A DNA stretch of 64,000 nt from Pseudomonas floridensis (GTDB lineage Bacteria; Pseudomonadota; Gammaproteobacteria; Pseudomonadales; Pseudomonadaceae): assembly GCF_002087235.1 (NCBI RefSeq), contig NZ_MUIO01000021.1, positions 124,001-188,000 of the forward strand. Reading direction: 5' to 3'. This document shows, one piece after another, positions 1-64,000 of the stretch (its first letter is position 1; the number at the start of each line of letters is the position of its first letter). Position numbers and translations under genes: made by a program. The notes under the pieces are model-generated. The model searched no databases. It saw nothing but the letters and a program-made list of their open reading frames with translations, and was not told the DNA's origin.

Positions 1-1
1 G

Positions 2-3000
2 CCTGCGCCAATTGTTTCTTTAACAAGTGGACCGATTGTACAGGCGATGACTGATATTGCTGCTAAAATTGAACTTCCTGCGACTTCGGTTTGCAAGATA
101 ACATCTTCGGAAGTTGAAGCGAGAGAATCAGATGCTTTGCTTTCGCCTATGTGCTTACTTGAGTGGACAGAAGTTCCTAGCGGACTTGCAGTAACTGTTG
201 ACAGAACAGACGGTGTTACTAAATCATTTTTGAAGGGGCGTGCTTTGGAGTCGGGAGCACACAAGATTTCGTACTCGATTTCAATATTCAACAAAGGTAA
301 AGAGAAGGTAGTTCTTCACCAAGGGGAAAAAGAGCTTTTAGTAGAACCAGCAACTGGATCATCTTCGTTCCAACAGTCCTTGAGTAAACGATCCGTTACA
401 CGCGCTCTCGACAATGTTTCGTTGACGATGACACAGCTCTCTGGCCCAACGTGTTCTATCACTGGTGATGAGGCGGCGGCAAAGAACGCAGGCATGAGCG
501 GCGGTGCTTTAAAGTGCTTGATTGAGTTCTCGGTGATACCGAAAGACCTGGACATCAAAGCGCTTGATCCTCTTGAGTTGACCGGCGTTTTCACCCGTTC
601 TGGGCAGCATCCGCTCCGCTGGACGGCTAGTGTCTACGACACCACCGGTAAAAAGATTACCCTCGAAGAGGGGCAATCGGTGATTCAGGTAATAGAACCG
701 CCTGTAACAACTAAACTTACGGTCAGCGTCAACGAAAGCTCATCGGTGGAGGCAACTCCTGTAGAGGACTTCCCGGCGGCGTGGGAGAAGAAAACCTATT
801 CAGTTCTGTCGAACCCATCACAGGGCTCTGTGGTGGCGACCCCTACTGGGTTCACCTACACCCCGAAGGCTGGATACGTTGGCTCCGATGAGTTCAGGTA
901 CCGCGTGCAAGACGTATCTGGGATGAGTGCTGAAGCTATCGCGGTGGTGAATGTCGCGAAGTTCAATTACGCCCCTACCTGGACGGGAGTAACCATTCAG
1001 GCCCGCGAAGGTCAGGTGAGTGACCAAGTTGATCCTGAGGTGCATGACATCAATCTCTGGGACAGCCATACGTTCAAGATCCTCACGAACCCGGCTCACG
1101 GGACTGTCCGTGTGTTCTACGGCCGTATGGAGTACACCCCTAATCCGGGTTTCTATGGGGAGGATTCGTTCACCTTCAGCGCCACGGATCAGGAAGGGCT
1201 CAGTGTTGAAGGGGAGGGAAAGGTCACAGTTACTCAGTTCAATTTTGCACCAACGGCTATCACCCCTTCGACGGTGAAGGTGTATGCAGGAATCGGTGGA
1301 ACGGCCGATCTGAAAGTGATCGATCCGAACAACTGGGGCTCGCACACCTTACAAGTCGTCAAACAGCCAGCTCATGGCCACGTGACAGTTGAGGGAATGA
1401 GCATCACCTATAAAACCGATGGCCAGGCTGAAACCTCAGTTCAAATTCGTGCTATCGACCAAGATGGCCTCTATGTCGATCAAGATATTGTCCTGAAGCT
1501 TGTCCCGGCCTGGGAAATGTTCAAAGACCGCGAAGTTAAGCCTACCTCCGTAGCCCCGAGCATACCCGCCGTGAGGCACCAAATGACTACTCGTTTGGGT
1601 GCCTTTGCGCTCAGGATTCCCGACCAAGAAGTGATTCAGGCGCTCGGCGGCGAGATCATTGCTATCGTCACGCCTGACTCGAAAGTTGGGGTGACGCTGG
1701 AGCATCGTGAGCTTTCTCAAGGTATTGGTATGCGTCTGGTACCTGCCAAATTGAGTGCTGAACTGCTGGAGGCCCGTTTAGGCGGCTTGGATGTTGGGGT
1801 AGATGGGCAAGCCATCGTCTATCTAAGTCGCGCGGACATGACCGGCCCTGTGTATTCCGTGCCGGTGACCGTATGGTCTCCGGAGGGCACACTGACGGCT
1901 GATTCATGGGAGATTTTGCAAGCGTCTGGCCGTACTCAAATCAGCTTCAGCCCGAGCAATGGGGCATGCAGCATCATGACCAGCGAAGTTGTCGCGAAGA
2001 CGAAAAATGCACTTCAGGATCGTGCTTGCTACGTCACCTGGACGAAAACCCCAGAAGAATGGCGTAACGCTAGTACCCTGGCCAACCTGTTGATGGATGC
2101 TGGTGGTAGTTCTTTGGGGAACCAAGCTATCGAGGCTAGCGCCTATGTGTTTGACACTAATGGCGTGAAATACAAGGTTGCTAGCTTCACTCGTGACCTG
2201 AAGATTCTTCCAGTCGCTGATCAGATACGCTTTGCCTTGAAGCCAGCACCAGTAGAGGCCTATCAGAAAGTCCAGGAGCTTTCCTTGTCGCTCCGTCACA
2301 CGGATGGTCCTGTATGTGATGCAACAGCGAACGAAGGCGTAGCGAAAAAGACAGCACAGCAATGGTCGAGCCGCCCATCGTGCCTTATTCGTTGGATGCA
2401 GATGCCAGAAGGCATGGCCCAGCAGCGCAACACCGTCATGCCACTCGCGGAAGGAACAATGAGCCTGCTCGGGGCCAACAACATTTCCTGGAAGGCATCC
2501 ATGTTTACTCCGAGTGGTCAGGAAATCGATATTGGCTACGGAGAGCACAGCGTAAACGTGGTCGAGCCACCCGCTGTCGAAATCGATATGCCGGCAAGCA
2601 ACCTGGTAAAAGAGGGGCTTTATTCTGTCTCACAGCTCGGCGGCTATGTTGGTAGCGCGTCAGTGACCGCAATCGCGGCTTCCCTGGACGTGGCGATTAA
2701 CCGGGCGGATGCACTGATTGAACGTTCTACGATTCCGAGCTACGGCCGTTCCCAGCGGTTTACGCGCTACATCGAAGGAGCCGAGGCCCCACTGTGGAGC
2801 GTAACGCCATACTCCATTGACGTTGGATACACCGCGCTCCCAAATATGAGGTCGACCAAGACCGCATCACTCCTGGCGGTCCCTCACGACAAAATTCTCC
2901 CTGTCATTCTCAATGACGAGAGAACCGTCCTGGATACGGTTAGCCTTCCAATCCGCGTGGCCATCAAAGACACCCGCTACATGGAGGATGCGTATCGGCT

Positions 3001-4903
3001 GAGCAGCATGGGCGACTGGGATATTCGCCTGCTTTCGACAACTGCCGGGGTCAACTACGAGCCGATGACAAACTGGGAACCAATCGACGAGAACGGGGAA
3101 GTTGAGTTCGAGGTCGATCTGCAATCGCTAACGAACAAAGCGGTTCGCATCATTGCTGAGGCGCGTGTTCGCTCTCCGGTGCCGGAATACGAGCTGATTC
3201 GGGAGTCGGGCTCGCCGATGGTGCTCTCCGTTCTCAACGGCGACTCCCTTGATGGTTCAATTCAGGCACTGCGCGTTATCGGCCCAGCTCCTCTTCGCAG
3301 CAGCTTCTACGCCGTCACCAATGATCGTTACCAGGCAGGAGACATTGGTGAGGTTCGCTGGGAAATGAGCAAAGACGGCGGTGTATCGTGGGAAGGCGTT
3401 GAGGCCAATGCGAAGCTGCCGCAACGGCTCAGCATGATCTTTCAGCGGGGTACATATCTGCTGAGGGCAGAGTTGACGAACCGCCATAGCGGCGCGAAAT
3501 CCATGACGCCTACAGTCGAAGTTATTGCCTATGTCGTGCCTGTTGCCCGCCTCAAAGGCCCAGCAAACGTGTTTATTGGTGATAGCGGCACGTTCAAACT
3601 CACTGACCTCAAGGGTAATACGCTCGATACGACCGGAATGGTTGTGGAATGGTCGGAGGATCGCGGTAAAACTTGGGTCGCTGGGGACGGCTCCTACCGA
3701 CTGGGCCGTAATTCTGCTGATCGTGTGTACCTGACGGCCAGGCTGAAGTACTCCGACTCCCCAGAGGACAAGCGCGTCTACAAAACCCTCCGCGCAGGTG
3801 TTGCGTTCCGGCCTGTCCGACCTCCTCGGGTACAGATAATCGGGCCGCGCCGTCCTGAGGTAGGAAAGGAAGCTACCTGGGTCGCCAACTTGATGATGCC
3901 GTACCCGAAAATGGATATGACAATGGATGGTGAGTTCATCTTGCCTGACGGCACGGTCGTCGACTCCACTGAAGTGAAGTACACCCCCACTCGGGAGGAC
4001 ATGGATAAAGAAGAGAGCTACATCAGCGTTCGGTCTTGGATCAATGGGTATGAGGATCGAGGCGGTTTGGGACTAACTCAGCACCGTCTCATTTTCTGGT
4101 CTTATGACTGGCCTGAGTGGAAGATCAACACGAAATACTCAGCGAAGTATGCGCCGGCAGACTTGACCATGACAGCTCGCTCTCTTGGCTTGTTCCGGGA
4201 ATTCGAGGGCTTGACCATCGAGTGGGATATCCCACCCTACGCTGGCCTACAAATGATCAAGGACACCAACCAGACCAGTCGTATCGTGCGGCTGACTGAG
4301 CCGGGGATCTACACATTCGGCGCTCATATCTCCGACTCGCGGGGCAACTACAGCTATGCCGAAACAGAGATGGAGTTTTTGGAGCCTATTCCGTGGGATG
4401 TGAAATTGTCCTGGAGTGGGGATAACGACGCGAATCGTGCCCCGCTGGGCGTTCTGATCCGACCGTCAATCACCGGTGGGCACCCTAAGGATCAGATACT
4501 CAGCAAAACGTTCAGTCTCAACGGGGAGACGCTATCTAGCTCGGGGGACTATGGGCGAGCGACCCTTGAAAAAGAGGGTGTGTATACGGTGAAACTGGAT
4601 GTCGCCAGCGCAATGGGCCACACCGCAGCAGGCGAGGTTGACATTCCGGTCGCAAGGAATAAGCCCCCGGTTTGCAAACTGGAGGTTGTGGTCGGTCGAA
4701 CCTCCTGGCTGGCAAAAGCCGTTTGTACTGATGAAGATGGCCGGATGGCCAAAAACCTTTGGTTCATCAATGGTGAGCAGCAGGCTCTCAGCGCTAACAG
4801 CATCTCCGTACCAATGTGGCGTTATCCAAATGGCGAACCGGTAATTACCCTGGTAGGCATCGATAACTCTGGCGCGGAATCTCCTCCAGTCTCCAACAAG
4901 TAA
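2..4903 (+). CDS. Giant Ig/cadherin-like repeat protein, 5' end outside window
   Basis: The reading frame is already open at base 2 and no stop precedes the first ATG (47), so the true start lies upstream. At least 1,630 residues are visible. Four related modules begin with C-x-[IA], then after about 20-25 residues C-[LY]-x-[WF], and end in a V-x-EPP-like stretch; they lie near residues 15-110, 135-225, 640-735 and 755-870 counted from the ATG at 47. Residues about 225-490 hold three tandem Ig/cadherin-like repeats with the phrases NPAHG, YTPNPGFYG and DSFTF. The remaining C-terminal half is beta-rich and also Ig-like. A secreted or surface protein is expected, but its signal peptide would be outside the window. 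It ends just before the pilin gene, so a role in mating contact is inferred, not shown. Confidence 0.8.
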   Translation, partial: PAPIVSLTSGPIVQAMTDIAAKIELPATSVCKITSSEVEARESDALLSPMCLLEWTEVPSGLAVTVDRTDGVTKSFLKGRALESGAHKISYSISIFNKGKEKVVLHQGEKELLVEPATGSSSFQQSLSKRSVTRALDNVSLTMTQLSGPTCSITGDEAAAKNAGMSGGALKCLIEFSVIPKDLDIKALDPLELTGVFTRSGQHPLRWTASVYDTTGKKITLEEGQSVIQVIEPPVTTKLTVSVNESSSVEATPVEDFPAAWEKKTYSVLSNPSQGSVVATPTGFTYTPKAGYVGSDEFRYRVQDVSGMSAEAIAVVNVAKFNYAPTWTGVTIQAREGQVSDQVDPEVHDINLWDSHTFKILTNPAHGTVRVFYGRMEYTPNPGFYGEDSFTFSATDQEGLSVEGEGKVTVTQFNFAPTAITPSTVKVYAGIGGTADLKVIDPNNWGSHTLQVVKQPAHGHVTVEGMSITYKTDGQAETSVQIRAIDQDGLYVDQDIVLKLVPAWEMFKDREVKPTSVAPSIPAVRHQMTTRLGAFALRIPDQEVIQALGGEIIAIVTPDSKVGVTLEHRELSQGIGMRLVPAKLSAELLEARLGGLDVGVDGQAIVYLSRADMTGPVYSVPVTVWSPEGTLTADSWEILQASGRTQISFSPSNGACSIMTSEVVAKTKNALQDRACYVTWTKTPEEWRNASTLANLLMDAGGSSLGNQAIEASAYVFDTNGVKYKVASFTRDLKILPVADQIRFALKPAPVEAYQKVQELSLSLRHTDGPVCDATANEGVAKKTAQQWSSRPSCLIRWMQMPEGMAQQRNTVMPLAEGTMSLLGANNISWKASMFTPSGQEIDIGYGEHSVNVVEPPAVEIDMPASNLVKEGLYSVSQLGGYVGSASVTAIAASLDVAINRADALIERSTIPSYGRSQRFTRYIEGAEAPLWSVTPYSIDVGYTALPNMRSTKTASLLAVPHDKILPVILNDERTVLDTVSLPIRVAIKDTRYMEDAYRLSSMGDWDIRLLSTTAGVNYEPMTNWEPIDENGEVEFEVDLQSLTNKAVRIIAEARVRSPVPEYELIRESGSPMVLSVLNGDSLDGSIQALRVIGPAPLRSSFYAVTNDRYQAGDIGEVRWEMSKDGGVSWEGVEANAKLPQRLSMIFQRGTYLLRAELTNRHSGAKSMTPTVEVIAYVVPVARLKGPANVFIGDSGTFKLTDLKGNTLDTTGMVVEWSEDRGKTWVAGDGSYRLGRNSADRVYLTARLKYSDSPEDKRVYKTLRAGVAFRPVRPPRVQIIGPRRPEVGKEATWVANLMMPYPKMDMTMDGEFILPDGTVVDSTEVKYTPTREDMDKEESYISVRSWINGYEDRGGLGLTQHRLIFWSYDWPEWKINTKYSAKYAPADLTMTARSLGLFREFEGLTIEWDIPPYAGLQMIKDTNQTSRIVRLTEPGIYTFGAHISDSRGNYSYAETEMEFLEPIPWDVKLSWSGDNDANRAPLGVLIRPSITGGHPKDQILSKTFSLNGETLSSSGDYGRATLEKEGVYTVKLDVASAMGHTAAGEVDIPVARNKPPVCKLEVVVGRTSWLAKAVCTDEDGRMAKNLWFINGEQQALSANSISVPMWRYPNGEPVITLVGIDNSGAESPPVSNK

Positions 4904-4908
4904 AGGGA

Positions 4909-4935
4909 AGGGCCGCATAAAGCGGCCCTTTTTAA
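4909..4935 (+). terminator. Rho-independent terminator after the giant repeat protein
   Basis: An 8-bp perfect stem (AGGGCCGC with GCGGCCCT) around a short A/T loop is followed by a T-rich run. It sits 5 nt after the stop codon and separates the large protein from the pilin promoter region. Confidence 0.85.
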
Positions 4936-4960
4936 TTTCCGTCGACAAATGCGCTTGAAA
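4936..4960 (+). promoter_or_regulatory. 25-bp palindromic transfer box, copy 1 (traA)
   Basis: Left arm TTTCCGTCG, A-rich centre, right arm GCGCTTGAAA. It fits the family of eight boxes described in the findings (invariant bases at positions 2-4, 6, 8, 19 and 22-25), with mismatches near the centre. It lies 82 nt before the pilin start, farther than the 56-65 nt seen for the other seven. Confidence 0.6.
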
Positions 4961-5042
4961 GCGAAACACAGGTTTGCGGAAAGCACGAAAAATGTCTCCG
5001 GAGCGCAGCCCCTGCGCATGTCAACCTCTAGGAGCAAGACCA

Positions 5043-5387
5043 ATGCACGTCAACAAAGCAACCCTCCAAACGATGGCCATCGCAGCGGCAATGATGGTTG
5101 CCGGTACCGCGCTCGCGGGTACCGGCGGCGATACGTTCGATAGCGTGTGGATTACCTTGACTGAGTGGATGCAAGGTACCCTCGGCCGTATTCTCATCGG
5201 CCTGATGATCCTCACTGGCATCGGCGCAGGCGTTCTTCGCCAATCGCTCATGCCGTTCGTTACTGGCGTGGGCGGCGGTGTTGGCCTCTATGCTGCGCCG
5301 GATGTTATCGAGTCGGTAATGTCGGCAACTATCCCAGCAGCAGCTGTAGTCACCAACGCTCTCCAAGCCATGCCTGTAGGCTTCTGA
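5043..5387 (+). CDS. traA: TraA-type conjugative pilin
   Basis: This 114-residue protein begins with a signal peptide ending in an A-x-A type site (TALAG, about residue 27). Two hydrophobic segments follow (about 45-65 and 70-95), the usual layout of F/H-type TraA and VirB2-like pilins. An in-frame ATG exists at 4974, but the start at 5043 is preferred because AGGAG lies just upstream and it begins a proper signal peptide. The gene stands alone between two terminators, as expected for a strongly expressed major pilin. The pilin would be processed, stored in the inner membrane and polymerised by the Tra proteins encoded downstream. Confidence 0.75.
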   Translation: MHVNKATLQTMAIAAAMMVAGTALAGTGGDTFDSVWITLTEWMQGTLGRILIGLMILTGIGAGVLRQSLMPFVTGVGGGVGLYAAPDVIESVMSATIPAAAVVTNALQAMPVGF

Positions 5388-5408
5388 TCTCAGTCAGAAC
5401 GACTCTCT

Positions 5409-5462
5409 GAAAGGCCTCTTTTTCCGACGCTAAAACGTCCTGAAAAAGAGGCCTTTTCTTTT
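5409..5462 (+). terminator. Long stem-loop terminator holding transfer box 2 in its loop
   Basis: A near-perfect stem of about 15 bp (AAGGCCTCTTTTTC with GAAAAAGAGGCCTT) is followed by a T-rich tract. The loop and inner stem contain the 25-bp box at 5421-5445, so the end of the traA transcript and the control region of the next operon overlap physically. Confidence 0.8.
5421..5445 (+). promoter_or_regulatory. 25-bp palindromic transfer box, copy 2 (dsbC-traC operon)
   Basis: Left arm TTTCCGACG, centre CTAAAA, right arm CGTCCTGAAA. It ends 60 nt before the dsbC start and is one of the closest matches to the consensus. Confidence 0.75.
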
Positions 5463-5505
5463 CCGGGCCAAATACTCTGGGTGAATCGACTCAGGAGGTA
5501 AGCCC

Positions 5506-6219
5506 ATGTTCAAACCCACCCAAACCATTCTTGCTATGACGCTGCTTGCAGTGGCTGGTACCGCAGTAGCTGCGAGCCCCGCGGACAAGAACGCAGACAA
5601 GGTAGTGATGCTTCCTGCGTCTGCAATGCTGGCGATCGAGAAGAACGGCAAGTTCGCCATCATCAGCGATACCGGGCGATTCATCATCCAGGGAACGGTC
5701 TATGACGTGTGGGCGAAGAAAGAGTTGAAAACCATCGAGGACGCTCGGATCGCCGCCAACTACATCCCAGTGGACAAGACCAACCTCGGTTTCAAGGATC
5801 TGGCCCCTCTCACTGTCGGCAACGGTGAGAAAGCGATCACCATGTTCTCCGACCCTGCTTGCGGGTTCTGCAAAGAGATCATTCAACAAGCCCGCACGTC
5901 TCTTCCAGAGGGGTATCGACTCGACGTGCTGATGTTGCCGCTGCTCAGCCAAGAGAGCGCTGTGCGTACCAAAGAACTCCTCTGCGCGAAAGACAAGGTT
6001 GCTGCTTGGAAAGCCGGAGCGGCCGGCGACATGAAAGCTCCTCTCGAACAGCTTCCGACAGCGCAGTGTGATCTGGACGTGATCTCGAAGCGCCGGATGA
6101 CAGCTCAGTTTCTTGGCGCTCGAAATGTTCCTTTCCTAATTCGTGATGATGGTTTGACCCGAGAAGGCAAGCCTGAAGAAGGCTTGCGCGCCTGGATTGA
6201 ATCGAATCGCACCCTCTAA
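5506..6219 (+). CDS. dsbC: DsbC-family periplasmic thiol-disulfide isomerase
   Basis: This 237-residue protein has an N-terminal signal peptide (cleavage after TAVAA, about residue 24), a DsbC-like dimerisation region and a C-terminal thioredoxin fold with the active site C119-G-F-C122. DsbC enzymes rearrange wrong disulfides in exported proteins. F/H-type transfer systems encode their own because TraU, TraH and similar proteins are rich in cysteine. It is the first gene of the dsbC-traC-trhF-trbC/W-traU run, with a strong ribosome site (CAGGAGGT). Transfer box 2 lies 60 nt upstream. Confidence 0.85.
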   Translation: MFKPTQTILAMTLLAVAGTAVAASPADKNADKVVMLPASAMLAIEKNGKFAIISDTGRFIIQGTVYDVWAKKELKTIEDARIAANYIPVDKTNLGFKDLAPLTVGNGEKAITMFSDPACGFCKEIIQQARTSLPEGYRLDVLMLPLLSQESAVRTKELLCAKDKVAAWKAGAAGDMKAPLEQLPTAQCDLDVISKRRMTAQFLGARNVPFLIRDDGLTREGKPEEGLRAWIESNRTL

Positions 6220-6230
6220 GGAATTCAGAA

Positions 6231-8696
6231 ATGCTCAAAGCGCTTATCCGCTCAACACCTCGGCTCTCGAAACTGATCAACGGTCTTGCCTACGAGCCGA
6301 ATCTTTACTTGTTCCAGCTGGAAGGGAACCGCCTAGGATTCGCCTTCCTGTGTTCCCCTCTCTCAGGCTCAAACGGGGATGAAGGCGACCGCCTGAAGGC
6401 AGGTCTGACGGTCGACTGGCCCGAGAAGACAACGATCCAGTTCAGCCTCATTTGCACTGAAAATATCAATGAGATGAAGACGGGATTCCTTCGTCTGCGC
6501 CGGGCCTTCCGTGAGTCCGGCCGTACTGACCTTCCCGTAGAAACACAGGCGTTGCTGGAGAAAGTGACGAATGCGCGAGCCGATTATTTCAGCGACCGCA
6601 CCATGCGCCCAGTTGATTCAATCTCAGGTGTACGAATTCGTGAGCAGAGTCTCGTCGTATCCGTAACTGTTCCGATTGCCAATGCTTTGCCTACCCAGAC
6701 AGAAGCGAACGCGGCGAAGGAGCTTTTCGACGGACTGCGAACCTCGCTGGACAGCTGCAATCTTGCAGCCGTACCCCTCACCAACGATTCCTACCGAGAA
6801 ATTTTCTCCTCCATCCTGAACCAGGGGCCGTCAGCGTCGTGGCGCGAAGATCCCGACATGAAGGCGGACACAGATAAGCCGTTGAACGAGCAGATCCTCG
6901 ACTACAACCGCAGCCTCGACGTGAAGAAAGACCACCTTCAGATCGGAGAGGACTGCTTTGTAAAAACGCTCTCGGCCAAGCGCTTTCCTGATGTCATGTG
7001 GCAGGGCGATGCCTCGCAGTATCTCGCTGACATTCTGTCGCAGCGCGGCGGCATCAGGGGCAACTGCATTATCAACATGACCCTGTATTTCCCTCCCCAG
7101 CTGGAGACAAAGGACAAGCTGTCGAAACGCCGCCAATGGTCCATCAACCAGAGCTTCGGCCCGATGGTGCATTTCGTTCCCGTTTTAAGAAAGACGAAGG
7201 AAGCCTATGACACGCTGTTTGAAGACCTAGACAAAGGGCTCCCCAACGTACAGGCGACGATGACCCTCGTGGTGTTCGGCCGGAACCGGGAAGACCTTAT
7301 TCAGGCGGCATCAAATGCTAAAAGCCACTTCGCTACGCAGGGCTTCAGTCTCATGGAGGACAAGTTCTGTGTGCTACCCGTGTTCGTGAACTCCCTGCCG
7401 ATGTGCGCCGACCCGGATGCGATGAAGGAGCTGTTCCGATTCAAAACATTGAGCCTCACCCAGGCATTGCCATTGCTCCCTATCTATGGCGACTGGAAGG
7501 GCACTGGAACTCATGTGGCCCCGTTCATTTCCCGAAACGGTCAGCCGGTCAGCTTCCACCTCTTTGACTCCGATACCAATTACAACGCAATGATTGCCGC
7601 CCAGTCGGGCTCTGGTAAGTCGTTTGCGACTAACTATCTCATCACGTCGTATTTGAGTATCGGAGCGAAGGTTTGGGTCATCGATGTGGGCCTTTCCTAC
7701 CTCAAGCTGTCTGAAGCGTACAAGGGCGACTTTGCACGCTTTGACCAAGAGTCGAACCTCTGCCTCAACCCCTTCGAGCTGATTGAAGACTACAGCGAGG
7801 AGGAGGATGTCCTGGTTGGGCTACTCTCTGCTATGGCTGCTCCGACCGTACCTCTGATCGACTTCCAAACCGCCGGTCTAAAAAGGCACCTCACACAATG
7901 CTGGGAAACGCTGGGCAAGAAGATGATTGTCGACAGCATCGCTGACTCTCTGCTTGCCGACCCAGACCCGCGTATTCAAGATATTGGCCACCAGCTCTTT
8001 GCATTCACCTCGAAGGGTCAGTACGGCCGCTTCTTTAACGGAAAGAACAATCTCAACTTCAAGAACCCCTTCACCGTACTCGAGCTTGAGGAACTGAAGG
8101 GGCGTCAACACCTTCAGCAAGTCGTACTCCTTCAGCTCATCTACCAGATCCAGCAGGACATGTACCTTGGTGAGCGGGACCGCCCAAAAATCGTGATCAT
8201 TGACGAAGCCTGGTCGCTTCTCTCCCAGGGCAACGTTGGGGAGTTCATTGAGCACGGTTACCGGCGATTCCGGAAATATGGCGGTAGTGCCATCGTCATT
8301 ACTCAGGGGGTCAACGATCTCTATCAGAATAAAGTCGGACAAGCCATCGCTGAAAACTCCGCGTTCACCCTACTGCTAGGGCAGAAGGCCGAAGCTATTG
8401 ATGCTATCCAGGAAAACAAGCGGCTGCCGCTGGGTGAGGGCGGGTACCGAATCCTGAAGACTGTTAAGTCATACAAGGGGCACTACTCCGAGATATTCAT
8501 GCTCACCCCCCGCGGTGCTGGGATCGTGCGGCTCACGGTGGACCCATATTCGATCCTCCTCTACTCGACCGCACCCGAAGATGTGCAAGCGATCCGAAAT
8601 TACACGCTCACCGGTGTTCCGCAGGATGAGGCAATTCTGCGCGTGCTCCGTGATCGAGGTGTCGAGTACAACTCTGATCCGGCGGAAGTCGCGTAA
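6231..8696 (+). CDS. traC: TraC, VirB4-type ATPase of the F-type T4SS
   Basis: At 821 residues it has the usual TraC length. The N-terminal half is the TraC_F_IV region. The C-terminal ATPase has Walker A at about 457-464 (AQSGSGKS) and Walker B at about 652-660 (IVIIDEAWSLL), followed by ITQG, a sensor-like motif. TraC powers pilus assembly and mating-channel formation at the inner membrane face. Its stop codon overlaps the next start by one base, which implies translational coupling with trhF. Confidence 0.93.
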   Translation: MLKALIRSTPRLSKLINGLAYEPNLYLFQLEGNRLGFAFLCSPLSGSNGDEGDRLKAGLTVDWPEKTTIQFSLICTENINEMKTGFLRLRRAFRESGRTDLPVETQALLEKVTNARADYFSDRTMRPVDSISGVRIREQSLVVSVTVPIANALPTQTEANAAKELFDGLRTSLDSCNLAAVPLTNDSYREIFSSILNQGPSASWREDPDMKADTDKPLNEQILDYNRSLDVKKDHLQIGEDCFVKTLSAKRFPDVMWQGDASQYLADILSQRGGIRGNCIINMTLYFPPQLETKDKLSKRRQWSINQSFGPMVHFVPVLRKTKEAYDTLFEDLDKGLPNVQATMTLVVFGRNREDLIQAASNAKSHFATQGFSLMEDKFCVLPVFVNSLPMCADPDAMKELFRFKTLSLTQALPLLPIYGDWKGTGTHVAPFISRNGQPVSFHLFDSDTNYNAMIAAQSGSGKSFATNYLITSYLSIGAKVWVIDVGLSYLKLSEAYKGDFARFDQESNLCLNPFELIEDYSEEEDVLVGLLSAMAAPTVPLIDFQTAGLKRHLTQCWETLGKKMIVDSIADSLLADPDPRIQDIGHQLFAFTSKGQYGRFFNGKNNLNFKNPFTVLELEELKGRQHLQQVVLLQLIYQIQQDMYLGERDRPKIVIIDEAWSLLSQGNVGEFIEHGYRRFRKYGGSAIVITQGVNDLYQNKVGQAIAENSAFTLLLGQKAEAIDAIQENKRLPLGEGGYRILKTVKSYKGHYSEIFMLTPRGAGIVRLTVDPYSILLYSTAPEDVQAIRNYTLTGVPQDEAILRVLRDRGVEYNSDPAEVA

Positions 8697-9268
8697 TGGT
8701 GTTGTCTAACCCCTTCAGCATTGAGGCCAAGGTGCGAAGGGCAATCGCAAAGGTTGATCGAGATCGAGCGCCAAAGCGACTCTCGGCAGTCTTCATCGGC
8801 AAAGGCCTACTCTTTTCAGCAGTGGTTGCCGGCAGCGTTGTGCTGCTGGCAACCCGTTACTCGATTGCTATCGCTAGTCAGGACTCCCTGTGCCTGCCCC
8901 CTTACAGGTTATGGATCATCGATAAAAAGGACGATGACCTGGTGCGCGGTGAAATCTACGCCTTTCACTCCAAAGGTCTGAGTCCGATTTTTGCTGATGG
9001 CACGATCATCGTGAAGGTACTTGAGGGAATGCCTGGCGATCGCGCCAAGGTCACGCTTGATGAAACAACCATCAATGGTGTTCCCGTAGGCAAGGGGCTT
9101 CAGGTCGCCAGCCAGCACGGGATTGATCCTCAGAAATATGTCCGCGAAGGGAAAATAGGCGAGGGCCGTTACTGGTTCTTCGGCCGCACGCCAGACTCTT
9201 TCGACTCGCGCTACTGGGGCTCAGCTTCGACAGACCAAATCATCGGAAAGGCGTATCCAATATGGTGA
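8696..9268 (+). CDS. trhF: TrhF/TraF-like S26 signal peptidase
   Basis: This 190-residue protein has one N-terminal membrane segment (about 33-55), then an S26 peptidase fold. The likely catalytic pair is Ser64 (in DSLCLP) and Lys107 (in TIIVKVLEG, followed by the conserved GMPGD). The C-terminal FFGRTPDSFDSRYWG is the family's terminal box. TrhF-type peptidases of H-type and SXT systems are thought to process transfer substrates such as pilin. It overlaps both traC (1 nt) and the TrbC-TraW gene (7 nt). Confidence 0.82.
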   Translation: MVLSNPFSIEAKVRRAIAKVDRDRAPKRLSAVFIGKGLLFSAVVAGSVVLLATRYSIAIASQDSLCLPPYRLWIIDKKDDDLVRGEIYAFHSKGLSPIFADGTIIVKVLEGMPGDRAKVTLDETTINGVPVGKGLQVASQHGIDPQKYVREGKIGEGRYWFFGRTPDSFDSRYWGSASTDQIIGKAYPIW

Positions 9269-10503
9269 AAAAGCAACTAGCCCTGTGCATTGGGTTGGCC
9301 TTTGGTTGCACGATGGCCATCGCCGGCGATGACCTTGGCATTCGCAAGTACGACATCAATGAATTCAACCCTGTGCTCCTCGATCAGGTTAAAGAAATCA
9401 GTCGAAATGCGAGTGCCGCGCGCGCCGAAGCAAGCGGCCAAGATGACATGAGTTGGGTGAGTGAGATGGCCGAAAAGGCCATCGTTCAAGCCGGTGATGA
9501 AAATCCGCAGCAGAACGACTCAGCGCTGGCTAGCGCAGACGGCTCAGATCGCGAGAAAAAACATCCCCTTGGCGATGGAAATCGCACTCTGATTTTTGTG
9601 TCGTGGTCGATGGGCGCTACCGCCCTCAAAGACATACTTCTGTCGTTCGATGGACTGCCAGGTGTTGGCATTGTTTTTCGAGGAATACCTGATGGTATGT
9701 CGATGGGCGATGCTGTGACCAAAATGCACCTTCTCACGCAAGAGACGCAAAGCACAGTGAGCGTCCTGCTTGATCCTCTCGCATTCCAACGTCATATGGT
9801 GTCAGCAGTACCCACCGTGGCTCTCGAAGCACCGAATGATGCTCTGATCGCTAAAGCCGCTGGTTCGTCTTCTGTCAGCTACATCGAAGGAGCGGTCAAG
9901 GAAGGCAAGAGGGGAGATTTAGGCACTATTGGTTCCACAGAGGAAATCATCGAGCCTGACCTCATGGAGATTGCGAAACAGCGCATCGCAGATCTGGACA
10001 CCAACGCCATGAAAAAGCGAGCAATCGCCCGGTTTTGGGATAACCACAAAGGGCATCCACTGCCGCCGGTAACTGAGAGTGCCACCCGCCTCGTCGACGC
10101 ATCGGTCATTGTGCCCGATGACATTCTCGACAGCCAAGGCAGAGTCATTCAGAAGGCGGGAAGGATTAATCCACTCGACATGATGCCGTTTGACCAGAAA
10201 CTGGTGGTAATCGATCCGACGCAGCCTTGGCAGGTTGCCCTGGCGAAGCGCGAATACGCAGACCACGGGAAAAATCTGACCGTCACGATAATGGCTACTC
10301 AGATTCCCACTGCTTCTGGTTGGGAACTGTTCAACAGCGTACAGGACAACCTGGATGCGCCTCTCTACCTATTGCCGCCTGACATGGCGGAGCGCTTCCA
10401 GATCCTTCGCGCCCCTTCTGTCGTAACAGCCGACACGGAAAACTTCATCGTCCGCGAGGTTGCTCAATCCGCCTTCGAGGAGGCCAATCATGAGCATCAA
10501 TAA
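9262..10503 (+). CDS. traW: TrbC-TraW fusion, pilus assembly protein
   Basis: This 413-residue exported protein has its signal peptide ending near residue 21 (AIAG). The region around 105-205 matches F-type TrbC (LIFVSWSMG onward). The region around 285-400 matches TraW (DASVIVPDDILDSQG, then AGRINPLDMMPF). In the F plasmid these are separate genes. The fused form is the one known from SXT/R391 and IncC-type systems. It acts in the periplasm in pilus extension. The gene overlaps trhF at the 5' end and traU at the 3' end. Confidence 0.85.
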   Translation: MVKKQLALCIGLAFGCTMAIAGDDLGIRKYDINEFNPVLLDQVKEISRNASAARAEASGQDDMSWVSEMAEKAIVQAGDENPQQNDSALASADGSDREKKHPLGDGNRTLIFVSWSMGATALKDILLSFDGLPGVGIVFRGIPDGMSMGDAVTKMHLLTQETQSTVSVLLDPLAFQRHMVSAVPTVALEAPNDALIAKAAGSSSVSYIEGAVKEGKRGDLGTIGSTEEIIEPDLMEIAKQRIADLDTNAMKKRAIARFWDNHKGHPLPPVTESATRLVDASVIVPDDILDSQGRVIQKAGRINPLDMMPFDQKLVVIDPTQPWQVALAKREYADHGKNLTVTIMATQIPTASGWELFNSVQDNLDAPLYLLPPDMAERFQILRAPSVVTADTENFIVREVAQSAFEEANHEHQ

Positions 10504-11542
10504 GGTAATAGCCACCGCACTTCTGGTGATTGCGGGTATGTTTTCCCTGCCAGGGATAGCGGCTGATGCGGCATCGTCCGGTGAGGTGATGTGTGAGGAC
10601 TCTGGCCTTTTTGGTCCGAAGTTGTTCACCGACATCTGCTGGGCATGCCTATTCCCAATCCGTGTATCTGGTGTGCAAATAACCCCCGGCACAGCACCCG
10701 CCAAGGCTACAAAAATGGTCTTCTGTATTTGCCAGGAAGGCTCGTCCTCGATCTACAAGCCCGGAATCATTACTGCGATGTGGGAGCCGGCACGAATGGT
10801 TGAAACTGTCCGTAAGCCTGGTTGCTCGCCAACCCTAGGCGGTGTAACGCTCCCGTTTGGCAACAAGCGCAGCTATGGTCGGCTACGGCAGGACAACAGT
10901 ACCCAGACAGGACAGGCCGCCGGTTCGTTCTACCACGCTCACCTGTATGCTTTCCCGCTGCTTCAAATCCTCGATCTCTACACGCCTACGAAATGCAATC
11001 CGGACGGTTATCTCGACCTCGATATCATCTCTTTCACTGAGATCGACCCTACCTGGAACAACGGAACGTTGGCTTTCTTCCAGCACCCCGAGTCCGCGGC
11101 CGTGGCAAACCCAATCGCTATTGCGGCATGTGCTGCCGAATCCGCGCTGGTTACCGCTCGAAAGGAGCCTCTTGAGTCGCTTTGGTGGTGTACCGGTACA
11201 TGGGGGAGCATCTACCCATTTGCCGGCGTAACCGTGGCGCAAGATGCAAACCGGACGACAGCATTGCTGGCTGCGCGAGTGATCGCACAGCAACACCGCA
11301 GGGGCCTCGCTCGACGCACTATGGGTGATGAGAACGTGTGCAAGGCGGGGATCTACCCGACGATTCCGAAAAGTCAGTACAAAGTGACCCAGTTCTGGCC
11401 AAAGTCGCAGAACAGCAGAGCAATGTGGCTCGGAGAACCGCCCCAGACTTGGGAGGGCGGGCCTAGTCGGCATGTTCCAGGTACTGGGAACGATGCCATG
11501 TACATGTTCTGGCGATGGACCGATTGCTGCTCGAAGCTGTGA
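10490..11542 (+). CDS. traU: TraU, conjugal pilus assembly protein
   Basis: This 350-residue protein has a signal peptide (MSINKVIATALLVIAG onward) and many cysteines, including DICWACLFP, FCICQEG and a C-terminal DCCSK, as in TraU, a periplasmic protein needed for DNA transfer. The ATG at 10490 is chosen because GAGGAGG lies just before it; an earlier in-frame ATG at 10460 would put 10 extra residues before the signal peptide. It overlaps the TrbC-TraW gene by 14 nt. A terminator follows. No traN was found after it in this window. Confidence 0.92.
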   Translation: MSINKVIATALLVIAGMFSLPGIAADAASSGEVMCEDSGLFGPKLFTDICWACLFPIRVSGVQITPGTAPAKATKMVFCICQEGSSSIYKPGIITAMWEPARMVETVRKPGCSPTLGGVTLPFGNKRSYGRLRQDNSTQTGQAAGSFYHAHLYAFPLLQILDLYTPTKCNPDGYLDLDIISFTEIDPTWNNGTLAFFQHPESAAVANPIAIAACAAESALVTARKEPLESLWWCTGTWGSIYPFAGVTVAQDANRTTALLAARVIAQQHRRGLARRTMGDENVCKAGIYPTIPKSQYKVTQFWPKSQNSRAMWLGEPPQTWEGGPSRHVPGTGNDAMYMFWRWTDCCSKL

Positions 11543-11560
11543 CGAACCGTTCTAATGGAG

Positions 11561-11583
11561 AATCCGCCCGCAAGGGCGGATTT
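11561..11583 (+). terminator. Terminator after traU
   Basis: A 9-bp stem (AATCCGCCC with GGGCGGATT) with a tiny CGCAA loop lies 18 nt after the traU stop. The T run is short, so termination may be partial and let some reading into the NERD gene. Confidence 0.65.
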
Positions 11584-11591
11584 GCGATGGT

Positions 11592-12284
11592 ATGAATGAC
11601 TTTCTAATGCTGTATCTGCCCCCGGTTTTGATACTGGGGGTTCTAGCGGGCATCGCCCACGTCCGTTTACTTGAATTCCCTGCCTATCGAGGGTGGTGGG
11701 GGGAGTACAAGGTTAACTTCATGCTGCGCCTATGCCTCAGTGGCGATTACAAGGTGTTCGCCAACGCGATCTATCGTGGCAAGACAAGGGGAGAGTCGAC
11801 GCAGGTTGACCACATCATCGTGTCGCGCTACGGAATCTTTGTCCTGGAAACGAAGTGTTTCAAGGGCAAGATCATTACCTACCCGGAAGCCCCTGATAGC
11901 TGGTTGCAGATCGTTGGTCGAAGGAAATATCGCGTGCAAAACCCGCTGATGCAGAACTACGCACACGTGAAGGCAGTTCAGAAGGTCACCGGAGTCCACT
12001 CTCAGAAAATCCACAGCTACGCAGTGATGGCAGGCCAGGCCAGTTTTACCCATGGAATGCCTGAGCGGGTCTACAGCATTTGGGGCGTGATTCGTAAAAT
12101 CCAGTCCTACAAAGCCCCGGTTTTTACTCGGGGCCATGTGGTGTCAATTTGCCGGGCGCTGAGCGAGCGCAGAGTCAAGGGGGGGTATTGGGCTGCCAGA
12201 CGACATGTCGAAAAGCTGAAGCGCCGAGGGGAGGATGGATCTACAGCGTGCCATGAAGATAGACCCCGAGAGGAACACCTATAG
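11592..12284 (+). CDS. NERD-domain protein, membrane anchored
   Basis: This 230-residue protein has an N-terminal membrane segment (about 5-24) and then a NERD (nuclease-related) domain. The landmark residues are the G-E pair in WWGEYKVN, the Q-V-D-H-I-I strand and E-T-K in FVLETKCFKG, which together recall the PD-(D/E)xK nuclease core. NERD proteins occur on plasmids next to transfer genes, but their substrate is mostly unknown. The last 44 nt overlap the antisense small gene ending at 12241. Confidence 0.75.
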   Translation: MNDFLMLYLPPVLILGVLAGIAHVRLLEFPAYRGWWGEYKVNFMLRLCLSGDYKVFANAIYRGKTRGESTQVDHIIVSRYGIFVLETKCFKGKIITYPEAPDSWLQIVGRRKYRVQNPLMQNYAHVKAVQKVTGVHSQKIHSYAVMAGQASFTHGMPERVYSIWGVIRKIQSYKAPVFTRGHVVSICRALSERRVKGGYWAARRHVEKLKRRGEDGSTACHEDRPREEHL

Positions 12285-12486
12285 CCACTCCAATAAGAAC
12301 AGCAGCAGTGACAGAGACGATCGCGACCTTATCCCAAAATACTGCCTCGGAGGGCGCTTCAAGTGATTCGTCGGTGGCCAGCTGTTCTTCCCACAGTGGG
12401 GTGGCTTCGCGTGAAGGAGGCTGATCCGTCGCTTTTCTGCGTCTTCGACTGCTTCTTGCCTGTGTTGACGTAAGATCATCAAGCAT
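12241..12486 (-). CDS. Small single-pass membrane protein, unknown
   Basis: The 81-residue product has a hydrophilic, Arg/Lys-rich N-terminal half and one hydrophobic segment near the C-terminus (about 57-77). The ATG at 12486 is preferred because AGGAGAG precedes it; a longer version would start inside the upstream terminator. I do not recognise the family. It lies downstream of the DUF1845-like gene on the same strand, separated by a terminator, and its 3' end overlaps the NERD gene. Confidence 0.5.
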   Translation of the reverse strand: MLDDLTSTQARSSRRRRKATDQPPSREATPLWEEQLATDESLEAPSEAVFWDKVAIVSVTAAVLIGVAIGVPLGVYLHGTL

Positions 12487-12502
12487 AATGACTCTCCTAA
12501 GC

Positions 12503-12529
12503 AAAACGCCCCGCAATGCGGGGCGTTTT
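12503..12529 (-). terminator. Terminator after the DUF1845-like gene
   Basis: A perfect 11-bp stem (AAACGCCCCGC with GCGGGGCGTTT) has A/T-rich runs on both sides, so it could work in both directions. It lies 14 nt after the stop of the minus-strand gene 12544-13230. Confidence 0.8.
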
Positions 12530-12543
12530 CATTACTGGCGCGA

Positions 12544-13230
12544 TCAAGCAACTGCTTCTTCAGGAAGCGAATCGAGAGGGTCGGCATTGCCATCAGGCTC
12601 AATGTGACCAGCCGCCTCGCGCTCCTCCTTGTCAGCGGTCACTTTGGCTTCAGCCTTCTCGATATCTTCTTGGAGCTCTGCGACCTTGCTCGCGTATGCC
12701 TTTGCACGCGCGCTCTGACCGAGCCCAACGAGCGAGCGGATCAGCCGTGCCATTTGGTTGCTCTTGCTTGCACGAAACTCCTCAGCCTCCGAGCTATCGA
12801 TCTTCTCATGCAGCCAGGCTGTATCAACCTGGATAATCAGATGGTCAAATGCCTGAAGCAGGCTGCTCATCCGCTTGATTTCTGGGCTTGTGATTTCGAA
12901 TTCACGAGTCAGTGGTGAGCTGTACCCTGCAAGCTCTTTGATTCCCAGGCTCTTCAAAAGCGTGTCCATCCGCTCAGCCTCGTCACGCACGGCTACTTCC
13001 ATGCGCTCGATTTTCTTCGAGACCGCATCGACCACAGCTTTGTGATCAAAAGTCTTGAGGTTTTTGGCCAGCTTGCGGGACGTAACGTCGATGATAAAAA
13101 GGGCCGTCATGAGGCTATCGAAACGGTTGCCGGCAAAGAACTTCGCCTGCTCAGTGTTCAGTACCATCTTCCCTTTGAGGGATGGCTTGGAATATTGGTA
13201 CTTCGTCGGTTGTGGTTGAGTGGTCGCCAT
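12544..13230 (-). CDS. DUF1845-like protein, possible AcaB-type regulator
   Basis: This 228-residue soluble protein starts with a basic tail and KGKMVLNTEQAKFFAGNRFDS, followed by a helical region with regular heptads, and ends in an acidic tail. The pattern resembles DUF1845-type proteins common on conjugative elements. From memory, AcaB, an activator of IncC plasmid transfer, belongs to this group; I cannot confirm that here. A transfer box lies 65 nt upstream in the same spacing as for the tra operons, which supports a link to transfer control. Confidence 0.5.
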   Translation of the reverse strand: MATTQPQPTKYQYSKPSLKGKMVLNTEQAKFFAGNRFDSLMTALFIIDVTSRKLAKNLKTFDHKAVVDAVSKKIERMEVAVRDEAERMDTLLKSLGIKELAGYSSPLTREFEITSPEIKRMSSLLQAFDHLIIQVDTAWLHEKIDSSEAEEFRASKSNQMARLIRSLVGLGQSARAKAYASKVAELQEDIEKAEAKVTADKEEREAAGHIEPDGNADPLDSLPEEAVA

Positions 13231-13295
13231 TAGCGGTTTCTCCGGATGTTGGTGGCCGGACTATTGCACCAGCTTGCGGAGCCTCTGGATTTCGA

Positions 13296-13320
13296 TTTCG
13301 CGCACGATTTGCGTCGGAAT
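13296..13320 (-). promoter_or_regulatory. 25-bp palindromic transfer box, copy 3 (DUF1845-like gene)
   Basis: Read on the minus strand: left arm ATTCCGACG, centre CAAATC, right arm GTGCGCGAAA. The left arm is perfect and the right arm degenerate. It ends 65 nt before the gene start at 13230, the same distance as for traF and gene 53983. Confidence 0.55.
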
Positions 13321-13455
13321 TTGAAGTGATTTTTTCTGGTTGACGACAGACTGAAATGGCGGCGAGAATTACATCACTCATCGGCTAAGGTCGATTAAGA
13401 ATTTGCCTCCTGGAGGCCATTGACCCTAAGTGACAGCATGCTGCTGCCACTGGTA

Positions 13456-13568
13456 CCCAAGACGTGTATGCGTCTGGGAGCAAGCCAAGCTGAGCTTATC
13501 AGCTTAAAAACCAAGCCTACGTTCGCGTAGCGCCGATCAAAAAAGGAAGCCATTGGCTTCCTTTTTTT
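13456..13568 (+). ncRNA. Candidate structured small RNA with three hairpins and terminator
   Basis: Three consecutive hairpins are visible: 13456-13478 (CCC-A-AGACG with CGTCTGGG), 13487-13505 (AAGCTGA with TCAGCTT) and 13517-13530 (CTACG, loop TTCG, CGTAG). A strong terminator follows at 13539-13568 (GGAAGCC/GGCTTCC plus seven T). No convincing reading frame covers the stretch. A possible promoter is TTGACG at 13340 with GAGAAT at 13364 (18-nt spacer), which would give an RNA of about 190 nt. It could also be an attenuator-like leader of the gene at 13639. Confidence 0.45.
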
Positions 13569-13638
13569 GTGTCACAAAAACCCTGACGGGGAACTCCCGT
13601 TAGGGCGTTCTCCGTTTTAAAAAAATGGAGAACTGAAA

Positions 13639-13947
13639 ATGGCATCTACAACCCTCAAAGTTAAAGTGCTGACCGCGTTTGGCTTCCTCGTTGCTACGTT
13701 GGGAGCTGTATACGCACCGCAGTTTGCAAAGCATGTTTTGCCTTTGACACTCTGCGTGTTTCTCGCCGTGGTAATCCTGAATGCTGAGCAGATCCTGCGT
13801 GGTGTTCTGAGCTACCTACGCGGTTGTCTGAAGGCTTCGGCTCCTCAAGCAACCAAGACCTTACCCAACGCCCGTTGGTGTAGCAGCGTCGATTATGACA
13901 ACTACTACATTCCCTCCTACCTGCGTCGCCAGGGAGAAGAGAAATGA
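13639..13947 (+). CDS. Small membrane protein, unknown
   Basis: The 102-residue product has two hydrophobic segments (about 10-27 and 32-50) followed by a soluble C-terminus ending in DYDNYYIPSYLRRQGEEK. I do not recognise the family. The stop overlaps the next gene start by 4 nt (ATGA), so it is probably co-translated with the gene at 13944 and belongs to the primase operon. A separate inverted repeat, GTTCTCCGTTTT with TGGAGAAC, lies just before its start and contains the ribosome-site area. Confidence 0.6.
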   Translation: MASTTLKVKVLTAFGFLVATLGAVYAPQFAKHVLPLTLCVFLAVVILNAEQILRGVLSYLRGCLKASAPQATKTLPNARWCSSVDYDNYYIPSYLRRQGEEK

Positions 13948-14567
13948 TCCGTATTGACTTCGATGTTCCAAGCTATCTCCGACTGCCGCAAGGCCTATGC
14001 ATCGTTTCAGAGCGCCTGGCTCATAAGCTTCCCGAGCCAGAAAGCAATGAAGCGCGGCACCAAGCGCTTGAACCGGTGGTGATCAACACACTGTACCGGC
14101 CGGAAGGCCGCAACCAAGTTGTATCGATCGAGAACCAAGAGCAGGGCGAGATCAAAGGGGAGTTCATCCCTCGCGAATCCCAGCCCGCGCATCAAGAGAC
14201 AGCTCAAGAGATACAAGTCGCCCAAGGTGATGTGGATCAAGTTGAGCGCGCACCAGAACTCAATTTCCAAGGCGTTGCTGGCAGGTCTGTCACCGGCGAA
14301 TACCGCGGTTCAGGTTTCGCCCATTATCGATTTCTCAAGAAGAACGGAAAGTCGTTCTTCTTGCGTATCGGTGAACACCTGGTTTGGGGAATCGAGCTTA
14401 ACGCTCAGCTACGCAAATCTGGAGCGCAACAAGGTGACAAGATCTCCCTGACGTACCTTGGCAAAACCGCCGTGAGTGTGCTCAAAGAGGTCGTTGTCGA
14501 CGGTAAGAAAGAACAGGAGTGGGTTGATACCTACCGTAATTCCTGGGAAATCAAAATCGTGAAATAG
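13944..14567 (+). CDS. Protein with relaxase-tail-like C-terminal domain
   Basis: This 207-residue protein has a variable, Gln/Glu-rich N-terminal part (about 1-105). The C-terminal domain (about 110-190) has the pattern G-E-YRGSGFAHYRF, SFFLRI, VWGIEL, SGAQQGDKISL. That domain is usually found at the far C-terminus of conjugative relaxases and plasmid primases (my family-level recollection). Here it stands alone, directly before a primase gene. It might act as an accessory module of a relaxase or primase encoded in trans. No catalytic motifs are visible. Confidence 0.6.
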   Translation: MIRIDFDVPSYLRLPQGLCIVSERLAHKLPEPESNEARHQALEPVVINTLYRPEGRNQVVSIENQEQGEIKGEFIPRESQPAHQETAQEIQVAQGDVDQVERAPELNFQGVAGRSVTGEYRGSGFAHYRFLKKNGKSFFLRIGEHLVWGIELNAQLRKSGAQQGDKISLTYLGKTAVSVLKEVVVDGKKEQEWVDTYRNSWEIKIVK

Positions 14568-14572
14568 CCAGC

Positions 14573-14596
14573 AGATGCGCCCGTCCGGGCGCATCT
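14573..14596 (+). terminator. Strong GC hairpin between 13944 gene and primase
   Basis: An 11-bp perfect stem (AGATGCGCCCG with CGGGCGCATCT) has a 2-nt loop and no T run. It may be a stability or pausing element rather than a true terminator, because the primase gene follows 20 nt later. Confidence 0.4.
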
Positions 14597-14615
14597 CAAC
14601 CAACCGGAGGTACCC

Positions 14616-15731
14616 ATGTCCAAAGACTCAGAAGGCAATTACGCCCCAGAGAAGCAAGATGTGCTGGTAGCCGCTGATGGCCGCTGGCATGACATATACG
14701 CAAGCCTCGCATCTTCTTTGGTGCCGGCACACAAAAAAGCAGGACGTGGAGTCCCATGTCCGGTGCATGGTGGGGAAGACGGGTTCAAGATTTTCCGTAA
14801 GACGGCTGGATCGTCGAGCGGTGGGATCTGCCGTACCTGCGGAGTAAAGGCTGATGGCATAGCCTTACTGATGTGGGTCAACCGTTGGAGCTTTCACCAC
14901 GCCCTACAGGAGGTTGGGGCATTGCTACGGATCAAAGACCCGCATGGGCGCACCGCTGATGGCTTTGTCCCAAGCGTTGTAATCCGTAAGGAGCGAGCTC
15001 CGAGCAAGCCAGAGGCTTCCGACGATTGGCTGCGTGAGGCAATGCGCAACCTGTGGAAGGGGACAGTTCCTCTCACAGATCCATCAGCGGAGCCAGCAAG
15101 GCTCTATCTTCGCTCCCGAGGCATTCTTGCTTGGGATCGACCAGAGCTGAGCCGCTACGTTCGCTTCCATCCGGAATTGACCTACAAGGACAAATCCGGC
15201 AAGCGTTCCAAGCATCCGGGCATAGTGTGTACGCTCATCGATCCTGAAGGCCAGGCTGTGACCATCAACCGTCACTACCTGACAATGAAAGGTGAGAAAG
15301 CGGATCTCGCTGAGCCGAAAAAAATGTTCCCAATCCCCAGCAACCGAAAGCTTCCCGGCTGTGCGGTTCCAACATCTCATCCAGGAGAAGTCTTGGATGT
15401 ATGTGAAGGATTGGAAACAGCTCTATCGGTGGAAACAGCTATGGGTATACCAGTATGGCCCTTAGTGAATTCCTACCTGTTGGAGAGCTTCGTACCACCA
15501 GCCTGCACCAAAGCAGTCCGAATCTGGGCTGATAAGGACCGCAAGGAAGGAGGCCAAAAAGCGGCATTCGCTTTGAAAAAACGTCTGTGGGAAATGGGGA
15601 TCAAGGCGCAAATAATGCTGCCGGACATGCCCATCCCTGACGGCTCCAAAGGTGTCGATTGGAATGACGTTCTTCGTGAACGTGGTTCTCTCGGCTTCCT
15701 CGGTCACGAGGTCTATCGCGCACAGCGATAG
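14616..15731 (+). CDS. Plasmid DNA primase with zinc finger and Toprim domain
   Basis: The 371-residue protein has an N-terminal zinc-binding region (CPVHGGEDGF then CRTCG, about residues 49-82). A linker with an SRGI-like segment follows, and then a Toprim domain starting at DVCEGLETALSV (about 263) with the acidic motif W-A-D-K-D (about 307). It should make RNA primers for the incoming strand after conjugation or for plasmid replication. It starts at an ATG with CGGAGG upstream. The downstream spacer holds the box for the traF operon. Confidence 0.85.
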   Translation: MSKDSEGNYAPEKQDVLVAADGRWHDIYASLASSLVPAHKKAGRGVPCPVHGGEDGFKIFRKTAGSSSGGICRTCGVKADGIALLMWVNRWSFHHALQEVGALLRIKDPHGRTADGFVPSVVIRKERAPSKPEASDDWLREAMRNLWKGTVPLTDPSAEPARLYLRSRGILAWDRPELSRYVRFHPELTYKDKSGKRSKHPGIVCTLIDPEGQAVTINRHYLTMKGEKADLAEPKKMFPIPSNRKLPGCAVPTSHPGEVLDVCEGLETALSVETAMGIPVWPLVNSYLLESFVPPACTKAVRIWADKDRKEGGQKAAFALKKRLWEMGIKAQIMLPDMPIPDGSKGVDWNDVLRERGSLGFLGHEVYRAQR

Positions 15732-15761
15732 GCCTCTGGCCTTCTCAACTTCACCCCTCTT

Positions 15762-15786
15762 TTTCCGACCGTAAAAGCGCCTGAAA
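15762..15786 (+). promoter_or_regulatory. 25-bp palindromic transfer box, copy 4 (traF-H-G operon)
   Basis: Left arm TTTCCGACC, centre GTAAAA, right arm GCGCCTGAAA. It ends 65 nt before the traF start. Confidence 0.75.
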
Positions 15787-15851
15787 ACGCGCCCCCTCAT
15801 GCTGGCCAACGCTCACAATTCGAGCATCCCCCATCTTGGCCAGACGGACTC

Positions 15852-16877
15852 ATGACACCCCTAAAATTCCCTATCTTGTTGCTGGCTGCCGCTATAAGCA
15901 GCGGTTCCCTTGCGGGAGAGCCCAAACCCGCTGAGTCAAAAGCGCCCCCGGTTGCTGGTTCATCGTTCTACCAGGACAAAGAACGCGGCTGGTTCTGGTA
16001 CGAAGATCCCCCACCTGAACAGGAACCCGAAAAACCGAAGCCCGCGCCGGAGCTGCCGACCCCACCTCCAGCCGAGAAGAAAGCCTCGGAACCTGCCGCG
16101 CCCGAGTTGCCACCGACTGGCAGCGTGGCGTGGATTCGCGAAGTGCTTCCGAAACTGCGTGATGCAGCTATGGATAACCCCACCAAGGAGAATGTGAGCG
16201 CGTACTACTGGGCTCAGCGAATCATGCTCGATAAGGCCGAGCGATTCTCACGTCACTCCGTCGAGGTAATCCGTAACGATCCATTCCTCGATGAGGATAT
16301 GCGTTATCCCGCCTCGAACGCCGCCTCCGACGCGCTGGCAACGGCGGCCGGCAAGCAAAAAGAAACTCTGTTGAAGATGATCGCCGGCAGCTCTGCGCTG
16401 ATGTTTTTCTACAACGGTAACGACTGCATTCTTTGTGAACAGGCTCTGGCCGCGGTCTCAGCTCTCGAGTTCAGGTACGGATTTACTGTCATGCCCGTAT
16501 CGATGGACGGGGCTCCTCTTCCTGGAGGCAAGTATCCAAATACACAGTACGACACTGGCCTCGCAGAGCAGCTTGGCATCATCGCCTCGCCGGCGTTGGC
16601 CCTAGTCATCCCGCCGAATGACGTGAAGATCGTCAGCTTCAGCACCGTTTCAATGGAAACGGCAACCACTCGGATTCTAATGGCGGCGAATGAAGCTGGC
16701 CTGATTTCCGATCAGGAATACAACTCCACATCACGCCTAAACACCATGGGTTTGATCGACGCTACCAAATTGGCTGACGCCCCGCCCGACGCAACAAAGA
16801 ACCCTAGCGAATTCGTGAATCGCATGCGTGATGAAGCTCGTCGCGCCTTTCAAAAAGACAACGGAGGTGCCCAGTGA
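15852..16877 (+). CDS. traF: TraF, thioredoxin-like mating-pair protein
   Basis: This 341-residue protein begins with a signal peptide (about 1-21), then the TraF hallmark YQDKERGWFWYE (about 41-52). A long Pro/Glu-rich linker (about 53-85) follows and then a thioredoxin-like domain with C192-I-L-C195. In the F plasmid TraF lacks this pair; H-type and SXT-type TraF keep it, so it may still be redox active. It is the first gene of the traF-traH-traG operon and its stop overlaps traH by 4 nt. Confidence 0.88.
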   Translation: MTPLKFPILLLAAAISSGSLAGEPKPAESKAPPVAGSSFYQDKERGWFWYEDPPPEQEPEKPKPAPELPTPPPAEKKASEPAAPELPPTGSVAWIREVLPKLRDAAMDNPTKENVSAYYWAQRIMLDKAERFSRHSVEVIRNDPFLDEDMRYPASNAASDALATAAGKQKETLLKMIAGSSALMFFYNGNDCILCEQALAAVSALEFRYGFTVMPVSMDGAPLPGGKYPNTQYDTGLAEQLGIIASPALALVIPPNDVKIVSFSTVSMETATTRILMAANEAGLISDQEYNSTSRLNTMGLIDATKLADAPPDATKNPSEFVNRMRDEARRAFQKDNGGAQ

Positions 16878-18274
16878 AAATCAAACCGATCGCCCTTGCT
16901 GTAGCGCTGATGGTGCCCTTCGGGGCTCACGCGAACATTCAACAGCAGGTCAATGAAATGTTCAGCGGCATGATAAATGTCACCAGCCCAGGGGCGTATA
17001 AAACAGCCACGCGCGGGGTAATAACCGGCGGCTCCGTTGTCCTTCGGAATCGGATATCCACTGCCAACCTCATCAGCATTACCCCTCCAAGCGCAAAGGG
17101 TGGCTGCGGAGGTATCAATCTTTACAGTGGCTCGTTCTCTTTCATCAACGGTGAAGAGTTCGTCGCGCTCATGAGGAATGTGGCCTCGAACGCTGCTGGC
17201 ATTGTTTCGGGCTTCGCCTTCGAGCTGGCCCTCGATGCGATGGATGCACAGACAGGTGGCGTTATCCGCAACCTGGCCAACAAAATCCAGGCGCTCAACC
17301 AAATGTTTTCCAACAGCTGCCAGTTGGCGAGTGGGTTGGTTACAAACGCCAAAAAGGCATACGAAGAAAGCACAGATTTCAAATCCGCGATGACGGCCTT
17401 CGGGTCGAACGTCGCATCTGACTTCTTTACCGCGAAATCTACCAAAGAAGACTCCCCTGCAAACCGGATTGCGGCCTCAGGCAAGGCCGTTCAGTGCGAG
17501 AACACTGGTAACGTTCTGTGGTGCGCCATGATGAAGTCTGGCCTCCAGTCACAGATTCTGTTCGGCAGCGATGAAAACGCAGAATTCATCATGTCGATGG
17601 TCGGTAGCTACAACGTGTCGCTCACCAACGATGCCAGCGGGGGGAAAAACTTCGCTGCGCATCCCATGCCGAAGCTCATCACTGGCGAAGGTCTCAAAAT
17701 TCTGGTTGAGGGTTCTACGAACCTCGATGTCAAGGTCTACCAGTGCGACCAGGATGACGCTGACTGCTCTGACCCGAAAATCCGCACTCTCACCAGCTTC
17801 AAGGGCCTCGAAACCCGAATTCTTGAGGATCTTCAAAACAATGGAATCCTTGAGCGTTTCGCCAATGGCACTGCAACGGCTGCTGACGGGAACCGGATTG
17901 GATACCTCGCATCCAGCCGCGTAGGGGTGAATCTGATGAAAATCACCCAAAAGGCAGGTGCTCAATCCGGTTATGACTATCTGAATCAGTTTGCCAAGAA
18001 AATTGCTGCGGATGCATCAATGAGCCTGATCTATCAACTGCTTGGGCACACAGAGAAGGGCCTCACCAGCCTGAACATGCCGGATGCAGGGAAGGTGATC
18101 GAGGACCTGCGGGCTACTAAGGGAGAGCTCATGGACGAATACCGTTCGTACATTGAGGACGCGATGCAGGGCAAAGATGCCGATGGCCAAGCAGAAAAAA
18201 TGCTTCAGATGGCCCCAGTGTTTGATAGCGGAACCCTGCCGCAGGGAACCATCAACGATAACGCCGGCGCGTAA
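16874..18274 (+). CDS. traH: TraH, conjugal pilus assembly protein
   Basis: At 466 residues it has the normal TraH length. The signal peptide ends near AHAN (residue about 21). GGCGGINLYSGSFSFINGEEF (written here only by its start, GGCGGINLYSGSF, about residue 76) is the family signature. The C-terminal third is helical. It uses a GTG start that overlaps the traF stop, with GGAGG upstream. TraH works in the periplasm/outer membrane with TraF in pilus extension and mating-pair stabilisation. Confidence 0.92.
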   Translation: MKIKPIALAVALMVPFGAHANIQQQVNEMFSGMINVTSPGAYKTATRGVITGGSVVLRNRISTANLISITPPSAKGGCGGINLYSGSFSFINGEEFVALMRNVASNAAGIVSGFAFELALDAMDAQTGGVIRNLANKIQALNQMFSNSCQLASGLVTNAKKAYEESTDFKSAMTAFGSNVASDFFTAKSTKEDSPANRIAASGKAVQCENTGNVLWCAMMKSGLQSQILFGSDENAEFIMSMVGSYNVSLTNDASGGKNFAAHPMPKLITGEGLKILVEGSTNLDVKVYQCDQDDADCSDPKIRTLTSFKGLETRILEDLQNNGILERFANGTATAADGNRIGYLASSRVGVNLMKITQKAGAQSGYDYLNQFAKKIAADASMSLIYQLLGHTEKGLTSLNMPDAGKVIEDLRATKGELMDEYRSYIEDAMQGKDADGQAEKMLQMAPVFDSGTLPQGTINDNAGA

Positions 18275-18285
18275 CGGAGACATCC

Positions 18286-21200
18286 ATGGACTTCACTATC
18301 TACACAACAGGCAGCGCCGAGTTTCTTGAGATCATGCTCAATGCCTGCGCGATGATCACAGGGAGCGGAGATGCAGAAGATCTTGCTCGTATTGGCGCGC
18401 TAATAGGCCTCTTTCTGTTGGCGTTCCAAGCAGTTTTCAATAACCAGGCCATTACCTTTGGTAAGGCAGGCCTTGTGCTCGTCCTTTACATGATGTTTTA
18501 CGGCCCTACAGCCACCACAGTGATCGAGGATACGGTGTCGTCGCAGGTGCGGGTGGTGGACAACGTGCCTCTTGGCCCTGCATTTGTCGGCTCAGTCATC
18601 TCAACGGTTGCCTACGGCATCACCAAAACCACGGAGCAAGCGTTCTCTACTCCAAGCATGACCGACTATGGGCTGTTCTCGAGTCTGAGTACGTTGTCGA
18701 AGGTGCGCGATGCTCTTCGGAACCCGATGGCGCTGGACGGTTTTCAAAACTACCGAAAGTCTGACGGGTGGGATCTGCCCCGATCGGTAAACGAGTACAT
18801 GACATTCTGTTCGCTAAACCCCGTCGCGCTGAGAACGGATAAGACCCTGACTGACTTGTACCGTTCTCCCGGCTGGGCTCAGGTGCTGTCAAATCAGACA
18901 TCATCGATGTTCATCTATGTCTACGACGGTAACGCCGGCACCATGAAGAGCTGCGCAGAGGCCAGGTCGTTTCTCAACGCACACTTGCAAAACGTCTACA
19001 CAGACGTGTTGGAGGACATTCTTCAGAAAGGATTCAGCGAAGAAGTCAAAACCAATCGAATGACCACCGGTATTCAGGTTCAAGCCGCTACAGACCAGGC
19101 AATTCAAAGTCTGGCACTCAGTAGCAAGTCGGCTCAGGACTACGTTTTGACTTCGCTAATAGCCCCGATTTTTAACGACTCTCGTGTCGACGCCATGAAC
19201 CATTGGCAAGAACAAAGGGCTGCAATGGCTCTCCGTGAATCGCTCAACCAGCAAGAAATTCAATGGGCGGGGAAGGGCGACAGCTTCAAGCACTACATGA
19301 GGCCGATGATCGCTTTCTTCGAGGGCATGCTCTATGCGATGACGCCGTTCTTGGCCTTTGCTCTACTCCTGGGTGGGCCTGGCCTTTCTATCCTCGGCAA
19401 GTATCTCGTCTTGCCGTTGGCGGTTGGGTTGTGGATGCCGCTGTTAAGTATCGTCAATGCTTTTACCCTCTGGTATGCCGGTTCCCAGATGGAAGCCGTA
19501 TTCAATGGATACGATCCGACTGGATCTGGTTTTGCAATGCTTCAACTCATGGACATTGATAAGGCGATCGGCAAGGCTCTCGGTATCGGCGGCTTGCTCG
19601 CTGCTTCTGTGCCGCCTTTGGCTCTTTTCATCGTTTCTGGCTCAGCCATGGTTGCGAATAGCATCATGAGCCAAATGACAGCTGGCGAAAAATTCAAGTC
19701 CGAAGACGTGAATCCTCGATCTCAGGAGAGCGCACCTGTTCTAAGTACCAATGCTTCGTTCACTTCTGACCAGGTAGGGGCCGGCGTTGCTAAAACAGGT
19801 AGCCCGCAACTGGCAGAAACCATCAGCAGCGAACAAGCAGCAAGCGCTGTGGTGCAGAGCGCGAGCATGGCATCTCAAACGGCAACCTCTCAGTACCAAG
19901 AAAGCCTCAAGGCAGCTGGTCAACAACTCAACTCATCGGCCACAGGGCGGCAAGCACTTGCGCAGATAGGCGAAAACCTTTCGGCAGGTTCGGTCCTCAG
20001 TTCGAATGCATCTTACAACGAGGCAAAAGAGTCCCTTCGGAGCCTCGGCCTATCCGAGTCTTCGCTGAATCAGGCCACGTCCAACGCCGCAATGGGTATT
20101 TCTACGCCGCTTGGCGGCATGAAGCGGTCGGATAACACCTCGGCCGACACCATGACTCAGGAAAGCAAAGCCAAGGCGGAGAAAGCACTCGCCCAACTTA
20201 CGCAGTCTGTCCAGGCAACCGATTCGAGCACGTTGACCTTCGCGACGGGCGATGCCTTCTCAAGTAGCGCGTTGGCACAGCAGAGCGCATCGAACACAGA
20301 CGAGATCGGGAAAACCCGTTCGAGCGCCCTCCAGGCGCAACAGACCTATAGCCAGGCATCTGCACAACAAGATTCGATCAAGGCCGGTCAATCACTCAAC
20401 CTTAGAGACGCCGGCGTCAAAGCGCTCACTCGCGGTCTCGGCCGCAATGAAACCGCGCTGGCGCTCGAGAAAATGGCAGGACAAACAGAGTCAGGTAAAG
20501 ATCTGTACAAACAAGCCTTCGGTAGCCAGAGCATCCAGGATATGTCGAAAGACACGAGCGAGCGTCGAGCGATGGCAGCGATTCGTGCGATCAATCAGGA
20601 CGGACGCCTTGGTGATCTGTTGATGAGTCAATACAACCCGTTCGATTTTAACGTCAATCAAGGGGATGCAAACTCGAACGCTGGTCTCGCAAGCAGTGCC
20701 GCCAAGGCCACTGCCGGCACCGACGCCATCGCCGGCAAGCTTGATGCAAAATGGAATTCAAATGCTGGGGCCTATGCAAACTCAAATGACATGAATGCCA
20801 GTGGCTATCAAGCTACGAAGGAGGATGGCGCTACGGTTATTGGGCAGCGAAATTCTGAGAACATGCAGCCAGTGATTGATGCTAATTCGCAGAATCAGGA
20901 TCACGTGGATAACCGTTCCTCCCAAGCTGCATATGACACCCTGGCAGCAAGGGGGCAAGCTGCAAGCCAAGGTACGAATTTGGGCAACGTTGTAGCTAAT
21001 GGCGCGAATGCGGCCTTTACAGGGATCAATACGATTGCCGAAGCCTTCCGCAGCGGCTCCGATAGTGAAAAGCTCGAAAACTATTACGACATCGGTATCA
21101 AACAAGGGTTGAAGCCCGAGGAAGCACAGTACTTTGCCGCCAAGGCTACTGGTGAGTTTGGATCGGCCGAGGGTGATGCCTATCGAGAGCTGAATGGTTA

Positions 21201-21501
21201 CTATCGTAGCCAAGGCATCCGGGATGATAACTACATCGCAGGAGCTATTACTGCGATCGATGATGCTGCCAAGGCCCCTGAAAGCGGTTCCTATCCCACC
21301 CTGACGGCGCTGGCGGATTCAAGGGATGCGGTGCAGTACCAGGCGTACCAGGGCCCTTCGAATGAGGATGTTCCTCAAGTTCCAACACAGGCCACAGCCC
21401 CACAACCAGCTAGATCCGCTCCACCACCTGCACCGTCGCCATCCTCGGCGGGAGCCACAAACCACAAACCTCAGCGACCGACAGGGATCAACGCTGACTA
21501 G
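18286..21501 (+). CDS. traG: TraG, mating-pair stabilisation/entry exclusion protein
   Basis: At 1,071 residues it has TraG size. The N-terminal part has membrane segments near 35-75, 340-410 and 430-460. After about residue 470 comes a long Ser/Gln/Ala-rich soluble domain with coiled-coil character, typical of the periplasmic part that meets the exclusion protein of a recipient. The extreme C-terminus is Pro-rich. It is the last gene of the traF-H-G operon, with a clear terminator after it. Confidence 0.9.
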   Translation: MDFTIYTTGSAEFLEIMLNACAMITGSGDAEDLARIGALIGLFLLAFQAVFNNQAITFGKAGLVLVLYMMFYGPTATTVIEDTVSSQVRVVDNVPLGPAFVGSVISTVAYGITKTTEQAFSTPSMTDYGLFSSLSTLSKVRDALRNPMALDGFQNYRKSDGWDLPRSVNEYMTFCSLNPVALRTDKTLTDLYRSPGWAQVLSNQTSSMFIYVYDGNAGTMKSCAEARSFLNAHLQNVYTDVLEDILQKGFSEEVKTNRMTTGIQVQAATDQAIQSLALSSKSAQDYVLTSLIAPIFNDSRVDAMNHWQEQRAAMALRESLNQQEIQWAGKGDSFKHYMRPMIAFFEGMLYAMTPFLAFALLLGGPGLSILGKYLVLPLAVGLWMPLLSIVNAFTLWYAGSQMEAVFNGYDPTGSGFAMLQLMDIDKAIGKALGIGGLLAASVPPLALFIVSGSAMVANSIMSQMTAGEKFKSEDVNPRSQESAPVLSTNASFTSDQVGAGVAKTGSPQLAETISSEQAASAVVQSASMASQTATSQYQESLKAAGQQLNSSATGRQALAQIGENLSAGSVLSSNASYNEAKESLRSLGLSESSLNQATSNAAMGISTPLGGMKRSDNTSADTMTQESKAKAEKALAQLTQSVQATDSSTLTFATGDAFSSSALAQQSASNTDEIGKTRSSALQAQQTYSQASAQQDSIKAGQSLNLRDAGVKALTRGLGRNETALALEKMAGQTESGKDLYKQAFGSQSIQDMSKDTSERRAMAAIRAINQDGRLGDLLMSQYNPFDFNVNQGDANSNAGLASSAAKATAGTDAIAGKLDAKWNSNAGAYANSNDMNASGYQATKEDGATVIGQRNSENMQPVIDANSQNQDHVDNRSSQAAYDTLAARGQAASQGTNLGNVVANGANAAFTGINTIAEAFRSGSDSEKLENYYDIGIKQGLKPEEAQYFAAKATGEFGSAEGDAYRELNGYYRSQGIRDDNYIAGAITAIDDAAKAPESGSYPTLTALADSRDAVQYQAYQGPSNEDVPQVPTQATAPQPARSAPPPAPSPSSAGATNHKPQRPTGINAD

Positions 21502-21522
21502 ATGAGGTTAAGCTGAAACGAC

Positions 21523-21550
21523 AAGGCCGGGTTTCCCCGGCCTTTTTCTT
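21523..21550 (+). terminator. Terminator after traG
   Basis: A 9-bp stem (AAGGCCGGG with CCCGGCCTT) followed by a T run, 21 nt after the traG stop. Confidence 0.88.
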
Positions 21551-21565
21551 ACCCACCTGCATAGT

Positions 21566-21940
21566 TTACCCCTTGAAGATTTCAGTCAGCCGATCCTTCA
21601 CCGCCTTTGCGATTTGCGCCCGGAACAGGAACAACAAAACAGACAGGCCAACGCTTACACCGACCGCCTCTGCCCCCCAGCGGGTGAACACAACGATGTT
21701 GATCATCATCAACACGATGATGCCGTAAAATTCAGTATTCGCCTTTGCACCAGTAAGAACCTGTTCTTCAGTCAGCATCCACTTAGGAGATAGGCAAAAC
21801 GGGCAAACCGAGGCCTCCGGGTCACGGCCACCAACAGGGACGCCGCTGATGTAGAAAGGGGCGCTGGTGATAACCTTCGGCACCATCAGTTTCTTGCAGC
21901 ACTGGCACTCAACTTTGTCGTTTTGCATGTCGCTCACCAT
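21566..21940 (-). CDS. Zinc-ribbon membrane protein, unknown
   Basis: The 124-residue product has two Cys pairs, CQCC and CPFC (about 13-16 and 46-49), which would bind one zinc ion. Two hydrophobic segments follow (about 71-88 and 91-108) and then a basic amphipathic tail. An alternative start four codons later (21928) also has a fair ribosome site. Upstream lies a TTGGGATTC element with a possible -10, of the type described in the findings. The function is unknown. Confidence 0.6.
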   Translation of the reverse strand: MVSDMQNDKVECQCCKKLMVPKVITSAPFYISGVPVGGRDPEASVCPFCLSPKWMLTEEQVLTGAKANTEFYGIIVLMMINIVVFTRWGAEAVGVSVGLSVLLFLFRAQIAKAVKDRLTEIFKG

Positions 21941-22043
21941 TCAATTCATCTCACCAACATAATCTCACTACCACGCAGAATCCCAAACGGAAAGCTCCAA
22001 CCAGGGGGAACAGGGCCTGCGAATAGCTTCACGTGGATGGGAT

Positions 22044-23078
22044 TCAGTGGTTGCACCAGATGCATCGGCCGGGCTTGAGTGCGTAACGAGCGTTGATTTC
22101 CTTGCACTTGCTGCATGGAGTGAGCGTGATATCTCCGGTCTTCATCGCGTTGCTGAGCTGGTAACCGTTGGAAGGGGAGATCATATCGCTGGCCTCAATG
22201 CCGACAGCTCTGCACAGCTCTACATACTCGCGATGAGCCGCAACCACCGCCCGAGCATTCGTCCGCCGAAGAGGATTGTCGGCGAGCAGCCTGTATACAG
22301 TCAGATAGAGCAAACTGTGAAGAGGGCTTTCGGCCAGTGTCTTATTCGGTGCCTGTATTCGTCCACTCTGGGACTGAACCAGGGGGGTATCCCGTAGCAA
22401 GGAGCGCTTCATCCTGACTACTTCGTCCGCATTCAATCCAGTCCATTGCGCGACCAACTTGGGCTGTAGCTTCTGCTGAAGCAACTCGGTCGCTACCACA
22501 TGGAGGGGCATCGTCGAGGGATAGTCCTTGATCCGACCTATGCCACTCACGCCAGGCTTCAGAAAGTACCGAAGATCACCAAGCAATACTGTAGTCACGT
22601 CCCTGAGTTGATCGTCTGGCGAAGATAGGTTCATCCTCAGCTTTCTGAGGTTGCACCTGGTGCCAACCGAGAACCCGCCGCGGCTAACCAGCATCATCCG
22701 AGAGTCGAAAGAGCCTGCCTCGAACACCCGATACCCAACATCGTCTAGGCCTACAGCCAGAATAGGGCTTGTCTGGTTGACGCGGGAGAAGTGGCAAAAC
22801 TCCATGAACATAACCATTTTGTTACCGATCTCCCTAAACTCTTCATCGTCTAGGTAGCCCCTGCCGACCTTTAGGGTGTTGTAGTGGACCCGGTAGAGGG
22901 AGACCGGGAGAGCGTCGACAGCGTTCAACTGACGTTGGTTGGTGCTCAACGAAGAAAGCCAAACCATATCGCTCTGAGTCAAGCGCTGCTCAGCGAGAAT
23001 GACATTGAAATCTCGCAAGCCAGATGTCAGCCAGCGCAGACCCATTTGTATCATCGATGCGTTGATCTTAACTCGCAT
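22044..23078 (-). CDS. FlhC-like master regulator, possible FlhD-FlhC fusion
   Basis: This 344-residue protein has a C-terminal half (about 185-344) like FlhC: helices matching LLYLTVYRLL and AHREYVELCR, then a four-Cys zinc site C322-x2-C325-x13-C339-x2-C342. Residues about 20-80 (NVILAEQRL, then DALPVSLYRVHYN) weakly resemble FlhD. A single chain carrying both FlhD- and FlhC-like parts is therefore possible, though a duplicated FlhC-like half is an alternative. In SXT and IncC elements SetCD/AcaCD are separate FlhDC homologues that switch on transfer, and a transglycosylase gene sits beside them, as here. This protein is my candidate for the factor that reads the eight transfer boxes. Confidence 0.6.
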   Translation of the reverse strand: MRVKINASMIQMGLRWLTSGLRDFNVILAEQRLTQSDMVWLSSLSTNQRQLNAVDALPVSLYRVHYNTLKVGRGYLDDEEFREIGNKMVMFMEFCHFSRVNQTSPILAVGLDDVGYRVFEAGSFDSRMMLVSRGGFSVGTRCNLRKLRMNLSSPDDQLRDVTTVLLGDLRYFLKPGVSGIGRIKDYPSTMPLHVVATELLQQKLQPKLVAQWTGLNADEVVRMKRSLLRDTPLVQSQSGRIQAPNKTLAESPLHSLLYLTVYRLLADNPLRRTNARAVVAAHREYVELCRAVGIEASDMISPSNGYQLSNAMKTGDITLTPCSKCKEINARYALKPGRCIWCNH

Positions 23079-23088
23079 GTCCCTGCCC

Positions 23089-23658
23089 TTACTTTAAACG
23101 CTGTAGTGAACGCCAAATTCTGAGCACATTACTCGCATACTCACGTGCGTCAAGTTCACGTTTTGGGTTTCGTGTATGGTAGCCACCGATGGCTAGTTGC
23201 ATATCGACAGGGTATTGCGCAATCGACTCGCAAAGTATCTGGGCACCGATCCGAATATTTACTTCAGGGTCAAGAAGAAGCTCTGGGCGTGCTACTCGAT
23301 TGCCATTCCAGCGATAATTTATTTGCATAATCCCTATATCGGTAAGAATGTCTTCGGCAATATATTTGCCGAGTACAACCTTGGCAGCCATATAGGTTTT
23401 AGGGTACAGCGCACCACTAGGAGCGTTCCGAAGCGCAAATGGGTGTGGTGCAACCATTCCTTGTCCGGCAGAAGTTTTAGATTCATTCAGGGCCAGTGAA
23501 TATAGAAGCAATGGGTCCGGTTTGCATGCGGTGGCCATTGAGGCTCGCTCCCACATTGTCCCTTTTAATGAAAATCCGTTAGCGTTTGCGCTTGCTGAAT
23601 TAAATATCGCAATGCATGCATAGACGGTAATAAAGGAGCTGGCGCGGATATTAAACAT
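23089..23658 (-). CDS. Lytic transglycosylase (SLT family)
   Basis: This 189-residue exported protein has a signal peptide (about 1-26). The likely catalytic Glu59 lies in LALNES, followed by the fold motifs DIGIMQINY (about 107) and IGGYH. Such enzymes cut the peptidoglycan to let the transfer machinery through, like VirB1 or P19. The stop lies 10 nt before the FlhC-like gene start, and the gene overlaps the small upstream gene by 8 nt, so all are one operon. Local base composition is more A/T-rich than in the neighbours. Confidence 0.82.
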   Translation of the reverse strand: MFNIRASSFITVYACIAIFNSASANANGFSLKGTMWERASMATACKPDPLLLYSLALNESKTSAGQGMVAPHPFALRNAPSGALYPKTYMAAKVVLGKYIAEDILTDIGIMQINYRWNGNRVARPELLLDPEVNIRIGAQILCESIAQYPVDMQLAIGGYHTRNPKRELDAREYASNVLRIWRSLQRLK

Positions 23659-23923
23659 TAGCCCCCCTTATCCAGCTAGCAACTGGGCGAGACGTAGGCT
23701 CATTACTAATTGGCTCTTTTTCGCCCTTAGATAGAGTATTATGCTGCTGACTATCAGCCTGCTTATTTTTATTCTCTTCGGTCGCGCTAATCATGCTTAG
23801 ATACAGTGCAGCCATTGCAACAAGCCTTTTACCCCGATAATCGGGGTCAATAGTTTCGAGATGCGCGTGCAATTCTTGTGTCGCTGGCGTGACTCGACAT
23901 TGTAGTCTCATCGTTTTATCCAC
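23651..23923 (-). CDS. Small basic DNA-binding-like protein, possible ParM partner
   Basis: The 90-residue product has a short strand MRLQCRVTPATQELHAHLE, then a helix GKRLVAMAALYLSM, suggesting a ribbon-helix-helix-like fold, and a disordered tail. It follows the ParM-like gene by 36 nt on the same strand. Its size and position fit a ParR/StbB-type adaptor that would link a centromere to the ParM filament. That role is inferred; no family was firmly recognised. It overlaps the transglycosylase gene by 8 nt. Confidence 0.5.
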   Translation of the reverse strand: MDKTMRLQCRVTPATQELHAHLETIDPDYRGKRLVAMAALYLSMISATEENKNKQADSQQHNTLSKGEKEPISNEPTSRPVASWIRGANV

Positions 23924-23959
23924 ATTCCCTCCTCAGCGCTTCCCTGCGCACCCGTTTAA

Positions 23960-24940
23960 TTAAGAGCGTGCTATATGCCAGAAACCTTCGGCATTGCTTT
24001 TTACGCTATTCACGGGCTTGACTACCAAAGCGTCGGGAAATTCTTTTCGAGCGAATGGCTCATACAATGAGGCTCCCCCACCGCCAAGAATTACACAGTC
24101 GATAGCACGCCCCTTCAGGAATCGAAGTCCTTGTTTGATCTCAGTAAAGACGGATGGGATAACACGCTCGGCAGCACGCTCGAGATATTCAGCAAGCTCA
24201 ACTTTGCGGCCATAGATCAGGATGTAAGACTTACCCGACTGGAGCGCATGTTCGATCTTCTCTACACCAGGAATACCGCCATGATCCTTCGCAATTTCTT
24301 CGTTGCACGCTTCAAGTACAACAGACATAGCTTTGAGGCTGCTGCTGCTGGAGTTGACTACCAGTTCGCGATGGTCAAATACCACCCAATCAACACTGAA
24401 AAAACCCGGATCAATAATGATTGAAACTGACTCCTCAATAACCTCCGAAGCATCTGAGTTGCAGTAAATCTCCGTCAGAGTCCCGATAGGCTGAGCAACA
24501 ACCTCTACTCGCTTAACCGTAACCTCTCGCTTGGGCGTAATCCGATGCGTCCCGGTCATACGCTTTACCAGGGCTTCTACATAGGGCTTATCGCGGGCTT
24601 GCGAGACAGGAAGGCCAGTGACTAAGCAGTCAATTACGTCTTTATCACCGGCCGCATGCAGTAGAGAACCTTTAAATAGGGCCTCATAGGCGAGCGAGGA
24701 AGTGTAATCCTCGTGCAGCTCTCGTCCATCCTGAACTCGGCCGGGCGCGGCAAATGCCACCCAGGGCGCGCCATCAACTTCAACGATTACTTCACCAGGG
24801 CGTAACCCAGAATCTCCAGGCAGAACGCTCAAGGGAGCGGCCTGCGAGGGACGAATGATCGACTCCGGTTGCCCATCAGCACCGCCGAAAACGCCAATGA
24901 CGTTGCTGTAACCAATATCCAGACCTAAGGCGTTACCCAT
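23960..24940 (-). CDS. parM: ParM/StbA-type actin-like ATPase (PRTRC protein D-like)
   Basis: The 326-residue protein starts MGNALGLDIGYSN, the first phosphate-binding loop of the actin/Hsp70 fold. The second is IIIDPGFFSVDWVVFD (about 197), and the adenosine motif is ILGGGGASLY (about 286). The ATG at 24940 is chosen because GGGAG precedes it and because the upstream extension shows no family features. Such ATPases build filaments that push plasmid copies apart. The family also includes PRTRC protein D, and the rest of that cassette lies 21 kb away. A possible TTGGGA promoter element lies at 25030. Confidence 0.8.
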   Translation of the reverse strand: MGNALGLDIGYSNVIGVFGGADGQPESIIRPSQAAPLSVLPGDSGLRPGEVIVEVDGAPWVAFAAPGRVQDGRELHEDYTSSLAYEALFKGSLLHAAGDKDVIDCLVTGLPVSQARDKPYVEALVKRMTGTHRITPKREVTVKRVEVVAQPIGTLTEIYCNSDASEVIEESVSIIIDPGFFSVDWVVFDHRELVVNSSSSSLKAMSVVLEACNEEIAKDHGGIPGVEKIEHALQSGKSYILIYGRKVELAEYLERAAERVIPSVFTEIKQGLRFLKGRAIDCVILGGGGASLYEPFARKEFPDALVVKPVNSVKSNAEGFWHIARS

Positions 24941-25117
24941 TCGTATGCCGCTCCCAGCAAAAAAAGACAAAAGAAGTGCGTCAAATGACGACGCAGATGA
25001 CCCAGCAACACATGAAACCCCATACCTACAGAATCCCAAGCGCTACAGCTGCGTCACCCGGTCAACAGATGACGACGAGCCGTCATAATCTGCCTTCACG
25101 AAAGCCCTGTGCTTCGT

Positions 25118-25142
25118 TTTCAGGTCGTTTTAGCGTCTGAAA
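25118..25142 (-). promoter_or_regulatory. 25-bp palindromic transfer box, copy 5 (MobI-like gene)
   Basis: On the minus strand: left arm TTTCAGACG, centre CTAAAA, right arm CGACCTGAAA. It is inverted relative to the other copies but sits 58 nt before the plus-strand gene at 25201. The gene on the other side (parM) starts 177 nt away. Confidence 0.7.
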
Positions 25143-25200
25143 TCGATCCACACCCTCTGTGTTGAGCCGCAAAATGCTCCCGTCCACAAAGGAGCAACAT

Positions 25201-25695
25201 ATGAACCCACCTTCTGAAGCCCCCAAGCATCCAGCAGTAGCGGAGCTCGATCGCGTCTATTCCAGCCTTGTCGACCGAGCCGAAGAGCTGCGCGACTCTT
25301 TCTTCCAGACAGCCCTTTCTCTGCACGCAGGCAAGCCTGGGCATATACCGATAGTGATCCGGATACGGCAATCGAGCCCGAATGCAGTCACCATCGAATG
25401 GGCGAAAGTGATTTTGCCGAGGCTCAAGGAAGGCGAAGCCAAAAAACCGCGGGTCATCCGCACCATCAACAAGGGTCAAGGAAGCAAGTACTTGGTCTCG
25501 TCGTTCTCGTTCGTGAAGGAGCCCTTGAAGAACATCGTTCGGGCCTACGAAACCCAGCTCGCCGAAATCCGGGAAACGTGCTCAGTCATTCAGCGAGTCC
25601 GCCGTCAGCTTGTCCCTGCGGTAAAGAAAGCCGGCGTTGTTGACGCCTCTATTGCGGCGTTCATCACTCACGATTACCCCGCAGCGTCCGACTGA
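25201..25695 (+). CDS. Possible MobI-like auxiliary transfer protein
   Basis: This 164-residue soluble, helical protein has a basic stretch in the middle (VILPRLKEGEAKKPRVIRTINKGQG, shown here by its limits, about 74-98). The start at 25201 is supported by AAAGGAG. I do not see a certain family. The size, the transfer box 58 nt upstream, its position after the regulator/transglycosylase block and the repeat array just downstream all match the arrangement of MobI beside oriT in SXT and IncC elements. MobI there is needed for initiation of transfer. Confidence 0.4.
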   Translation: MNPPSEAPKHPAVAELDRVYSSLVDRAEELRDSFFQTALSLHAGKPGHIPIVIRIRQSSPNAVTIEWAKVILPRLKEGEAKKPRVIRTINKGQGSKYLVSSFSFVKEPLKNIVRAYETQLAEIRETCSVIQRVRRQLVPAVKKAGVVDASIAAFITHDYPAASD

Positions 25696-25758
25696 GCGCT
25701 TCGCCCTGGTACGGTGCTGAAAAGTGGTGGAGCCCAACAAAATCGAGGGCTCCGACCG

Positions 25759-25947
25759 CGACACCCCTTCACGACACATCTTCACGACACCCCTTCAACT
25801 ATGACGACACCTCTTAACCGAACCGTTTGCTGCGAATTGATCCGGCTGAATAGGCGCGGGGCCTCTGATTGCGGGCGTTACAGGGCAGCAACACCCCTTC
25901 ACGACACCCCTTCACGACACCCCTTCGACGATAACTACACCCCTTCA
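25759..25947 (+). repeat. Eight 13-bp direct repeats in two matching blocks
   Basis: The unit is CGACACCCCTTCA. Block 1 has units at 25759, 25772 and 25785, then 7 nt, then 25805. Block 2 has units at 25889, 25902 and 25915, then 7 nt, then 25935. The second block repeats the first at an exact offset of 130 nt, including the 7-nt spacer (ACTATGA / ACGATAA). Regular 13-bp units beside partition and putative mobilisation genes suggest a centromere (parC-like), an oriT protein-binding site or replication iterons. There is no replication gene nearby. No real gene covers 25696-26278. Confidence 0.8.
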
Positions 25948-26108
25948 AGGCAGCCATTTGAAGCGGATATCGCTACACACCCCGTAGTTCCTGCGTTTCA
26001 GAGCAGCGCGCATCAAAACACTTACGGCGCGACTTCCTCTCTATGTGAGGTGAACCCTCAGACTCCCATAAGCAAGCGAGGTGGTGCGAGGGCAGTTTTC
26101 TTGAACCT

Positions 26109-26130
26109 GTTTCGCGAAGCGGGTGAATGC
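26109..26130 (+). repeat. 22-bp repeat, copy 1
   Basis: It contains TTTCGCGAAGCGG followed by GTGAATGC. A second copy at 27136-27157 differs by one base, and a shortened copy (GTCGCGAAGCGGA) lies at 27680-27694. The core TTCGCGAA is a palindrome. All three copies lie just before short genes in the 26-28 kb accessory stretch. Confidence 0.6.
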
Positions 26131-26278
26131 GGTGAATCGACAGAGCCTCGGTTGATAGGCCAACCATTGGGATCAGGGCGCGCAAAATCCTTGGGAATGG
26201 ATGTGATGGTGGGAGGATTGGCGCAGCGCAAATTTGCGGGTGTGAGTAAGCAGCCTGGATTGAGGTGGAGTAAATCTG

Positions 26279-26557
26279 ATGCTAGGAAACGGACAACTGG
26301 AGCAACTGCTTGGGTCGATCGGCGCATTGAATGCCAGGGTAGCAATAGCCTGGATGACTTACTGCGGGTTGATGTATGTGCTCAGCGATTTGAAAACCGA
26401 CTACGCAAAACTGCCATACCTCGAAGCATGGACATCTGCAATCCTCGGGATGATCTTCACTGGCACGTGCATTACCGGGCTCGCTTGCTGCGTCAGCCTG
26501 GCGATCAAGTCAGCGTTGTTTGTCACCAGGGTGATATCGAAAATGAAAAGCCGGTGA
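26279..26557 (+). CDS. Small two-span membrane protein, unknown
   Basis: This 92-residue product has hydrophobic segments at about 20-36 and 49-80 and a basic C-terminus (SKMKSR). The ATG at 26279 follows GAGGTGG. The family was not recognised. It begins the small accessory cluster that follows the repeat array. Confidence 0.5.
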   Translation: MLGNGQLEQLLGSIGALNARVAIAWMTYCGLMYVLSDLKTDYAKLPYLEAWTSAILGMIFTGTCITGLACCVSLAIKSALFVTRVISKMKSR

Positions 26558-26584
26558 ATCACGGCAATGAACAGGCGGTGACAT

Positions 26585-26953
26585 TTGGAGTTCAGGAAAA
26601 GAGACGGCGGCAGGTTATTCCCGCCGGTGCTACCAAACGGCGATTTCATAGGCGTGGCCCATGGGAGCCACCTCAGACAGGTTCTCTTTTCAGTGCGGGA
26701 CGAAGGCCTGTACGGGGAAGGTGTGTTCCTTCTATGGCACGAGATAACCGGGGTATCCATAACCGACGAGAAAGGATTCCAAATTCGGAGCGGAAAATAT
26801 GCCAGCGGCGGGATTGGATTCTATGCAGGAGCATCTGCTCTGCTCGATTTGACAGGGGAAATCGTAACCAGGATAGATGGATACACAATTGACTACTGCC
26901 TGATGAACCGCATCAGCTACGAGTCAAAACGACAGGTGCAGCCCATTTATTAG
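26585..26953 (+). CDS. Hypothetical protein, TTG start
   Basis: This 122-residue product starts at TTG, the only start available after an in-frame stop at 26579. It is a mixed alpha/beta protein with HGSHLRQVLFSVRDEGLYG and GIGFYAGASALLDL. There is a weak ribosome site (AGGCGG). No family recognised. It follows the membrane protein at 26279 by 27 nt, so they may be co-expressed. Confidence 0.45.
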   Translation: MEFRKRDGGRLFPPVLPNGDFIGVAHGSHLRQVLFSVRDEGLYGEGVFLLWHEITGVSITDEKGFQIRSGKYASGGIGFYAGASALLDLTGEIVTRIDGYTIDYCLMNRISYESKRQVQPIY

Positions 26954-27135
26954 CAGTGTTTAACCTATCGGGACTTTGGCAAACCCGCGGAGGCCCAGTG
27001 CTAGATGCTTCATATGGTGCAGAGGTTATTAGCAGTGAAACTAGAGTTAGGCTATTCGATCAGGGTAGAAATGCTATTAGTAGTGAAGTGCTTCACTTTC
27101 ATAAAATAAACATTGGTAGGTGTGGGATGTGCCCC

Positions 27136-27157
27136 GTTTCGCGAAGCGGATGAATGC
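27136..27157 (+). repeat. 22-bp repeat, copy 2
   Basis: Same as the 26109 copy with one base change (A for G after GCGG). It lies 41 nt before the start of the gene at 27199. The 245-bp stretch 26954-27198 is otherwise A/T-rich with no convincing gene. Confidence 0.6.
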
Positions 27158-27198
27158 AGGCCGATACGGTGACCTACAAATTTACGGAGAAGATCTTT

Positions 27199-27675
27199 AT
27201 GTATGGAATTAATGAGTTGATCGGGGCCAGCGGGGGCTTTCCTCTCGATGGATACAGCCTTCCGGGGAATAAAGAGTGGGCTGAGGAAATATTAGAGGTT
27301 CTGCATACAGACATTCCAGGCAGCCACGATCTCCTAATTGCAATCGTGCTGACTCAAGAGTGTGCAGAGTTGCGCGAGCGAAGTTCTTTGGCAATTGGCG
27401 CAGTGCTTGGTGAATACGAGTCTACGCTTGGGCAGGTCGATGCTCTGCGAGCAAGAACGTTTTTTGTCGCAGCTATCACAGAATTGAAGATGGTTCTTGA
27501 TGAGCTTAAAGTTCAGCCCCAGGCAGAACAGAAAAAAGTGTTGTCGCGTCTGGGTGATTATTTCGGGGTAGGCGTCCAAAAGTTCGACACTTCGTTTGAG
27601 GGGATGGAGCAAGTATATTTGCTGAGCAACCCGAATACGGGGCGCTATTGGATGTCGCTGAAGCGTCAGGCTTAA
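27199..27675 (+). CDS. Hypothetical protein
   Basis: This 158-residue protein is mostly helical and acidic. The start at ATG 27199 is chosen because GGAGA lies 8 nt before it; an upstream in-frame start at 27154 would lie inside the repeat. No known motif. Its 3' end is followed closely by the DUF2786 gene, so the two may be one unit. Confidence 0.5.
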   Translation: MYGINELIGASGGFPLDGYSLPGNKEWAEEILEVLHTDIPGSHDLLIAIVLTQECAELRERSSLAIGAVLGEYESTLGQVDALRARTFFVAAITELKMVLDELKVQPQAEQKKVLSRLGDYFGVGVQKFDTSFEGMEQVYLLSNPNTGRYWMSLKRQA

Positions 27676-27704
27676 CAACGTGTCGCGAAGCGGAGGATTG
27701 GCTG

Positions 27705-28406
27705 GTGACTGAGTTCGCAATTGAAGACGTGGATAAGCGCGCTCGTGCACTAGGCAGAATCAAGAAATGTTTTGCGCTCGCAAAATCCAGCAACCCGCAT
27801 GAGGCCGAAGCAGCAATGCGGCAAGCCCGCAAACTTATGGATAAGTTCAAGCTGGAAGTAGGCGACGTGCGTGCTTCCCAGGCGGAGGAATTCTCCCTGC
27901 GGATCAGTAAGGCCAAAAGCGTTCCGCCACAATGGATTCGCATGTTGTCGATGACTGTCTCAAAGGCGTTTGGCTGTGTGAGTTTCTACAGCTATGGCCC
28001 TAACGGGCAGTCGCTGATTTTTATTGGAGAAATCGGTAGCGCTGAAATGTCGGCCTATGCGTATGAGGTACTTTTCCGGCAACTGAAAGACTCCAAGAGA
28101 ACATACCTATCAGGGGTCAGTGTTCAGGGCGCATTGCAAAGGCGCAGAGCGGGAGTGATGTATGCAGAAGCGTGGATCATCGGCGTGCACAAACGTGTAG
28201 TGGAATTTGCCGGCGTTACGGAAGAAGGGGAGCGGGCAATCCACGCTTATACCCAGAGACATTATCCTGGTGTTCCGATCACAAAGATGAAACGCCGCAA
28301 ACTGGATATGGATGCTTACCGAGCGTATATCCAGGGCAAAAGGGATGGTGAAAGCGTCTCTCTGCACAAGCCTATGGGCCGTGAAGAGCACGCGCTGTTG
28401 GAATGA
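27705..28406 (+). CDS. DUF2786-domain protein
   Basis: The N-terminus has the DUF2786 pattern RIKKCFALAKSSNPHEAEAAM and then RKLMDKF (about residues 17-50 from the GTG start), followed by a longer region with aromatic and basic residues up to ELALLE-like acidic end. These proteins occur on phages and plasmids without a known activity. A GTG at 27705 has GCGGAGG upstream; an ATG at 27648 would overlap the previous gene. The total is 233 residues from the GTG. Confidence 0.65.
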   Translation: MTEFAIEDVDKRARALGRIKKCFALAKSSNPHEAEAAMRQARKLMDKFKLEVGDVRASQAEEFSLRISKAKSVPPQWIRMLSMTVSKAFGCVSFYSYGPNGQSLIFIGEIGSAEMSAYAYEVLFRQLKDSKRTYLSGVSVQGALQRRRAGVMYAEAWIIGVHKRVVEFAGVTEEGERAIHAYTQRHYPGVPITKMKRRKLDMDAYRAYIQGKRDGESVSLHKPMGREEHALLE

Positions 28407-28425
28407 GGTGGTACCCAATAACAAG

Positions 28426-28448
28426 TCCCGCTCGAGCGGGATTTTTTT
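28426..28448 (+). terminator. Terminator after the DUF2786 gene
   Basis: A 7-bp stem TCCCGCT with AGCGGGA around a CG loop, followed by seven T. Confidence 0.85.
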
Positions 28449-28571
28449 CGTCCGATTTTTGTCCCCTGAAAGTGGGGGTAAGCCTGTGGATAAAGTCCCG
28501 GCGTGGCGGTCTGGGACGCTCCCCCGTCGATGCTCAAATTTTAACCAGTAGGGCGAAATTCGACATTACTC

Positions 28572-28600
28572 TTGACGTTCGCAATCGAGACAGAGATATT
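28572..28600 (+). promoter_or_regulatory. Possible sigma-70 promoter for the 28727 gene
   Basis: TTGACG at 28572 and GATATT at 28595 with a 17-nt spacer. It would give a leader of about 120 nt. The rest of the 320-bp gap 28407-28726 holds the terminator and a small GTCCCC/GGGGG hairpin, with nothing else I can identify. Confidence 0.35.
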
Positions 28601-28726
28601 CCCCTCGGCACACGGGTAGGTGCCTGCCGTCCACATTGGCAAAGCGAAAGCACTACCGACAAACCAACGGAACCCTTATGGGTGCTCCGAAGTGGATACT
28701 GAGCATCAGCCTTTGGAGGCTGCCGT

Positions 28727-29356
28727 ATGCAAAACCCAATCACGCTCCGCGATATCGAAAACCTCAAAAAACTCGCCAAGCAGGCAAAGGCCCTTCACCC
28801 AGGACTGAGCCATGCGCAGCGCCTCAACCTGATGGCGCAGCATCACCTTCAGGCACGCAGCTATCACGAAGTTCGCAAGTGGATCGCTCGCTCGTTGGAG
28901 CAGCAGTACGAGCGGAAGGACAGTGGCGTGGTCTACTGCAAGCTCTGCCGTTTTTCTTTCGTCCCCGGTTTAGACGAGGACTCGACAACTCACGAGAAGC
29001 GTCACCTCAATTTTGAGGACGCTCTTTTCTCCCTCGGAGCGTTACCAGCTGCACATGCCACTCGAGAGCAAAGGAAACGCGAGGCGCATAACCTGATCCA
29101 TTCCGCACCGTCCGCCGGCGAAGAATTGGCGGGAGTCGAGCAACTGGTCAATGCCTGGTATGACCGTTCGCTGGAATCCGCGATCGGCAATGGCGACTGG
29201 AAGAAACACCCGAGCCTTGCCGAGTATGCCGCGATGATCGTTCCTACCGTTGAGGCCTGGTTGCGGCAGAGCAGGGTGTTATACCTGTCCAAATACGGCT
29301 GCAATCGGGGCGTGATCCCAGAGGGTCAGACTACGTGGGTTCAGCCTGAAGGCTGA
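28727..29356 (+). CDS. Protein with C2H2-like zinc finger, unknown
   Basis: This 209-residue protein has an N-terminal helical region (ENLKKLAKQAKAL, then LSHAQRLNLMAQ) like the segment often seen in plasmid-borne proteins of unknown role. A finger follows: C-x2-C-x14-H-x3-H (starting YCKLCRF, ending THEKRH, about residues 70-93). The ribosome site GGAGG is strong. The C2H2 spacing recalls some eukaryotic fingers and is uncommon in bacteria. A nucleic-acid role is possible but not shown. Confidence 0.6.
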   Translation: MQNPITLRDIENLKKLAKQAKALHPGLSHAQRLNLMAQHHLQARSYHEVRKWIARSLEQQYERKDSGVVYCKLCRFSFVPGLDEDSTTHEKRHLNFEDALFSLGALPAAHATREQRKREAHNLIHSAPSAGEELAGVEQLVNAWYDRSLESAIGNGDWKKHPSLAEYAAMIVPTVEAWLRQSRVLYLSKYGCNRGVIPEGQTTWVQPEG

Positions 29357-29429
29357 TAGGGTTGGGTCTTTTGGGGAAGCTGCGACAATTGGCACGTAGA
29401 TTGATCTCTTCTTCCCCAGGACTTCCCAC

Positions 29430-29642
29430 ATGAGCCGAGACACTTACGAAGCCAACATCGCCTTCATCGACCAGACGGTAAAGCGCCTGGAGCGCAATGA
29501 GGTGAGCATCGACGAGCTGGAGACCCTTGCTCGCGAATTTGCGGATGCACGTAAGTTCTGCGCCGACCGGCTTACCCGAATCGAGAGCGTTGTTCAGGCA
29601 ACCTTGGGCGCTGAAGAGGATCAGTCCGGTGAACGCACCTGA
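29430..29642 (+). CDS. xseB: Exonuclease VII small subunit XseB
   Basis: The 70-residue protein is all helix, with EANIAFIDQTVKRLERNE and LETLAREFADARKF matching the XseB helical hairpin that packs along XseA. It is close to the usual XseB length (about 80). It overlaps the xseA start by 14 nt. Confidence is raised by the neighbour. Confidence 0.8.
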   Translation: MSRDTYEANIAFIDQTVKRLERNEVSIDELETLAREFADARKFCADRLTRIESVVQATLGAEEDQSGERT

Positions 29643-31023
29643 TCCGGTTGAGCAGCACCTCACTCTCAGCGCATACCTTGCCCAGATCCAAAAGGCTGTC
29701 CGTGCTGCGGTACCAGACAGCAGCTGGGTTGTTGCGGAACTCAGCGATTTCAAGCGCCGCCCGAACGGCCACTGCTACATGGACATCTTGGAGTCGCGTG
29801 AGGGAGCCGAGGTCGCGAAAGCACGGTGCACCATGTTTGCGAACGTCGCCGGCAAGGTACTTGGTGAGTGGCAGCAGGCAACCGGAGGCCTGCCTCAAGC
29901 AGGAATGAACGTCCTGCTGAAAGTGAGGGCGGATTTTTCCCCTCAATTTGGCTTCTCCCTGATGGTCACCGGCATCGACCCGAGCTACACGCTGGGTGAC
30001 ATGCAGGCCAAGATGCAGAAGATCATTGCCTCCCTGAAGGAGCGGCAGTGGTTCGACCTACAGCGGGGGCTTCCCTGTCCAGGGGGGTTCTGGCGTGTTG
30101 CGGTTGTGGCTCCGCACGAGGCTGCTGGCCTGGCCGATTTTCGGCGTGATGCTGAGCAGTTGGCTGCGGCCAAGGTGTGCGGCTTCGAGTATTTCTCAGC
30201 GACGTTCCAGGGGCGTGATGCATCAGACAGCATCCGCTCTGCGTTGCGGACGGTTCATGAGCAACATCAACAGCAGCCTTTCGACGCCGTATGCATCATC
30301 CGCGGGGGAGGGGCGAAAAGCGATCTGGCCTGGCTCAACGACGCGAACCTTGCGGCTTGGGTCTGCCGGTTGCCTGTTCCGGTATTCACCGGCATTGGGC
30401 ACGAGATCGACGAATGCGTGCTTGACCTCGTGGCACACCGCCGGTTCGACACACCATCGAAGGTCATAGGGTTCATCAAAACAGCGCTCATGTCTGAGGC
30501 CTCAACTGCTCGGGCTCAGGTCGAGCGGGCCAACGGCATGATCTTGCGCCTGGTGTCTGGGCAAGCACCGCATCTGGATCGCGCCTGGAGCACCTTCAGC
30601 CGGCGGGTGACGGAAACGCTCCATAGGGAGCAGCGGCAACTGTTGCAACAGCAAAGCAGTCTCGACAAAGGCCGGAACCGCCTCCTCAGTCAGCAGCACA
30701 TGGCCCTCCAGCTCGCGCAGGATCGATTTTCAAGGCTCGGGGCTGGCCTGTGTGTAGCTGAGCGCCAAAGGGCGGTTTTTGCGGCCTCTCGGGTGGCTTC
30801 CCTGAGTATGGCGCTGATCACCAAGGAAACTGCGCGCCTGGAGCTTGCATCCACGGTCTACGACAAGACAAACCCGCTTGCACTGCTCGGGCGAGGCTTT
30901 GCCTTAATCCGTGGCCCTGGTGGGGTGATCATCAGCAGCGCCGAGCAGGCTCGCGATGCAGGTAAGCTGGATCTGGCGTTCGCCGATGGCCATGTCATTG
31001 CGGATGTGGCGACACCGCATTGA
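29629..31023 (+). CDS. xseA: Exonuclease VII large subunit XseA
   Basis: This 464-residue protein has the XseA layout. An OB-fold comes first (about 5-100, starting LTLSAYLAQIQKAV, with WVVAELSDFKRRPNGHCYMDI in shortened form at about 28). The nuclease core follows with RVAVVAP, IRGGGAKSDL (about 227) and PVFTGIGHEIDECVLD. A long coiled-coil region (about 290-420) and a C-terminal YDKTNPLALLGRGFALI end the protein. A GTG start at 29629 places the OB-fold near the N-terminus; longer versions read through xseB. The enzyme trims single-stranded DNA. A plasmid copy could handle single strands during transfer or repair. Confidence 0.88.
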   Translation: MNAPDPVEQHLTLSAYLAQIQKAVRAAVPDSSWVVAELSDFKRRPNGHCYMDILESREGAEVAKARCTMFANVAGKVLGEWQQATGGLPQAGMNVLLKVRADFSPQFGFSLMVTGIDPSYTLGDMQAKMQKIIASLKERQWFDLQRGLPCPGGFWRVAVVAPHEAAGLADFRRDAEQLAAAKVCGFEYFSATFQGRDASDSIRSALRTVHEQHQQQPFDAVCIIRGGGAKSDLAWLNDANLAAWVCRLPVPVFTGIGHEIDECVLDLVAHRRFDTPSKVIGFIKTALMSEASTARAQVERANGMILRLVSGQAPHLDRAWSTFSRRVTETLHREQRQLLQQQSSLDKGRNRLLSQQHMALQLAQDRFSRLGAGLCVAERQRAVFAASRVASLSMALITKETARLELASTVYDKTNPLALLGRGFALIRGPGGVIISSAEQARDAGKLDLAFADGHVIADVATPH

Positions 31024-31119
31024 TGCGGTCACATCTTCGAGAGGTATGGGAAACTCGTCTCATTGAGTTGGGGTTGTGCGAATTGCCGTTATCCTGGCCA
31101 CCTGCACTGGAAAAGACAC

Positions 31120-31317
31120 ATGACGACCGTAGCTAGCTTGTTCCGAAATTTGGTCGCGATCACCGCGTTGGTTTACGCCTATTTCGCATTTGACGTTCAT
31201 CCAGATCCGCGCCGCTGGCATTGGGGAGCTTGGCTCGTTCTTGCATTTTGGTATGTGGTCCTGGTCAGTGTTTACTTGGGGAAAAGTTCAAAGGCTCAAT
31301 CTGATGGCCAGAACTGA
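31120..31317 (+). CDS. Small two-span membrane protein, unknown
   Basis: The 65-residue product starts MTTVASLF and has two hydrophobic spans (about 5-24 and 34-53). A longer in-frame ATG (31063) adds a hydrophilic stretch with no family features. Unrecognised. Confidence 0.4.
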   Translation: MTTVASLFRNLVAITALVYAYFAFDVHPDPRRWHWGAWLVLAFWYVVLVSVYLGKSSKAQSDGQN

Positions 31318-31337
31318 GCACTAAGTAGGAGAGTTCC

Positions 31338-31748
31338 GTGACCGCGACCGTTACCCCTATCAAGCACGTCATCACGAATTGCTCGCGGTGCAATGCCTGG
31401 ATTACTGACGGGCAATCGACGGTAACCATTACGGTGGCAACCGAGACATGGCGTGGTCTTCGAGGTGAAATAGCGGAGGTCGAAGTCGAGAATGCGAAGG
31501 TGGCCTTGCTGTTCTGCCGCCGCTGCGCCAATAAGTACGACTTTTCAAGGATCGCCGTTGGCCGGAGTCGCACCGAAGAAGATGAGTTGCTGATCGAGTT
31601 GGCCGAAGAGGCAGAGATTGAAGCAAGCCGCGAGGCTGCATCCAAAGATTTGCAGGTTTCACCTGGCAGGTTGTCTGCTGAGCAGATTCGAGGTTGGATT
31701 CTTGAGCAGCAGTACAAAGAGCTGGAGGCCGAGGGCTTCTTCAACTGA
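31338..31748 (+). CDS. Zinc-ribbon hypothetical protein
   Basis: This 136-residue product has C-x2-C pairs (CSRC, about 15-18, and CRRC, about 60-63) that could form one zinc ribbon, followed by a very acidic helix (TEEDELLIELAEEAEIE). Function not recognised. It lies between two small membrane-protein genes with short spacers. Confidence 0.55.
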   Translation: MTATVTPIKHVITNCSRCNAWITDGQSTVTITVATETWRGLRGEIAEVEVENAKVALLFCRRCANKYDFSRIAVGRSRTEEDELLIELAEEAEIEASREAASKDLQVSPGRLSAEQIRGWILEQQYKELEAEGFFN

Positions 31749-31767
31749 TTACTACGGAAGGGACCGA

Positions 31768-32115
31768 GTGAACACACAAAACAACAATCTTAAAAGCGAT
31801 GGATCTGGTAGCTGGGATATGCCTCTCAGGGCTGCTTCTCTGCTTTCGATCATGTTGGGGGCCTTGATCTTTGGCGCTGGTGCAAACCCCCTTGCAATGG
31901 CCAACATCCCGCTTTCAGTAGCGGCTGGCGCGGCTGTGTTTATCAGTTTTGTCGGCGTCTATCGAGGCGGTATCGGCGGGATGCTGATTTTTGCTCTCGG
32001 GCACGCCCTGCTAGGATCGGCGCTGTTCGGCGGTGCGATTTCTCCCTGGCTTTATGCGCTGGCTGTCCCAATAGCTGTTCCTGGCATCGCCTATCGCATC
32101 CTTAGTCCAGCATAG
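31768..32115 (+). CDS. Small polytopic membrane protein, unknown
   Basis: The 115-residue product has about four hydrophobic spans after a 20-residue hydrophilic N-terminus. A GTG start at 31768 with GGAAGGGA before it fits best; earlier in-frame starts would read through the 3' end of the previous gene. Unrecognised. Confidence 0.5.
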   Translation: MNTQNNNLKSDGSGSWDMPLRAASLLSIMLGALIFGAGANPLAMANIPLSVAAGAAVFISFVGVYRGGIGGMLIFALGHALLGSALFGGAISPWLYALAVPIAVPGIAYRILSPA

Positions 32116-32128
32116 ATGGAAAATAATC

Positions 32129-32878
32129 ATGGCAAATCAACGTGATGAGCTGACCAAGGCGACGGGCATTACCGCGGACGTGGTGATGGAAGTTGGCACG
32201 TACTTCAGCGCCAAGGAAATGCGCAGTGTGCAGACGGGCCTTACCACCGCCGCCCGCGAGCTGCGTGCGTTTACGCAGAACAATTCACTGCTTGGACGCC
32301 TTGGCGGGAAACTTTCTCACGAGCAACGGGAGTTGCTGACCAACGCCGCAGCGCTTTTGGATTCGGTCAAGTACAACGTCGAGCATGCCAAGGAACGCAA
32401 AGACCGCGCTGAGAAAGCCAGGGCCAAAAAACGCCAGCAGTGGACGCGGGAAGCCGGGCAACTGGTTAAAGCTCGCTTCTCCTTACCCAGCGATACAGTG
32501 GCCGAGCAGTTGCGGATACTGGAACTGCACCTTGTTGTTCAGGTGGTGTTGGGGGATGCCGTCTATTTGCCGAGCCACCTGACGTTGCGCAGATCAATGC
32601 AAGAGGAGGCGCCGCGTTGGGCCAACCACACGACCGCGCAATGGCATCGCAGTCGGGTGTCCAGCTTGTTATCTGATATCCACTCGGCCCTGCAGGACTA
32701 CCTGAGCTTGGACCTAGATGTGTCACCAGCGCAGAAGCTGGAGGAGTTGCAGCGCAGCCTGGACACTCAGCGCGCCGAGATTCTGGCCAGGCCTGAATCC
32801 GTCGAAACCCTTCGCATCTGGACCGATGTGCTGAAGGGCGCGGCTTTCATCACCAGCGTTATGCCCTCGAAGAATTAG
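32129..32878 (+). CDS. Hypothetical helical protein
   Basis: This 249-residue soluble protein is rich in helix. A basic segment (about 88-107, HAKERKDRAEKARAKKRQQW) may be a coiled coil or a nucleic-acid contact. Unrecognised. It starts 13 nt after the previous stop. Confidence 0.55.
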   Translation: MANQRDELTKATGITADVVMEVGTYFSAKEMRSVQTGLTTAARELRAFTQNNSLLGRLGGKLSHEQRELLTNAAALLDSVKYNVEHAKERKDRAEKARAKKRQQWTREAGQLVKARFSLPSDTVAEQLRILELHLVVQVVLGDAVYLPSHLTLRRSMQEEAPRWANHTTAQWHRSRVSSLLSDIHSALQDYLSLDLDVSPAQKLEELQRSLDTQRAEILARPESVETLRIWTDVLKGAAFITSVMPSKN

Positions 32879-32966
32879 TCGACAGGAAATTTCCGCTAGA
32901 AAAATCGCGGTATCGCCAAGCCCCCGACGAACTGGGCCGCGGTTTTCAGAGCTGAAGGGAAAATTG

Positions 32967-33449
32967 ATGAACACTCCAACCGTAATCCAAACCAGCAAAA
33001 TCACGCCTACAAGCGACCCGGTGAGGCAACCCGACCAAAGCCAGGTGGATGCCATGGCTACCAGTATCAAAGAGATGGGTATTCTAGAGCCCATCCTCAT
33101 TCGGAAGGTGGGCAAACGCTATGAAATAGTTCCTGGAGGAGGTTTGGTTCGGTGGCTTGCGGCTAAGAAGTTGGGGATAGATATCATCCCGATTCGGGTG
33201 CTGCAACTCGACGACGAGGCCTTCACATTATCTTCACTCATCGCCAACACCAGTCGCGAGTCCATCGCCCCCAAAGAGACGGTTGGGAACCTGGAGAGGC
33301 TGATCGAGGAGTTTGGAGAGAATGCAGCTGAACTGGTCATGGAGCAAATGCCCTCACTGCGTGAGGCAGCGGCAGCGGACCCTGAGCTACAAGCCCGTAT
33401 CAATGCTCTTCTCGCGCGTTGCAAAATCGACAGCGAACATGCTCCCTAG
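32967..33449 (+). CDS. Short ParB/Srx-domain protein
   Basis: The 160-residue protein is little more than a ParB N-terminal domain. It has VRQPDQSQVDAMATSIKEMG, then ILEPILIRK, and VPGGGLVRWLAAKKLG in place of the usual GERRWRAA box. In that box the first Arg of the typical pattern is missing, so CTP/nuclease activity is uncertain. No helix-turn-helix domain follows. It could be an accessory partition or regulatory factor. Confidence 0.65.
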   Translation: MNTPTVIQTSKITPTSDPVRQPDQSQVDAMATSIKEMGILEPILIRKVGKRYEIVPGGGLVRWLAAKKLGIDIIPIRVLQLDDEAFTLSSLIANTSRESIAPKETVGNLERLIEEFGENAAELVMEQMPSLREAAAADPELQARINALLARCKIDSEHAP

Positions 33450-33474
33450 AGCGCTCTCAAGGACTGACAAAATC

Positions 33475-34041
33475 ATGAAAGATGAAGCGCAATCAGGGTA
33501 CAAGCCTGTACAGGACGATGTGCTGAAGACACTGGGCCTTGCGGTGATCGCGGGGCAGGGTGTTGAGCACCTGTTGAGCACTTGCCTAACGTTTCCTTTG
33601 CATGGCGAGCCACTGCAAACTATCGAACAGCTTCACATCCTTCTTGAGCGACACTCAAAAGCAACACTGGGACAGATGCTCAAGGCGCTGCGGAAGCGGG
33701 TTGATCTGCACCCCACCTTCGACGACAAGTTGGATCGATACCTCCAGAACCGCAACGTGATTGCGCATCGGCTACATGATGTGCCCGGAGGTTATGACCT
33801 GCATTCTGATGAGGGGCGGAATAGGCTGAAGGCTTTTCTGCTCCAGTATATGGAGGATGGTCATACCGTCAGCATGGTGCTGCTGGGCGTTTTGCGGGAA
33901 TGGGCGAGTCAAGAGGGCATTGATATTCCCAACCAGCACCATCTAAGCCAGCGAATGAAAGATCACCTAGACGTCAATGTTGTGCCCAATTTGGAAACCT
34001 TGATTAGGTCAAAAGAACCTGGCTCGAATTCAACGGGCTAA
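33475..34041 (+). CDS. Hypothetical protein with HEPN-like RNxxAH motif
   Basis: This 188-residue helical protein carries RNVIAHRL (about residue 92), the R-x4-H signature of HEPN-type RNases and related helical bundles. That alone is not proof of RNase activity. The ATG at 33475 has AAGGA upstream; a longer version starting at 33439 is possible. No nucleotidyltransferase partner is adjacent. Confidence 0.45.
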   Translation: MKDEAQSGYKPVQDDVLKTLGLAVIAGQGVEHLLSTCLTFPLHGEPLQTIEQLHILLERHSKATLGQMLKALRKRVDLHPTFDDKLDRYLQNRNVIAHRLHDVPGGYDLHSDEGRNRLKAFLLQYMEDGHTVSMVLLGVLREWASQEGIDIPNQHHLSQRMKDHLDVNVVPNLETLIRSKEPGSNSTG

Positions 34042-34109
34042 AACTGGGGCCGAAAATTCGCTCGCTGCACCCATGCCCTGATCATCTTTGAAATCTGAGG
34101 AAAAAGGAT

Positions 34110-34340
34110 ATGGCCAGCCGCCGCCAGCCCTTCACCCCGTGCAAGCTCTACATCGATGGCGCAGACGGCTTGTGCGCTGGCGACTACATACTCACCTCCG
34201 GTGGGTCGGCCTACCTGGTGCAGGTCACCCGGCCCAGTCCGAGTAGGACTGAGCGTTTGTATCTTGACTGCCTGCGGTGGCCACCTGACGAGATTCCTGA
34301 GAATGCCAGGTGTTACCAGCTCAACTGGTACCGGCGGTGA
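34110..34340 (+). CDS. Small hypothetical protein
   Basis: The 76-residue product has two Cys (CKLY and ARCYQL) and a compact beta-like pattern. GAGG precedes ATG 34110. No family recognised. Confidence 0.45.
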   Translation: MASRRQPFTPCKLYIDGADGLCAGDYILTSGGSAYLVQVTRPSPSRTERLYLDCLRWPPDEIPENARCYQLNWYRR

Positions 34341-34445
34341 GACAGTGTGACGTTCGGCCGGCCTGGCATACACTGGGTAGCTGAACCCCGCTACCGGCGC
34401 TAACGCCGGTGGTGGTCGACGAGGCGTATTCCATCGAGAAAAAGC

Positions 34446-36386
34446 GTGACAGACCCAGTTCTTTACATCCCACTGCTGGTTTCACAGGCCGATACATTGG
34501 TTGATCCGAGTGGTTCTGCCCGTGTCCTGCTGGGGCAATGGGACGTGGCCCAAGTGGCGTCGGTGGCTGTCATCCAGAATTTACCGGCCCTGGACGGAAA
34601 GCCGAAAAGCGAAATGCTTGTCGAGAAGGCCTTGGCCGAGTTGATCTCAGTCGGAACAGAACTGAGCCAAACGCATCCACCTGGTACGTTTTCTAGCCTG
34701 ATTGCCGGTCGTTTTAAGCGCGAGTTGTTTGAGCGAGGGCTGGCGCTTATGCCTCGGCTGGGGCTGCGCTTCCTGGATGAAGAGGCGCTGGATGCGAAGC
34801 AATTCCTGACTGGTGGCCACTGGGACTTCAATTTCTGCGCGGCGCACGCCCACAAGCTCAACCCGCTCAAGCATTCGTTCGACACCCCATCGGGGAAAAC
34901 AATTTCTCTGTCGAATCAGCAGAGCCGGACGTTTCGCGTTATTCACGCCGAACCTGATGAGAGCATCCATATCCAGGGCCTGGCTGGTACCGGCAAAACC
35001 CACATGATCGAACGCTTGGTGGGCTCGCTTTCATCATGTCGACCACTCGTGCTGGCGTTCACCGCGGTGCAGCTCCAGGCCTTGATGCAGCGAATCGGGG
35101 CCGCGAACGTAAGAGGAATGACGTTCGGAGATCTTGCCAACCATGTCCTTGAGCGAAGTGTCGGTTACTACAGGCCAGGCAAGCGCGCATCCGCTCGGCA
35201 CCAGGTTACCCCGGAAGACATCGCTTCCCGGTTAGGCTTCGGATCGATCAGCAGGCTTAGCCCAGCCCAAGTAGCCACGGCCTGCGCGAGAATGGTTGCC
35301 TCTTTTTGCAACAGCACTGACCTTGCTTTAGCAGAGCAGCACATCCCAAAGGGGCTTGCCCTCGAGGTTGTAGATCGCTTGGTGCTGGTGGGGTATGCGC
35401 AAAGGCTGTGGGATCAGACCATCGAACCAACCGATGCGCGCCATCAGCTCCCGCTTCGCGGGTATCACCGAATTAAGCACATGACCCTTCTTCATGAGGC
35501 AGTCATAGGCCTGGAGTTCACCCACATCATTGTCGACGAAGCGCACGACCTGAGCTGGCCACTCTCGGTATTTCTCGACCGCTGTAGTCAACCCGTGATT
35601 ACCCTGGGGGACGCGTGCCAGCGCCTGGATGGGAGCTATTACCAACGGGCTAGCACACTCCGCAAGCACGAGATTACCCACTCAATTCGCGCCGGCCGGC
35701 AGATCGAGGGAGTCATAAACCCCCTCATCGACAAACACCCGATACTGAAATTGGCTTCGATCGAGGGCAACAACGGCATCGAGACAAAGGTTATCTACTA
35801 CGACAAGCCAGAGGTTCCCACTGGGGCCGTGACGATACTGGTTGATTCAGAGTGGGGATTATTCGAGTGGTTTCAGCGCCTGGGGAGCGCTGGCGCGAGC
35901 TTCAGCTTGCTACCTGGAGCAGTCAACACATTCCGCCGATTCATTCTAGATTGCATTGGCCTGTTCCATGATCAGAAACGGCCAACCCACAGCGCGCTCT
36001 TCAGGTACACCAACTGGGATGATCTTCGGGCTGATATGGGCAGCAAAAATAGTAGCTTTCAGCGCATCGACCGGATGCTCAGCAAGGGCTATAGCTCATC
36101 AGAGTTTGAGGCATCGTTGCTCAACCTCGATACATCTGGGACAGCCGCGCTCCAGCTCGGACGGGTCATGGACGCTCGCAATTCCGAGATAGACGCCGTG
36201 ATGCTTGCGCCAGACTTGCTCAGTCAAGTAGGGCCAGGTGACCGAATCGCAGCGAGTAGGGCTTTTGCAGCCCTCTACACGGGTGGGTCGAGAGCGCGTC
36301 ACAAGCTCATCGTTCCTGGTTATCTCCGGGACTGGGCGTCTGATATATCCACGGTAGCGAAAGCTCGGCCGGCACTTTCACCATGA
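34446..36386 (+). CDS. UvrD/Rep-like superfamily 1 helicase
   Basis: The 646-residue protein has a non-helicase N-terminal region (about 1-160). Walker A is GLAGTGKTHM (about 178-187) and motif II IIVDEAHDL (about 361-369). A motif III-like LGDACQRL follows (about 391), and a C-terminal domain has motif VI-like ALYTGGSRARHKLIV. This is a DNA helicase of the UvrD/Rep type, perhaps acting in repair or recombination. It starts at a GTG with a poor ribosome site and faces the umuDC genes. Confidence 0.8.
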   Translation: MTDPVLYIPLLVSQADTLVDPSGSARVLLGQWDVAQVASVAVIQNLPALDGKPKSEMLVEKALAELISVGTELSQTHPPGTFSSLIAGRFKRELFERGLALMPRLGLRFLDEEALDAKQFLTGGHWDFNFCAAHAHKLNPLKHSFDTPSGKTISLSNQQSRTFRVIHAEPDESIHIQGLAGTGKTHMIERLVGSLSSCRPLVLAFTAVQLQALMQRIGAANVRGMTFGDLANHVLERSVGYYRPGKRASARHQVTPEDIASRLGFGSISRLSPAQVATACARMVASFCNSTDLALAEQHIPKGLALEVVDRLVLVGYAQRLWDQTIEPTDARHQLPLRGYHRIKHMTLLHEAVIGLEFTHIIVDEAHDLSWPLSVFLDRCSQPVITLGDACQRLDGSYYQRASTLRKHEITHSIRAGRQIEGVINPLIDKHPILKLASIEGNNGIETKVIYYDKPEVPTGAVTILVDSEWGLFEWFQRLGSAGASFSLLPGAVNTFRRFILDCIGLFHDQKRPTHSALFRYTNWDDLRADMGSKNSSFQRIDRMLSKGYSSSEFEASLLNLDTSGTAALQLGRVMDARNSEIDAVMLAPDLLSQVGPGDRIAASRAFAALYTGGSRARHKLIVPGYLRDWASDISTVAKARPALSP

Positions 36387-36483
36387 GGTGAGCCCACCCG
36401 AAGGAAACTTATCCTAATTAGCGCTCTGACTTAGGTCGGGGCGGTTTATTTTTGCCGAAACGTACTCATAGCGCACGAACCGG

Positions 36484-37758
36484 CTATCGGCAATGGATTT
36501 GCCAAAGCTGATCGATTCGAGTGGTGTAGCTCTGGCTCATCAGTTCTCGGCGCATGGCCCATTCGGGCGTTGTAGGCACGCTGGCTACGCGCAAGGTCCC
36601 TCGCCCCCATCGCTCGTTAATCGCATCGAGCACTGACATTACCTTGGTCGCTTCGCCTGGCTGGGAGAGGGCGAATAGGTCCTCGGTAAATTCCCCAGGC
36701 TGGCACAAGTTCAGTAGCATCACCTCTGCCTTGCTGTACTTGAAGCCTGGCCGGAATATTCGATCGAGCGCGTCGACGGCGGCTTTGGTGAGTAGGCGAA
36801 CGTCATCCGTTGGATACGGCATATCCACCACCACCCCGTTGGCATACTTCGCCTCCTCCGGGTTGAACATGCCGGTGCGGATGCACACACGTACTTTCTT
36901 GCAGAGCGAGCTTTGGGCGCGGAGCTTTTCCGATGCGCGCATCATGTAGGAAGCCACGGCTTCTTTGATCGGGGCCAACTCCGTCAGTCGCTTACCAAAC
37001 ATCCGGCTACAGCAGATCTCCTGTTTGGGCGGGTCAGGCTCGTCCAGCTCAAGGCACGGCGTGCCAGCCAGCTCGCGGGCGGTTTTCTCGATCACTACGC
37101 TGAATTTCTTGCGTAGCGTCCACGGGTCGGCCTTCGCGAGGTCCATCGCGGTCTTGATACCCATAGCGTCCAAATGCAGTTTCATCTTGCGACCGATCCC
37201 CCAGACTTCGGACACGTCGGTGTTCCGCAGTACCCAGTTACGCTTGAACGGATCGCATATATCAACCACACCGCCGGTTTGCGCCTGGAGCCGCTTTGCA
37301 GTGTGATTTGCGAGCTTAGCCAACGTTTTGGTCCGGGCAATACCGACCCCTACGGGTATACCTGTGCAGCGGAGTATCTGGTTGCGAATGACACGTCCCA
37401 AAGCATCAGGCTCGCGGATACCACCGAGATCTGCAAAGGCCTCATCAATGGAGTACACCTCCACGGCCGGCACCAAAGATTCGATGATTGCCATGACGCG
37501 CTGACTCATGTCGCCATAGAGGGCGTAGTTGGACGAAAACGCTACGATGCCATGTTGCTCGAGCTTGCGCTTGATCTGAAAGAACGGCTCGCCCATTTTC
37601 ACAAAAGGTTTGGCGTCATAGCTGCGAGCAATCACACAGCCGTCGTTGTTGGACAGCACAACTACTGGCACCTTGGCGAGGTCAGGACGAAAAACTCGCT
37701 CGCAGCTTGCATAAAAGCTGTTGCAGTCGATCAGCGCGAATACTGAAGAGTCAGGCAT
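36484..37758 (-). CDS. umuC: UmuC/RulB-type DNA polymerase V subunit
   Basis: This 424-residue Y-family polymerase has the N-terminal ALIDCNSFYASCERVF metal site, SSNYALYGDMSQRV, the catalytic YSIDEAFAD (about 101-109) and the helix-hairpin region VGIARTKTLAKLANH. The C-terminus has the UmuC-type domain. It copies past damaged bases together with processed UmuD. It overlaps umuD by 8 nt, so the pair is translated together. Confidence 0.95.
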   Translation of the reverse strand: MPDSSVFALIDCNSFYASCERVFRPDLAKVPVVVLSNNDGCVIARSYDAKPFVKMGEPFFQIKRKLEQHGIVAFSSNYALYGDMSQRVMAIIESLVPAVEVYSIDEAFADLGGIREPDALGRVIRNQILRCTGIPVGVGIARTKTLAKLANHTAKRLQAQTGGVVDICDPFKRNWVLRNTDVSEVWGIGRKMKLHLDAMGIKTAMDLAKADPWTLRKKFSVVIEKTARELAGTPCLELDEPDPPKQEICCSRMFGKRLTELAPIKEAVASYMMRASEKLRAQSSLCKKVRVCIRTGMFNPEEAKYANGVVVDMPYPTDDVRLLTKAAVDALDRIFRPGFKYSKAEVMLLNLCQPGEFTEDLFALSQPGEATKVMSVLDAINERWGRGTLRVASVPTTPEWAMRRELMSQSYTTRIDQLWQIHCR

Positions 37759-38176
37759 GGCTACGCACGCTACTGGTTAAGACGCCCCAGATAGCAAGCT
37801 CGTCGCCCTCCAAGACATAGCGAGGCGGGTACTTGGGATTTTCCGAGAGTAAAATCACCTGGCTTCCCCGCACACAAAGACGCTTGCATACCGGTTCGTT
37901 GTTGAGCAGGGCCACGACAATTTGGCCGTGTGCGGGCTCGATCGATCGATCAACCACGGCCAGGTCTCCGTCGAAGATGCCAGCGCCTTGCATGCTGTCT
38001 CCACTGATCGAGGCCAGATATACGTGTGGAGCCCGTATGTTCAGTATCTCATCAAGCGAGATTTGTTTCTCGATGTGATCAGCCGCCGGTGAAGGAAACC
38101 CTGCTGGAATTTTGAAGAGACAATAGGGCAACTGTACCCCGCCTTGGGCCAATGCTCCCTTGATTGAAAAGCTCAT
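37751..38176 (-). CDS. umuD: UmuD/RulA-type SOS mutagenesis protein
   Basis: The 141-residue protein has the self-cleavage site area PAGFPSP (about 24-30), the nucleophile in GDSM (Ser about 61) and the Lys in PVCKRL (about 98), the S24 Ser-Lys dyad. The start at 38176 follows GGAGG by 8 nt. After RecA-stimulated cleavage, UmuD' joins UmuC to form polymerase V. Expression should be under LexA control through the box at 38195. Confidence 0.93.
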   Translation of the reverse strand: MSFSIKGALAQGGVQLPYCLFKIPAGFPSPAADHIEKQISLDEILNIRAPHVYLASISGDSMQGAGIFDGDLAVVDRSIEPAHGQIVVALLNNEPVCKRLCVRGSQVILLSENPKYPPRYVLEGDELAIWGVLTSSVRSHA

Positions 38177-38194
38177 GATGATGACCTCCAATAG

Positions 38195-38210
38195 CTGTAC
38201 GGACATACAG
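38195..38210 (-). promoter_or_regulatory. LexA (SOS) box between umuDC and SRAP gene
   Basis: CTGT-N8-ACAG, a perfect match to the gammaproteobacterial LexA half-sites. It lies 19 nt before the umuD start and 89 nt before the divergent SRAP gene, so it may control both. Confidence 0.85.
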
Positions 38211-38298
38211 TTAACTTTGGTCCGAGCTTGCGGTCAATTTTATGTGGAGTTCAGCAGACCAGCGGATGACACCAGCCAGGCCACCTAGGAGTTTAAGA

Positions 38299-38943
38299 AT
38301 GTGCAGTCATTACGAGCCGCCGTCACCAGAGCAGGTGTCGCAAGCCTTCGGGGTTGAGCTATACGAGCAGGGCAAGATAGAGCTTTGGCCTGGTTACATT
38401 GGCCCGTTTCTCCGGCAGCCGGCCCATGCAGACCCACAGGACGAGGCGAGCCCCGTCGTAGAAGTGCTGACAGGCTCGTTCGGTTTGATTCCTGGCTGGG
38501 CCAAAGAAATCAAGACAATCGTCCGTAAAACCTACAACGCGAGATCTGAGACTGTGGCCGAAAAGCCCTCCTTTAGGAATGCATGGAGGAGGGCTCAGCA
38601 CTGCATCATTCCTGCGGCTGCGATCTATGAACCTGACTGGCGTTCAGGCAAATCAATTCCCACGCGGATTGGCCGAGTTGATGACGAACTGATGGGTATA
38701 GCGGGTTTATGGGAGCAATGGCTGGAGCCGGGCACTGGGAGGATTCTGCACAGCTACACCATGCTAACTGTGAACGCGGATAACCATGCATTTATGCGCA
38801 ATTATCACAAGCCTGATGATGAGAAACGCATGGTAGTGATTTTGCCCAGTGGGCTTTATGGTGACTGGTTGACTGCTTCGGCCGGGGAAAGCATGGAGTT
38901 CATGAGGCAGTACCCAGCGGAGCGGATGAAGGTGATGAGTTAA
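38299..38943 (+). CDS. SRAP (YedK/HMCES) protein, abasic-site shield
   Basis: The 214-residue protein begins MCSHYEPP, with the catalytic Cys2 exposed once Met1 is removed. The SRAP pattern continues with FGLIPGWAKE, YNARSETVAEKPSF and CIIPAAAIYEP, and later LTVNADNHAFM and H-x-PDDEKRMVVIL. These proteins cross-link to abasic sites in single-stranded DNA and protect them. The start at 38299 follows AGGAG. It is divergent from umuDC. Confidence 0.9.
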   Translation: MCSHYEPPSPEQVSQAFGVELYEQGKIELWPGYIGPFLRQPAHADPQDEASPVVEVLTGSFGLIPGWAKEIKTIVRKTYNARSETVAEKPSFRNAWRRAQHCIIPAAAIYEPDWRSGKSIPTRIGRVDDELMGIAGLWEQWLEPGTGRILHSYTMLTVNADNHAFMRNYHKPDDEKRMVVILPSGLYGDWLTASAGESMEFMRQYPAERMKVMS

Positions 38944-38970
38944 GTTTGGTTCTTGCTCATTAACCCGTTT

Positions 38971-38995
38971 TTTCGGACGTTAAAACGTCTTGAAA
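38971..38995 (+). promoter_or_regulatory. 25-bp palindromic transfer box, copy 6 (Arc-like gene)
   Basis: Left arm TTTCGGACG, centre TTAAAA, right arm CGTCTTGAAA. It ends 56 nt before the Arc-like start. Confidence 0.75.
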
Positions 38996-39051
38996 ACGCG
39001 TCTAGATATGTTCTTCCTGTGGAAAAATAATCCAAAAACCAGGAGGAACAC

Positions 39052-39330
39052 ATGCAAACAGATACTCAGAAAACGACCAAAATCTATGATTCCAGGACCG
39101 CTGACAAATTCGTGCTGCGCCTACCCGAGGGGCTTAGGGCTAGGATCGCCCAAGTAGCGGAACAAAATCACCGTAGCATGAACGGCGAAATGATCGCTCG
39201 TATTGATGATTCGCTTGATCTTGAGGCGAAATACGAAGAGATGCGGATACTCAATCGTTACCTGCTCAATCGCGTTGAAATGCTTGAGACTGGCTCAATA
39301 CCCAAAGTCATAGCACTTCCCGGAAGCTGA
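39052..39330 (+). CDS. Arc-type ribbon-helix-helix DNA-binding protein
   Basis: This 92-residue protein has the Arc pattern: a strand DKFVLRLPEGLRARIAQVAEQN (cited by its start, about residues 18-40), then the helix RSMNGEMIARIDDSL, and a helical tail. Such repressors bind operators as dimers of dimers. Because it is itself behind a transfer box, it could be a feedback regulator of the transfer regulon; that is inference. A good GGAGGAA site precedes the ATG. Confidence 0.8.
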   Translation: MQTDTQKTTKIYDSRTADKFVLRLPEGLRARIAQVAEQNHRSMNGEMIARIDDSLDLEAKYEEMRILNRYLLNRVEMLETGSIPKVIALPGS

Positions 39331-39352
39331 GGTGAGCTTTATTTGAGAAGGA

Positions 39353-41137
39353 CTAGGCATTTGTGAATAATTCGAGCTGTCCGCTTAATTTCCCGCCAAG
39401 CCGTGTGATCAGCTTATCGCGGTCGCTCAAGATTGGTTGAAGATTGCTTCTGAAAATTTGATTGGACATCCGCATCATCCGATCCCAGTCGCCATGGTCG
39501 CCCTTGTAGATCGCGATGGTTCCCAACCCCATCAGGTAATGCAGCCCCGCAGTCGGAGCCTGGTCGAAGGTCACGCGGGACAGGGCGTTATCCAGCTCGA
39601 AGTTTACGAACAGCTCTGCACCTTCGCGATCGATCTCGAATCCGCTGCTGGTCACCACGTCCATGACCACCATGCCACTGCGTGTTGTGGTCAGGAACTC
39701 AGCGTCGGCAGCAGCATGGGAAATACTGCGCAGGCCGTTGAACATTCCCTGGTACTGATCATCACAGAACGGGACCTCGACCTCGGGGTATCGTAGATCT
39801 GCCTCCGTGTACTTTGGCAGCGCCGCGATATCTGGGATTTCGTAGCGAACACCTTGCTCGTAGACCTCCAGGAACACTCTCATTGCGGTAAACGGCTTTT
39901 GGTATCCATACCGACCCCAAAGCGCTTCGATCGCCAGCAGTTGCTCGATATCCAGTAGCGTGAAGCGCGGTTTGATACCGACTTGCTGGGCGGCGTCAAA
40001 TTCGTCGAGCTGGATCGTGAGCATGATTCCCAACAGCTCTTTGGTGAATGCCGGGGAGTATGAATTCGGAGCGATTTTTATCGTTCCCGTTTCATTATCA
40101 ATCGTACGCGCCAGCCAGCATCGAGCGCTCGGATCGAAGTGGCGGGCCTTGATGTAGTTCCGCAAGTCGTTCAGGGGCTTGAGCCAGTCGTACTCGCCGC
40201 CTTCCTTTGCAATCATGCTCTCGGCCGACGAGTCTCGAGAGACGCGGGTACATGACCAGCAGCCTGTACGATGGCCGCACGCGGGGCGCTCGGATTGTCT
40301 CCCTGCCAGGTAGACGTTCACCATGCAGTCCCCGCCATTCATGTCGCGGTAAATCTCAACCAGCTGGTTGAAGCGGTCGTAGCACTCAATCCGGCCGGCG
40401 ATCACCTGGCCGATGTAGCTAAACACGTCCATGGTGGTCATTTCAGCGATAGGGCTGAGTACCCAGTCGTGCCCGCCGGCGTCGGCGGCGAGATTTACCG
40501 CCTCAAAGGCGCTCTCGCCGCGCGCTGACATTTTCCGCTCGCGCTGCACCGATTCATCAAACCGGGTACCGATCAGCGAAACGATATCGTCGTCAGTACA
40601 CTTGCGGCCGAGGCGAGCCGAGACATCCCGGAGAATTGCCTTCTTCACTCGTTTAAGCGGATCTGCTTTGGTCATTTGCTGGCATTTAGCGTTGGAGCCA
40701 ACGCTGGCGATAATGCGCCCGCCGACCAAGCTCACCAGGTAGTCATTGCTCAGGCCCGGCTTTGCTACCCACACCTTCATCTCGATGCCGGCAGCCTTCG
40801 CGTAGGCCTGCATTTGCTGCATCTGGCTCTGGTTGTAGCAATGGATCACCGGGTTTTCCATGCGGGTGTCGGAGTGCATGACGTTCAAGGTCGGCACCGG
40901 GAAACCTTCGGTGGCCAACTCGCGAATTGCAGTGAACGCGATGTTCAGAGTGACGCTCGAATCCTTCCCGCCACTCCAGGCCACAACTGGCTGTTTGCCG
41001 GCGCGCACGACGCGCTTCACGGCCTTGACAGCCCCGGCAATCTTCTCGGCCAGGGTCTTCTCAGGCCCCCGAACAACATTGGCAGGCATCTCTTGGACGC
41101 CAGCGGAAGAGAACAGATCTACATCGAACAGCTGCAT
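39353..41137 (-). CDS. DndC-like PAPS-reductase family (PP-loop) protein
   Basis: The 594-residue protein has the PP-loop SGGKDS at 55-60, HSDTRMENP, and a later Cys-rich site CGHRTGCWSC (about 290-299), likely for an iron-sulfur cluster. This is the DndC/PAPS-reductase superfamily layout. DndC itself activates sulfur for phosphorothioate DNA, but DndD and DndE were not found here, so a DNA modification role is uncertain. It has no transfer box, but shares promoter elements with the next PAPS-like gene. Confidence 0.75.
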   Translation of the reverse strand: MQLFDVDLFSSAGVQEMPANVVRGPEKTLAEKIAGAVKAVKRVVRAGKQPVVAWSGGKDSSVTLNIAFTAIRELATEGFPVPTLNVMHSDTRMENPVIHCYNQSQMQQMQAYAKAAGIEMKVWVAKPGLSNDYLVSLVGGRIIASVGSNAKCQQMTKADPLKRVKKAILRDVSARLGRKCTDDDIVSLIGTRFDESVQRERKMSARGESAFEAVNLAADAGGHDWVLSPIAEMTTMDVFSYIGQVIAGRIECYDRFNQLVEIYRDMNGGDCMVNVYLAGRQSERPACGHRTGCWSCTRVSRDSSAESMIAKEGGEYDWLKPLNDLRNYIKARHFDPSARCWLARTIDNETGTIKIAPNSYSPAFTKELLGIMLTIQLDEFDAAQQVGIKPRFTLLDIEQLLAIEALWGRYGYQKPFTAMRVFLEVYEQGVRYEIPDIAALPKYTEADLRYPEVEVPFCDDQYQGMFNGLRSISHAAADAEFLTTTRSGMVVMDVVTSSGFEIDREGAELFVNFELDNALSRVTFDQAPTAGLHYLMGLGTIAIYKGDHGDWDRMMRMSNQIFRSNLQPILSDRDKLITRLGGKLSGQLELFTNA

Positions 41138-41185
41138 GACAAGCTCCGTGCTTGAATCCGGCTCCTCACTGGAGCAGATGAATTC

Positions 41186-41266
41186 AAGGTACGGCAGGCT
41201 GCTGAAATCCCAAGGAGCTGCGGAGAGCCCTTGTTTCAGGAGAAAACCAGGGAGGAATTATCTACA
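41186..41266 (-). promoter_or_regulatory. Promoter and upstream element of the DndC-like gene
   Basis: On the minus strand, TTGGGA at 41213-41208 and TACCTT at 41191-41186 are 16 nt apart. Upstream, at 41266-41237, lies a pyrimidine-rich element, TGTAGATAATTCCTCCC then GGTTTTCTCCTG, nearly shared with the element at 42508-42480. The 5' end of the element overlaps the stop of the next gene. Confidence 0.5.
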
Positions 41267-42380
41267 CCGAGCCACAGCCTTCGGTCACGAATGCTCCTGC
41301 TGGTAACTGCCAGGCTTTGCCCTCTGGCGTGAAGATCGGCAGCACGTACTCGCGCTGGCGCGCTTGGGCAAGTGCGTCCAGATCAGTGATATCAAACGCT
41401 TCCGCTGTGGCCGACAGATCCACCACGTTGATTTTCTGCCGGCTGATAGTGCAGCCGAACTCGTCCTCGTAACCGGCTATCGGGGTGACCCGCTCAGGGA
41501 AGTATTTGCGGATGGTGGCCCATATCTTCGGTGAGTTGTAGATACACGTCATGCAACTGAAACGCCCCCACCCCAAGCGGTAGGGCACAGGTGCCTCCAC
41601 TCGGTGGCGAGCAAGCAGCTCCCACACCTGTTCTTCGCTGTAATGCAGCACCGGACGCCAAGCATCTACGTGCCGGCCGAGGCGACCCTTCCGCCGGTCG
41701 ACGGCGTGAGGTTCCAACTGGTTGTACTTGCTGCGGTTGCTCGACTCAGCACGGCGCTCGCCAGTGACGAACAAGGTCTTGGTACCGAGAAAGCGCTCTT
41801 GATTGGTGATGGCCCGGCGGCCCACGTCGATCTTGGCCGCGGAACTACACCAGCGCGTTGCCAGGTTGGCGCTTTGCTGAGGGAACCGGCGGCGGGTCGC
41901 TGGTGAAGTCCGGCTGGTATCACGATCCAAGCAGATAATTCCGCCTGGAGTTTCGACCATGTGCGGCTTGGAGTAGGCGTCCATCTTGAGCATTTCGCCC
42001 TCGATCCCACCCTGCAACCAGGAAAAATAGACAGGCAAATTGAACGCTGCTGCGAACTTCTCGATGAAACTGTCATTGAATGTCCAGTCCATGAGTGTGC
42101 TCCCCTCGGCACCATCAACGCGGTGGTGCCAGAGTTCGACGCGACGCAGATCCACACCCTGCTCTATCAGCGCCAGCAGGCAAGCGATGCTGTCCTTACC
42201 AGACACACAGACCACAACGTGGTCGTAGCTGTCCAGATCCACTGTCGGCGCATCAAAATAGGTTCCCTCTGCCAGAACAGCAGGTTCTGGCTCGAACCCG
42301 AGCAGGGTGAGCTGCTGGCCCAGTACTGGGATAACTACCTGGTCGTCGAACTGGTGTGCGCGGGAGATTAACGGGTGCAT
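41262..42380 (-). CDS. Second PAPS-reductase-like PP-loop protein
   Basis: The 372-residue protein has the shortened PP-loop SGKDS at 60-64, VELWHHRVDG, a basic core GERRAESSNRSKYN and Cys pair FSCMTCIY (about 270-277), a PAPS reductase/sulfurtransferase-like build seen also in phages. It shares little sequence with the DndC-like neighbour outside these motifs. ATG 42380 follows GAGGA. The two genes lie in tandem with a 124-nt gap. Substrate unknown. Confidence 0.72.
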   Translation of the reverse strand: MHPLISRAHQFDDQVVIPVLGQQLTLLGFEPEPAVLAEGTYFDAPTVDLDSYDHVVVCVSGKDSIACLLALIEQGVDLRRVELWHHRVDGAEGSTLMDWTFNDSFIEKFAAAFNLPVYFSWLQGGIEGEMLKMDAYSKPHMVETPGGIICLDRDTSRTSPATRRRFPQQSANLATRWCSSAAKIDVGRRAITNQERFLGTKTLFVTGERRAESSNRSKYNQLEPHAVDRRKGRLGRHVDAWRPVLHYSEEQVWELLARHRVEAPVPYRLGWGRFSCMTCIYNSPKIWATIRKYFPERVTPIAGYEDEFGCTISRQKINVVDLSATAEAFDITDLDALAQARQREYVLPIFTPEGKAWQLPAGAFVTEGCGSV

Positions 42381-42419
42381 TTGCTGTCCTCTGAGCACCT
42401 ACCTGGTGCCTACAGACTC

Positions 42420-42508
42420 AGCCTACGGCGGCAACGGAGAATCCCAAGTGATGGGTGGTAGAGGTGGCTCCCCCTGCGACAGGAGGAAACCGAGGAGAAA
42501 TTTCTACA
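42420..42508 (-). promoter_or_regulatory. Promoter and upstream element of the second PAPS-like gene
   Basis: On the minus strand TTGGGA at 42447-42442 and TAGGCT at 42425-42420 are 16 nt apart. The pyrimidine-rich element at 42508-42480 reads TGTAGAAATTTCTCC, then TCGGTTTCCTCCTG, closely matching the copy upstream of the DndC-like gene. The gap 42399-42608 shows no further gene. Confidence 0.5.
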
Positions 42509-42608
42509 GGAAACACAGAACGATCGTCTGCCGCTCGGCAACGCTTCTCCTGGATGGGATAACTACCGGGTGAGGTGAATACGAGCCTTCACCATGCTGG
42601 ACCTCCTG

Positions 42609-43142
42609 TCAGTTATCGCCAGTAATGATCGTGTGACGGGCCTGGGACACGTCCAGCGTGTCAGCTCGACCGTTCGCAAAGCAAAGAGCCATGGTCGTTT
42701 CTGGTATGCCGGCAGCGTGCGCGGAGGCGCGCAACTCTTCATCGCTACGATGGGCCAGCAGCTCGAAGAGGAGTTCTGCGTCATTGGCGGCGTCAACGCT
42801 ATCTCGCGCCAATGCTTCGTTGAGGCTCTGTTTGAGCCAGTTCGAGGTTGAAGGGTCCGCCAGGACGGCGGAGATGCTGTCGGCGAACTGCGTGGTGCTC
42901 GAAGAGGCGCGGTCATCGCTGATCGCCTGGGCGGCTTCGCGGTCGATAGCGCGTAACTGGTCGCGGGCCGGTTGGTCCAAGCCACTATGGAACTCGGCAA
43001 GCTGTGCTAGGCCGGTGAGTTGCCACCAGGCCGAGGAAAAGCTTTCGGAGCGCTCTGGGCCATTGGGTAGGGTGAGCGCGCCTTTCAACTGGGAGAGATG
43101 CAATCGGGCACAATCAATGATGGCTTGTTCTAATTCGGTCAT
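42609..43142 (-). CDS. Hypothetical protein
   Basis: The 177-residue soluble helical protein shows no motif I can name. A poly-helical layout and many acidic residues suggest a cytosolic partner protein. It is transcribed toward the PAPS-like genes but separated by more than 200 bp. Confidence 0.55.
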   Translation of the reverse strand: MTELEQAIIDCARLHLSQLKGALTLPNGPERSESFSSAWWQLTGLAQLAEFHSGLDQPARDQLRAIDREAAQAISDDRASSSTTQFADSISAVLADPSTSNWLKQSLNEALARDSVDAANDAELLFELLAHRSDEELRASAHAAGIPETTMALCFANGRADTLDVSQARHTIITGDN

Positions 43143-43193
43143 ATCATCTCAACTCTTGGTGGTGGGGCCTGCTATTTAGCGCTGGGCTTATCA

Positions 43194-43436
43194 CTAGGTA
43201 GACTCCCACTCGATTACGTCCCAGTCATAGCTCACTTCGCAAAGGTCGCCGGCAGTTCGCCAGGAACAATCGTCCTCTGCTACGTGGACTAAAAGATGCT
43301 GCTGGATATTGCCACTACTGCAATGCCTGAGTTTGCATTGCACTTGCATCCCTGGAGTGGGCATGAGGTCTTTAGTCTTGATCCAGGCCAATGTTTTCGT
43401 CTCCGTATATTCGTCACACAGATTATTAGCAGTCAT
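43194..43436 (-). CDS. Small hypothetical protein
   Basis: The 80-residue product from ATG 43436 has several Cys and Trp residues (CKLRHCSSG, DDCSWR, SYDWDVIEW). A longer form would overlap the upstream small gene. Unrecognised; possibly a zinc or nucleic-acid binding module. Confidence 0.45.
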   Translation of the reverse strand: MTANNLCDEYTETKTLAWIKTKDLMPTPGMQVQCKLRHCSSGNIQQHLLVHVAEDDCSWRTAGDLCEVSYDWDVIEWEST

Positions 43437-43614
43437 CACACAGAAATAATCGCTCAGCGCGGGTGCGCGGATCGTTCTTGTGCGGGCCACAATTCATGTT
43501 GCAAATCTTCGACGCCGGGTCAAAGTTGGCCAGCTCTCCTGGGTCAGCCCGTGGCCACTCAATGGGAATCGCCGCCGGCGGCACTGGCTTTGACTTGCGA
43601 GTTTTCGTACTCAT
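43426..43614 (-). CDS. Small Cys-rich hypothetical protein
   Basis: This 62-residue protein ends with ICNMNCGPHKNDPRTRAERLFLCDDC, a compact four-Cys segment (C at about 38, 42, 59, 62) that probably binds zinc. The gene ends inside the 5' end of the next gene (11-nt overlap) and starts 4 nt within the membrane-protein gene, so the three form one minus-strand unit. Confidence 0.5.
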   Translation of the reverse strand: MSTKTRKSKPVPPAAIPIEWPRADPGELANFDPASKICNMNCGPHKNDPRTRAERLFLCDDC

Positions 43615-44300
43615 TGGTGAGCGGGCTTCTCTGGAAATTCATCCGGCACTTTCGCTTCGCTTTTGAACTTCAAGATCACATCTGCGAGCTGCTGACTGGA
43701 ACCGCTATCGTTGTGCGGCCATGGCCCGAAAGGTTGTGATGACAGCCGATTAAAAACGATCAACCCTGGGCAGCGGTACTCAAAGGGGCCGGAAGATTGG
43801 AACCGAACAAAGGCAACCGGGCTGGTGCAGCCAGGCATATCAGTTATTTCTCCGATTTCCTTCATGAGCGCAATATCCGCCCATCCTGCCTGATCAGTGT
43901 TGAAAAACGTCAGATGGTCGTATGCAGATTTACCCCCTACAAAGCACGCGAAAGCGACCAGTGTGAGCTGGCCCATGGGCCAAAATCCTCTGGATTTAGC
44001 AGCTATTTTCCACAGTAAGGGGATGTAGAAGAGGAGGGCCACAGAGGCGGCGAAAAGCAGGTAGACAGTTAGCCGCGCATTATCGACGCCGAGAGTTTTT
44101 CCCGGAGCGCCATCTGGGCCAAAGAATAGGTAAAGCAATGGTGCGCAGTAGGCCATGCCCACCGCGTAGGACACGAGCACCAGCACCATTTGCTGTAGGC
44201 GTTGCCCAGGGCTGGGGGAGACCAAAGCCAGCGTAGCGCGAGCAACGGTACCAATGACCACGATCAGAAGAACAACGGAGCATAGGAGGATATAGAGCAT
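43611..44300 (-). CDS. Membrane protein, unknown
   Basis: From ATG 44300 the product has 229 residues with about four hydrophobic spans in the first 130 residues and a soluble C-terminal domain. An earlier ATG (44357) would add 19 residues. Unrecognised; it starts a run of three small minus-strand genes. Confidence 0.5.
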   Translation of the reverse strand: MLYILLCSVVLLIVVIGTVARATLALVSPSPGQRLQQMVLVLVSYAVGMAYCAPLLYLFFGPDGAPGKTLGVDNARLTVYLLFAASVALLFYIPLLWKIAAKSRGFWPMGQLTLVAFACFVGGKSAYDHLTFFNTDQAGWADIALMKEIGEITDMPGCTSPVAFVRFQSSGPFEYRCPGLIVFNRLSSQPFGPWPHNDSGSSQQLADVILKFKSEAKVPDEFPEKPAHQ

Positions 44301-44382
44301 GATGATTGACGCCTTAGCGGTTTTTGGGGGATCTACCATCTTGTGGGTAGAGATCAAGATTCAGCGGCGGGTGCCTGCTCGG

Positions 44383-44712
44383 TCACCTATTGCCTTCTCT
44401 TTTGCCGCTGTTACCTGAAAAAAGCAGCGCGAGCGGGCCCACCAATAGCCCGGCCCCCATGAAGAGCATTATGAACATGCCGAGACCGTCGCCTGGCTGT
44501 AGGCCTGTCCCAGCAGCCGCTACGATTGCTCGAAAGTGATCAGCTTGCCCTCCAACTACATGCACAAGACCGATCGTCACAGGACACACAACCAGAGCTT
44601 GCCAACCTTTGCGGATGTCCAGGTGATCCACGAACATCCACAGCCAGGCGAGGCCTGCGAAGATGGCCAGTAGAATCAACAGCCAATAAAAAAGGCCGTA
44701 GACATCGGCCAT
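44383..44712 (-). CDS. Small membrane protein, unknown
   Basis: The 109-residue product MADVYGLF... has three hydrophobic spans and a basic tail. ATG 44712 follows GGGAG at 8 nt and is preferred to longer in-frame starts. Unrecognised. Confidence 0.5.
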   Translation of the reverse strand: MADVYGLFYWLLILLAIFAGLAWLWMFVDHLDIRKGWQALVVCPVTIGLVHVVGGQADHFRAIVAAAGTGLQPGDGLGMFIMLFMGAGLLVGPLALLFSGNSGKREGNR

Positions 44713-44915
44713 AAATGCAGCTCCCAACATATACCGCGCTCCCTTAATTTGCTTTCGGCCAAGATAGCGTGCAGCGCAGATATCCCAACTCATGGGGCGC
44801 ATTATTCCACACTGCTTGGAGAGGCGTAGCGGCGAGGGCACAGCGTCTGGCAGAGGCTTAAATCCTGCGCCACGCCTAAGGGGGGCAGACCGACGCGGTA
44901 TTCACAGACAGAGCG

Positions 44916-45473
44916 TCAGAGGCGTGAGTTGTGGTGCAGTGTCGAAAGCTCTGCCAATACCCACTGCCAGTATCCAAGCTGTGTCTGGTCGCTTCGCACT
45001 GCTTGAAGCCACTGGTAGTTGGTCAGGAAAGGGTGGTCGTTTCCACTGAGCGCATACTTTTTCTCTAGTTGCAACGGAGTGCGATCCAGGTCAGAGAGAT
45101 AGGCCTCCGGCAGCTGATAGGGCACCAAGGCGAAGTCTGTAATCGCTTGCTCAATTGAGATGGATATTTCCTGCCCCGTTTCGGCACAGCGGAGCGTCCT
45201 CACATCGCCTTTGCGGTCGGTTACCTGCCACGCATACCCCGCCGGGGTTACAGCCTCAGCATTATCCGGGGAGGAAATAGCCTCTTCGCTGTAAACAACG
45301 GACTCCAGTGGAAAAAATATCTCTGCAATCATGTGGTCGAGCTGATCCAAAGTTCGCCGATGGATGCCTGAACCCTCGGCCTCGATCAGTGCCAGTAAGG
45401 AAGCTCTCGATGCGTTGAGTTCCTGGTAAAGCTCGGCCAAATGCTGGGGTACGGAGGGGTCAATGTGAGTCAT
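44916..45473 (-). CDS. Hypothetical protein upstream of the PRTRC cassette
   Basis: This 185-residue soluble protein has a helical N-terminus and a beta-rich middle (TPAGYAWQVTDRKGDVRTLRC, cited by its limits, near 78-98). It shows no JAB-peptidase metal motif, so it is not PRTRC protein A. It diverges from the XRE regulator gene at 45602. Confidence 0.5.
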   Translation of the reverse strand: MTHIDPSVPQHLAELYQELNASRASLLALIEAEGSGIHRRTLDQLDHMIAEIFFPLESVVYSEEAISSPDNAEAVTPAGYAWQVTDRKGDVRTLRCAETGQEISISIEQAITDFALVPYQLPEAYLSDLDRTPLQLEKKYALSGNDHPFLTNYQWLQAVRSDQTQLGYWQWVLAELSTLHHNSRL

Positions 45474-45601
45474 ATTTGGTAGTCCTAACCAGGGGAGAGT
45501 GCAAATAAACCGCTAGGCTGGCCCTCTGGGCATAGCGTCAGTAGCGAAGCGGGTATTCTTAAACGTGGTTTTAATTGTTCCTGCCGATAACGCTTCTGTC
45601 T

Positions 45602-45901
45602 ATGGAGAAGCGACCACCTACACGCGGGCGACCGGCAGGAACATCAAGCTTTGACCCTCAGGTGGCAGGAGCTTTTGGTACTGTCGTGCGCGGAGAACGC
45701 CTAAAATCGGGCCTGGCCCAGGAGAAACTTGCTCTCCTGGCTGGGGTTGAGCGCGCACATCTGGGAAAAATCGAGCGGGGCGAGAGCCTACCCACCCTTC
45801 CGCTGATAATGAGATTGTCCAAAGCCCTCGAAGTTAAAGCCGCTGACCTGATATCGCAGATGGAGCAGCGGCTGGATCAATGCGAAGGTGGAAGTGGCTG
45901 A
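45602..45901 (+). CDS. XRE-family helix-turn-helix regulator
   Basis: The 99-residue protein has an N-terminal basic tail and an XRE HTH (about 24-80, LAQEKLALLAGVERAHLGKIERGES). ATG 45602 is chosen; a TTG at 45575 is also open. No clear ribosome site is visible, so it may be translated leaderless. Its stop lies 1 nt from the ThiF stop on the opposite strand. It may regulate the PRTRC operon or the gene at 45473. Confidence 0.7.
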   Translation: MEKRPPTRGRPAGTSSFDPQVAGAFGTVVRGERLKSGLAQEKLALLAGVERAHLGKIERGESLPTLPLIMRLSKALEVKAADLISQMEQRLDQCEGGSG

Positions 45902-45902
45902 G

Positions 45903-46676
45903 TCAGGCGCACTTGGGAACAGTAGGGAACGGAAAGGCGTTCTGGCAGCCGGACGCCAGATCTACTGTGATCCAGTGCTTATCGGTTTCGCCCGTCCGTA
46001 GCAACTCCCACACAATGCTCATTCCCGCAGTCGTGACCGCACGGTTGACCAAACAGTCCTGCGACCTTATGGCTTCCGCAACCGAGCAGGACTTTTTGGT
46101 GTCATCTTCGAGTGTTTCGATTTCAGGGTAAGCGTCCATGACGTTGGGGTAGAGGCCCCGTCTGTCCTTATGCGCAGCCCCGAACACAACCTGCCCATGT
46201 CGGGCCTCGTTGCCGAGGTCAAGCCACATGCAGTGCTTGGAAAGCACTGAACTGGTGGCAATTGCACGGCGTGCCGAAGAAAGGTCAACTGCGGAAATGA
46301 TCAGGTCGGCGGCGCGCATAGTCTCTACCGTCTCGTGGCTTGGAAATCGGAAGGGCAGCGCCTCCCAGGACGTACCCAACATGAGGTTATAGCGATTTAC
46401 CAAGCTGATTGCTTTGAATTGACCCAGGTCGCACGGCCAGAAACGCTGACGTACAAGGTTCGGCTCGCGCACGATGGCATCGTCAATCACCGCGACCTCA
46501 AGGCCCTCTGGATGGCCGAGGGAGCGAAGCGCGTGGTGGAAGCTGGCTAACGCATCAACCACCTCACTGCCATTGCCCCCAGCCCCGATAACCACAATGC
46601 GTGGTGCGCGTTCAACCCAGGATGCTGGCGTCTTGTAGATCGGTGATTGGTGAGCTGTGATCGGATGAACGCTCAT
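45903..46676 (-). CDS. PRTRC ThiF-family E1-like adenylyltransferase
   Basis: The 257-residue protein has the E1/MoeB/ThiF nucleotide fold: VVIGAGGNGSEVVDAL (31-46), an Asp at the end of the next strand (VAVIDDAIVREPNLVRQRFW shortened here to VAVIDDAIV, about 65), and later AADLIISAVDLSSARR. The candidate active Cys is in SQDCLVN (about 212). E1 proteins activate the C-terminus of a ubiquitin-like protein. It is the last gene of the PRTRC operon and overlaps gene B by 4 nt. Confidence 0.88.
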   Translation of the reverse strand: MSVHPITAHQSPIYKTPASWVERAPRIVVIGAGGNGSEVVDALASFHHALRSLGHPEGLEVAVIDDAIVREPNLVRQRFWPCDLGQFKAISLVNRYNLMLGTSWEALPFRFPSHETVETMRAADLIISAVDLSSARRAIATSSVLSKHCMWLDLGNEARHGQVVFGAAHKDRRGLYPNVMDAYPEIETLEDDTKKSCSVAEAIRSQDCLVNRAVTTAGMSIVWELLRTGETDKHWITVDLASGCQNAFPFPTVPKCA

Positions 46677-47377
46677 TGCGCACCCCCTTTGATAGCTTGC
46701 GCTAGCGTTAGCGGGCCACTGTATGATCCTGCTGAAACCAGTTTCGAGGCGGGGAACCGCTTCGATCCTTTCTCGCTCAGTGTTCGATAGAACTCCTTCA
46801 AGGTCTCAAACGAGCGGCAACCCGCTACCGGCTCAACCGTGCCGCTGTGGGTGTTGTCGCTCTCCAGTACGAAGCTCTCCCAGGCCGGGATGTTCTCACG
46901 TCGCACATCGCGAGGAACATTGCCGCTACCAGTGCAGAAGGTTCCGCCTTTGTACACATTCCCCAGGGGGGCATAGAAGAGTTCTGTCTCCGGCGTCGGG
47001 CGCTGATTGCCCTTAAACGCAAAGCAACGGAAGGATTGGTTTGCCGCAGCGATGAAGATCAAGCCCGGCAGCGGGGCGCGTATGCGCTCGCCCAGGATAG
47101 GAATATCGTGCAGGCCAGGGCGGCGGTACCAGGCCAAGACAGTGCGTGAGCTGAACAGATAATGCTCGGGAAGAAATTCTGCTCCCGCATCTTCATTCAA
47201 CAGCAGTGCCGCCAGTTCGGATTTATCGTAGGGACTAAATGCCCTCCCAGCTCCCAACGTGAACCCGGCCTTACCGTCCTCCAGCGCAATGACGCTGTGA
47301 CTGGTGACAGTGACCACGCCGGTCTGGCTGTGGTGATGTATCAGCATGGCCTTGCTCGAAACTTTTTCACTCAGCAT
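46673..47377 (-). CDS. PRTRC protein B, E2-like
   Basis: This 234-residue protein matches PRTRC protein B, which Pfam groups as a prokaryotic E2-like family (Prok-E2_D, from memory). Signature parts are LPGLIFIAA, ELFYAPLGNVYKGGTFCTGSG (about 135-155, given by its ends) and AWESFVLESDNTH. The Cys in GGTFCTGSG is the best candidate for a thioester-forming Cys. It overlaps ThiF by 4 nt and gene F by 11 nt. Confidence 0.82.
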   Translation of the reverse strand: MLSEKVSSKAMLIHHHSQTGVVTVTSHSVIALEDGKAGFTLGAGRAFSPYDKSELAALLLNEDAGAEFLPEHYLFSSRTVLAWYRRPGLHDIPILGERIRAPLPGLIFIAAANQSFRCFAFKGNQRPTPETELFYAPLGNVYKGGTFCTGSGNVPRDVRRENIPAWESFVLESDNTHSGTVEPVAGCRSFETLKEFYRTLSEKGSKRFPASKLVSAGSYSGPLTLAQAIKGGAQ

Positions 47378-48734
47378 TACCGCATTCCTCTAAAGCGTCG
47401 GCGATTCGCTGCAACAGACCTAGGGTCAGCGATAGCGTGTCTAGAACTGGCAGGGTGACGGTTCGCAACTGATCAGGACTCAGCGGTAACCCGATGGCTG
47501 GGAAGCCAGAGCCGCCGACGATGCCGTCAAAACCGTCATAGCTACTCTGCTCTAGATTTGGAAAATCCCTAGTCAGGCAAACCAGAATGCTCTCGAAAAG
47601 AGAAACCCCATCACCGGCTGTGCCTGGCAAATCACGGGGGTTGAACTCCTTGAGCGACCCACTGGCGTCCTGCTCCAGACAGTGCTGCAAGGCCTCCCGC
47701 AGCACTTGAATCAGCGGGGCGTTTGCATCATCACGCTCACAGATTTGCCGCGCCTGATCGGACAGCTCCTCGATCTCCAACCGATCTCCCTGGCCAAGGG
47801 TGGCTCCAGCTATCTGTTTCAATTCATCCATCTCATAGATGGCGTCAAGCAAGCTGTTTACAGAGTCCTCGTCTTGGCCATGACAGTAGAGATATTCCGC
47901 GATGTAATCCTCATGCTCGACCGAATCGTCCAATAGGAAGGCACAAAGTTCCTCTCTGGATTGTGTGGCCAAGCGCGGAGACAGCTCCTCGAAAGCCTCC
48001 GAAAGCCCGTGGTTGAGGTAGCTATGCGGCCCCAGGAAGGTCATTGGCGTATGGAACGGCAGCAGATGGCGTGTCATCGCGTCGAGTGTCTTGAAAAGAA
48101 GCACCCGCAGTTCCAGGCTCGCTGGCGCTTGAACTGTGAAAGTAGCGAAGCAGCTCGACTCCAGAATGAAATGACCGTCCTGGATTCCGAAGGAGTAGGC
48201 GTCCTTAACGGATGCGGGCAGCTTGACCCGGCTGATCAACGAGCGTTCCAGCTCTGCCATTATCTTGCCTGCCCCGTCAGGGCCTGCCTCGATGTGGGGG
48301 GCGAGCGCATCAAGTCCGACCAGCCCAGCCTCTACAGCGGCTATTGCATAGGATGCCGTCTCAACTGGATCGACGTATGGGGTATTCAGCCGATTCAGCA
48401 GGCTGGTGCGCTGTGGAAAAAGGCCTTCATCACTGATGGCAAAGGACGCACCAAGGCACTGTACTACTTCGCCCGTGAGGCGATGCAGCCCGTAGCTATT
48501 TGGGTACTGCCGAAGCCATTCGATTGAGCTTTCAGCTACCAGCCCAGCTTCCAATGCCTCCCGGCACAGCATGCTATGAGCTTGGTGGTCGACCACCCCT
48601 GCATAGTCCCGGCTGAACAGTTGGGCCTGTGCTTCACGCATCACAGGCCCGACATTCGGCAAGCTAAGGGGTGTCAGCGCGGCAGTTGGAAGTCGATAGT
48701 GCCGGGGTTGGCGGGGGAGGAGAGCAACTTCCAT
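47367..48734 (-). CDS. PRTRC protein F
   Basis: From ATG 48734 the product has 455 residues, mainly helical and acidic. It starts MEVALLPRQPRHYRL and ends in a Leu-rich helical tail. Position (between C and B) and length fit PRTRC protein F, whose activity is unknown. A farther upstream ATG (48764) would lie deeper in the overlapping small frame. Confidence 0.7.
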   Translation of the reverse strand: MEVALLPRQPRHYRLPTAALTPLSLPNVGPVMREAQAQLFSRDYAGVVDHQAHSMLCREALEAGLVAESSIEWLRQYPNSYGLHRLTGEVVQCLGASFAISDEGLFPQRTSLLNRLNTPYVDPVETASYAIAAVEAGLVGLDALAPHIEAGPDGAGKIMAELERSLISRVKLPASVKDAYSFGIQDGHFILESSCFATFTVQAPASLELRVLLFKTLDAMTRHLLPFHTPMTFLGPHSYLNHGLSEAFEELSPRLATQSREELCAFLLDDSVEHEDYIAEYLYCHGQDEDSVNSLLDAIYEMDELKQIAGATLGQGDRLEIEELSDQARQICERDDANAPLIQVLREALQHCLEQDASGSLKEFNPRDLPGTAGDGVSLFESILVCLTRDFPNLEQSSYDGFDGIVGGSGFPAIGLPLSPDQLRTVTLPVLDTLSLTLGLLQRIADALEECGNAE

Positions 48735-48880
48735 AGCCTTTGTCTCTGCTGGTGGTCTAAACAATCAGGTTCGGTACCGGATGGGAGGTGGCGATCCAGT
48801 TCGCCACGCTCCCACGCTTTCAGGACTTCAAGCGGGTCAACCTTTTGCGCCGAATCCGCCGTCTCGGAACTCGTAGACAT
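48674..48880 (-). CDS. Small overlapping frame between PRTRC C and F
   Basis: A 68-residue product (MSTSSETADSAQ...) overlaps the end of gene C by 44 nt and the start of gene F by 61 nt. It has a neat helical stretch VDPLEVLKAWERGEL. Such overlaps suggest coupled translation, but a spurious frame cannot be excluded. Confidence 0.4.
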   Translation of the reverse strand: MSTSSETADSAQKVDPLEVLKAWERGELDRHLPSGTEPDCLDHQQRQRLWKLLSSPANPGTIDFQLPR

Positions 48881-49049
48881 AGCTGTCATTCTCCACAATG
48901 GGGTCGATAATTTTCGCTCCGTTGAGCTTCGGGAACTGACGGGCATAGTGTTTGAGCACGTCAGTCACAGGCATTTCTGGCTGAGGGTCGGGGAGGTCGC
49001 GTCCGGCGTAACGAAAGACACGGGCCAGAGAGATTTCAACAAGTGCCAT
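48837..49049 (-). CDS. PRTRC protein C, ubiquitin-like modifier
   Basis: The 70-residue protein is a beta-grasp candidate of the Prok_Ub type (MALVEISLARVFRYAG, then DLPDPQPEMPVTDVLKHYARQFP in outline, then VYEFRDGGFGAKG). The C-terminus ends in a glycine (GFGAKG) exposed without processing, as needed for activation by the E1-like protein. Length matches other PRTRC C proteins. It sits between E and F. Confidence 0.85.
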   Translation of the reverse strand: MALVEISLARVFRYAGRDLPDPQPEMPVTDVLKHYARQFPKLNGAKIIDPIVENDSYVYEFRDGGFGAKG

Positions 49050-49060
49050 GAGTGCAATTC

Positions 49061-49546
49061 CTAGAAGGAGGCCGCGAGGTCCAGATTGGGTTCATCCGAG
49101 CTGCTGTCCGCGCGCGAACCAGCAATTGCCTGAGAAGCGTTATTATCCTCTGCATCGGCATCGGCATCGGCATCGGCATCGGCATCAAGGGCAGGCGTTG
49201 CAGGCTGCTCAGTGGCTGGCGCGGCGGCTTTCGCCTGCACGGTGGCACCAATCGAGCGGATTTCATCCAGCAGGCTTACACCCTCATTCAGCGCCTGGAC
49301 GTGCTGTGTCAGGCGCTTCATCAGCGCCTCCTCGATTTCAACAGCACTCCCTACCAGGATCAGCGGGCGGCACATGGCGGCACGAAGCTGCACTTCGTGT
49401 TCGGATGCCTTCTCAGGGGTAGGACCGAGGTCAGCGGTAATCATCACTTTCAGCGCATCGGCTGAGGCGGTTTCGATTGCCACATTGACGCGGTGTTGAG
49501 TGCCCGCCAATGCAGCAGCCATTACGGAAAAAAACGTGGATTGCAT
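49061..49546 (-). CDS. PRTRC protein E
   Basis: The 161-residue product from ATG 49546 has a conserved N-terminal domain (RVNVAIETASADALKVMITAD, in outline, about 19-39; then CRPLILVGSAVEIEEAL) and a disordered tail with alternating Ala-Asp (about 121-133). The tail is encoded by a hexanucleotide repeat. Position and sequence fit PRTRC protein E, function unknown. Confidence 0.75.
   Translation of the reverse strand: MQSTFFSVMAAALAGTQHRVNVAIETASADALKVMITADLGPTPEKASEHEVQLRAAMCRPLILVGSAVEIEEALMKRLTQHVQALNEGVSLLDEIRSIGATVQAKAAAPATEQPATPALDADADADADADAEDNNASQAIAGSRADSSSDEPNLDLAASF
49152..49187 (-). repeat. In-frame hexanucleotide repeat in PRTRC E
   Basis: Five perfect GCATCG units plus one variant (GCATCA). 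On the coding strand they make alternating Asp-Ala. Gain or loss of a unit would change the tail by two residues without breaking the frame. Confidence 0.85.
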
Positions 49547-49560
49547 GATGATGTTCCCTG

Positions 49561-51321
49561 TCAGGCTTGGGTCGATTCGGATTGCTGGGGAGCGGGGTTC
49601 TTCCCGCCCTGTGCCGATAGTTGTAACGCAGGCGGCAAATAACCCAACCAACTGAACTCTTTGAAAGCCAGGATGGCTTCGATCAGAGCGCTTGCTTTGC
49701 CGGTGGCCAACCCTTCAAAGGCCTTTTCGCCCTTCGCCTCGTTGTAGGCGGCGACAAAGCCTGAACGCTTGCAGTCTTCGATGATGCCCGCCTTAACCTG
49801 AGCTTTGAGGTAGCTCTCGTTCATCACGAATCCTTTGGCCGGATCGACGTTGGCGTACTCCATGAATTTGAGCGACTGAGCACCCGACACGGATTTCTCG
49901 AATGCGTCAGCGCTATCCGTGCGGAATAGCGAGGCGGCAGCCATGCTGCCCATGAACGTGAGGAGTTTTTCCTCCCCAAGTTGCGCAAGCCGAATCTCGG
50001 CATCGGCGCGAGCCGTAGTCATCAGGGAGCTTGTGACGCCCATGGCCTTTTCCATCTGTGCTCGCAGCTCGCTCTTGAGGTCGCTGCGCATCTCGAAATA
50101 CATGCTGACGATGGCCACTGCCAGCGCTAGCGAGCGGTCATTGAGCACGACTTGCTTGCTCATACGGGCGTAAAGGTCGAAGGCTTCACGGCGTAGCGAC
50201 TTCTTGACCTGGGTGGGCTTGGCGCTTGCGGCCTTCGGGTTGGCCGGGGCTGCTCCAACAGCGCCCCCGGCAACGGTGGCTGGCGCTGTGTTCGTTACGG
50301 TGGCCAGAGCGGTTTTGTACGCGGCGGTTTTCTCCTTGTGGCAAGGCTTGTTGAAGCACATGCCGCCGATCACGTCGCCTTCGCGCCCCCTCGACACCAT
50401 GACCACTGCGCCGAAGCTTGCACAGGTAGCGCACGCCGCTGCCTGGTGTTCGCCCACACCATCCTCGCCCCGTGCGACGAGCTTCACGTATGAGTCCTTG
50501 GCGAGATTCAGCTCGCTATGAACCACCGCGTGCTCCTCCTCCGCCTCGATCAACCGAACAGAAATTAGCTGCTCGGTTTTTCGGTTCCAGCAGACCGAGT
50601 TTTGGCAGCGAGACGCCCCAAGGCTTGCCTCGAACAAATCGGCATTCGCGCCCGAGTTGTGGATGCAGCTCCGGCATTCCGTGGTGTCGAAGCGTGCAGT
50701 CGAAACGTCCCGAGTCAACTCCAGCAGGCGCGCCCTGGTCTGCTCGACGGAATAGTTCTTCTCGATGATCTTCGACAGAATGCCCGCTTGATCCGGAGCG
50801 GGGAGACGGCATAGCAATTCAGCATGACCAATCTTGATCTGCTCCTCCAGCAGGGCCTCGGCCACCGCATCACAGGCGTGGGCGAGCAGCAGGCGGCTGT
50901 CGAGCTTGGTTCTAGACCAATCCAAGGCCTTCATCACCGCCAAATGGTCGTTGGCCATGTCTTCCAGCAAAACTACCGCAGACTGGGCTTCTTCGATTGG
51001 CGTCAGGTCGGCCCGCACCTGATTCTCCAGCGCAGCGATCAACCGCGCTTCCTGATCGCTCATAGCGCGGATCAGGGCGGGAACCTCGATCAAGCCCGCA
51101 TCATGGGCCGCCGTCCAGCGCCGGTTGCCAGCCACCACTTCATGGTCGTAGTTCGGGTCATCGCTTACAGGCCTGACCAGAATCGGCTGGATGATGCCCT
51201 TCGCGCTGATCGAACGTACCAGTTGCTCATAAGCTGACTTCTTCCGGCCTTTACGCGGGTCGATCTGTGGGTTGCGGCGGATACGGTTGAGGGGGAGGAC
51301 TTCTGCTACTTGCTGATTCAC
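49561..51321 (-). CDS. PRTRC ParB-family protein
   Basis: From the GTG at 51321 the product has 586 residues. An N-terminal ParB domain has LVRSISAKGIIQPILVRP and VVAGNRRWTAAHDAGLIEVPALI, in which the Arg pair of the CTP/nuclease box is present. A KorB/ParB-like helical domain (about 110-200) follows, then a Cys-rich region (CRSCIHN, CQNSVCW, CATCASF, CFNKPCH, about 215-330) probably binding zinc, and a helical C-terminal half. The GTG start is preferred over the ATG at 51363 because GGAG precedes it and a promoter-like pair ends just upstream. It heads the PRTRC operon. Confidence 0.85.
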   Translation of the reverse strand: MNQQVAEVLPLNRIRRNPQIDPRKGRKKSAYEQLVRSISAKGIIQPILVRPVSDDPNYDHEVVAGNRRWTAAHDAGLIEVPALIRAMSDQEARLIAALENQVRADLTPIEEAQSAVVLLEDMANDHLAVMKALDWSRTKLDSRLLLAHACDAVAEALLEEQIKIGHAELLCRLPAPDQAGILSKIIEKNYSVEQTRARLLELTRDVSTARFDTTECRSCIHNSGANADLFEASLGASRCQNSVCWNRKTEQLISVRLIEAEEEHAVVHSELNLAKDSYVKLVARGEDGVGEHQAAACATCASFGAVVMVSRGREGDVIGGMCFNKPCHKEKTAAYKTALATVTNTAPATVAGGAVGAAPANPKAASAKPTQVKKSLRREAFDLYARMSKQVVLNDRSLALAVAIVSMYFEMRSDLKSELRAQMEKAMGVTSSLMTTARADAEIRLAQLGEEKLLTFMGSMAAASLFRTDSADAFEKSVSGAQSLKFMEYANVDPAKGFVMNESYLKAQVKAGIIEDCKRSGFVAAYNEAKGEKAFEGLATGKASALIEAILAFKEFSWLGYLPPALQLSAQGGKNPAPQQSESTQA

Positions 51322-51351
51322 TTGGCTAAACTCCGTGTTTGCAATGAGTTC

Positions 51352-51380
51352 AGCTTCACCCATGTTCGGGAAAACCCAAG
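51352..51380 (-). promoter_or_regulatory. Promoter-like pair before the PRTRC operon
   Basis: On the minus strand TTGGGT (51379-51374) and GAAGCT (51357-51352) are 16 nt apart, the same geometry as the elements before 53110, 56115 and 58571. It would start RNA about 25 nt before the GTG at 51321. The rest of the gap to 51608 holds a terminator and no convincing gene. Confidence 0.45.
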
Positions 51381-51559
51381 CGCCAAACCGAGCAACGTCT
51401 TTAAACCGGAGTGGGGGGATTTTATCGAGGCACGCTTAAACGTAGCCCACCCTGGTAGGGCAATGGATAACCCTTTCCCTCAATCCGAGGTGGCCACTAA
51501 TCCAGGCGTCCGCCTAAGGCTTCCAATCCGTGATGCTGGTGGTGCATGTTTCAAGTAGC

Positions 51560-51588
51560 AAAAAGCCCGAATCAAAGTCGGGCTTTTT
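51560..51588 (-). terminator. Bidirectional-looking terminator
   Basis: An 11-bp stem AAAAAGCCCGA with TCGGGCTTTTT. On the minus strand it follows gene 51609-51947 and shields the PRTRC operon from upstream reading. Confidence 0.82.
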
Positions 51589-51608
51589 GTTTTCATAGAA
51601 ACAGAGAG

Positions 51609-51947
51609 TCACTGACCAACAAACACCGCCTCAACCGCTGCCAAGGCTTGGCGCGCACCCTCAAGCTCTGGCTGTATCAGCTTCAAGCCTCCCAGATCGT
51701 TGCTCATCACTGACACGCAATCCTGAAGCGCTTTTTTTGCTTCAGTGAGAGCAGTCAGCAGAGCAGAATCTTTTGCCTCCGCAATAGCCGCCGCCCCTTC
51801 AACTACGCTGAGGCGCTTGCTGAGAACAAAGTAGATGTGCGGGAAAACCAACTCCTGAACAACACCCGCATTCTTCGCTGCTTTTGCTGACGCTTCTTCT
51901 ACGATAGAGATCAGCTCTGCCTTGTGGATCGGGTTGAATAGTTGCAT
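51609..51947 (-). CDS. Small helical hypothetical protein
   Basis: The 112-residue product MQLFNPIHKAEL... is helical with an acidic middle. ATG 51947 follows GGAG at 8 nt. Unrecognised; alone between a terminator and the next small genes. Confidence 0.5.
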   Translation of the reverse strand: MQLFNPIHKAELISIVEEASAKAAKNAGVVQELVFPHIYFVLSKRLSVVEGAAAIAEAKDSALLTALTEAKKALQDCVSVMSNDLGGLKLIQPELEGARQALAAVEAVFVGQ

Positions 51948-52022
51948 GTGGTAACTCCAAATGAAGAATGCCACCAGCATGCCGACCGCTCCCCAAAACC
52001 CAAGTCATCAAGCGCGCCCCGC

Positions 52023-52292
52023 TTACCCCTCGACGCGGGATAAGCTAGTAGAGCCCTTGGCCGACACAGCGGGGTACCACCAGCGGATCAAGCCGGTGAC
52101 GTTCGTAGCAACGAAGCACCCGTTCAGCAGCAACAATCCCCAGGCCTGCGCCAGAACGGCGTAGCAGCATAGGCTCAAGCTCGAAACGAGGAATAGCCAC
52201 CATCCCCACGGAGACACACGGGTATTGGTGGAGATCATCAGCGCACCGATGACGCCGCAGATGCTTCCGATCCACTCGAAATACAGGGTCAT
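52023..52292 (-). CDS. PnuC-like small membrane protein
   Basis: This 89-residue product has three hydrophobic spans and the segment NVTGLIRWWYP, similar to the ends of PnuC/YgjV-type small membrane proteins. It lies 3 nt after the previous gene, co-transcribed with it. A transport role is only a guess. Confidence 0.5.
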   Translation of the reverse strand: MTLYFEWIGSICGVIGALMISTNTRVSPWGWWLFLVSSLSLCCYAVLAQAWGLLLLNGCFVATNVTGLIRWWYPAVSAKGSTSLSRVEG

Positions 52293-52295
52293 AGG

Positions 52296-52568
52296 TCAGT
52301 CCTTCGCATATTCCTGGGATATTTCTTCGGCTCGAATTTCATTGATGATTCTGTGTGCATTGAGCCGACACTGGACGGGATAGGCCAGAGGGTCGTGGCC
52401 ACGGCGTTCAAAAGCGACGATCAACTGCGCCTTCCAGGTGATACCAGAGGACTTGGGGTTGGGATCTAAACCGTTGCCAGCAGCAATGCGGGCTTGCCGG
52501 TAGGACTGACACCATTCAGCCCTGGTCGCGCTGTACCGTCCCAAACTGGGTTTGCGAGGGAAACACAT
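52296..52568 (-). CDS. Small hypothetical protein
   Basis: The 90-residue product has a basic, Arg-rich N-terminal part (MCFPRKPSLGRYSATRAEW) and looks like a small nucleic-acid binding or plasmid accessory protein. GGGGAG precedes ATG 52568. Unrecognised. Confidence 0.45.
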   Translation of the reverse strand: MCFPRKPSLGRYSATRAEWCQSYRQARIAAGNGLDPNPKSSGITWKAQLIVAFERRGHDPLAYPVQCRLNAHRIINEIRAEEISQEYAKD

Positions 52569-52577
52569 AGGCTCCCC

Positions 52578-52811
52578 TCAGATCAGCGCAAATTTGCGGA
52601 GCGAGTCACCGAGCGTCCCCGTCCATACAGCGCCCGACTTCGAGCTTTCCCCGTGGTAGACGTTGAAGTGCTCGCCCTTTTTGATCGAGTTGGGAACACA
52701 GGCTCGCCGCACCACAGGATGCCCGTCGATATCGAAATCCTGAAAGCCATGGTGGGAGTTGACCAAGCGTGCGGTGAAGGTCAGCGGCTCTTTGGTGTTT
52801 TTCTGGCTCAT
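52578..52811 (-). CDS. Small hypothetical protein
   Basis: The 77-residue product is beta-rich (FTARLVNSHHGFQDFDIDGHP, in outline). It is the first of a short minus-strand run 52811-52023. The 297-bp gap to 53110 holds a GC-rich stretch with AGCCACAGTGGCT palindrome (near 52985) and the promoter of the next gene. Confidence 0.45.
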   Translation of the reverse strand: MSQKNTKEPLTFTARLVNSHHGFQDFDIDGHPVVRRACVPNSIKKGEHFNVYHGESSKSGAVWTGTLGDSLRKFALI

Positions 52812-53052
52812 GCAAATGACTCGTTTGAACTGGATGGGCCTTTAGGGTGAACGCGGCCACAGAAAACCCAACTCCGATGACCTGTCGAATTTGTCCAACA
52901 GGCCGTTGGACGACCTCCATTTCAGGCACTAATCCAGCGTGAAAACGCGCCCGGCCTGCGTCCCGGCCGGATAGGATCAGGCCAAGCCACAGTGGCTCAG
53001 CCTACCAATGGGACGGGCGTGGCGTTCCGGTTCATCCACCAGTCGTCCCTGG

Positions 53053-53080
53053 TTGGGAGTTTTTCACTCCATGGGATGCT
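53053..53080 (+). promoter_or_regulatory. Promoter-like pair before 53110 gene
   Basis: TTGGGA at 53053 and GATGCT at 53075, spacer 16 nt, about 30 nt before the ATG at 53110. Confidence 0.45.
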
Positions 53081-53109
53081 GGCTTCATCAACTGATTAAG
53101 GGAAGCGTA

Positions 53110-53547
53110 ATGAGCAATCAAAACACCGAAGCCCGTCCGGAGCTGGAAGTCGTAGCCACCATTGAGGTGATGAGCTACGACGACGAAACGACGTACATCG
53201 AAACCCGCAGCGATCGGATCAACTTCGACAACGCAGTTAACGATGATGGCCTGGTGTTTAAGTCAGACGCTGAGCGTGTAATTTCTGGCCTGAGCTACAA
53301 GGCTGAGCTTTACGACGAGGTATGGAGAAAAGCAAAGGAGATGGGATTCATGAACGTCACTATGGCGCTGGAGGAGGTGGCTAACCGGCGCTCTAACGCT
53401 GTGATAACGGGACTGGTAGAGGCGCTGAACAAGATATCAACGGGCGCGACAGGCCACATGGACTGTGACAGCGTACTTGCCCAGATCGCATCTGATGCTC
53501 TCGCCAAGTACAGTGCTGACCAGTCTTCTAAGGGCGGTGAGTGGTGA
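53110..53547 (+). CDS. Hypothetical protein
   Basis: The 145-residue product starts MSNQNTEARPELEVVAT, with a helical middle (SYKAELYDEVWRKAKEMGF). AAGGGAAG precedes the ATG. It overlaps the next gene by 1 nt. Unrecognised. Confidence 0.55.
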   Translation: MSNQNTEARPELEVVATIEVMSYDDETTYIETRSDRINFDNAVNDDGLVFKSDAERVISGLSYKAELYDEVWRKAKEMGFMNVTMALEEVANRRSNAVITGLVEALNKISTGATGHMDCDSVLAQIASDALAKYSADQSSKGGEW

Positions 53548-53915
53548 TGATAGACGCGATAGCTCGACGTTTGGGCTTCATTCGAGTTGCAGTTATGAGG
53601 GATCAACTTCAGTTTGCTCGAAACATTTCCAAGCGACTGGATGAACATCGAGAGGTGGTTGAACAGATCCAAACTCAAACAAATCTTTTCACTCAATGCC
53701 CGTGGCACATCAGCCACATGGCCACGCAAGACGACTACCTCATGAGGATTTATAGGATGGTGCATGGTGCCTGGCCATGCCATCCCGATGAGGTTCACCG
53801 TCAGCGCTTGTACGGTGAGTCGATTCGCCAGCGCCCCCGGTTGCTCGGTGATTGCGGTTTGCCAGAGTACCGCCCGCATGACAGGGGGAGTAATTCCGAC
53901 GCTCTTAGGTCCTGA
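53547..53915 (+). CDS. Hypothetical protein
   Basis: The 122-residue product MIDAIARRLGF... is helical and basic at its C-terminus. Its start overlaps the previous stop (TGATG), so it is translated with it. Its 3' end overlaps transfer box 7. Unrecognised. Confidence 0.5.
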   Translation: MIDAIARRLGFIRVAVMRDQLQFARNISKRLDEHREVVEQIQTQTNLFTQCPWHISHMATQDDYLMRIYRMVHGAWPCHPDEVHRQRLYGESIRQRPRLLGDCGLPEYRPHDRGSNSDALRS

Positions 53916-53917
53916 AA
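53893..53917 (+). promoter_or_regulatory. 25-bp palindromic transfer box, copy 7 (53983 gene)
   Basis: Left arm ATTCCGACG, centre CTCTTA, right arm GGTCCTGAAA. It ends 65 nt before ATG 53983 and overlaps the 3' end of the previous gene. Both arms match well while the A-rich centre differs. Confidence 0.6.
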
Positions 53918-53982
53918 ACGGATTTCAAATCCCACCTCCCGCGATAGCCTCCTGATCGAATACACCAGGAGGATTCGCTCTC

Positions 53983-54753
53983 ATGAAAATTCGCAGTCTC
54001 TGCGCCCTCGGCAAAATGAGGGCGTACTCCGCTGACCGGCTGGTGGTCACGCTCTCGCCCAAGACATTCAGCATCCCTACTGGCGAAGATCCGCTTGCGC
54101 ACGAGCCTGAAGCGATCCATGACTTTATCCAGAGAAATCGCTGGCTCCATGCAAACTGCATCGTCGGTCTGCACAACAGCCACAATCAGCTGCTGGAACC
54201 GGGCGAAGTCATCATGAGCGGTACACGCTCGACCTTGCTGCGATGCCTGCTCCGCTGGGAGGCGCTGCGTATCCTCCCCATATGGGTTGATGGCTTCGAC
54301 AGCCTTTCTGATGATGAGCGGGCAATTCGCTCCAAGTACCTCGAACGCCTTGACCGGGCCCGAGACCAGCTCCTTTCCATCGATAGCTGGTATCAGAATG
54401 ACCAGGAACAGTACGAGGTCGCTCGAGCAGTCATGCGTACTGGTCACTGGGCGCTGGAAAACCTTCCCCCACTTGATGGCCTGGAGTGGCCAACCGGAGA
54501 GATCTTCAACCTGAAAAACCCCAGCCTTCCTGCTGAGGCGGTTGAGACTGGATACCTGGAAGGGATATTTTCCATGATTGAGCGAAAGGAACGGTTTCAT
54601 GGGGAGTGCGGGAGCATTCCAGCAGACGAATTGTTCGGTATTGCGCTAATGAGCCCCAAGTCCGGATATGAGTTGCTGGTCAAGCTGCATATACAGATCG
54701 AAGCAAACCGTGCTGAAGCAGCCTATGCCCGCCGGCAGCGCGCAATTGCCTGA
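53983..54753 (+). CDS. Hypothetical protein under a transfer box
   Basis: This 256-residue soluble protein shows no recognised family. It has a long helical stretch (about 115-160). AGGAGG precedes the ATG. It lies 65 nt after a transfer box and is followed by the DUF1173 gene, so both may belong to the transfer regulon. Confidence 0.55.
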   Translation: MKIRSLCALGKMRAYSADRLVVTLSPKTFSIPTGEDPLAHEPEAIHDFIQRNRWLHANCIVGLHNSHNQLLEPGEVIMSGTRSTLLRCLLRWEALRILPIWVDGFDSLSDDERAIRSKYLERLDRARDQLLSIDSWYQNDQEQYEVARAVMRTGHWALENLPPLDGLEWPTGEIFNLKNPSLPAEAVETGYLEGIFSMIERKERFHGECGSIPADELFGIALMSPKSGYELLVKLHIQIEANRAEAAYARRQRAIA

Positions 54754-54776
54754 CCCGAATCAGGAGAGAAAAGATC

Positions 54777-56021
54777 ATGCTCAACCGTCGATATCCCGTA
54801 CTGATCTCAGGGAAACGTTACTCCTCGGAGTTCCAGACCGATCAGCAGTACGCAAAAAATTGGAAAATCGTTTTGGAGAAGGCCTACGGCACTCACGCAA
54901 TTTGCCAGTGCCCAAGCAGCGGCTCCCGAAAACTCTCGATCAAGCGACGTGAAGATAGCGATGGTTTTCACCTGGCGCGGTTCGCCGGTACAGGTCATGA
55001 GCACTCAAACGATTGTCGGTACTACGCCCCGGCCCCGGAGCGTTCCGGTATGCAAGGTTATGCCGTGGGCGTAGTCGAGGAGGGCGAAGATGGCAGCATT
55101 CGGGTGCGCCTGGCTCGAGGCATTCGAGTCCAGGCTGCTCGATCCGAGGAAAGCGAAAGTACTGCGGTGAAAAGATCGCCAGGAAAGAGCAAGCCGGCTA
55201 TGACGTTGCTCGGGCTACTGCATCTGCTTTGGTCTGAGTCGCGACTTTCCACCTGGTATCCAGCAATGGAGGGCAAGCGCAACAGTGGCATTGTGAACTA
55301 TGCGCTTCTACAGGCTGCTGAACGCGTCGCCGCAAGCCGAATGAAACTGAGCGAAGTGTTGTTGTTGGCGGCACTGAAGGACAGCAAGGGGGCGACTCGC
55401 AACCAGGCGATAGCCAAGTCCGCGATGACTCGTGATCTCCGGCTCGTCGCGATTTCGCCGCTGGCCCGCTATAACCCTGAACGTCATTCTGGAGACATCA
55501 GCAGATTGCCGCTGGCCGGGCCGTTCGGGATGCCCATGCTAAATCTGCCCCCGGCGGTCTGGGCCACAGCCGCCCGCCGATTTGAGAGAGAGCTTTCCGC
55601 CTGGAAGCGCGGAAGTCGAGTTATCGCCATCGCTCAGGTCACGCCGCGGAAGGGCGAGTCGTCTTCCCAGGCGGATGTTGTTGAACTGGCCTTAATGCAA
55701 GTCAGTGAGCGCTGGATTCCCGTCGACTCAGATTACGAAGGGGTGATTGAGGCCAAACTCCACGCCGCCGGCCGTAGCTTCGATAAACCTCTCCGCTACG
55801 ACGCGGATGAAAGTGAGGTATTTCCCGACTTTTGGCTTTTGGACGCGGGTAAGGACTACCCCCTGGAGGTGTTCGGCATGAGCACACCTGCCTACCTGGA
55901 ACGGAAGGCCGTCAAAACGGCTTGGTATAACAGGGAGTACGGCGGGGAAGGGTGGTGGTCGTGGAATGCTGCGGCTGATCCGAAAGGAAAAAATATCCCT
56001 CCTTTCCCGGCCAAGTCCTGA
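54777..56021 (+). CDS. DUF1173-family protein
   Basis: The 414-residue protein has a Cys/His-rich N-terminal region (ICQCPSSGSRKL, GHEHSNDCRYYAP; about 42-85), a helical middle and a C-terminal domain with FPDFWLLDAGKDYPLEVFGM (about 356-375) and TPAYLERKAVKT. The last region has the look of a PD-(D/E)xK nuclease core (D...E/D-x-F), which is an inference. DUF1173 proteins are typical of conjugative plasmids, role unknown. It lies 23 nt after gene 53983. Confidence 0.75.
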   Translation: MLNRRYPVLISGKRYSSEFQTDQQYAKNWKIVLEKAYGTHAICQCPSSGSRKLSIKRREDSDGFHLARFAGTGHEHSNDCRYYAPAPERSGMQGYAVGVVEEGEDGSIRVRLARGIRVQAARSEESESTAVKRSPGKSKPAMTLLGLLHLLWSESRLSTWYPAMEGKRNSGIVNYALLQAAERVAASRMKLSEVLLLAALKDSKGATRNQAIAKSAMTRDLRLVAISPLARYNPERHSGDISRLPLAGPFGMPMLNLPPAVWATAARRFERELSAWKRGSRVIAIAQVTPRKGESSSQADVVELALMQVSERWIPVDSDYEGVIEAKLHAAGRSFDKPLRYDADESEVFPDFWLLDAGKDYPLEVFGMSTPAYLERKAVKTAWYNREYGGEGWWSWNAAADPKGKNIPPFPAKS

Positions 56022-56046
56022 GTTCCTTCGTCGAAAGCAGGCGTTC

Positions 56047-56074
56047 TTGGGTTATCTAAATCTCGTGCGATGCT
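56047..56074 (+). promoter_or_regulatory. Promoter-like pair before 56115 gene
   Basis: TTGGGT at 56047 and GATGCT at 56069, spacer 16 nt, 40 nt before ATG 56115. Confidence 0.45.
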
Positions 56075-56114
56075 GAAAGCCTCAAATCGGGACTGCCTCT
56101 AAAGGAACAACGCT

Positions 56115-56564
56115 ATGCAATCCGTACTCTCGAAGAAGTCCACTGGGATGAAGAGCAGCATCTGCCCAGTTACGCATTCGCCTTCTCCCAACGTAACGCG
56201 GAGCTTTGGCTCTACCGTTCACGTTAGTTACAACCCGCGTAGCGACGGCTATGGAAGTGATACAACAGCTATCGTCCTGAGTGAGCGCGTATTCTTTGTG
56301 CTCAACGGCGATCATGCCAAAGCGCTTTGCAAGGTAGCTGAAAAAAGTGGGCCCCAGGGCTGTGCGGACTACTTCGTCGAACACATTGCTCAGGCCAATA
56401 AACTCAGTGAGCATTTGATGGCTACAGGCGTGAGCAATGATCCCTTTGCATTGATGCCGACTACCTTGGAGATCCTTGGGCAAGAAAGCATGGACCGAAT
56501 CGCGGCTGCTGCAAAAGCTCAACTGGACGCCACAAAAGAAAACGTTGAGGAAGCCACTCAATGA
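56115..56564 (+). CDS. Hypothetical protein
   Basis: The 149-residue product has a beta-rich N-terminal half and a helical C-terminus. AAGGAAC precedes the ATG. Its stop overlaps the next start by 4 nt. Unrecognised. Confidence 0.55.
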   Translation: MQSVLSKKSTGMKSSICPVTHSPSPNVTRSFGSTVHVSYNPRSDGYGSDTTAIVLSERVFFVLNGDHAKALCKVAEKSGPQGCADYFVEHIAQANKLSEHLMATGVSNDPFALMPTTLEILGQESMDRIAAAAKAQLDATKENVEEATQ

Positions 56565-57025
56565 TCCGCGAAGTTAGAAAGGTTCCGGCCAACTGGCAAC
56601 ACCCCTCGGACGGGTACTACCCCGATGGAAAGGTTCGCTACGTTCCTCTGTTCGACAGTAGTGAGTTCACGAGCAAAGCGGCTCAATGGGATGAAAACGC
56701 TGCCAAGTGGGCGCAGGGTGAATTCCCCCAGGATGCTGGCGCTGCTCATCGCACATTGAGCTTTGAAGAGTGGGATGGTCCCCGTCCAAACGCGGAGGAC
56801 TACATGCCGCTTTGGCCAGAGGCAGAATGTACCAACTTCATGATGTATGAACTCACCACCGAGGGAACCCCTGTGAGTCCAGGCTTTGCAACCCTGGAGG
56901 ATCTGGCCACCTGGCTTGCCGAAAACAATGTCAGCATATACGCCAATGAACCTGCGGGTTTCGATGATTGGTTGGCGGTCTGTAATGGCGAGCCTGTGAC
57001 GCTGGCACTCACCCCGCATCGATAA
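56561..57025 (+). CDS. Hypothetical protein
   Basis: The 154-residue acidic protein is rich in Trp and Pro (NWQHPSDGYYP, FEEWDGPRP, YMPLWPEAECTNF). Proteins of this kind recur on plasmids and phages with no known role. Coupled to the gene before it by a 4-nt overlap. Confidence 0.55.
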   Translation: MIREVRKVPANWQHPSDGYYPDGKVRYVPLFDSSEFTSKAAQWDENAAKWAQGEFPQDAGAAHRTLSFEEWDGPRPNAEDYMPLWPEAECTNFMMYELTTEGTPVSPGFATLEDLATWLAENNVSIYANEPAGFDDWLAVCNGEPVTLALTPHR

Positions 57026-57034
57026 GGAAGCTCC

Positions 57035-57235
57035 ATGGCTCGGGCTCGTCTCCACCTCATCTGCGGCAACTGCGGTTGCAACGATATGTGGTCGTACCGC
57101 ATAGACCCCCAGGGGCAAGACGTTGAGGGCGAACTGTTCCCTGCCGTTTACATCGCCTGCGGAAATTGCCACACGCTGCACGACCTGGCGGATACAGCAA
57201 AAAATTCCAACCCTAGCGAAACGCTCAACAGTTGA
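57035..57235 (+). CDS. Small zinc-ribbon protein
   Basis: The 66-residue protein has CGNCGC (about 10-15) and CGNCH (about 42-46), a typical two-knuckle zinc ribbon. GGAAG lies before the ATG. Function unknown. Confidence 0.6.
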   Translation: MARARLHLICGNCGCNDMWSYRIDPQGQDVEGELFPAVYIACGNCHTLHDLADTAKNSNPSETLNS

Positions 57236-57247
57236 GGGAACCCTGAT

Positions 57248-57951
57248 ATGGGTGGTAATGCTCTGGCTTCATTCGGCTCAACACGCTGCTCGCGTGATGT
57301 TGCCCTGCACATGCTGGATGACTTTCAAGCGCGCTTCGCGCAGATTACCGGCCACCTTGGGAACGCAGCGAGGGTTGAGCCCATCGCCGCATATCGTCTG
57401 AAGCCTGACTTCGGCGACCTAGATATGCTGGTTGATAGCCGGGTTTTTCAGTCCATGCCGCCACAATCCGTGGTTGAGGCGTAGCCAGCGGCAAGCGTTT
57501 CAACCCGGAGTTGTATCCGCTTGAGCACCGCAACCACACTGCCCGCGTGCGAGACAAGAAACGACCTGTATACATGGGCTTCCTGCAATGGATTGAGGCC
57601 CAGCGTGGGCTGCGTTACTTTGGCTGGAGCGAAGACAAAGCCCTGTATATGCCAGAGGTGATGACTGCGTTTCCTTCGCTGCGTGAGGATTACGAATCCA
57701 GCTTGGCCAAGCTAAATCAGGCCAAAGCGATTCGCGCCTGCTTCAATGGCACGGTGGTGACTGCTATAACCGGGCTGACGGGGAAGCAGCTCGGTCAGTT
57801 CATGGCGCACTTCAAGCACGACCTTGCCGAGGGCATGGCTGACTTGCCTTCCTTGTCTATGGAGCAACTGAGTTCGCTGATTCGCAATTCGCATGAAGTG
57901 TTCGTCCGTACAGTCGAGCAATCTACAGAAATCCGACGCAAGCAAGATTGA
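57248..57951 (+). pseudogene. Broken nucleotidyltransferase-like gene
   Basis: Frame one (57248-57484) starts MGGNALASFGS and includes AYRLKPDFGDLDMLV, the G-D-x-D pattern of nucleotidyltransferases. It stops at residue 78. A second frame (about 57478-57951) continues with ASGKRFNPELYP, then FLQWIEAQRG and ends with CFNGTVVTAITGLTGKQLGQF, like the tail of the same phage/plasmid family (recalled as roughly 350-400 residues). The middle of the protein seems missing, so a deletion plus frame change is likely. The C-terminal part would need a TTG start (57511). Confidence 0.5.
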
Positions 57952-57961
57952 GGAAATCGCT

Positions 57962-58201
57962 ATGTCCTGGGCAGATCGCGCAGCACCTATAGTCGGGGAG
58001 GTAATCCGCCGCGTTGGGCGAAGCAACCAGCAGGCCCTGCGAAAGGCGCTGGCCGAGGCATACCCTTGGGGGGCACGAAAGAATTCGCCTTACAAGGCGT
58101 GGCTCGCCGAGGTGCGCCGACAGTTGGGGCACCCGCTGAATGCGCCGAAGGCCGATCCAGAGAATCAACAAACTGACATGTTTGGGCGCCATGAAGAGTA
58201 G
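57962..58201 (+). CDS. Small hypothetical protein
   Basis: The 79-residue product MSWADRAAPIVGEV... is basic in its middle (ALAEAYPWGARKNSPYKAWLAEVRRQLGHP, in outline) and ends TDMFGRHEE. GAGGAAAT precedes the ATG. This layout is common in small plasmid proteins. Unrecognised. Confidence 0.55.
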   Translation: MSWADRAAPIVGEVIRRVGRSNQQALRKALAEAYPWGARKNSPYKAWLAEVRRQLGHPLNAPKADPENQQTDMFGRHEE

Positions 58202-58570
58202 ACCACGTGGCTGCGGCTCCCTCGACGCCAATTCGCTGGTTTAACCTGGTGGCGTCCTGCTGTTGAGAAGGTCATCCTTCTTCCGAGCGCTGGTATGCCG
58301 GCTTTATCCCACCCAGAGAGGGCTGGACTATTCCCCCCTGCAAAGTTCGCCCCCTTCAACACCGAAAATCATCTGCTCATGCATCCAGGCGATTGCGCTG
58401 CCTAGGCGGCATCGAGTGCTACGCCTCTACCGTCAGTGCCCGTGCCCTAGCATCGAATTCAGGCGGAAAAGCTGTCTGAAACCGAGCTGTACGGGCTAAT
58501 GCTTCTTGCATCCTTGGGATTTTCAACGTGTCGGGTAAATCCGATGCCGAACCCGTAAAAGGAGCAAGCA
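58202..58570 (+). other. 369-bp gap without a convincing gene
   Basis: The frame of the preceding gene stays open past its stop from 58202 to about 58405 and reads plausible protein (GLTWWRPAVEK, LLPSAGMPALSHPERAG), but it has no start codon, so it may be a decayed gene or a read-through tail. A promoter-like pair is at 58514 (TTGGGA) and 58536 (TAAATC) with a 16-nt spacer, 29 nt before ATG 58571. Confidence 0.4.
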
Positions 58571-58930
58571 ATGCCAATCGCAAACGAGCATCAAGAAGAC
58601 GAGCCGAGATTGATCGACCGGATAATGAGTGACCTGCTGTCCGCTATGGATCGAGACAATTCAGATCTGCGATCCACGTTGATCAAGAACAGTGACGACA
58701 TCCGGACCTTGGCCGAAATCTGTCGGCAGACCTGTGTTTTCGAGCATAGCCAGGCAAAGTTTGCCGAATTCAAACAGCATCTGGAGGAGTCAACACCTCC
58801 AGAAGAACGCCTCGTCAAATCGTGGGCGTGGCTGCTTGACCGGATTGTCCATTCACCGACCACTCTGCACATGCGGGGAGCCGTTCGCCTCTGCGTGCCG
58901 CTGGTTGCGCTCTACCTTCCCTCGGAATGA
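58571..58930 (+). CDS. Hypothetical protein
   Basis: The 119-residue helical protein MPIANEHQEDEPRLID... has no motif I recognise. AAGGAGC precedes the ATG. The 208-bp gap after it contains transfer box 8. Confidence 0.5.
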   Translation: MPIANEHQEDEPRLIDRIMSDLLSAMDRDNSDLRSTLIKNSDDIRTLAEICRQTCVFEHSQAKFAEFKQHLEESTPPEERLVKSWAWLLDRIVHSPTTLHMRGAVRLCVPLVALYLPSE

Positions 58931-59049
58931 CTAAGGGGTAAGAACCCGCATAGCTAGGGAAAAGGGGGTGATTTTTCACGCCACTTTTGAAACGAATCGG
59001 AGAGGTTTGGGTTATTTCGAGTTCGCGATACAACGGTTTCGAGCTGCGC

Positions 59050-59074
59050 TTTCAGTCGGTAAAAGCGTCTGAAA
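59050..59074 (+). promoter_or_regulatory. 25-bp palindromic transfer box, copy 8 (klaA-telA)
   Basis: Left arm TTTCAGTCG, centre GTAAAA, right arm GCGTCTGAAA. It ends 64 nt before ATG 59139. Confidence 0.72.
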
Positions 59075-59138
59075 TAACACCCCGCCAAAGAATACGGCAG
59101 GTACGATCTCCAACAAATCCAAGGAGAAATTTTCCGCC

Positions 59139-59912
59139 ATGACACATTCAGTGGTCAGCATCGACGACCTCAAGCAGCAGGTACTCCCTGAGTTGTTTGC
59201 TATCCCGGCTCGACTCGGCGAGTACGGGGGCGTAGCGGATAGCTCTGCCAAAATCGATCAACTCTCCGATCTAATGGAGAGTGGGTCGGCGGCGGCGCTT
59301 GCGGCCAAAATCGCAGAAGTCCTCTCGAAAATGGCCGACGCATCGCCTGAGCAGATTACCCGGAAGCCAACCTGGCTCGAAAAGATTCTGGGCGGAGCCG
59401 TTGAAAAACAGGTTCGCTATCAAGTCGCCCGGTCAACCCTGGAGCAATTACTGGCCGAGGCTGAAGGACATGCCCAAGGTGTACGCGATACGGTCAGCGC
59501 CATCAGCAGAATGATCGTTGCCCACACTGAAGAGGCGGAAGCACTGAAAGTATTCATCCAGGCCGGGCGCGAATTCCTCGAAGAAAACCCTCTCATCGGG
59601 ACAGTAGCGGAGGGGGAGATCGAGTTTGATCGGCCGCGAGAGCGGCTGGCGCGAAAGCTTGCCAACTTGGCAACACTTCTGGCCTCACACGAGCTGAGCG
59701 TTAGTCAGATGAAGCTCAGCCGCGCCCAAGCCCTCGACATGCTCGATCGCTTCCGAGAGACAGTCACCGTACTGGTTCCAGTATGGCGGCAACACACCCT
59801 TACCCTGATCACCACCAAACACATGAGCCCGGCGATGGTCGAGGCTGCCAGTAAGGCGCATCAGGCGCTGATGGCCAGCCTGTCTGAAAGCCTGAATGGC
59901 GTGAAGCACTGA
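59139..59912 (+). CDS. KlaA-like protein
   Basis: The 257-residue protein has the same length as KlaA (KilA) of RK2, from memory. It is helical, with WLEKILGGAVEKQV and RETVTVLVPVWRQHTLTLI resembling segments of TelA-group proteins. It is directly followed by a TelA-like gene, as klaA precedes klaB/telA in the RK2 kilA operon linked to tellurite resistance and host effects. It lies 64 nt after a transfer box. Confidence 0.55.
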   Translation: MTHSVVSIDDLKQQVLPELFAIPARLGEYGGVADSSAKIDQLSDLMESGSAAALAAKIAEVLSKMADASPEQITRKPTWLEKILGGAVEKQVRYQVARSTLEQLLAEAEGHAQGVRDTVSAISRMIVAHTEEAEALKVFIQAGREFLEENPLIGTVAEGEIEFDRPRERLARKLANLATLLASHELSVSQMKLSRAQALDMLDRFRETVTVLVPVWRQHTLTLITTKHMSPAMVEAASKAHQALMASLSESLNGVKH

Positions 59913-59922
59913 GGAGCAAGAC

Positions 59923-60540
59923 ATGCAGCAGCAAACTACCGTGACAGATCTCGCCACTGCCAACACCGAGCTTACTCCCGCAGGGCTCCAGGCCCTTGGT
60001 CTCCAGGAGCAGGACATCCCCCAGATCAAGGCTGTAGCGGCACTGATCCAGGCAGAAAACCCGCTCTCGGTTTCTCAGTTCGGCAGGGAAGTGGCGGAAC
60101 ACACGTCCTCCTACGCCGACAGCTTGCTCGACCAGGTTCGTAACAGCGACCTGGACGATGCCGGCGCAAAGCTGAGCGAGGTGGTTGCCGTCGCGCAGTC
60201 GCTCAATGTCAGCGCGCTTTCCGATCGCCGTTCGCGCATCCCTGTCATCGGCAAGCTGATCGACAAGGTAACCCTTCGCGGGAAGTCCGTCATGGGGCAG
60301 TTCGACACCACGCGGGAGCAAATCGAAAAGCTCGTTGCTGAAGTCGACCAAACTCAAGCGGGTATTTCCGCTCGGAATACCGGCCTCGAGTCCATGTTCG
60401 TTGCGGTACGCGAGGAGCATCGACTGCTTGGCATCCACATTGCCGCAGGTAAGCAGCGCCTGGCGGAGCTACAGGCGCAAGTTTCTCAGCTTCGGGTGAA
60501 CATGGGGTTTGGGGAGCAATGGAACCAAAAACCAACGTAA
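59923..60540 (+). pseudogene. telA: TelA-like gene truncated by the transposon
   Basis: The visible frame has 205 residues. Residues up to about 193 match TelA (toxic anion resistance) proteins: SFSDRRSRIPVIGKLIDKV in outline, FDTTREQIEKLVAEVDQT, then MFVAVREEHRLLGIHI. The final codons (from 60505) come from the transposon end, giving FGEQWNQKPT and a stop. Full TelA/KlaB proteins have roughly 370-400 residues, so about half is missing. The remainder may lie beyond the transposon outside the window. Confidence 0.8.
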
Positions 60541-60541
60541 G
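60504..60541 (+). repeat. Left 38-bp terminal inverted repeat
   Basis: It starts GGGGTTTGGGGAGCAATGGA and ends ACCAACGTAAG, 38 bp exactly. The GGGG start, the internal GGAAC-AAAA and the ACGTAAG end follow the Tn3-family terminal repeat pattern (compare Tn3 and Tn21 ends). It lies 2 nt from the resolvase stop. Confidence 0.88.
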
Positions 60542-60543
60542 CC

Positions 60544-61476
60544 CTACCAACGCTTTTCGGTGTCTTCTTCCCAGGCGCCCATCTCGACAAAACAGTTGCG
60601 CATGTCGGCCTCCTGGCTGATCTCGGTCAGCAGGTCATGCACGCTCTTGTCCAGCTCATCGTCGCTCCGATACGGAATGGTCAACTCATAGTGGCCGGCA
60701 TCCAGCCGCTTCATGCCATAGGGCTCCAGGCAGTAGCGCTCAATGTTCTCCGTGGCCCGCTTCCGGCCGCGCACGAACTTGCTGTTATTCACCACCGCGA
60801 GGCGCAGGGTGACGGTGGCCACCCGCTCGGCGGCGGGCGGCTCTGCCGGCGACGCGGCCGAAGGCTGCTGGTCGCGTGACCTGGCGCTCTTCTGGTACGC
60901 GCCGATCTCGACACCACGGTGGCGCAGGTAGCTGTACAGCGTGCTCTTGGAGATGTGCAGCTTCTCGCCGATCGCGCTGACGCTCAGGCGACCTTCGCGG
61001 TAGAGGGTTTCGGCCGCCATGGCGGTGGCCTCAGCCTTGGCTGGCAGGCCCTTGGGACGGCCACCGATCCGGCCACGCGCCCGTGCGGCCGACAGACCCG
61101 CCTGAGTCCGCTCGCGGATCAGCTCGCGCTCGAACTCCGCCAGCGAGGCGAACAGGTTGAACACCAGGCGGCCTTGGGCGTGGGTGGTGTCGATGGGGTC
61201 ATTCAGGCTCTGTAAGCCGACCTTGCGCTCTGCCAGCTCGCCGACCAACTCGACCAGGTGCTTGAGGGAACGCCCAAGGCGATCCAGCTTCCAGATCACC
61301 ACGGCATCACCCGGCCGCACGTTGGCCAGCAGTTTGTCCAACTCCGGCCGGGCGCTTTTCGCGCCGCTGGCGATGTCTTGGTAGATGCGTTCGCACCCGG
61401 CCTGTTTCAGGGCATCGACTTGTAGGTCGGCTTTCTGATCCCGAGTGCTCACTCGCGCATAACCGATCTTCATCAA
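60544..61476 (-). CDS. tnpR: Serine resolvase TnpR with long C-terminal extension
   Basis: The 310-residue protein has the resolvase domain (IGYARVSTRDQ with the active Ser10, then WKLDRLGRSLKHLV, LFASLAEFERELIRERT) and an HTH (about 140-185, LSVSAIGEKLHISKSTLYSYL). A further 120 residues follow, unlike the usual 185-residue TnpR. Long TnpR forms are known in part of the Tn3 family. It resolves cointegrates at a res site expected between 61477 and 61674. Confidence 0.92.
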   Translation of the reverse strand: MMKIGYARVSTRDQKADLQVDALKQAGCERIYQDIASGAKSARPELDKLLANVRPGDAVVIWKLDRLGRSLKHLVELVGELAERKVGLQSLNDPIDTTHAQGRLVFNLFASLAEFERELIRERTQAGLSAARARGRIGGRPKGLPAKAEATAMAAETLYREGRLSVSAIGEKLHISKSTLYSYLRHRGVEIGAYQKSARSRDQQPSAASPAEPPAAERVATVTLRLAVVNNSKFVRGRKRATENIERYCLEPYGMKRLDAGHYELTIPYRSDDELDKSVHDLLTEISQEADMRNCFVEMGAWEEDTEKRW

Positions 61477-61674
61477 AAGTACTGTTTACTCGACTACGTT
61501 AGTAATAGTTGAACTTTGATTAAGCGTACCAGTTATTTGAACCGTAGCGCGGGGAGCTTAACGAACCGAGCCATTCCTCGATAGAGTTCGGCAAAACCTT
61601 CGTTTTGTCCAACCATTGCATAGCCCTTTGTGATTGGCGTATAAACACACAAACACCTATTAGCGGAGAACGCC
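61477..61674 (+). promoter_or_regulatory. Likely res site and divergent promoters
   Basis: This A/T-rich 198-bp region separates the divergent resolvase and antitoxin-toxin-tnpA genes, the normal place for res. It contains short partial inverted repeats (GTACTGTTTACTCGAC, CTTTGATTAAGCGTACC). Exact subsites cannot be assigned by eye. Confidence 0.5.
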
Positions 61675-61914
61675 ATGAATACCATTCGCTGGAATGTCGC
61701 CGTCTCGGCCGACACCGACCAGTCGCTTCGGATGTTTCTGGCCAGCCAGGGCGGTGGCCGGAAAGGCGACCTGTCGCGCTTCATCGAAGAAGCGGTACGG
61801 GCCCACATCCTGGAGCTGAGCGCCGAGCAGGCCAAGGCTGCCAACGCCCATCTGAGTGAGGCAGAATTGACCGAAGCGGTTGACGAAGCGCTCGACTGGG
61901 CACGTAAGCGCTGA
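61675..61914 (+). CDS. Ribbon-helix-helix antitoxin (CopG-like)
   Basis: The 79-residue protein has WNVAVSADTDQSLRMFLASQ and DLSRFIEEAVRAHILEL, a CopG/Arc-type RHH, with an acidic C-terminal half for toxin binding. Its stop overlaps the toxin start (TGATG), the standard antitoxin-first order. It should repress its own promoter with the toxin. Confidence 0.82.
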   Translation: MNTIRWNVAVSADTDQSLRMFLASQGGGRKGDLSRFIEEAVRAHILELSAEQAKAANAHLSEAELTEAVDEALDWARKR

Positions 61915-62324
61915 TGCGGGTCGTGTTGGATACCAACATCCTGTTCAGCGCCCTGATCTCGCCGCATGGTGCGCCCGATGCAATCTATCGCGCCTGGCGC
62001 GCGGCGCGCTTCGAGGTCGTCACCTCGCGGATGCAGCTCGATGAAATTCGCCGAGCCAGCCGCTACCCCAAGCTTCAAGCCATCCTGCAACCCGCTAAAG
62101 TAGGAGCCATGATCAATAACCTGCAACGGGCGGTGGTACTGGAGCGTCTGACCATCGAGGTCGAAGCCGATGATCCGGATGACTCGTTTCTACTGGCAAT
62201 GGCCCTGGCAGGCGATGCGGACTATCTGGTGACCGGTGATCGCCGCGCTGGATTGCTGCAACGTGGGCACATCGAACGCACGCGGATCGTCACGCCCGCC
62301 GTGTTCTGCGCCGAGGTCCTGTGA
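61914..62324 (+). CDS. PIN-domain toxin
   Basis: The 136-residue protein has the PIN acidic residues in VVLDTNILFSALI, a mid Glu (LDEIRRASR), ADDPDDSFLLAMAL, and the terminal DYLVTGDRR. PIN toxins are RNases, often cutting tRNA. Such pairs between tnpR and tnpA are known passengers in Tn3-family transposons. It ends 3 nt before tnpA. Confidence 0.88.
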   Translation: MRVVLDTNILFSALISPHGAPDAIYRAWRAARFEVVTSRMQLDEIRRASRYPKLQAILQPAKVGAMINNLQRAVVLERLTIEVEADDPDDSFLLAMALAGDADYLVTGDRRAGLLQRGHIERTRIVTPAVFCAEVL

Positions 62325-62327
62325 TCG

Positions 62328-64000
62328 ATGCCGGTCGGTTTTCTGACCCAGGAACAGCGCGACGGTTTTGGCCGCTATGTCGATGTACCCAGTCGTGAAG
62401 AGCTGGAACGTTACTTCCACCTGAGCGATGAAGACCGTGAAGCCATCCAGGCGCTACGGGGTAACCATAACCGTCTGGGTTATGCCATTCTGCTGACCAC
62501 CGTCCGCTTCGTAGGCGTTCTGCCGGACAAGCCCGCCGCCGTGCCGGTTGAAGTCCTGCAGGTGCTTAGCCGGCAACTGACAATCGCCGATCCTGGCTGC
62601 CTTCAGCGCTATAGCGATCATCGCCGCTGGATACATGCGGCCGATATCCAAGAACGCTATGGCTATCGCCATTTTACTGACCCTGGCGTCGGCTTCCGCT
62701 TGAGCCGGTGGCTGTATGCCCTCTGCTGGACGGGCACTGATCGACCCGGTGTGCTGTTTGAGCGAGCCACCTCGTGGCTGTTCACACAGAAAGTCCTCCT
62801 GCCCGGCGTTTCCCAACTGGAGCGTTTCATTGCCCAACTGCGCAGCCGGGTCGAAGAACGCCTCTGGCTGACCCTTGGCCGCAGTGTGAGCGAGGCGCAA
62901 CGGCAGCAGCTACAGGACTTGCTGCTGGTCGCCGAAGGCAACCGCAGTTCCCGACTGGATCAACTGCGCTCCGGCCCGGTGATGGTCAGTGGCCCCGCAC
63001 TGATTCGGGCGCTGCGCCGGCTCGATGACGTGCGCGGCATCGGCATCGCCTTGCCAGCGGCGGCGCACATCCCGCCCAGCCGTATCGCGGCCCTGGCTCG
63101 CTTCGCCAACACCGCCAAGGTCACGGCGATCAACCGGCTGCCGGCGTCGCGGCGGATGGCGACGCTGGTGGCGTTCGCCCTGTGCCTGGAGGCCACTGCG
63201 CACGACGACGCCCTGGAGGTCCTGGAAGCGCTGTTACGCGACCTGTTCAGCAACGCGGAGAAGGCCGACAAGAAAGCCCGCATGCGCAGCCTGAAAGACC
63301 TGGATCGCTCGGCGGCGACGCTCGCCGCCGCTTGCAAGGTCGTGCTGGATAGCTCGATCAGCGATGACAACGTGCGCGCCCGGCTGTTCAACGACCTGCC
63401 GAGGGCCACCCTGGAGAAGGCCCTGGAAGAGGTCAATGCGCTGATCCGCCCGGTTGACGATGTGTATTTTCTCGCCCTGGAGGCGCGCTACCGCAGTGTG
63501 CGCCGCTTCCTGCCCGACCTGCTGAAGCACATCCGCTTCGGCTTCAGCCCGGCCGGCAAAGGCGTGGTCACCGGCCTGGATTGGTTGCAGCTGAACCTGC
63601 CACGCCGGAAACCGGAGGATGACGCGCCGCAGGAGATCGTGGCCAAGGCTTGGCAGAAGCACATTACCCGCGAGGATGGCTCCCTCGACATGGGCGCCTA
63701 TGTGTTCTGCACGCTCGATGCGCTGCGCACGGCCCTGCGCCGGCGCGACGTGTTCGTCTCGCCCAGTTGGCGCTATGCCGATCCCCGGCTCGGCTTGCTC
63801 GACGGGGCCGAATGGCTGGCGGCGCGGCCGATCATCTGCCGCTCGCTGGGCCTGACCATTGACGCCGGCACCACCTTGGATGCGCTGAGTGCCGAGTTGA
63901 ATGCGACCTGGCAGGCGGTCGCCGCCCGCTTGCCCGATAACCCCGCAATCCAACTGAGCGAGAACGCCGAGGGCAAGACCGAGCTCTCGCTCGGCACACT
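62328..64000 (+). CDS. tnpA: Tn3-family transposase TnpA, 3' end outside window
   Basis: The frame opens at ATG 62328 and is still open at 64000, giving 557 residues of a protein normally near 1,000. It starts MPVGFLTQEQRDGFGRYV, the DUF4158 N-terminal DNA-binding region of Tn3 transposases, and continues with IQERYGYRHF and HIPPSRIAALARFA. The catalytic DDE residues should lie beyond the window. Confidence 0.93.
   Translation, partial: MPVGFLTQEQRDGFGRYVDVPSREELERYFHLSDEDREAIQALRGNHNRLGYAILLTTVRFVGVLPDKPAAVPVEVLQVLSRQLTIADPGCLQRYSDHRRWIHAADIQERYGYRHFTDPGVGFRLSRWLYALCWTGTDRPGVLFERATSWLFTQKVLLPGVSQLERFIAQLRSRVEERLWLTLGRSVSEAQRQQLQDLLLVAEGNRSSRLDQLRSGPVMVSGPALIRALRRLDDVRGIGIALPAAAHIPPSRIAALARFANTAKVTAINRLPASRRMATLVAFALCLEATAHDDALEVLEALLRDLFSNAEKADKKARMRSLKDLDRSAATLAAACKVVLDSSISDDNVRARLFNDLPRATLEKALEEVNALIRPVDDVYFLALEARYRSVRRFLPDLLKHIRFGFSPAGKGVVTGLDWLQLNLPRRKPEDDAPQEIVAKAWQKHITREDGSLDMGAYVFCTLDALRTALRRRDVFVSPSWRYADPRLGLLDGAEWLAARPIICRSLGLTIDAGTTLDALSAELNATWQAVAARLPDNPAIQLSENAEGKTELSLGT

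Follow-up and report, generated by a model that had tools for sequence, protein, structure and literature searches.

A 25-bp palindrome repeated before the genes of an IncP-7 plasmid was confirmed as a real signal, and judged from sequence comparison it is likely to be the operator at which IncP-7 transfer is controlled by an FlhC-type master activator encoded on the plasmid, most likely the 344-aa protein of 22044..23078 (minus strand). The window analysed here, 64,000 nucleotides of Pseudomonas floridensis DNA, is part of such a plasmid, a relative of pCAR1, on a contig of 188.7 kb. A wider reading, in which a single-chain FlhC-type activator acts without FlhD, its box was switched between sister lineages with the geometry kept, and islands in ssrA exploit it via mobI, has in our judgement an even chance of being right.

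All eight boxes listed by the sequence-only reading were found in place when the sequence was read back. On the plus strand they precede traA (4936..4960), the dsbC-traC-signal peptidase-trbC-traU genes (5421..5445, 60 nt from the ATG), traF-traH-traG (15762..15786, 65 nt), an Arc-like gene (38971..38995, 56 nt), the 53983 gene with a DUF1173 gene (53893..53917, 65 nt) and klaA-telA (59050..59074, 64 nt); one on the minus strand precedes a DUF1845/AcaB-like gene (13296..13320, 65 nt), and one lies between the ParM operon and mobI (25118..25142, 58 nt to mobI). The spacing described earlier was reproduced on re-measurement, seven boxes standing 56-65 nt from the ATG and the traA box being the outlier at 82 nt (ATG at 5043). 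The set of invariant positions needed one correction: C19 occurs in seven of the eight copies, the klaA-telA copy having T at position 19. The strict pattern made from the invariant positions proposed earlier matched eight times in the window against 0.17 expected from shuffles, namely at seven of the eight boxes and at a new site, 52920..52944 (plus strand, 20.8 bits), 63 nt before the 53008 ORF. Another additional box, 58457..58481 (plus strand, 23.1 bits), stands 89 nt before the 58571 ORF; both had been overlooked. With a symmetric matrix built from the eight window sites, 20 sites above 16 bits were counted on the whole contig (random mean 0.25, maximum 2 in 100 shuffles; column-permuted matrices, mean 0.12, maximum 3 in 200 permutations) and 17 on pCAR1 (random mean 0.28, maximum 3 in 100 shuffles). 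The 20 sites are the eight known ones, the two further ones in the window and ten beyond it. Both the matrix scan and the comparison with random sequence, which had been proposed as checks, bore out the boxes. A weak match at window position 683 (12.6 bits), within a 1618-aa gene, is probably due to chance.

The boxes stand at a fixed distance from a promoter-like element. In the three box groups scored (IncP-7, n=20; a diverged Azotobacter plasmid, 12 of 14 hits; a sister lineage with another palindrome, type B, 9 of 14 stretches) the -10 score was maximal 28 nt past the box, as exemplified by TACTCT at 5473..5478 (plus strand) in the dsbC promoter. In our own sampling of IncC plasmids (10 of 13 stretches), which does not follow the published tables, AcaCD-type boxes gave a -10 peak about equally far from the box centre (about 40 bp here, 41.5 bp in IncC), and none of 2000 shifted controls reached the peak in any of the three groups or in IncC. 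No -35 element at normal spacing was found at the boxed promoters. Since a -10-like hexamer at fixed distance is combined with the lack of such a -35, we read these promoters as activator-dependent; according to passages of PMC4542580, SetCD and AcaCD promoters are of class II, with a poor -10 and a non-conserved -35. Thus the suggestion that the boxes define an activator regulon analogous to SetCD/AcaCD is supported by the boxed transfer operons, the fixed -10, the absent -35 and the near-IncC geometry, and the site itself is, as also suggested, unlike the IncC AcaCD-type boxes. The activator would bind at about -65 to -41 of promoters without a -35, and RNA polymerase would be recruited to the weak -10 beginning 28 nt past the box. 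The transfer operons, the acaB-like gene, mobI, klaA-telA and some partition-linked genes would be switched on together.

The box between the ParM operon and mobI is flanked on either side by a -10-like hexamer at offset 28; that it also faces ParM had escaped the earlier reading. The hexamer on the ParM side is GATTAT, and the start predicted from it, pCAR1 165122, lies close to the array start at 165130 (PMC2642839 Table 1). Starts of no more than four units on the pCAR1 array fall close to a box, at 2, 8, 19 and 33 nt from the predicted positions, and several boxed genes have no transcription start in the array. The mobI gene (25201..25695, plus strand) matches PF19456 with E 1e-20, scored on the longer ORF 25159-25695. 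The ParM/StbA-like gene (23960..25039, minus strand; listed from a TTG start, annotated in pCAR1 from a start further in) is the first of a pCAR1 unit that includes the 344-aa gene. Since the box faces both ways and the 344-aa gene is within this unit, the box may drive the operon of the activator itself, which could thereby raise its own expression in a positive feedback. This would differ from IncC and SXT: the acr1-acaDC promoter is described as not activated by AcaCD (passages of PMC4207636), and the regulatory module of SXT yielded no SetCD site (passages of PMC4542580).

The guess that the 22044-23078 product is the regulator was upheld by its AcaC/FlhC-like C-terminal half, with a CxxC...CxxC four-cysteine motif, and by synteny with acaDC. 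In hhalign, the protein matched with E 6.3e-10 and probability 96.6 a profile in which AcaC and two relatives were combined with E. coli FlhC, few sequences in all (Neff about 2); against the AcaD/FlhD and AcaB profiles E was about 0.09-0.1, and against E. coli FlhC alone the likeness was weak (probability 35, E 4e-4). No FlhC match was found for the protein in Pfam and NCBIfam, nor did the Pfam FlhC profile match anywhere in the genome; section 24 of PMC4542580 calls this profile unsuitable for SetC/AcaC. Sequence searches revealed neither a partner nor a domain of FlhD type, and the N-terminal half shows no similarity to AcaD/FlhD. A single-sequence structure model (pLDDT 34) was of no use for judging the fold. 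The neighbours of the gene are those of acaDC (traG, a lysozyme-like SLT gene, ParM and mobI; also PMC4542580, in section 24): the SLT transglycosylase gene (23089..23658, minus strand) is syntenic with that of the IncC acaDC operon, and a 90-aa ORF (23651..23923, minus strand), for which family searches gave no match, holds by position the place of acr1. Relatives of the 344-aa protein were found in Pseudomonas, Stutzerimonas and Azotobacter, and in none of 53 candidate stretches of viral contigs.

Conservation in relatives, proposed as a further check, was observed as well. Counterparts of the boxes precede the same genes on pCAR1 and pDK1 and, in the stretches that were fetched, on pSDM007 (CP070507) and CP081478; they also do so before the transfer genes of the Azotobacter plasmid, where 14 hits exceed 12 bits (0.2 in random sequence). 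In the type-B lineage a different 25-bp palindrome occupies the same places, although TraC is equally similar, its identity staying at 77-81% across the box-A relatives and type-B CP071948; the change covers about nine promoters. CP071948 had been considered as a boxless relative, which was rejected owing to this other palindrome. The gene of a KorB-domain protein is missing there from its usual place, as are the type-A boxes, which at first spoke for this protein as the binder. Of six sites in the first 49,999 bases of pWW53 four are letter-identical to those of pDK1, as is the single site of pND6-1 (41,859 bases), so these two plasmids add little.

The main rival binder is the product of the boxed DUF1845 gene (12544..13230, minus strand), which by its match to the solved structure of the transfer regulator AcaB (PDB 6n8b, E 8e-15; the Pfam AcaB profile stayed below cut-off, E 0.066) is an AcaB homologue, a point missed by the earlier reading. 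This ribbon-helix-helix protein, instead of the 344-aa protein, might bind the boxes, activate the operons and regulate itself, which we consider unlikely but worth weighing. Its gene is boxed on pCAR1, pDK1, CP070507, CP081478 and the Azotobacter plasmid, weakly in CP115216 (14.4 bits), and has a type-B box in CP071948. Its identity falls from 58% and 53% in the box-A relatives to 36% in CP071948, and the last outward residue of its putative recognition strand, whose position we presumed from ribbon-helix-helix geometry, changes from N to K with the box type. The identity of the 344-aa protein is 38% in Azotobacter and 33% in type-B CP046903, and its candidacy is weakened since the AcaB-like protein follows the box change better. 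Also counting against it, pWW53, absent among the 24 plasmid records with this gene, still has boxes, and CP115216 has 13 hits above 12 bits though neither a 344-aa gene nor traF was found there. CP115216, where traH and traG gave only stray fragments, is apparently a decayed plasmid and was given no weight in either direction. However, other proteins fall alike between the box types (MobH from 63-67% to 40%, the 115619 ORF from 53-54% to 37%), and IncC tra promoters carry AcaCD-type boxes which share the -10 geometry and the palindrome layout with the present box. An AcaCD-type box precedes acaB in IncC too, as the box precedes its homologue here; in IncC, AcaB, itself expressed under AcaCD control, acts back on acaDC (passages of PMC9927553 and PMC11493245).

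The FlhC-type activator reading extends to the chromosome. One chromosomal MobI family was found at 13 places in 10 of 398 Pseudomonas genomes, and at all 13 a box stands 57-58 nt before mobI; this spacing is kept even in genome G239, whose MobI is only 37% identical to that of the window. Four places could be delimited as 22-25-kb islands in ssrA. Nine stretches were fetched for the 13 places; six have an integrase-like stretch beside ssrA, and four of these six also have att-like direct repeats. A second boxed gene in the islands is a 321-aa ORF without assigned function. The family would have put mobI and this gene under a plasmid-type box; by their sequences, the islands look like borrowers of the plasmid's activator and would probably be mobilized upon activation of an IncP-7 plasmid. 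In a genus-wide search the box pattern matched 36 of 298 genomes; the 30 genomes with single hits are at chance level, since the reversed control pattern matched as many genomes (36), never more than twice in one genome. Five genomes with 7-12 hits stand out, four besides the window's own. G239 is one of the single hits and was counted for the mobI behind its box and because a search with this gene led to the other 12 places. In G079 no ORF passed the filter, and G032 was rejected as an island, being an IncP-7-like segment in the chromosome.

Two other readings of the palindromes fare worse. If they were operators of a repressor that silences transfer, such as the KorB-domain protein beside csrA, it would fit that its gene sits within a boxed unit of pCAR1 and that most of the boxed units listed for pCAR1 have weak transcription (PMC2642839 Table 1), as many unboxed ones do. 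Nevertheless, a promoter without a -35 at normal spacing offers little to repress, which makes repression very improbable, and the KorB-domain protein was dropped as binder because pDK1 lacks the korB-csrA pair and has 14 hits above 12 bits, so that this regulator is not present wherever boxes are. Architectural or partition sites (parS-like or host factor sites), suggested by several boxes in the par region and a boxed gene with a weak ParB-like match, are scarcely credible given the fixed distance to the -10-like hexamer and mostly to start codons, and the same arrangement before the island mobI genes.

Compared with known systems, an FlhC-type activator would place the IncP-7 case closest to the AcaCD regulon of IncA/C (IncC) plasmids, with boxes before MOBH/MPF_F transfer operons and acaB, a palindrome with an A/T core at nearly the same distance from the -10, and the activator gene between traG and ParM/mobI, adjoining an SLT gene. 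The differences lie in the box sequence, in one 344-aa protein with no FlhD part detected instead of AcaD and AcaC, in the position of the activator gene inside the ParM unit, and in relatives coming from Pseudomonas, Stutzerimonas and Azotobacter. SetCD of the SXT/R391 ICEs, whose site is described as unrelated to that of AcaCD, is similar in its FlhC-type activator, class II promoters and activator-borrowing islands (passages of PMC4542580), but SXT/R391 is an ICE and the present element is a plasmid. The islands resemble the MGIVmi1-type MobI islands used by IncC, whose chromosomal target gene is likewise fixed and whose mobI-like gene stands under the box of the helper (passages of PMC4207636 and PMC8409611); they differ by Pseudomonas hosts, the ssrA target, the IncP-7-type box and the boxed 321-aa ORF, and no boxed excision factor was identified in them. 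Our literature search gave no description of how IncP-7 catabolic or resistance plasmids switch on transfer. A 2015 review expected further FlhCD-like activators with unrelated motifs to lead to new families of mobilizable islands, its own finds being, in the passages concerned, confined to Enterobacteriaceae and Vibrionaceae (PMC4542580). The box change between sister plasmids offers a natural test of the co-change of regulator and site, and through the islands the movement of chromosomal genes in Pseudomonas becomes connected with IncP-7 plasmids; the IncP-7 case looks like an activator and island family of the kind which the review expected, outside the Enterobacteriaceae and Vibrionaceae.

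All eight copies of the 25-bp palindromic box (type A) that the sequence-only reading had claimed in the window are present in the sequence, and the matrix scan proposed there, with a matrix built from these eight sites alone, detected 20 sites above 16 bits on the contig of 188,693 bases (the window being its bases 124001-188000), against a random mean of 0.25 (maximum 2 of 100). The same matrix found 17 sites on pCAR1 (random mean 0.28, maximum 3), and column-permuted matrices as control gave a mean of 0.12 and a maximum of 3 of 200. The contig sites include two additional window boxes, at 52920 and 58457, and ten outside the window: before traN, the DsbA-KorB-CsrA side, mobH, the traL/traE operon, traK, parW and others. 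The window is matched by IncP-7 plasmids; at least 80% of its first 24 kb is covered in 16 of the 24 matching plasmid records, among them pCAR1 (95% identity) and pDK1 (92%). On pCAR1, 15 of the 18 sites above 12 bits end 47-82 nt upstream of a start, according to a gene list entered by hand from the annotation near the boxes and, as for the sites in general, with orientation towards genes also assigned by hand. Three sites do not: 70640, 74141 and 137781, a weak one; the contig counterpart of 74141 stands 63 nt upstream of a 106-aa ORF. In pCAR1 csrA adjoins a KorB-domain gene (L020:14108-15200), both within a boxed unit, which hints at post-transcriptional control of transfer; in pDK1 (L024, 24062-27584) this pair is absent, and a gene annotated as a TnpB-type RNA-guided nuclease is found there instead. 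A minus-strand ORF of the window (37751-38206) is UmuD-like, with a match to the autoproteolytic subunit of DNA polymerase V.

The box is conserved in relatives: there were 14 matches above 12 bits in pDK1 (0.35 random), 8 and 6 in 50-kb stretches of CP070507 and CP081478 (0.25 and 0.1 random), 18 in complete CP070507 and 13 in the complete, apparently decayed CP115216 (0.8 random each). Since pCAR1 and the window have a close common ancestry, more independent support comes from the complete Azotobacter plasmid CP045303, where 14 matches were found (0.2 random) with a drifted consensus; the traL operon, traK, traA (12.7 bits), dsbC, traF, mobI and the AcaB-like gene each have a site a short way upstream. 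CP071948 has one type-A match only, within traN (0.4 random). TraC of CP071948, the Azotobacter plasmid and CP115216 is 80%, 77% and 81% identical to that of the window. Sampling of 14 upstream stretches of CP071948 revealed a different 25-bp palindrome (type B), roughly AAACTGACCAGAATSTGGTCRGTTT, which precedes traN, mobH, traK, dsbC, the AcaB-like gene and an ORF on the DsbA side (at 9564) by 60-65 nt; for traA and the traL operon the distance is 79-80 nt. The annotated start of traF follows the palindrome by 31 nt, and the first residue aligning with the window TraF (its residue 5) is 76 nt away. A convincing type-B site was not seen in five of the 14 stretches. The annotated traG of this plasmid is a short piece, with a mer region behind it (L023:44230-44851).

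The putative master activator is the 344-aa protein (22044-23078, minus strand), whose gene occupies the place of acaD-acaC in IncC plasmids, near traG and beside SLT (transglycosylase), a 90-aa ORF, ParM and mobI. An alignment with AcaC covers its residues 188-326 (BLASTP E 6e-7, single comparison), and its C-terminal end carries CxxC-x13-CxxC. The profile of the protein matched that of AcaC, two relatives and E. coli FlhC with E 6.3e-10 (probability 96.6), E. coli FlhC alone with E 4e-4 (probability 35), and other profiles with about 0.1. NCBIfam FlhC gave no match to the window protein and E 0.0056, far below the family cut-off, to a type-B relative; the N-terminal half did not match AcaD/FlhD. 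The main rival is that the AcaB-like protein (DUF1845; 12544-13230, minus strand) binds the box instead. It matches AcaB (PDB 6n8b, E 8e-15), and the change of the box is followed better by it than by the 344-aa protein. No gene for the 344-aa protein was found in CP071948. As far as the available parts of PMC9927553 and PMC11493245 go, IncC acaB is driven by AcaCD, and AcaB and AcaDC form a positive loop. Another AcaB-family gene (E 5e-67) lies elsewhere in the host genome (G000:C66:6275-6910).

Boxes were also sought in samples of 298 and 398 Pseudomonas genomes, drawn from a larger group. The strict pattern matched 36 of the 298 and the reversed pattern also 36, therefore single matches alone are meaningless. 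One such match, in genome G239, precedes a MobI gene (PF19456) whose product is 37% identical to the MobI of the window, and a search of the 398 genomes with it gave 25 hits in 19 genomes. These reduce to 23 evaluated places (two hits are one place and L134 gave no alignment), of which 21 have a box, 8 of them with plasmid-type MobI; the two without a box are L127 and the fragment L135. In 10 genomes the G239 family is present at 13 separate places (identity 84-99%, with 59% for one broken copy; stops in two places). At each of the 13, only G239 having been found via its own box, there is a box scoring 25.8-33.3 bits, at a distance of 57-58 nt from the assumed mobI start downstream. Nine stretches were fetched for these places; in eight a second box (20.8-28.3 bits) is 69-70 nt before a 321-aa-type ORF, broken in G359, and the boxed ORF at L110:7218-8183 had no Pfam, PHROGs or NCBIfam match. 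Six of the nine contain a tmRNA gene, and 180 nt from this gene an integrase-like alignment begins; the copy in G239 has a match to an integrase family. Exact 18-22 bp repeats of the ssrA end bound four of these six, with mobI inside (spans of 25,454, 22,801, 21,889 and 23,850 bases), and in G060 and G209 the repeat was not found within the fetched DNA. In one island a third strong box (33.3 bits), at L145:4687 (24687 of the joined G111 stretch), stands 72 nt before a 61-aa ORF. Separately, a chromosomal IncP-7-like segment (L108, G032:C1:4716392-4736391; 9559-15565) contains ParM, SLT, a strong box and MobI, with a transposase at the expected place of the 344-aa gene and an adjoining integrase gene.

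When -10 hexamers were scored against distance from the box, the highest peak fell at offset 28 for the 20 IncP-7 sites, for Azotobacter (12 of 14 matches, 157700 and 217937 omitted) and for type B (9 of 14 stretches), and none of 2000 shifted controls reached any of these three peaks or that of the IncC sites described below. At 18 contig sites A occupies offset 29 in 89% and T offset 33 in 94%. No -35-like hexamer at normal spacing was present at the 30 sites examined; the box's right end is similar to a -35, but its distance to the -10 is 27 bp. In the islands the offset-28 hexamers are CACCAT or CACTAT before mobI (9/9) and CAACAT or CATCCT before the 321-aa ORF (8/8); they score 5 of 9, and other nearby hexamers score equal or better, so a -10 at this offset is there consistent rather than proven.

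The pCAR1 transcription units, mapped at 9-bp resolution, could be compared with starts predicted 41 nt from the box end, as far as the accessible part of PMC2642839 reports them. Only four units start close to a box: ORF115 (mapped 117040, predicted 117042), ParM (165130, 165122), klaA (60210, 60229) and traF (155840, 155873); traG-ORF131, ORF134-143 and ORF91 start elsewhere. According to the same part, units with boxed genes (klaA, ORF115-111, traG-ORF131, ORF134-143, traF-trhG, ORF154-150) had values of 125-356 in KT2440 on succinate, ORF100-109 and ORF145-146 exceeded 4400, and mobI and traN had no unit in its table. These low values are weak evidence, because several unboxed units are equally low (such as repA at 347 and ORF61-60 at 217) and high values (2441-3199) belong to the par units, which contain boxes; the paper ascribes these mostly to the parA promoter. 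The promoters of ORF100 and ORF145, which share no consensus according to its authors, contain no box in our matrix scan.

FlhCD-like activators of mobile elements have been described in Enterobacteriaceae and Vibrionaceae (PMC4542580), a paper that does not mention IncP-7; among the matches listed, mostly without subscription journals, no paper dealt with a transfer activator of IncP-7 plasmids, with its box or with islands of this kind in Pseudomonas. In the IncC plasmid pVCR94deltaX, where we ourselves sampled 13 stretches for AcaCD-type sites and used 10, the -10 peak is 41.5 bp from the box centre, compared with 40 bp here. Box 25118, between the ParM operon and mobI, faces mobI, and its ParM-ward side also has a -10-like GATTAT at offset 28 (GATCAT at the same offset in Azotobacter). 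The pCAR1 ParM unit spans 165130 to 161590 in the accessible mapping and therefore includes the 344-aa gene; we infer from these sequences that the 344-aa protein might promote its own synthesis through box 25118 and the ParM unit, as positive feedback. Such a circuit would differ from IncC, where, in the part of PMC4207636 available, the acr1-acaDC promoter is unresponsive to AcaCD and the 152 promoter is responsive.
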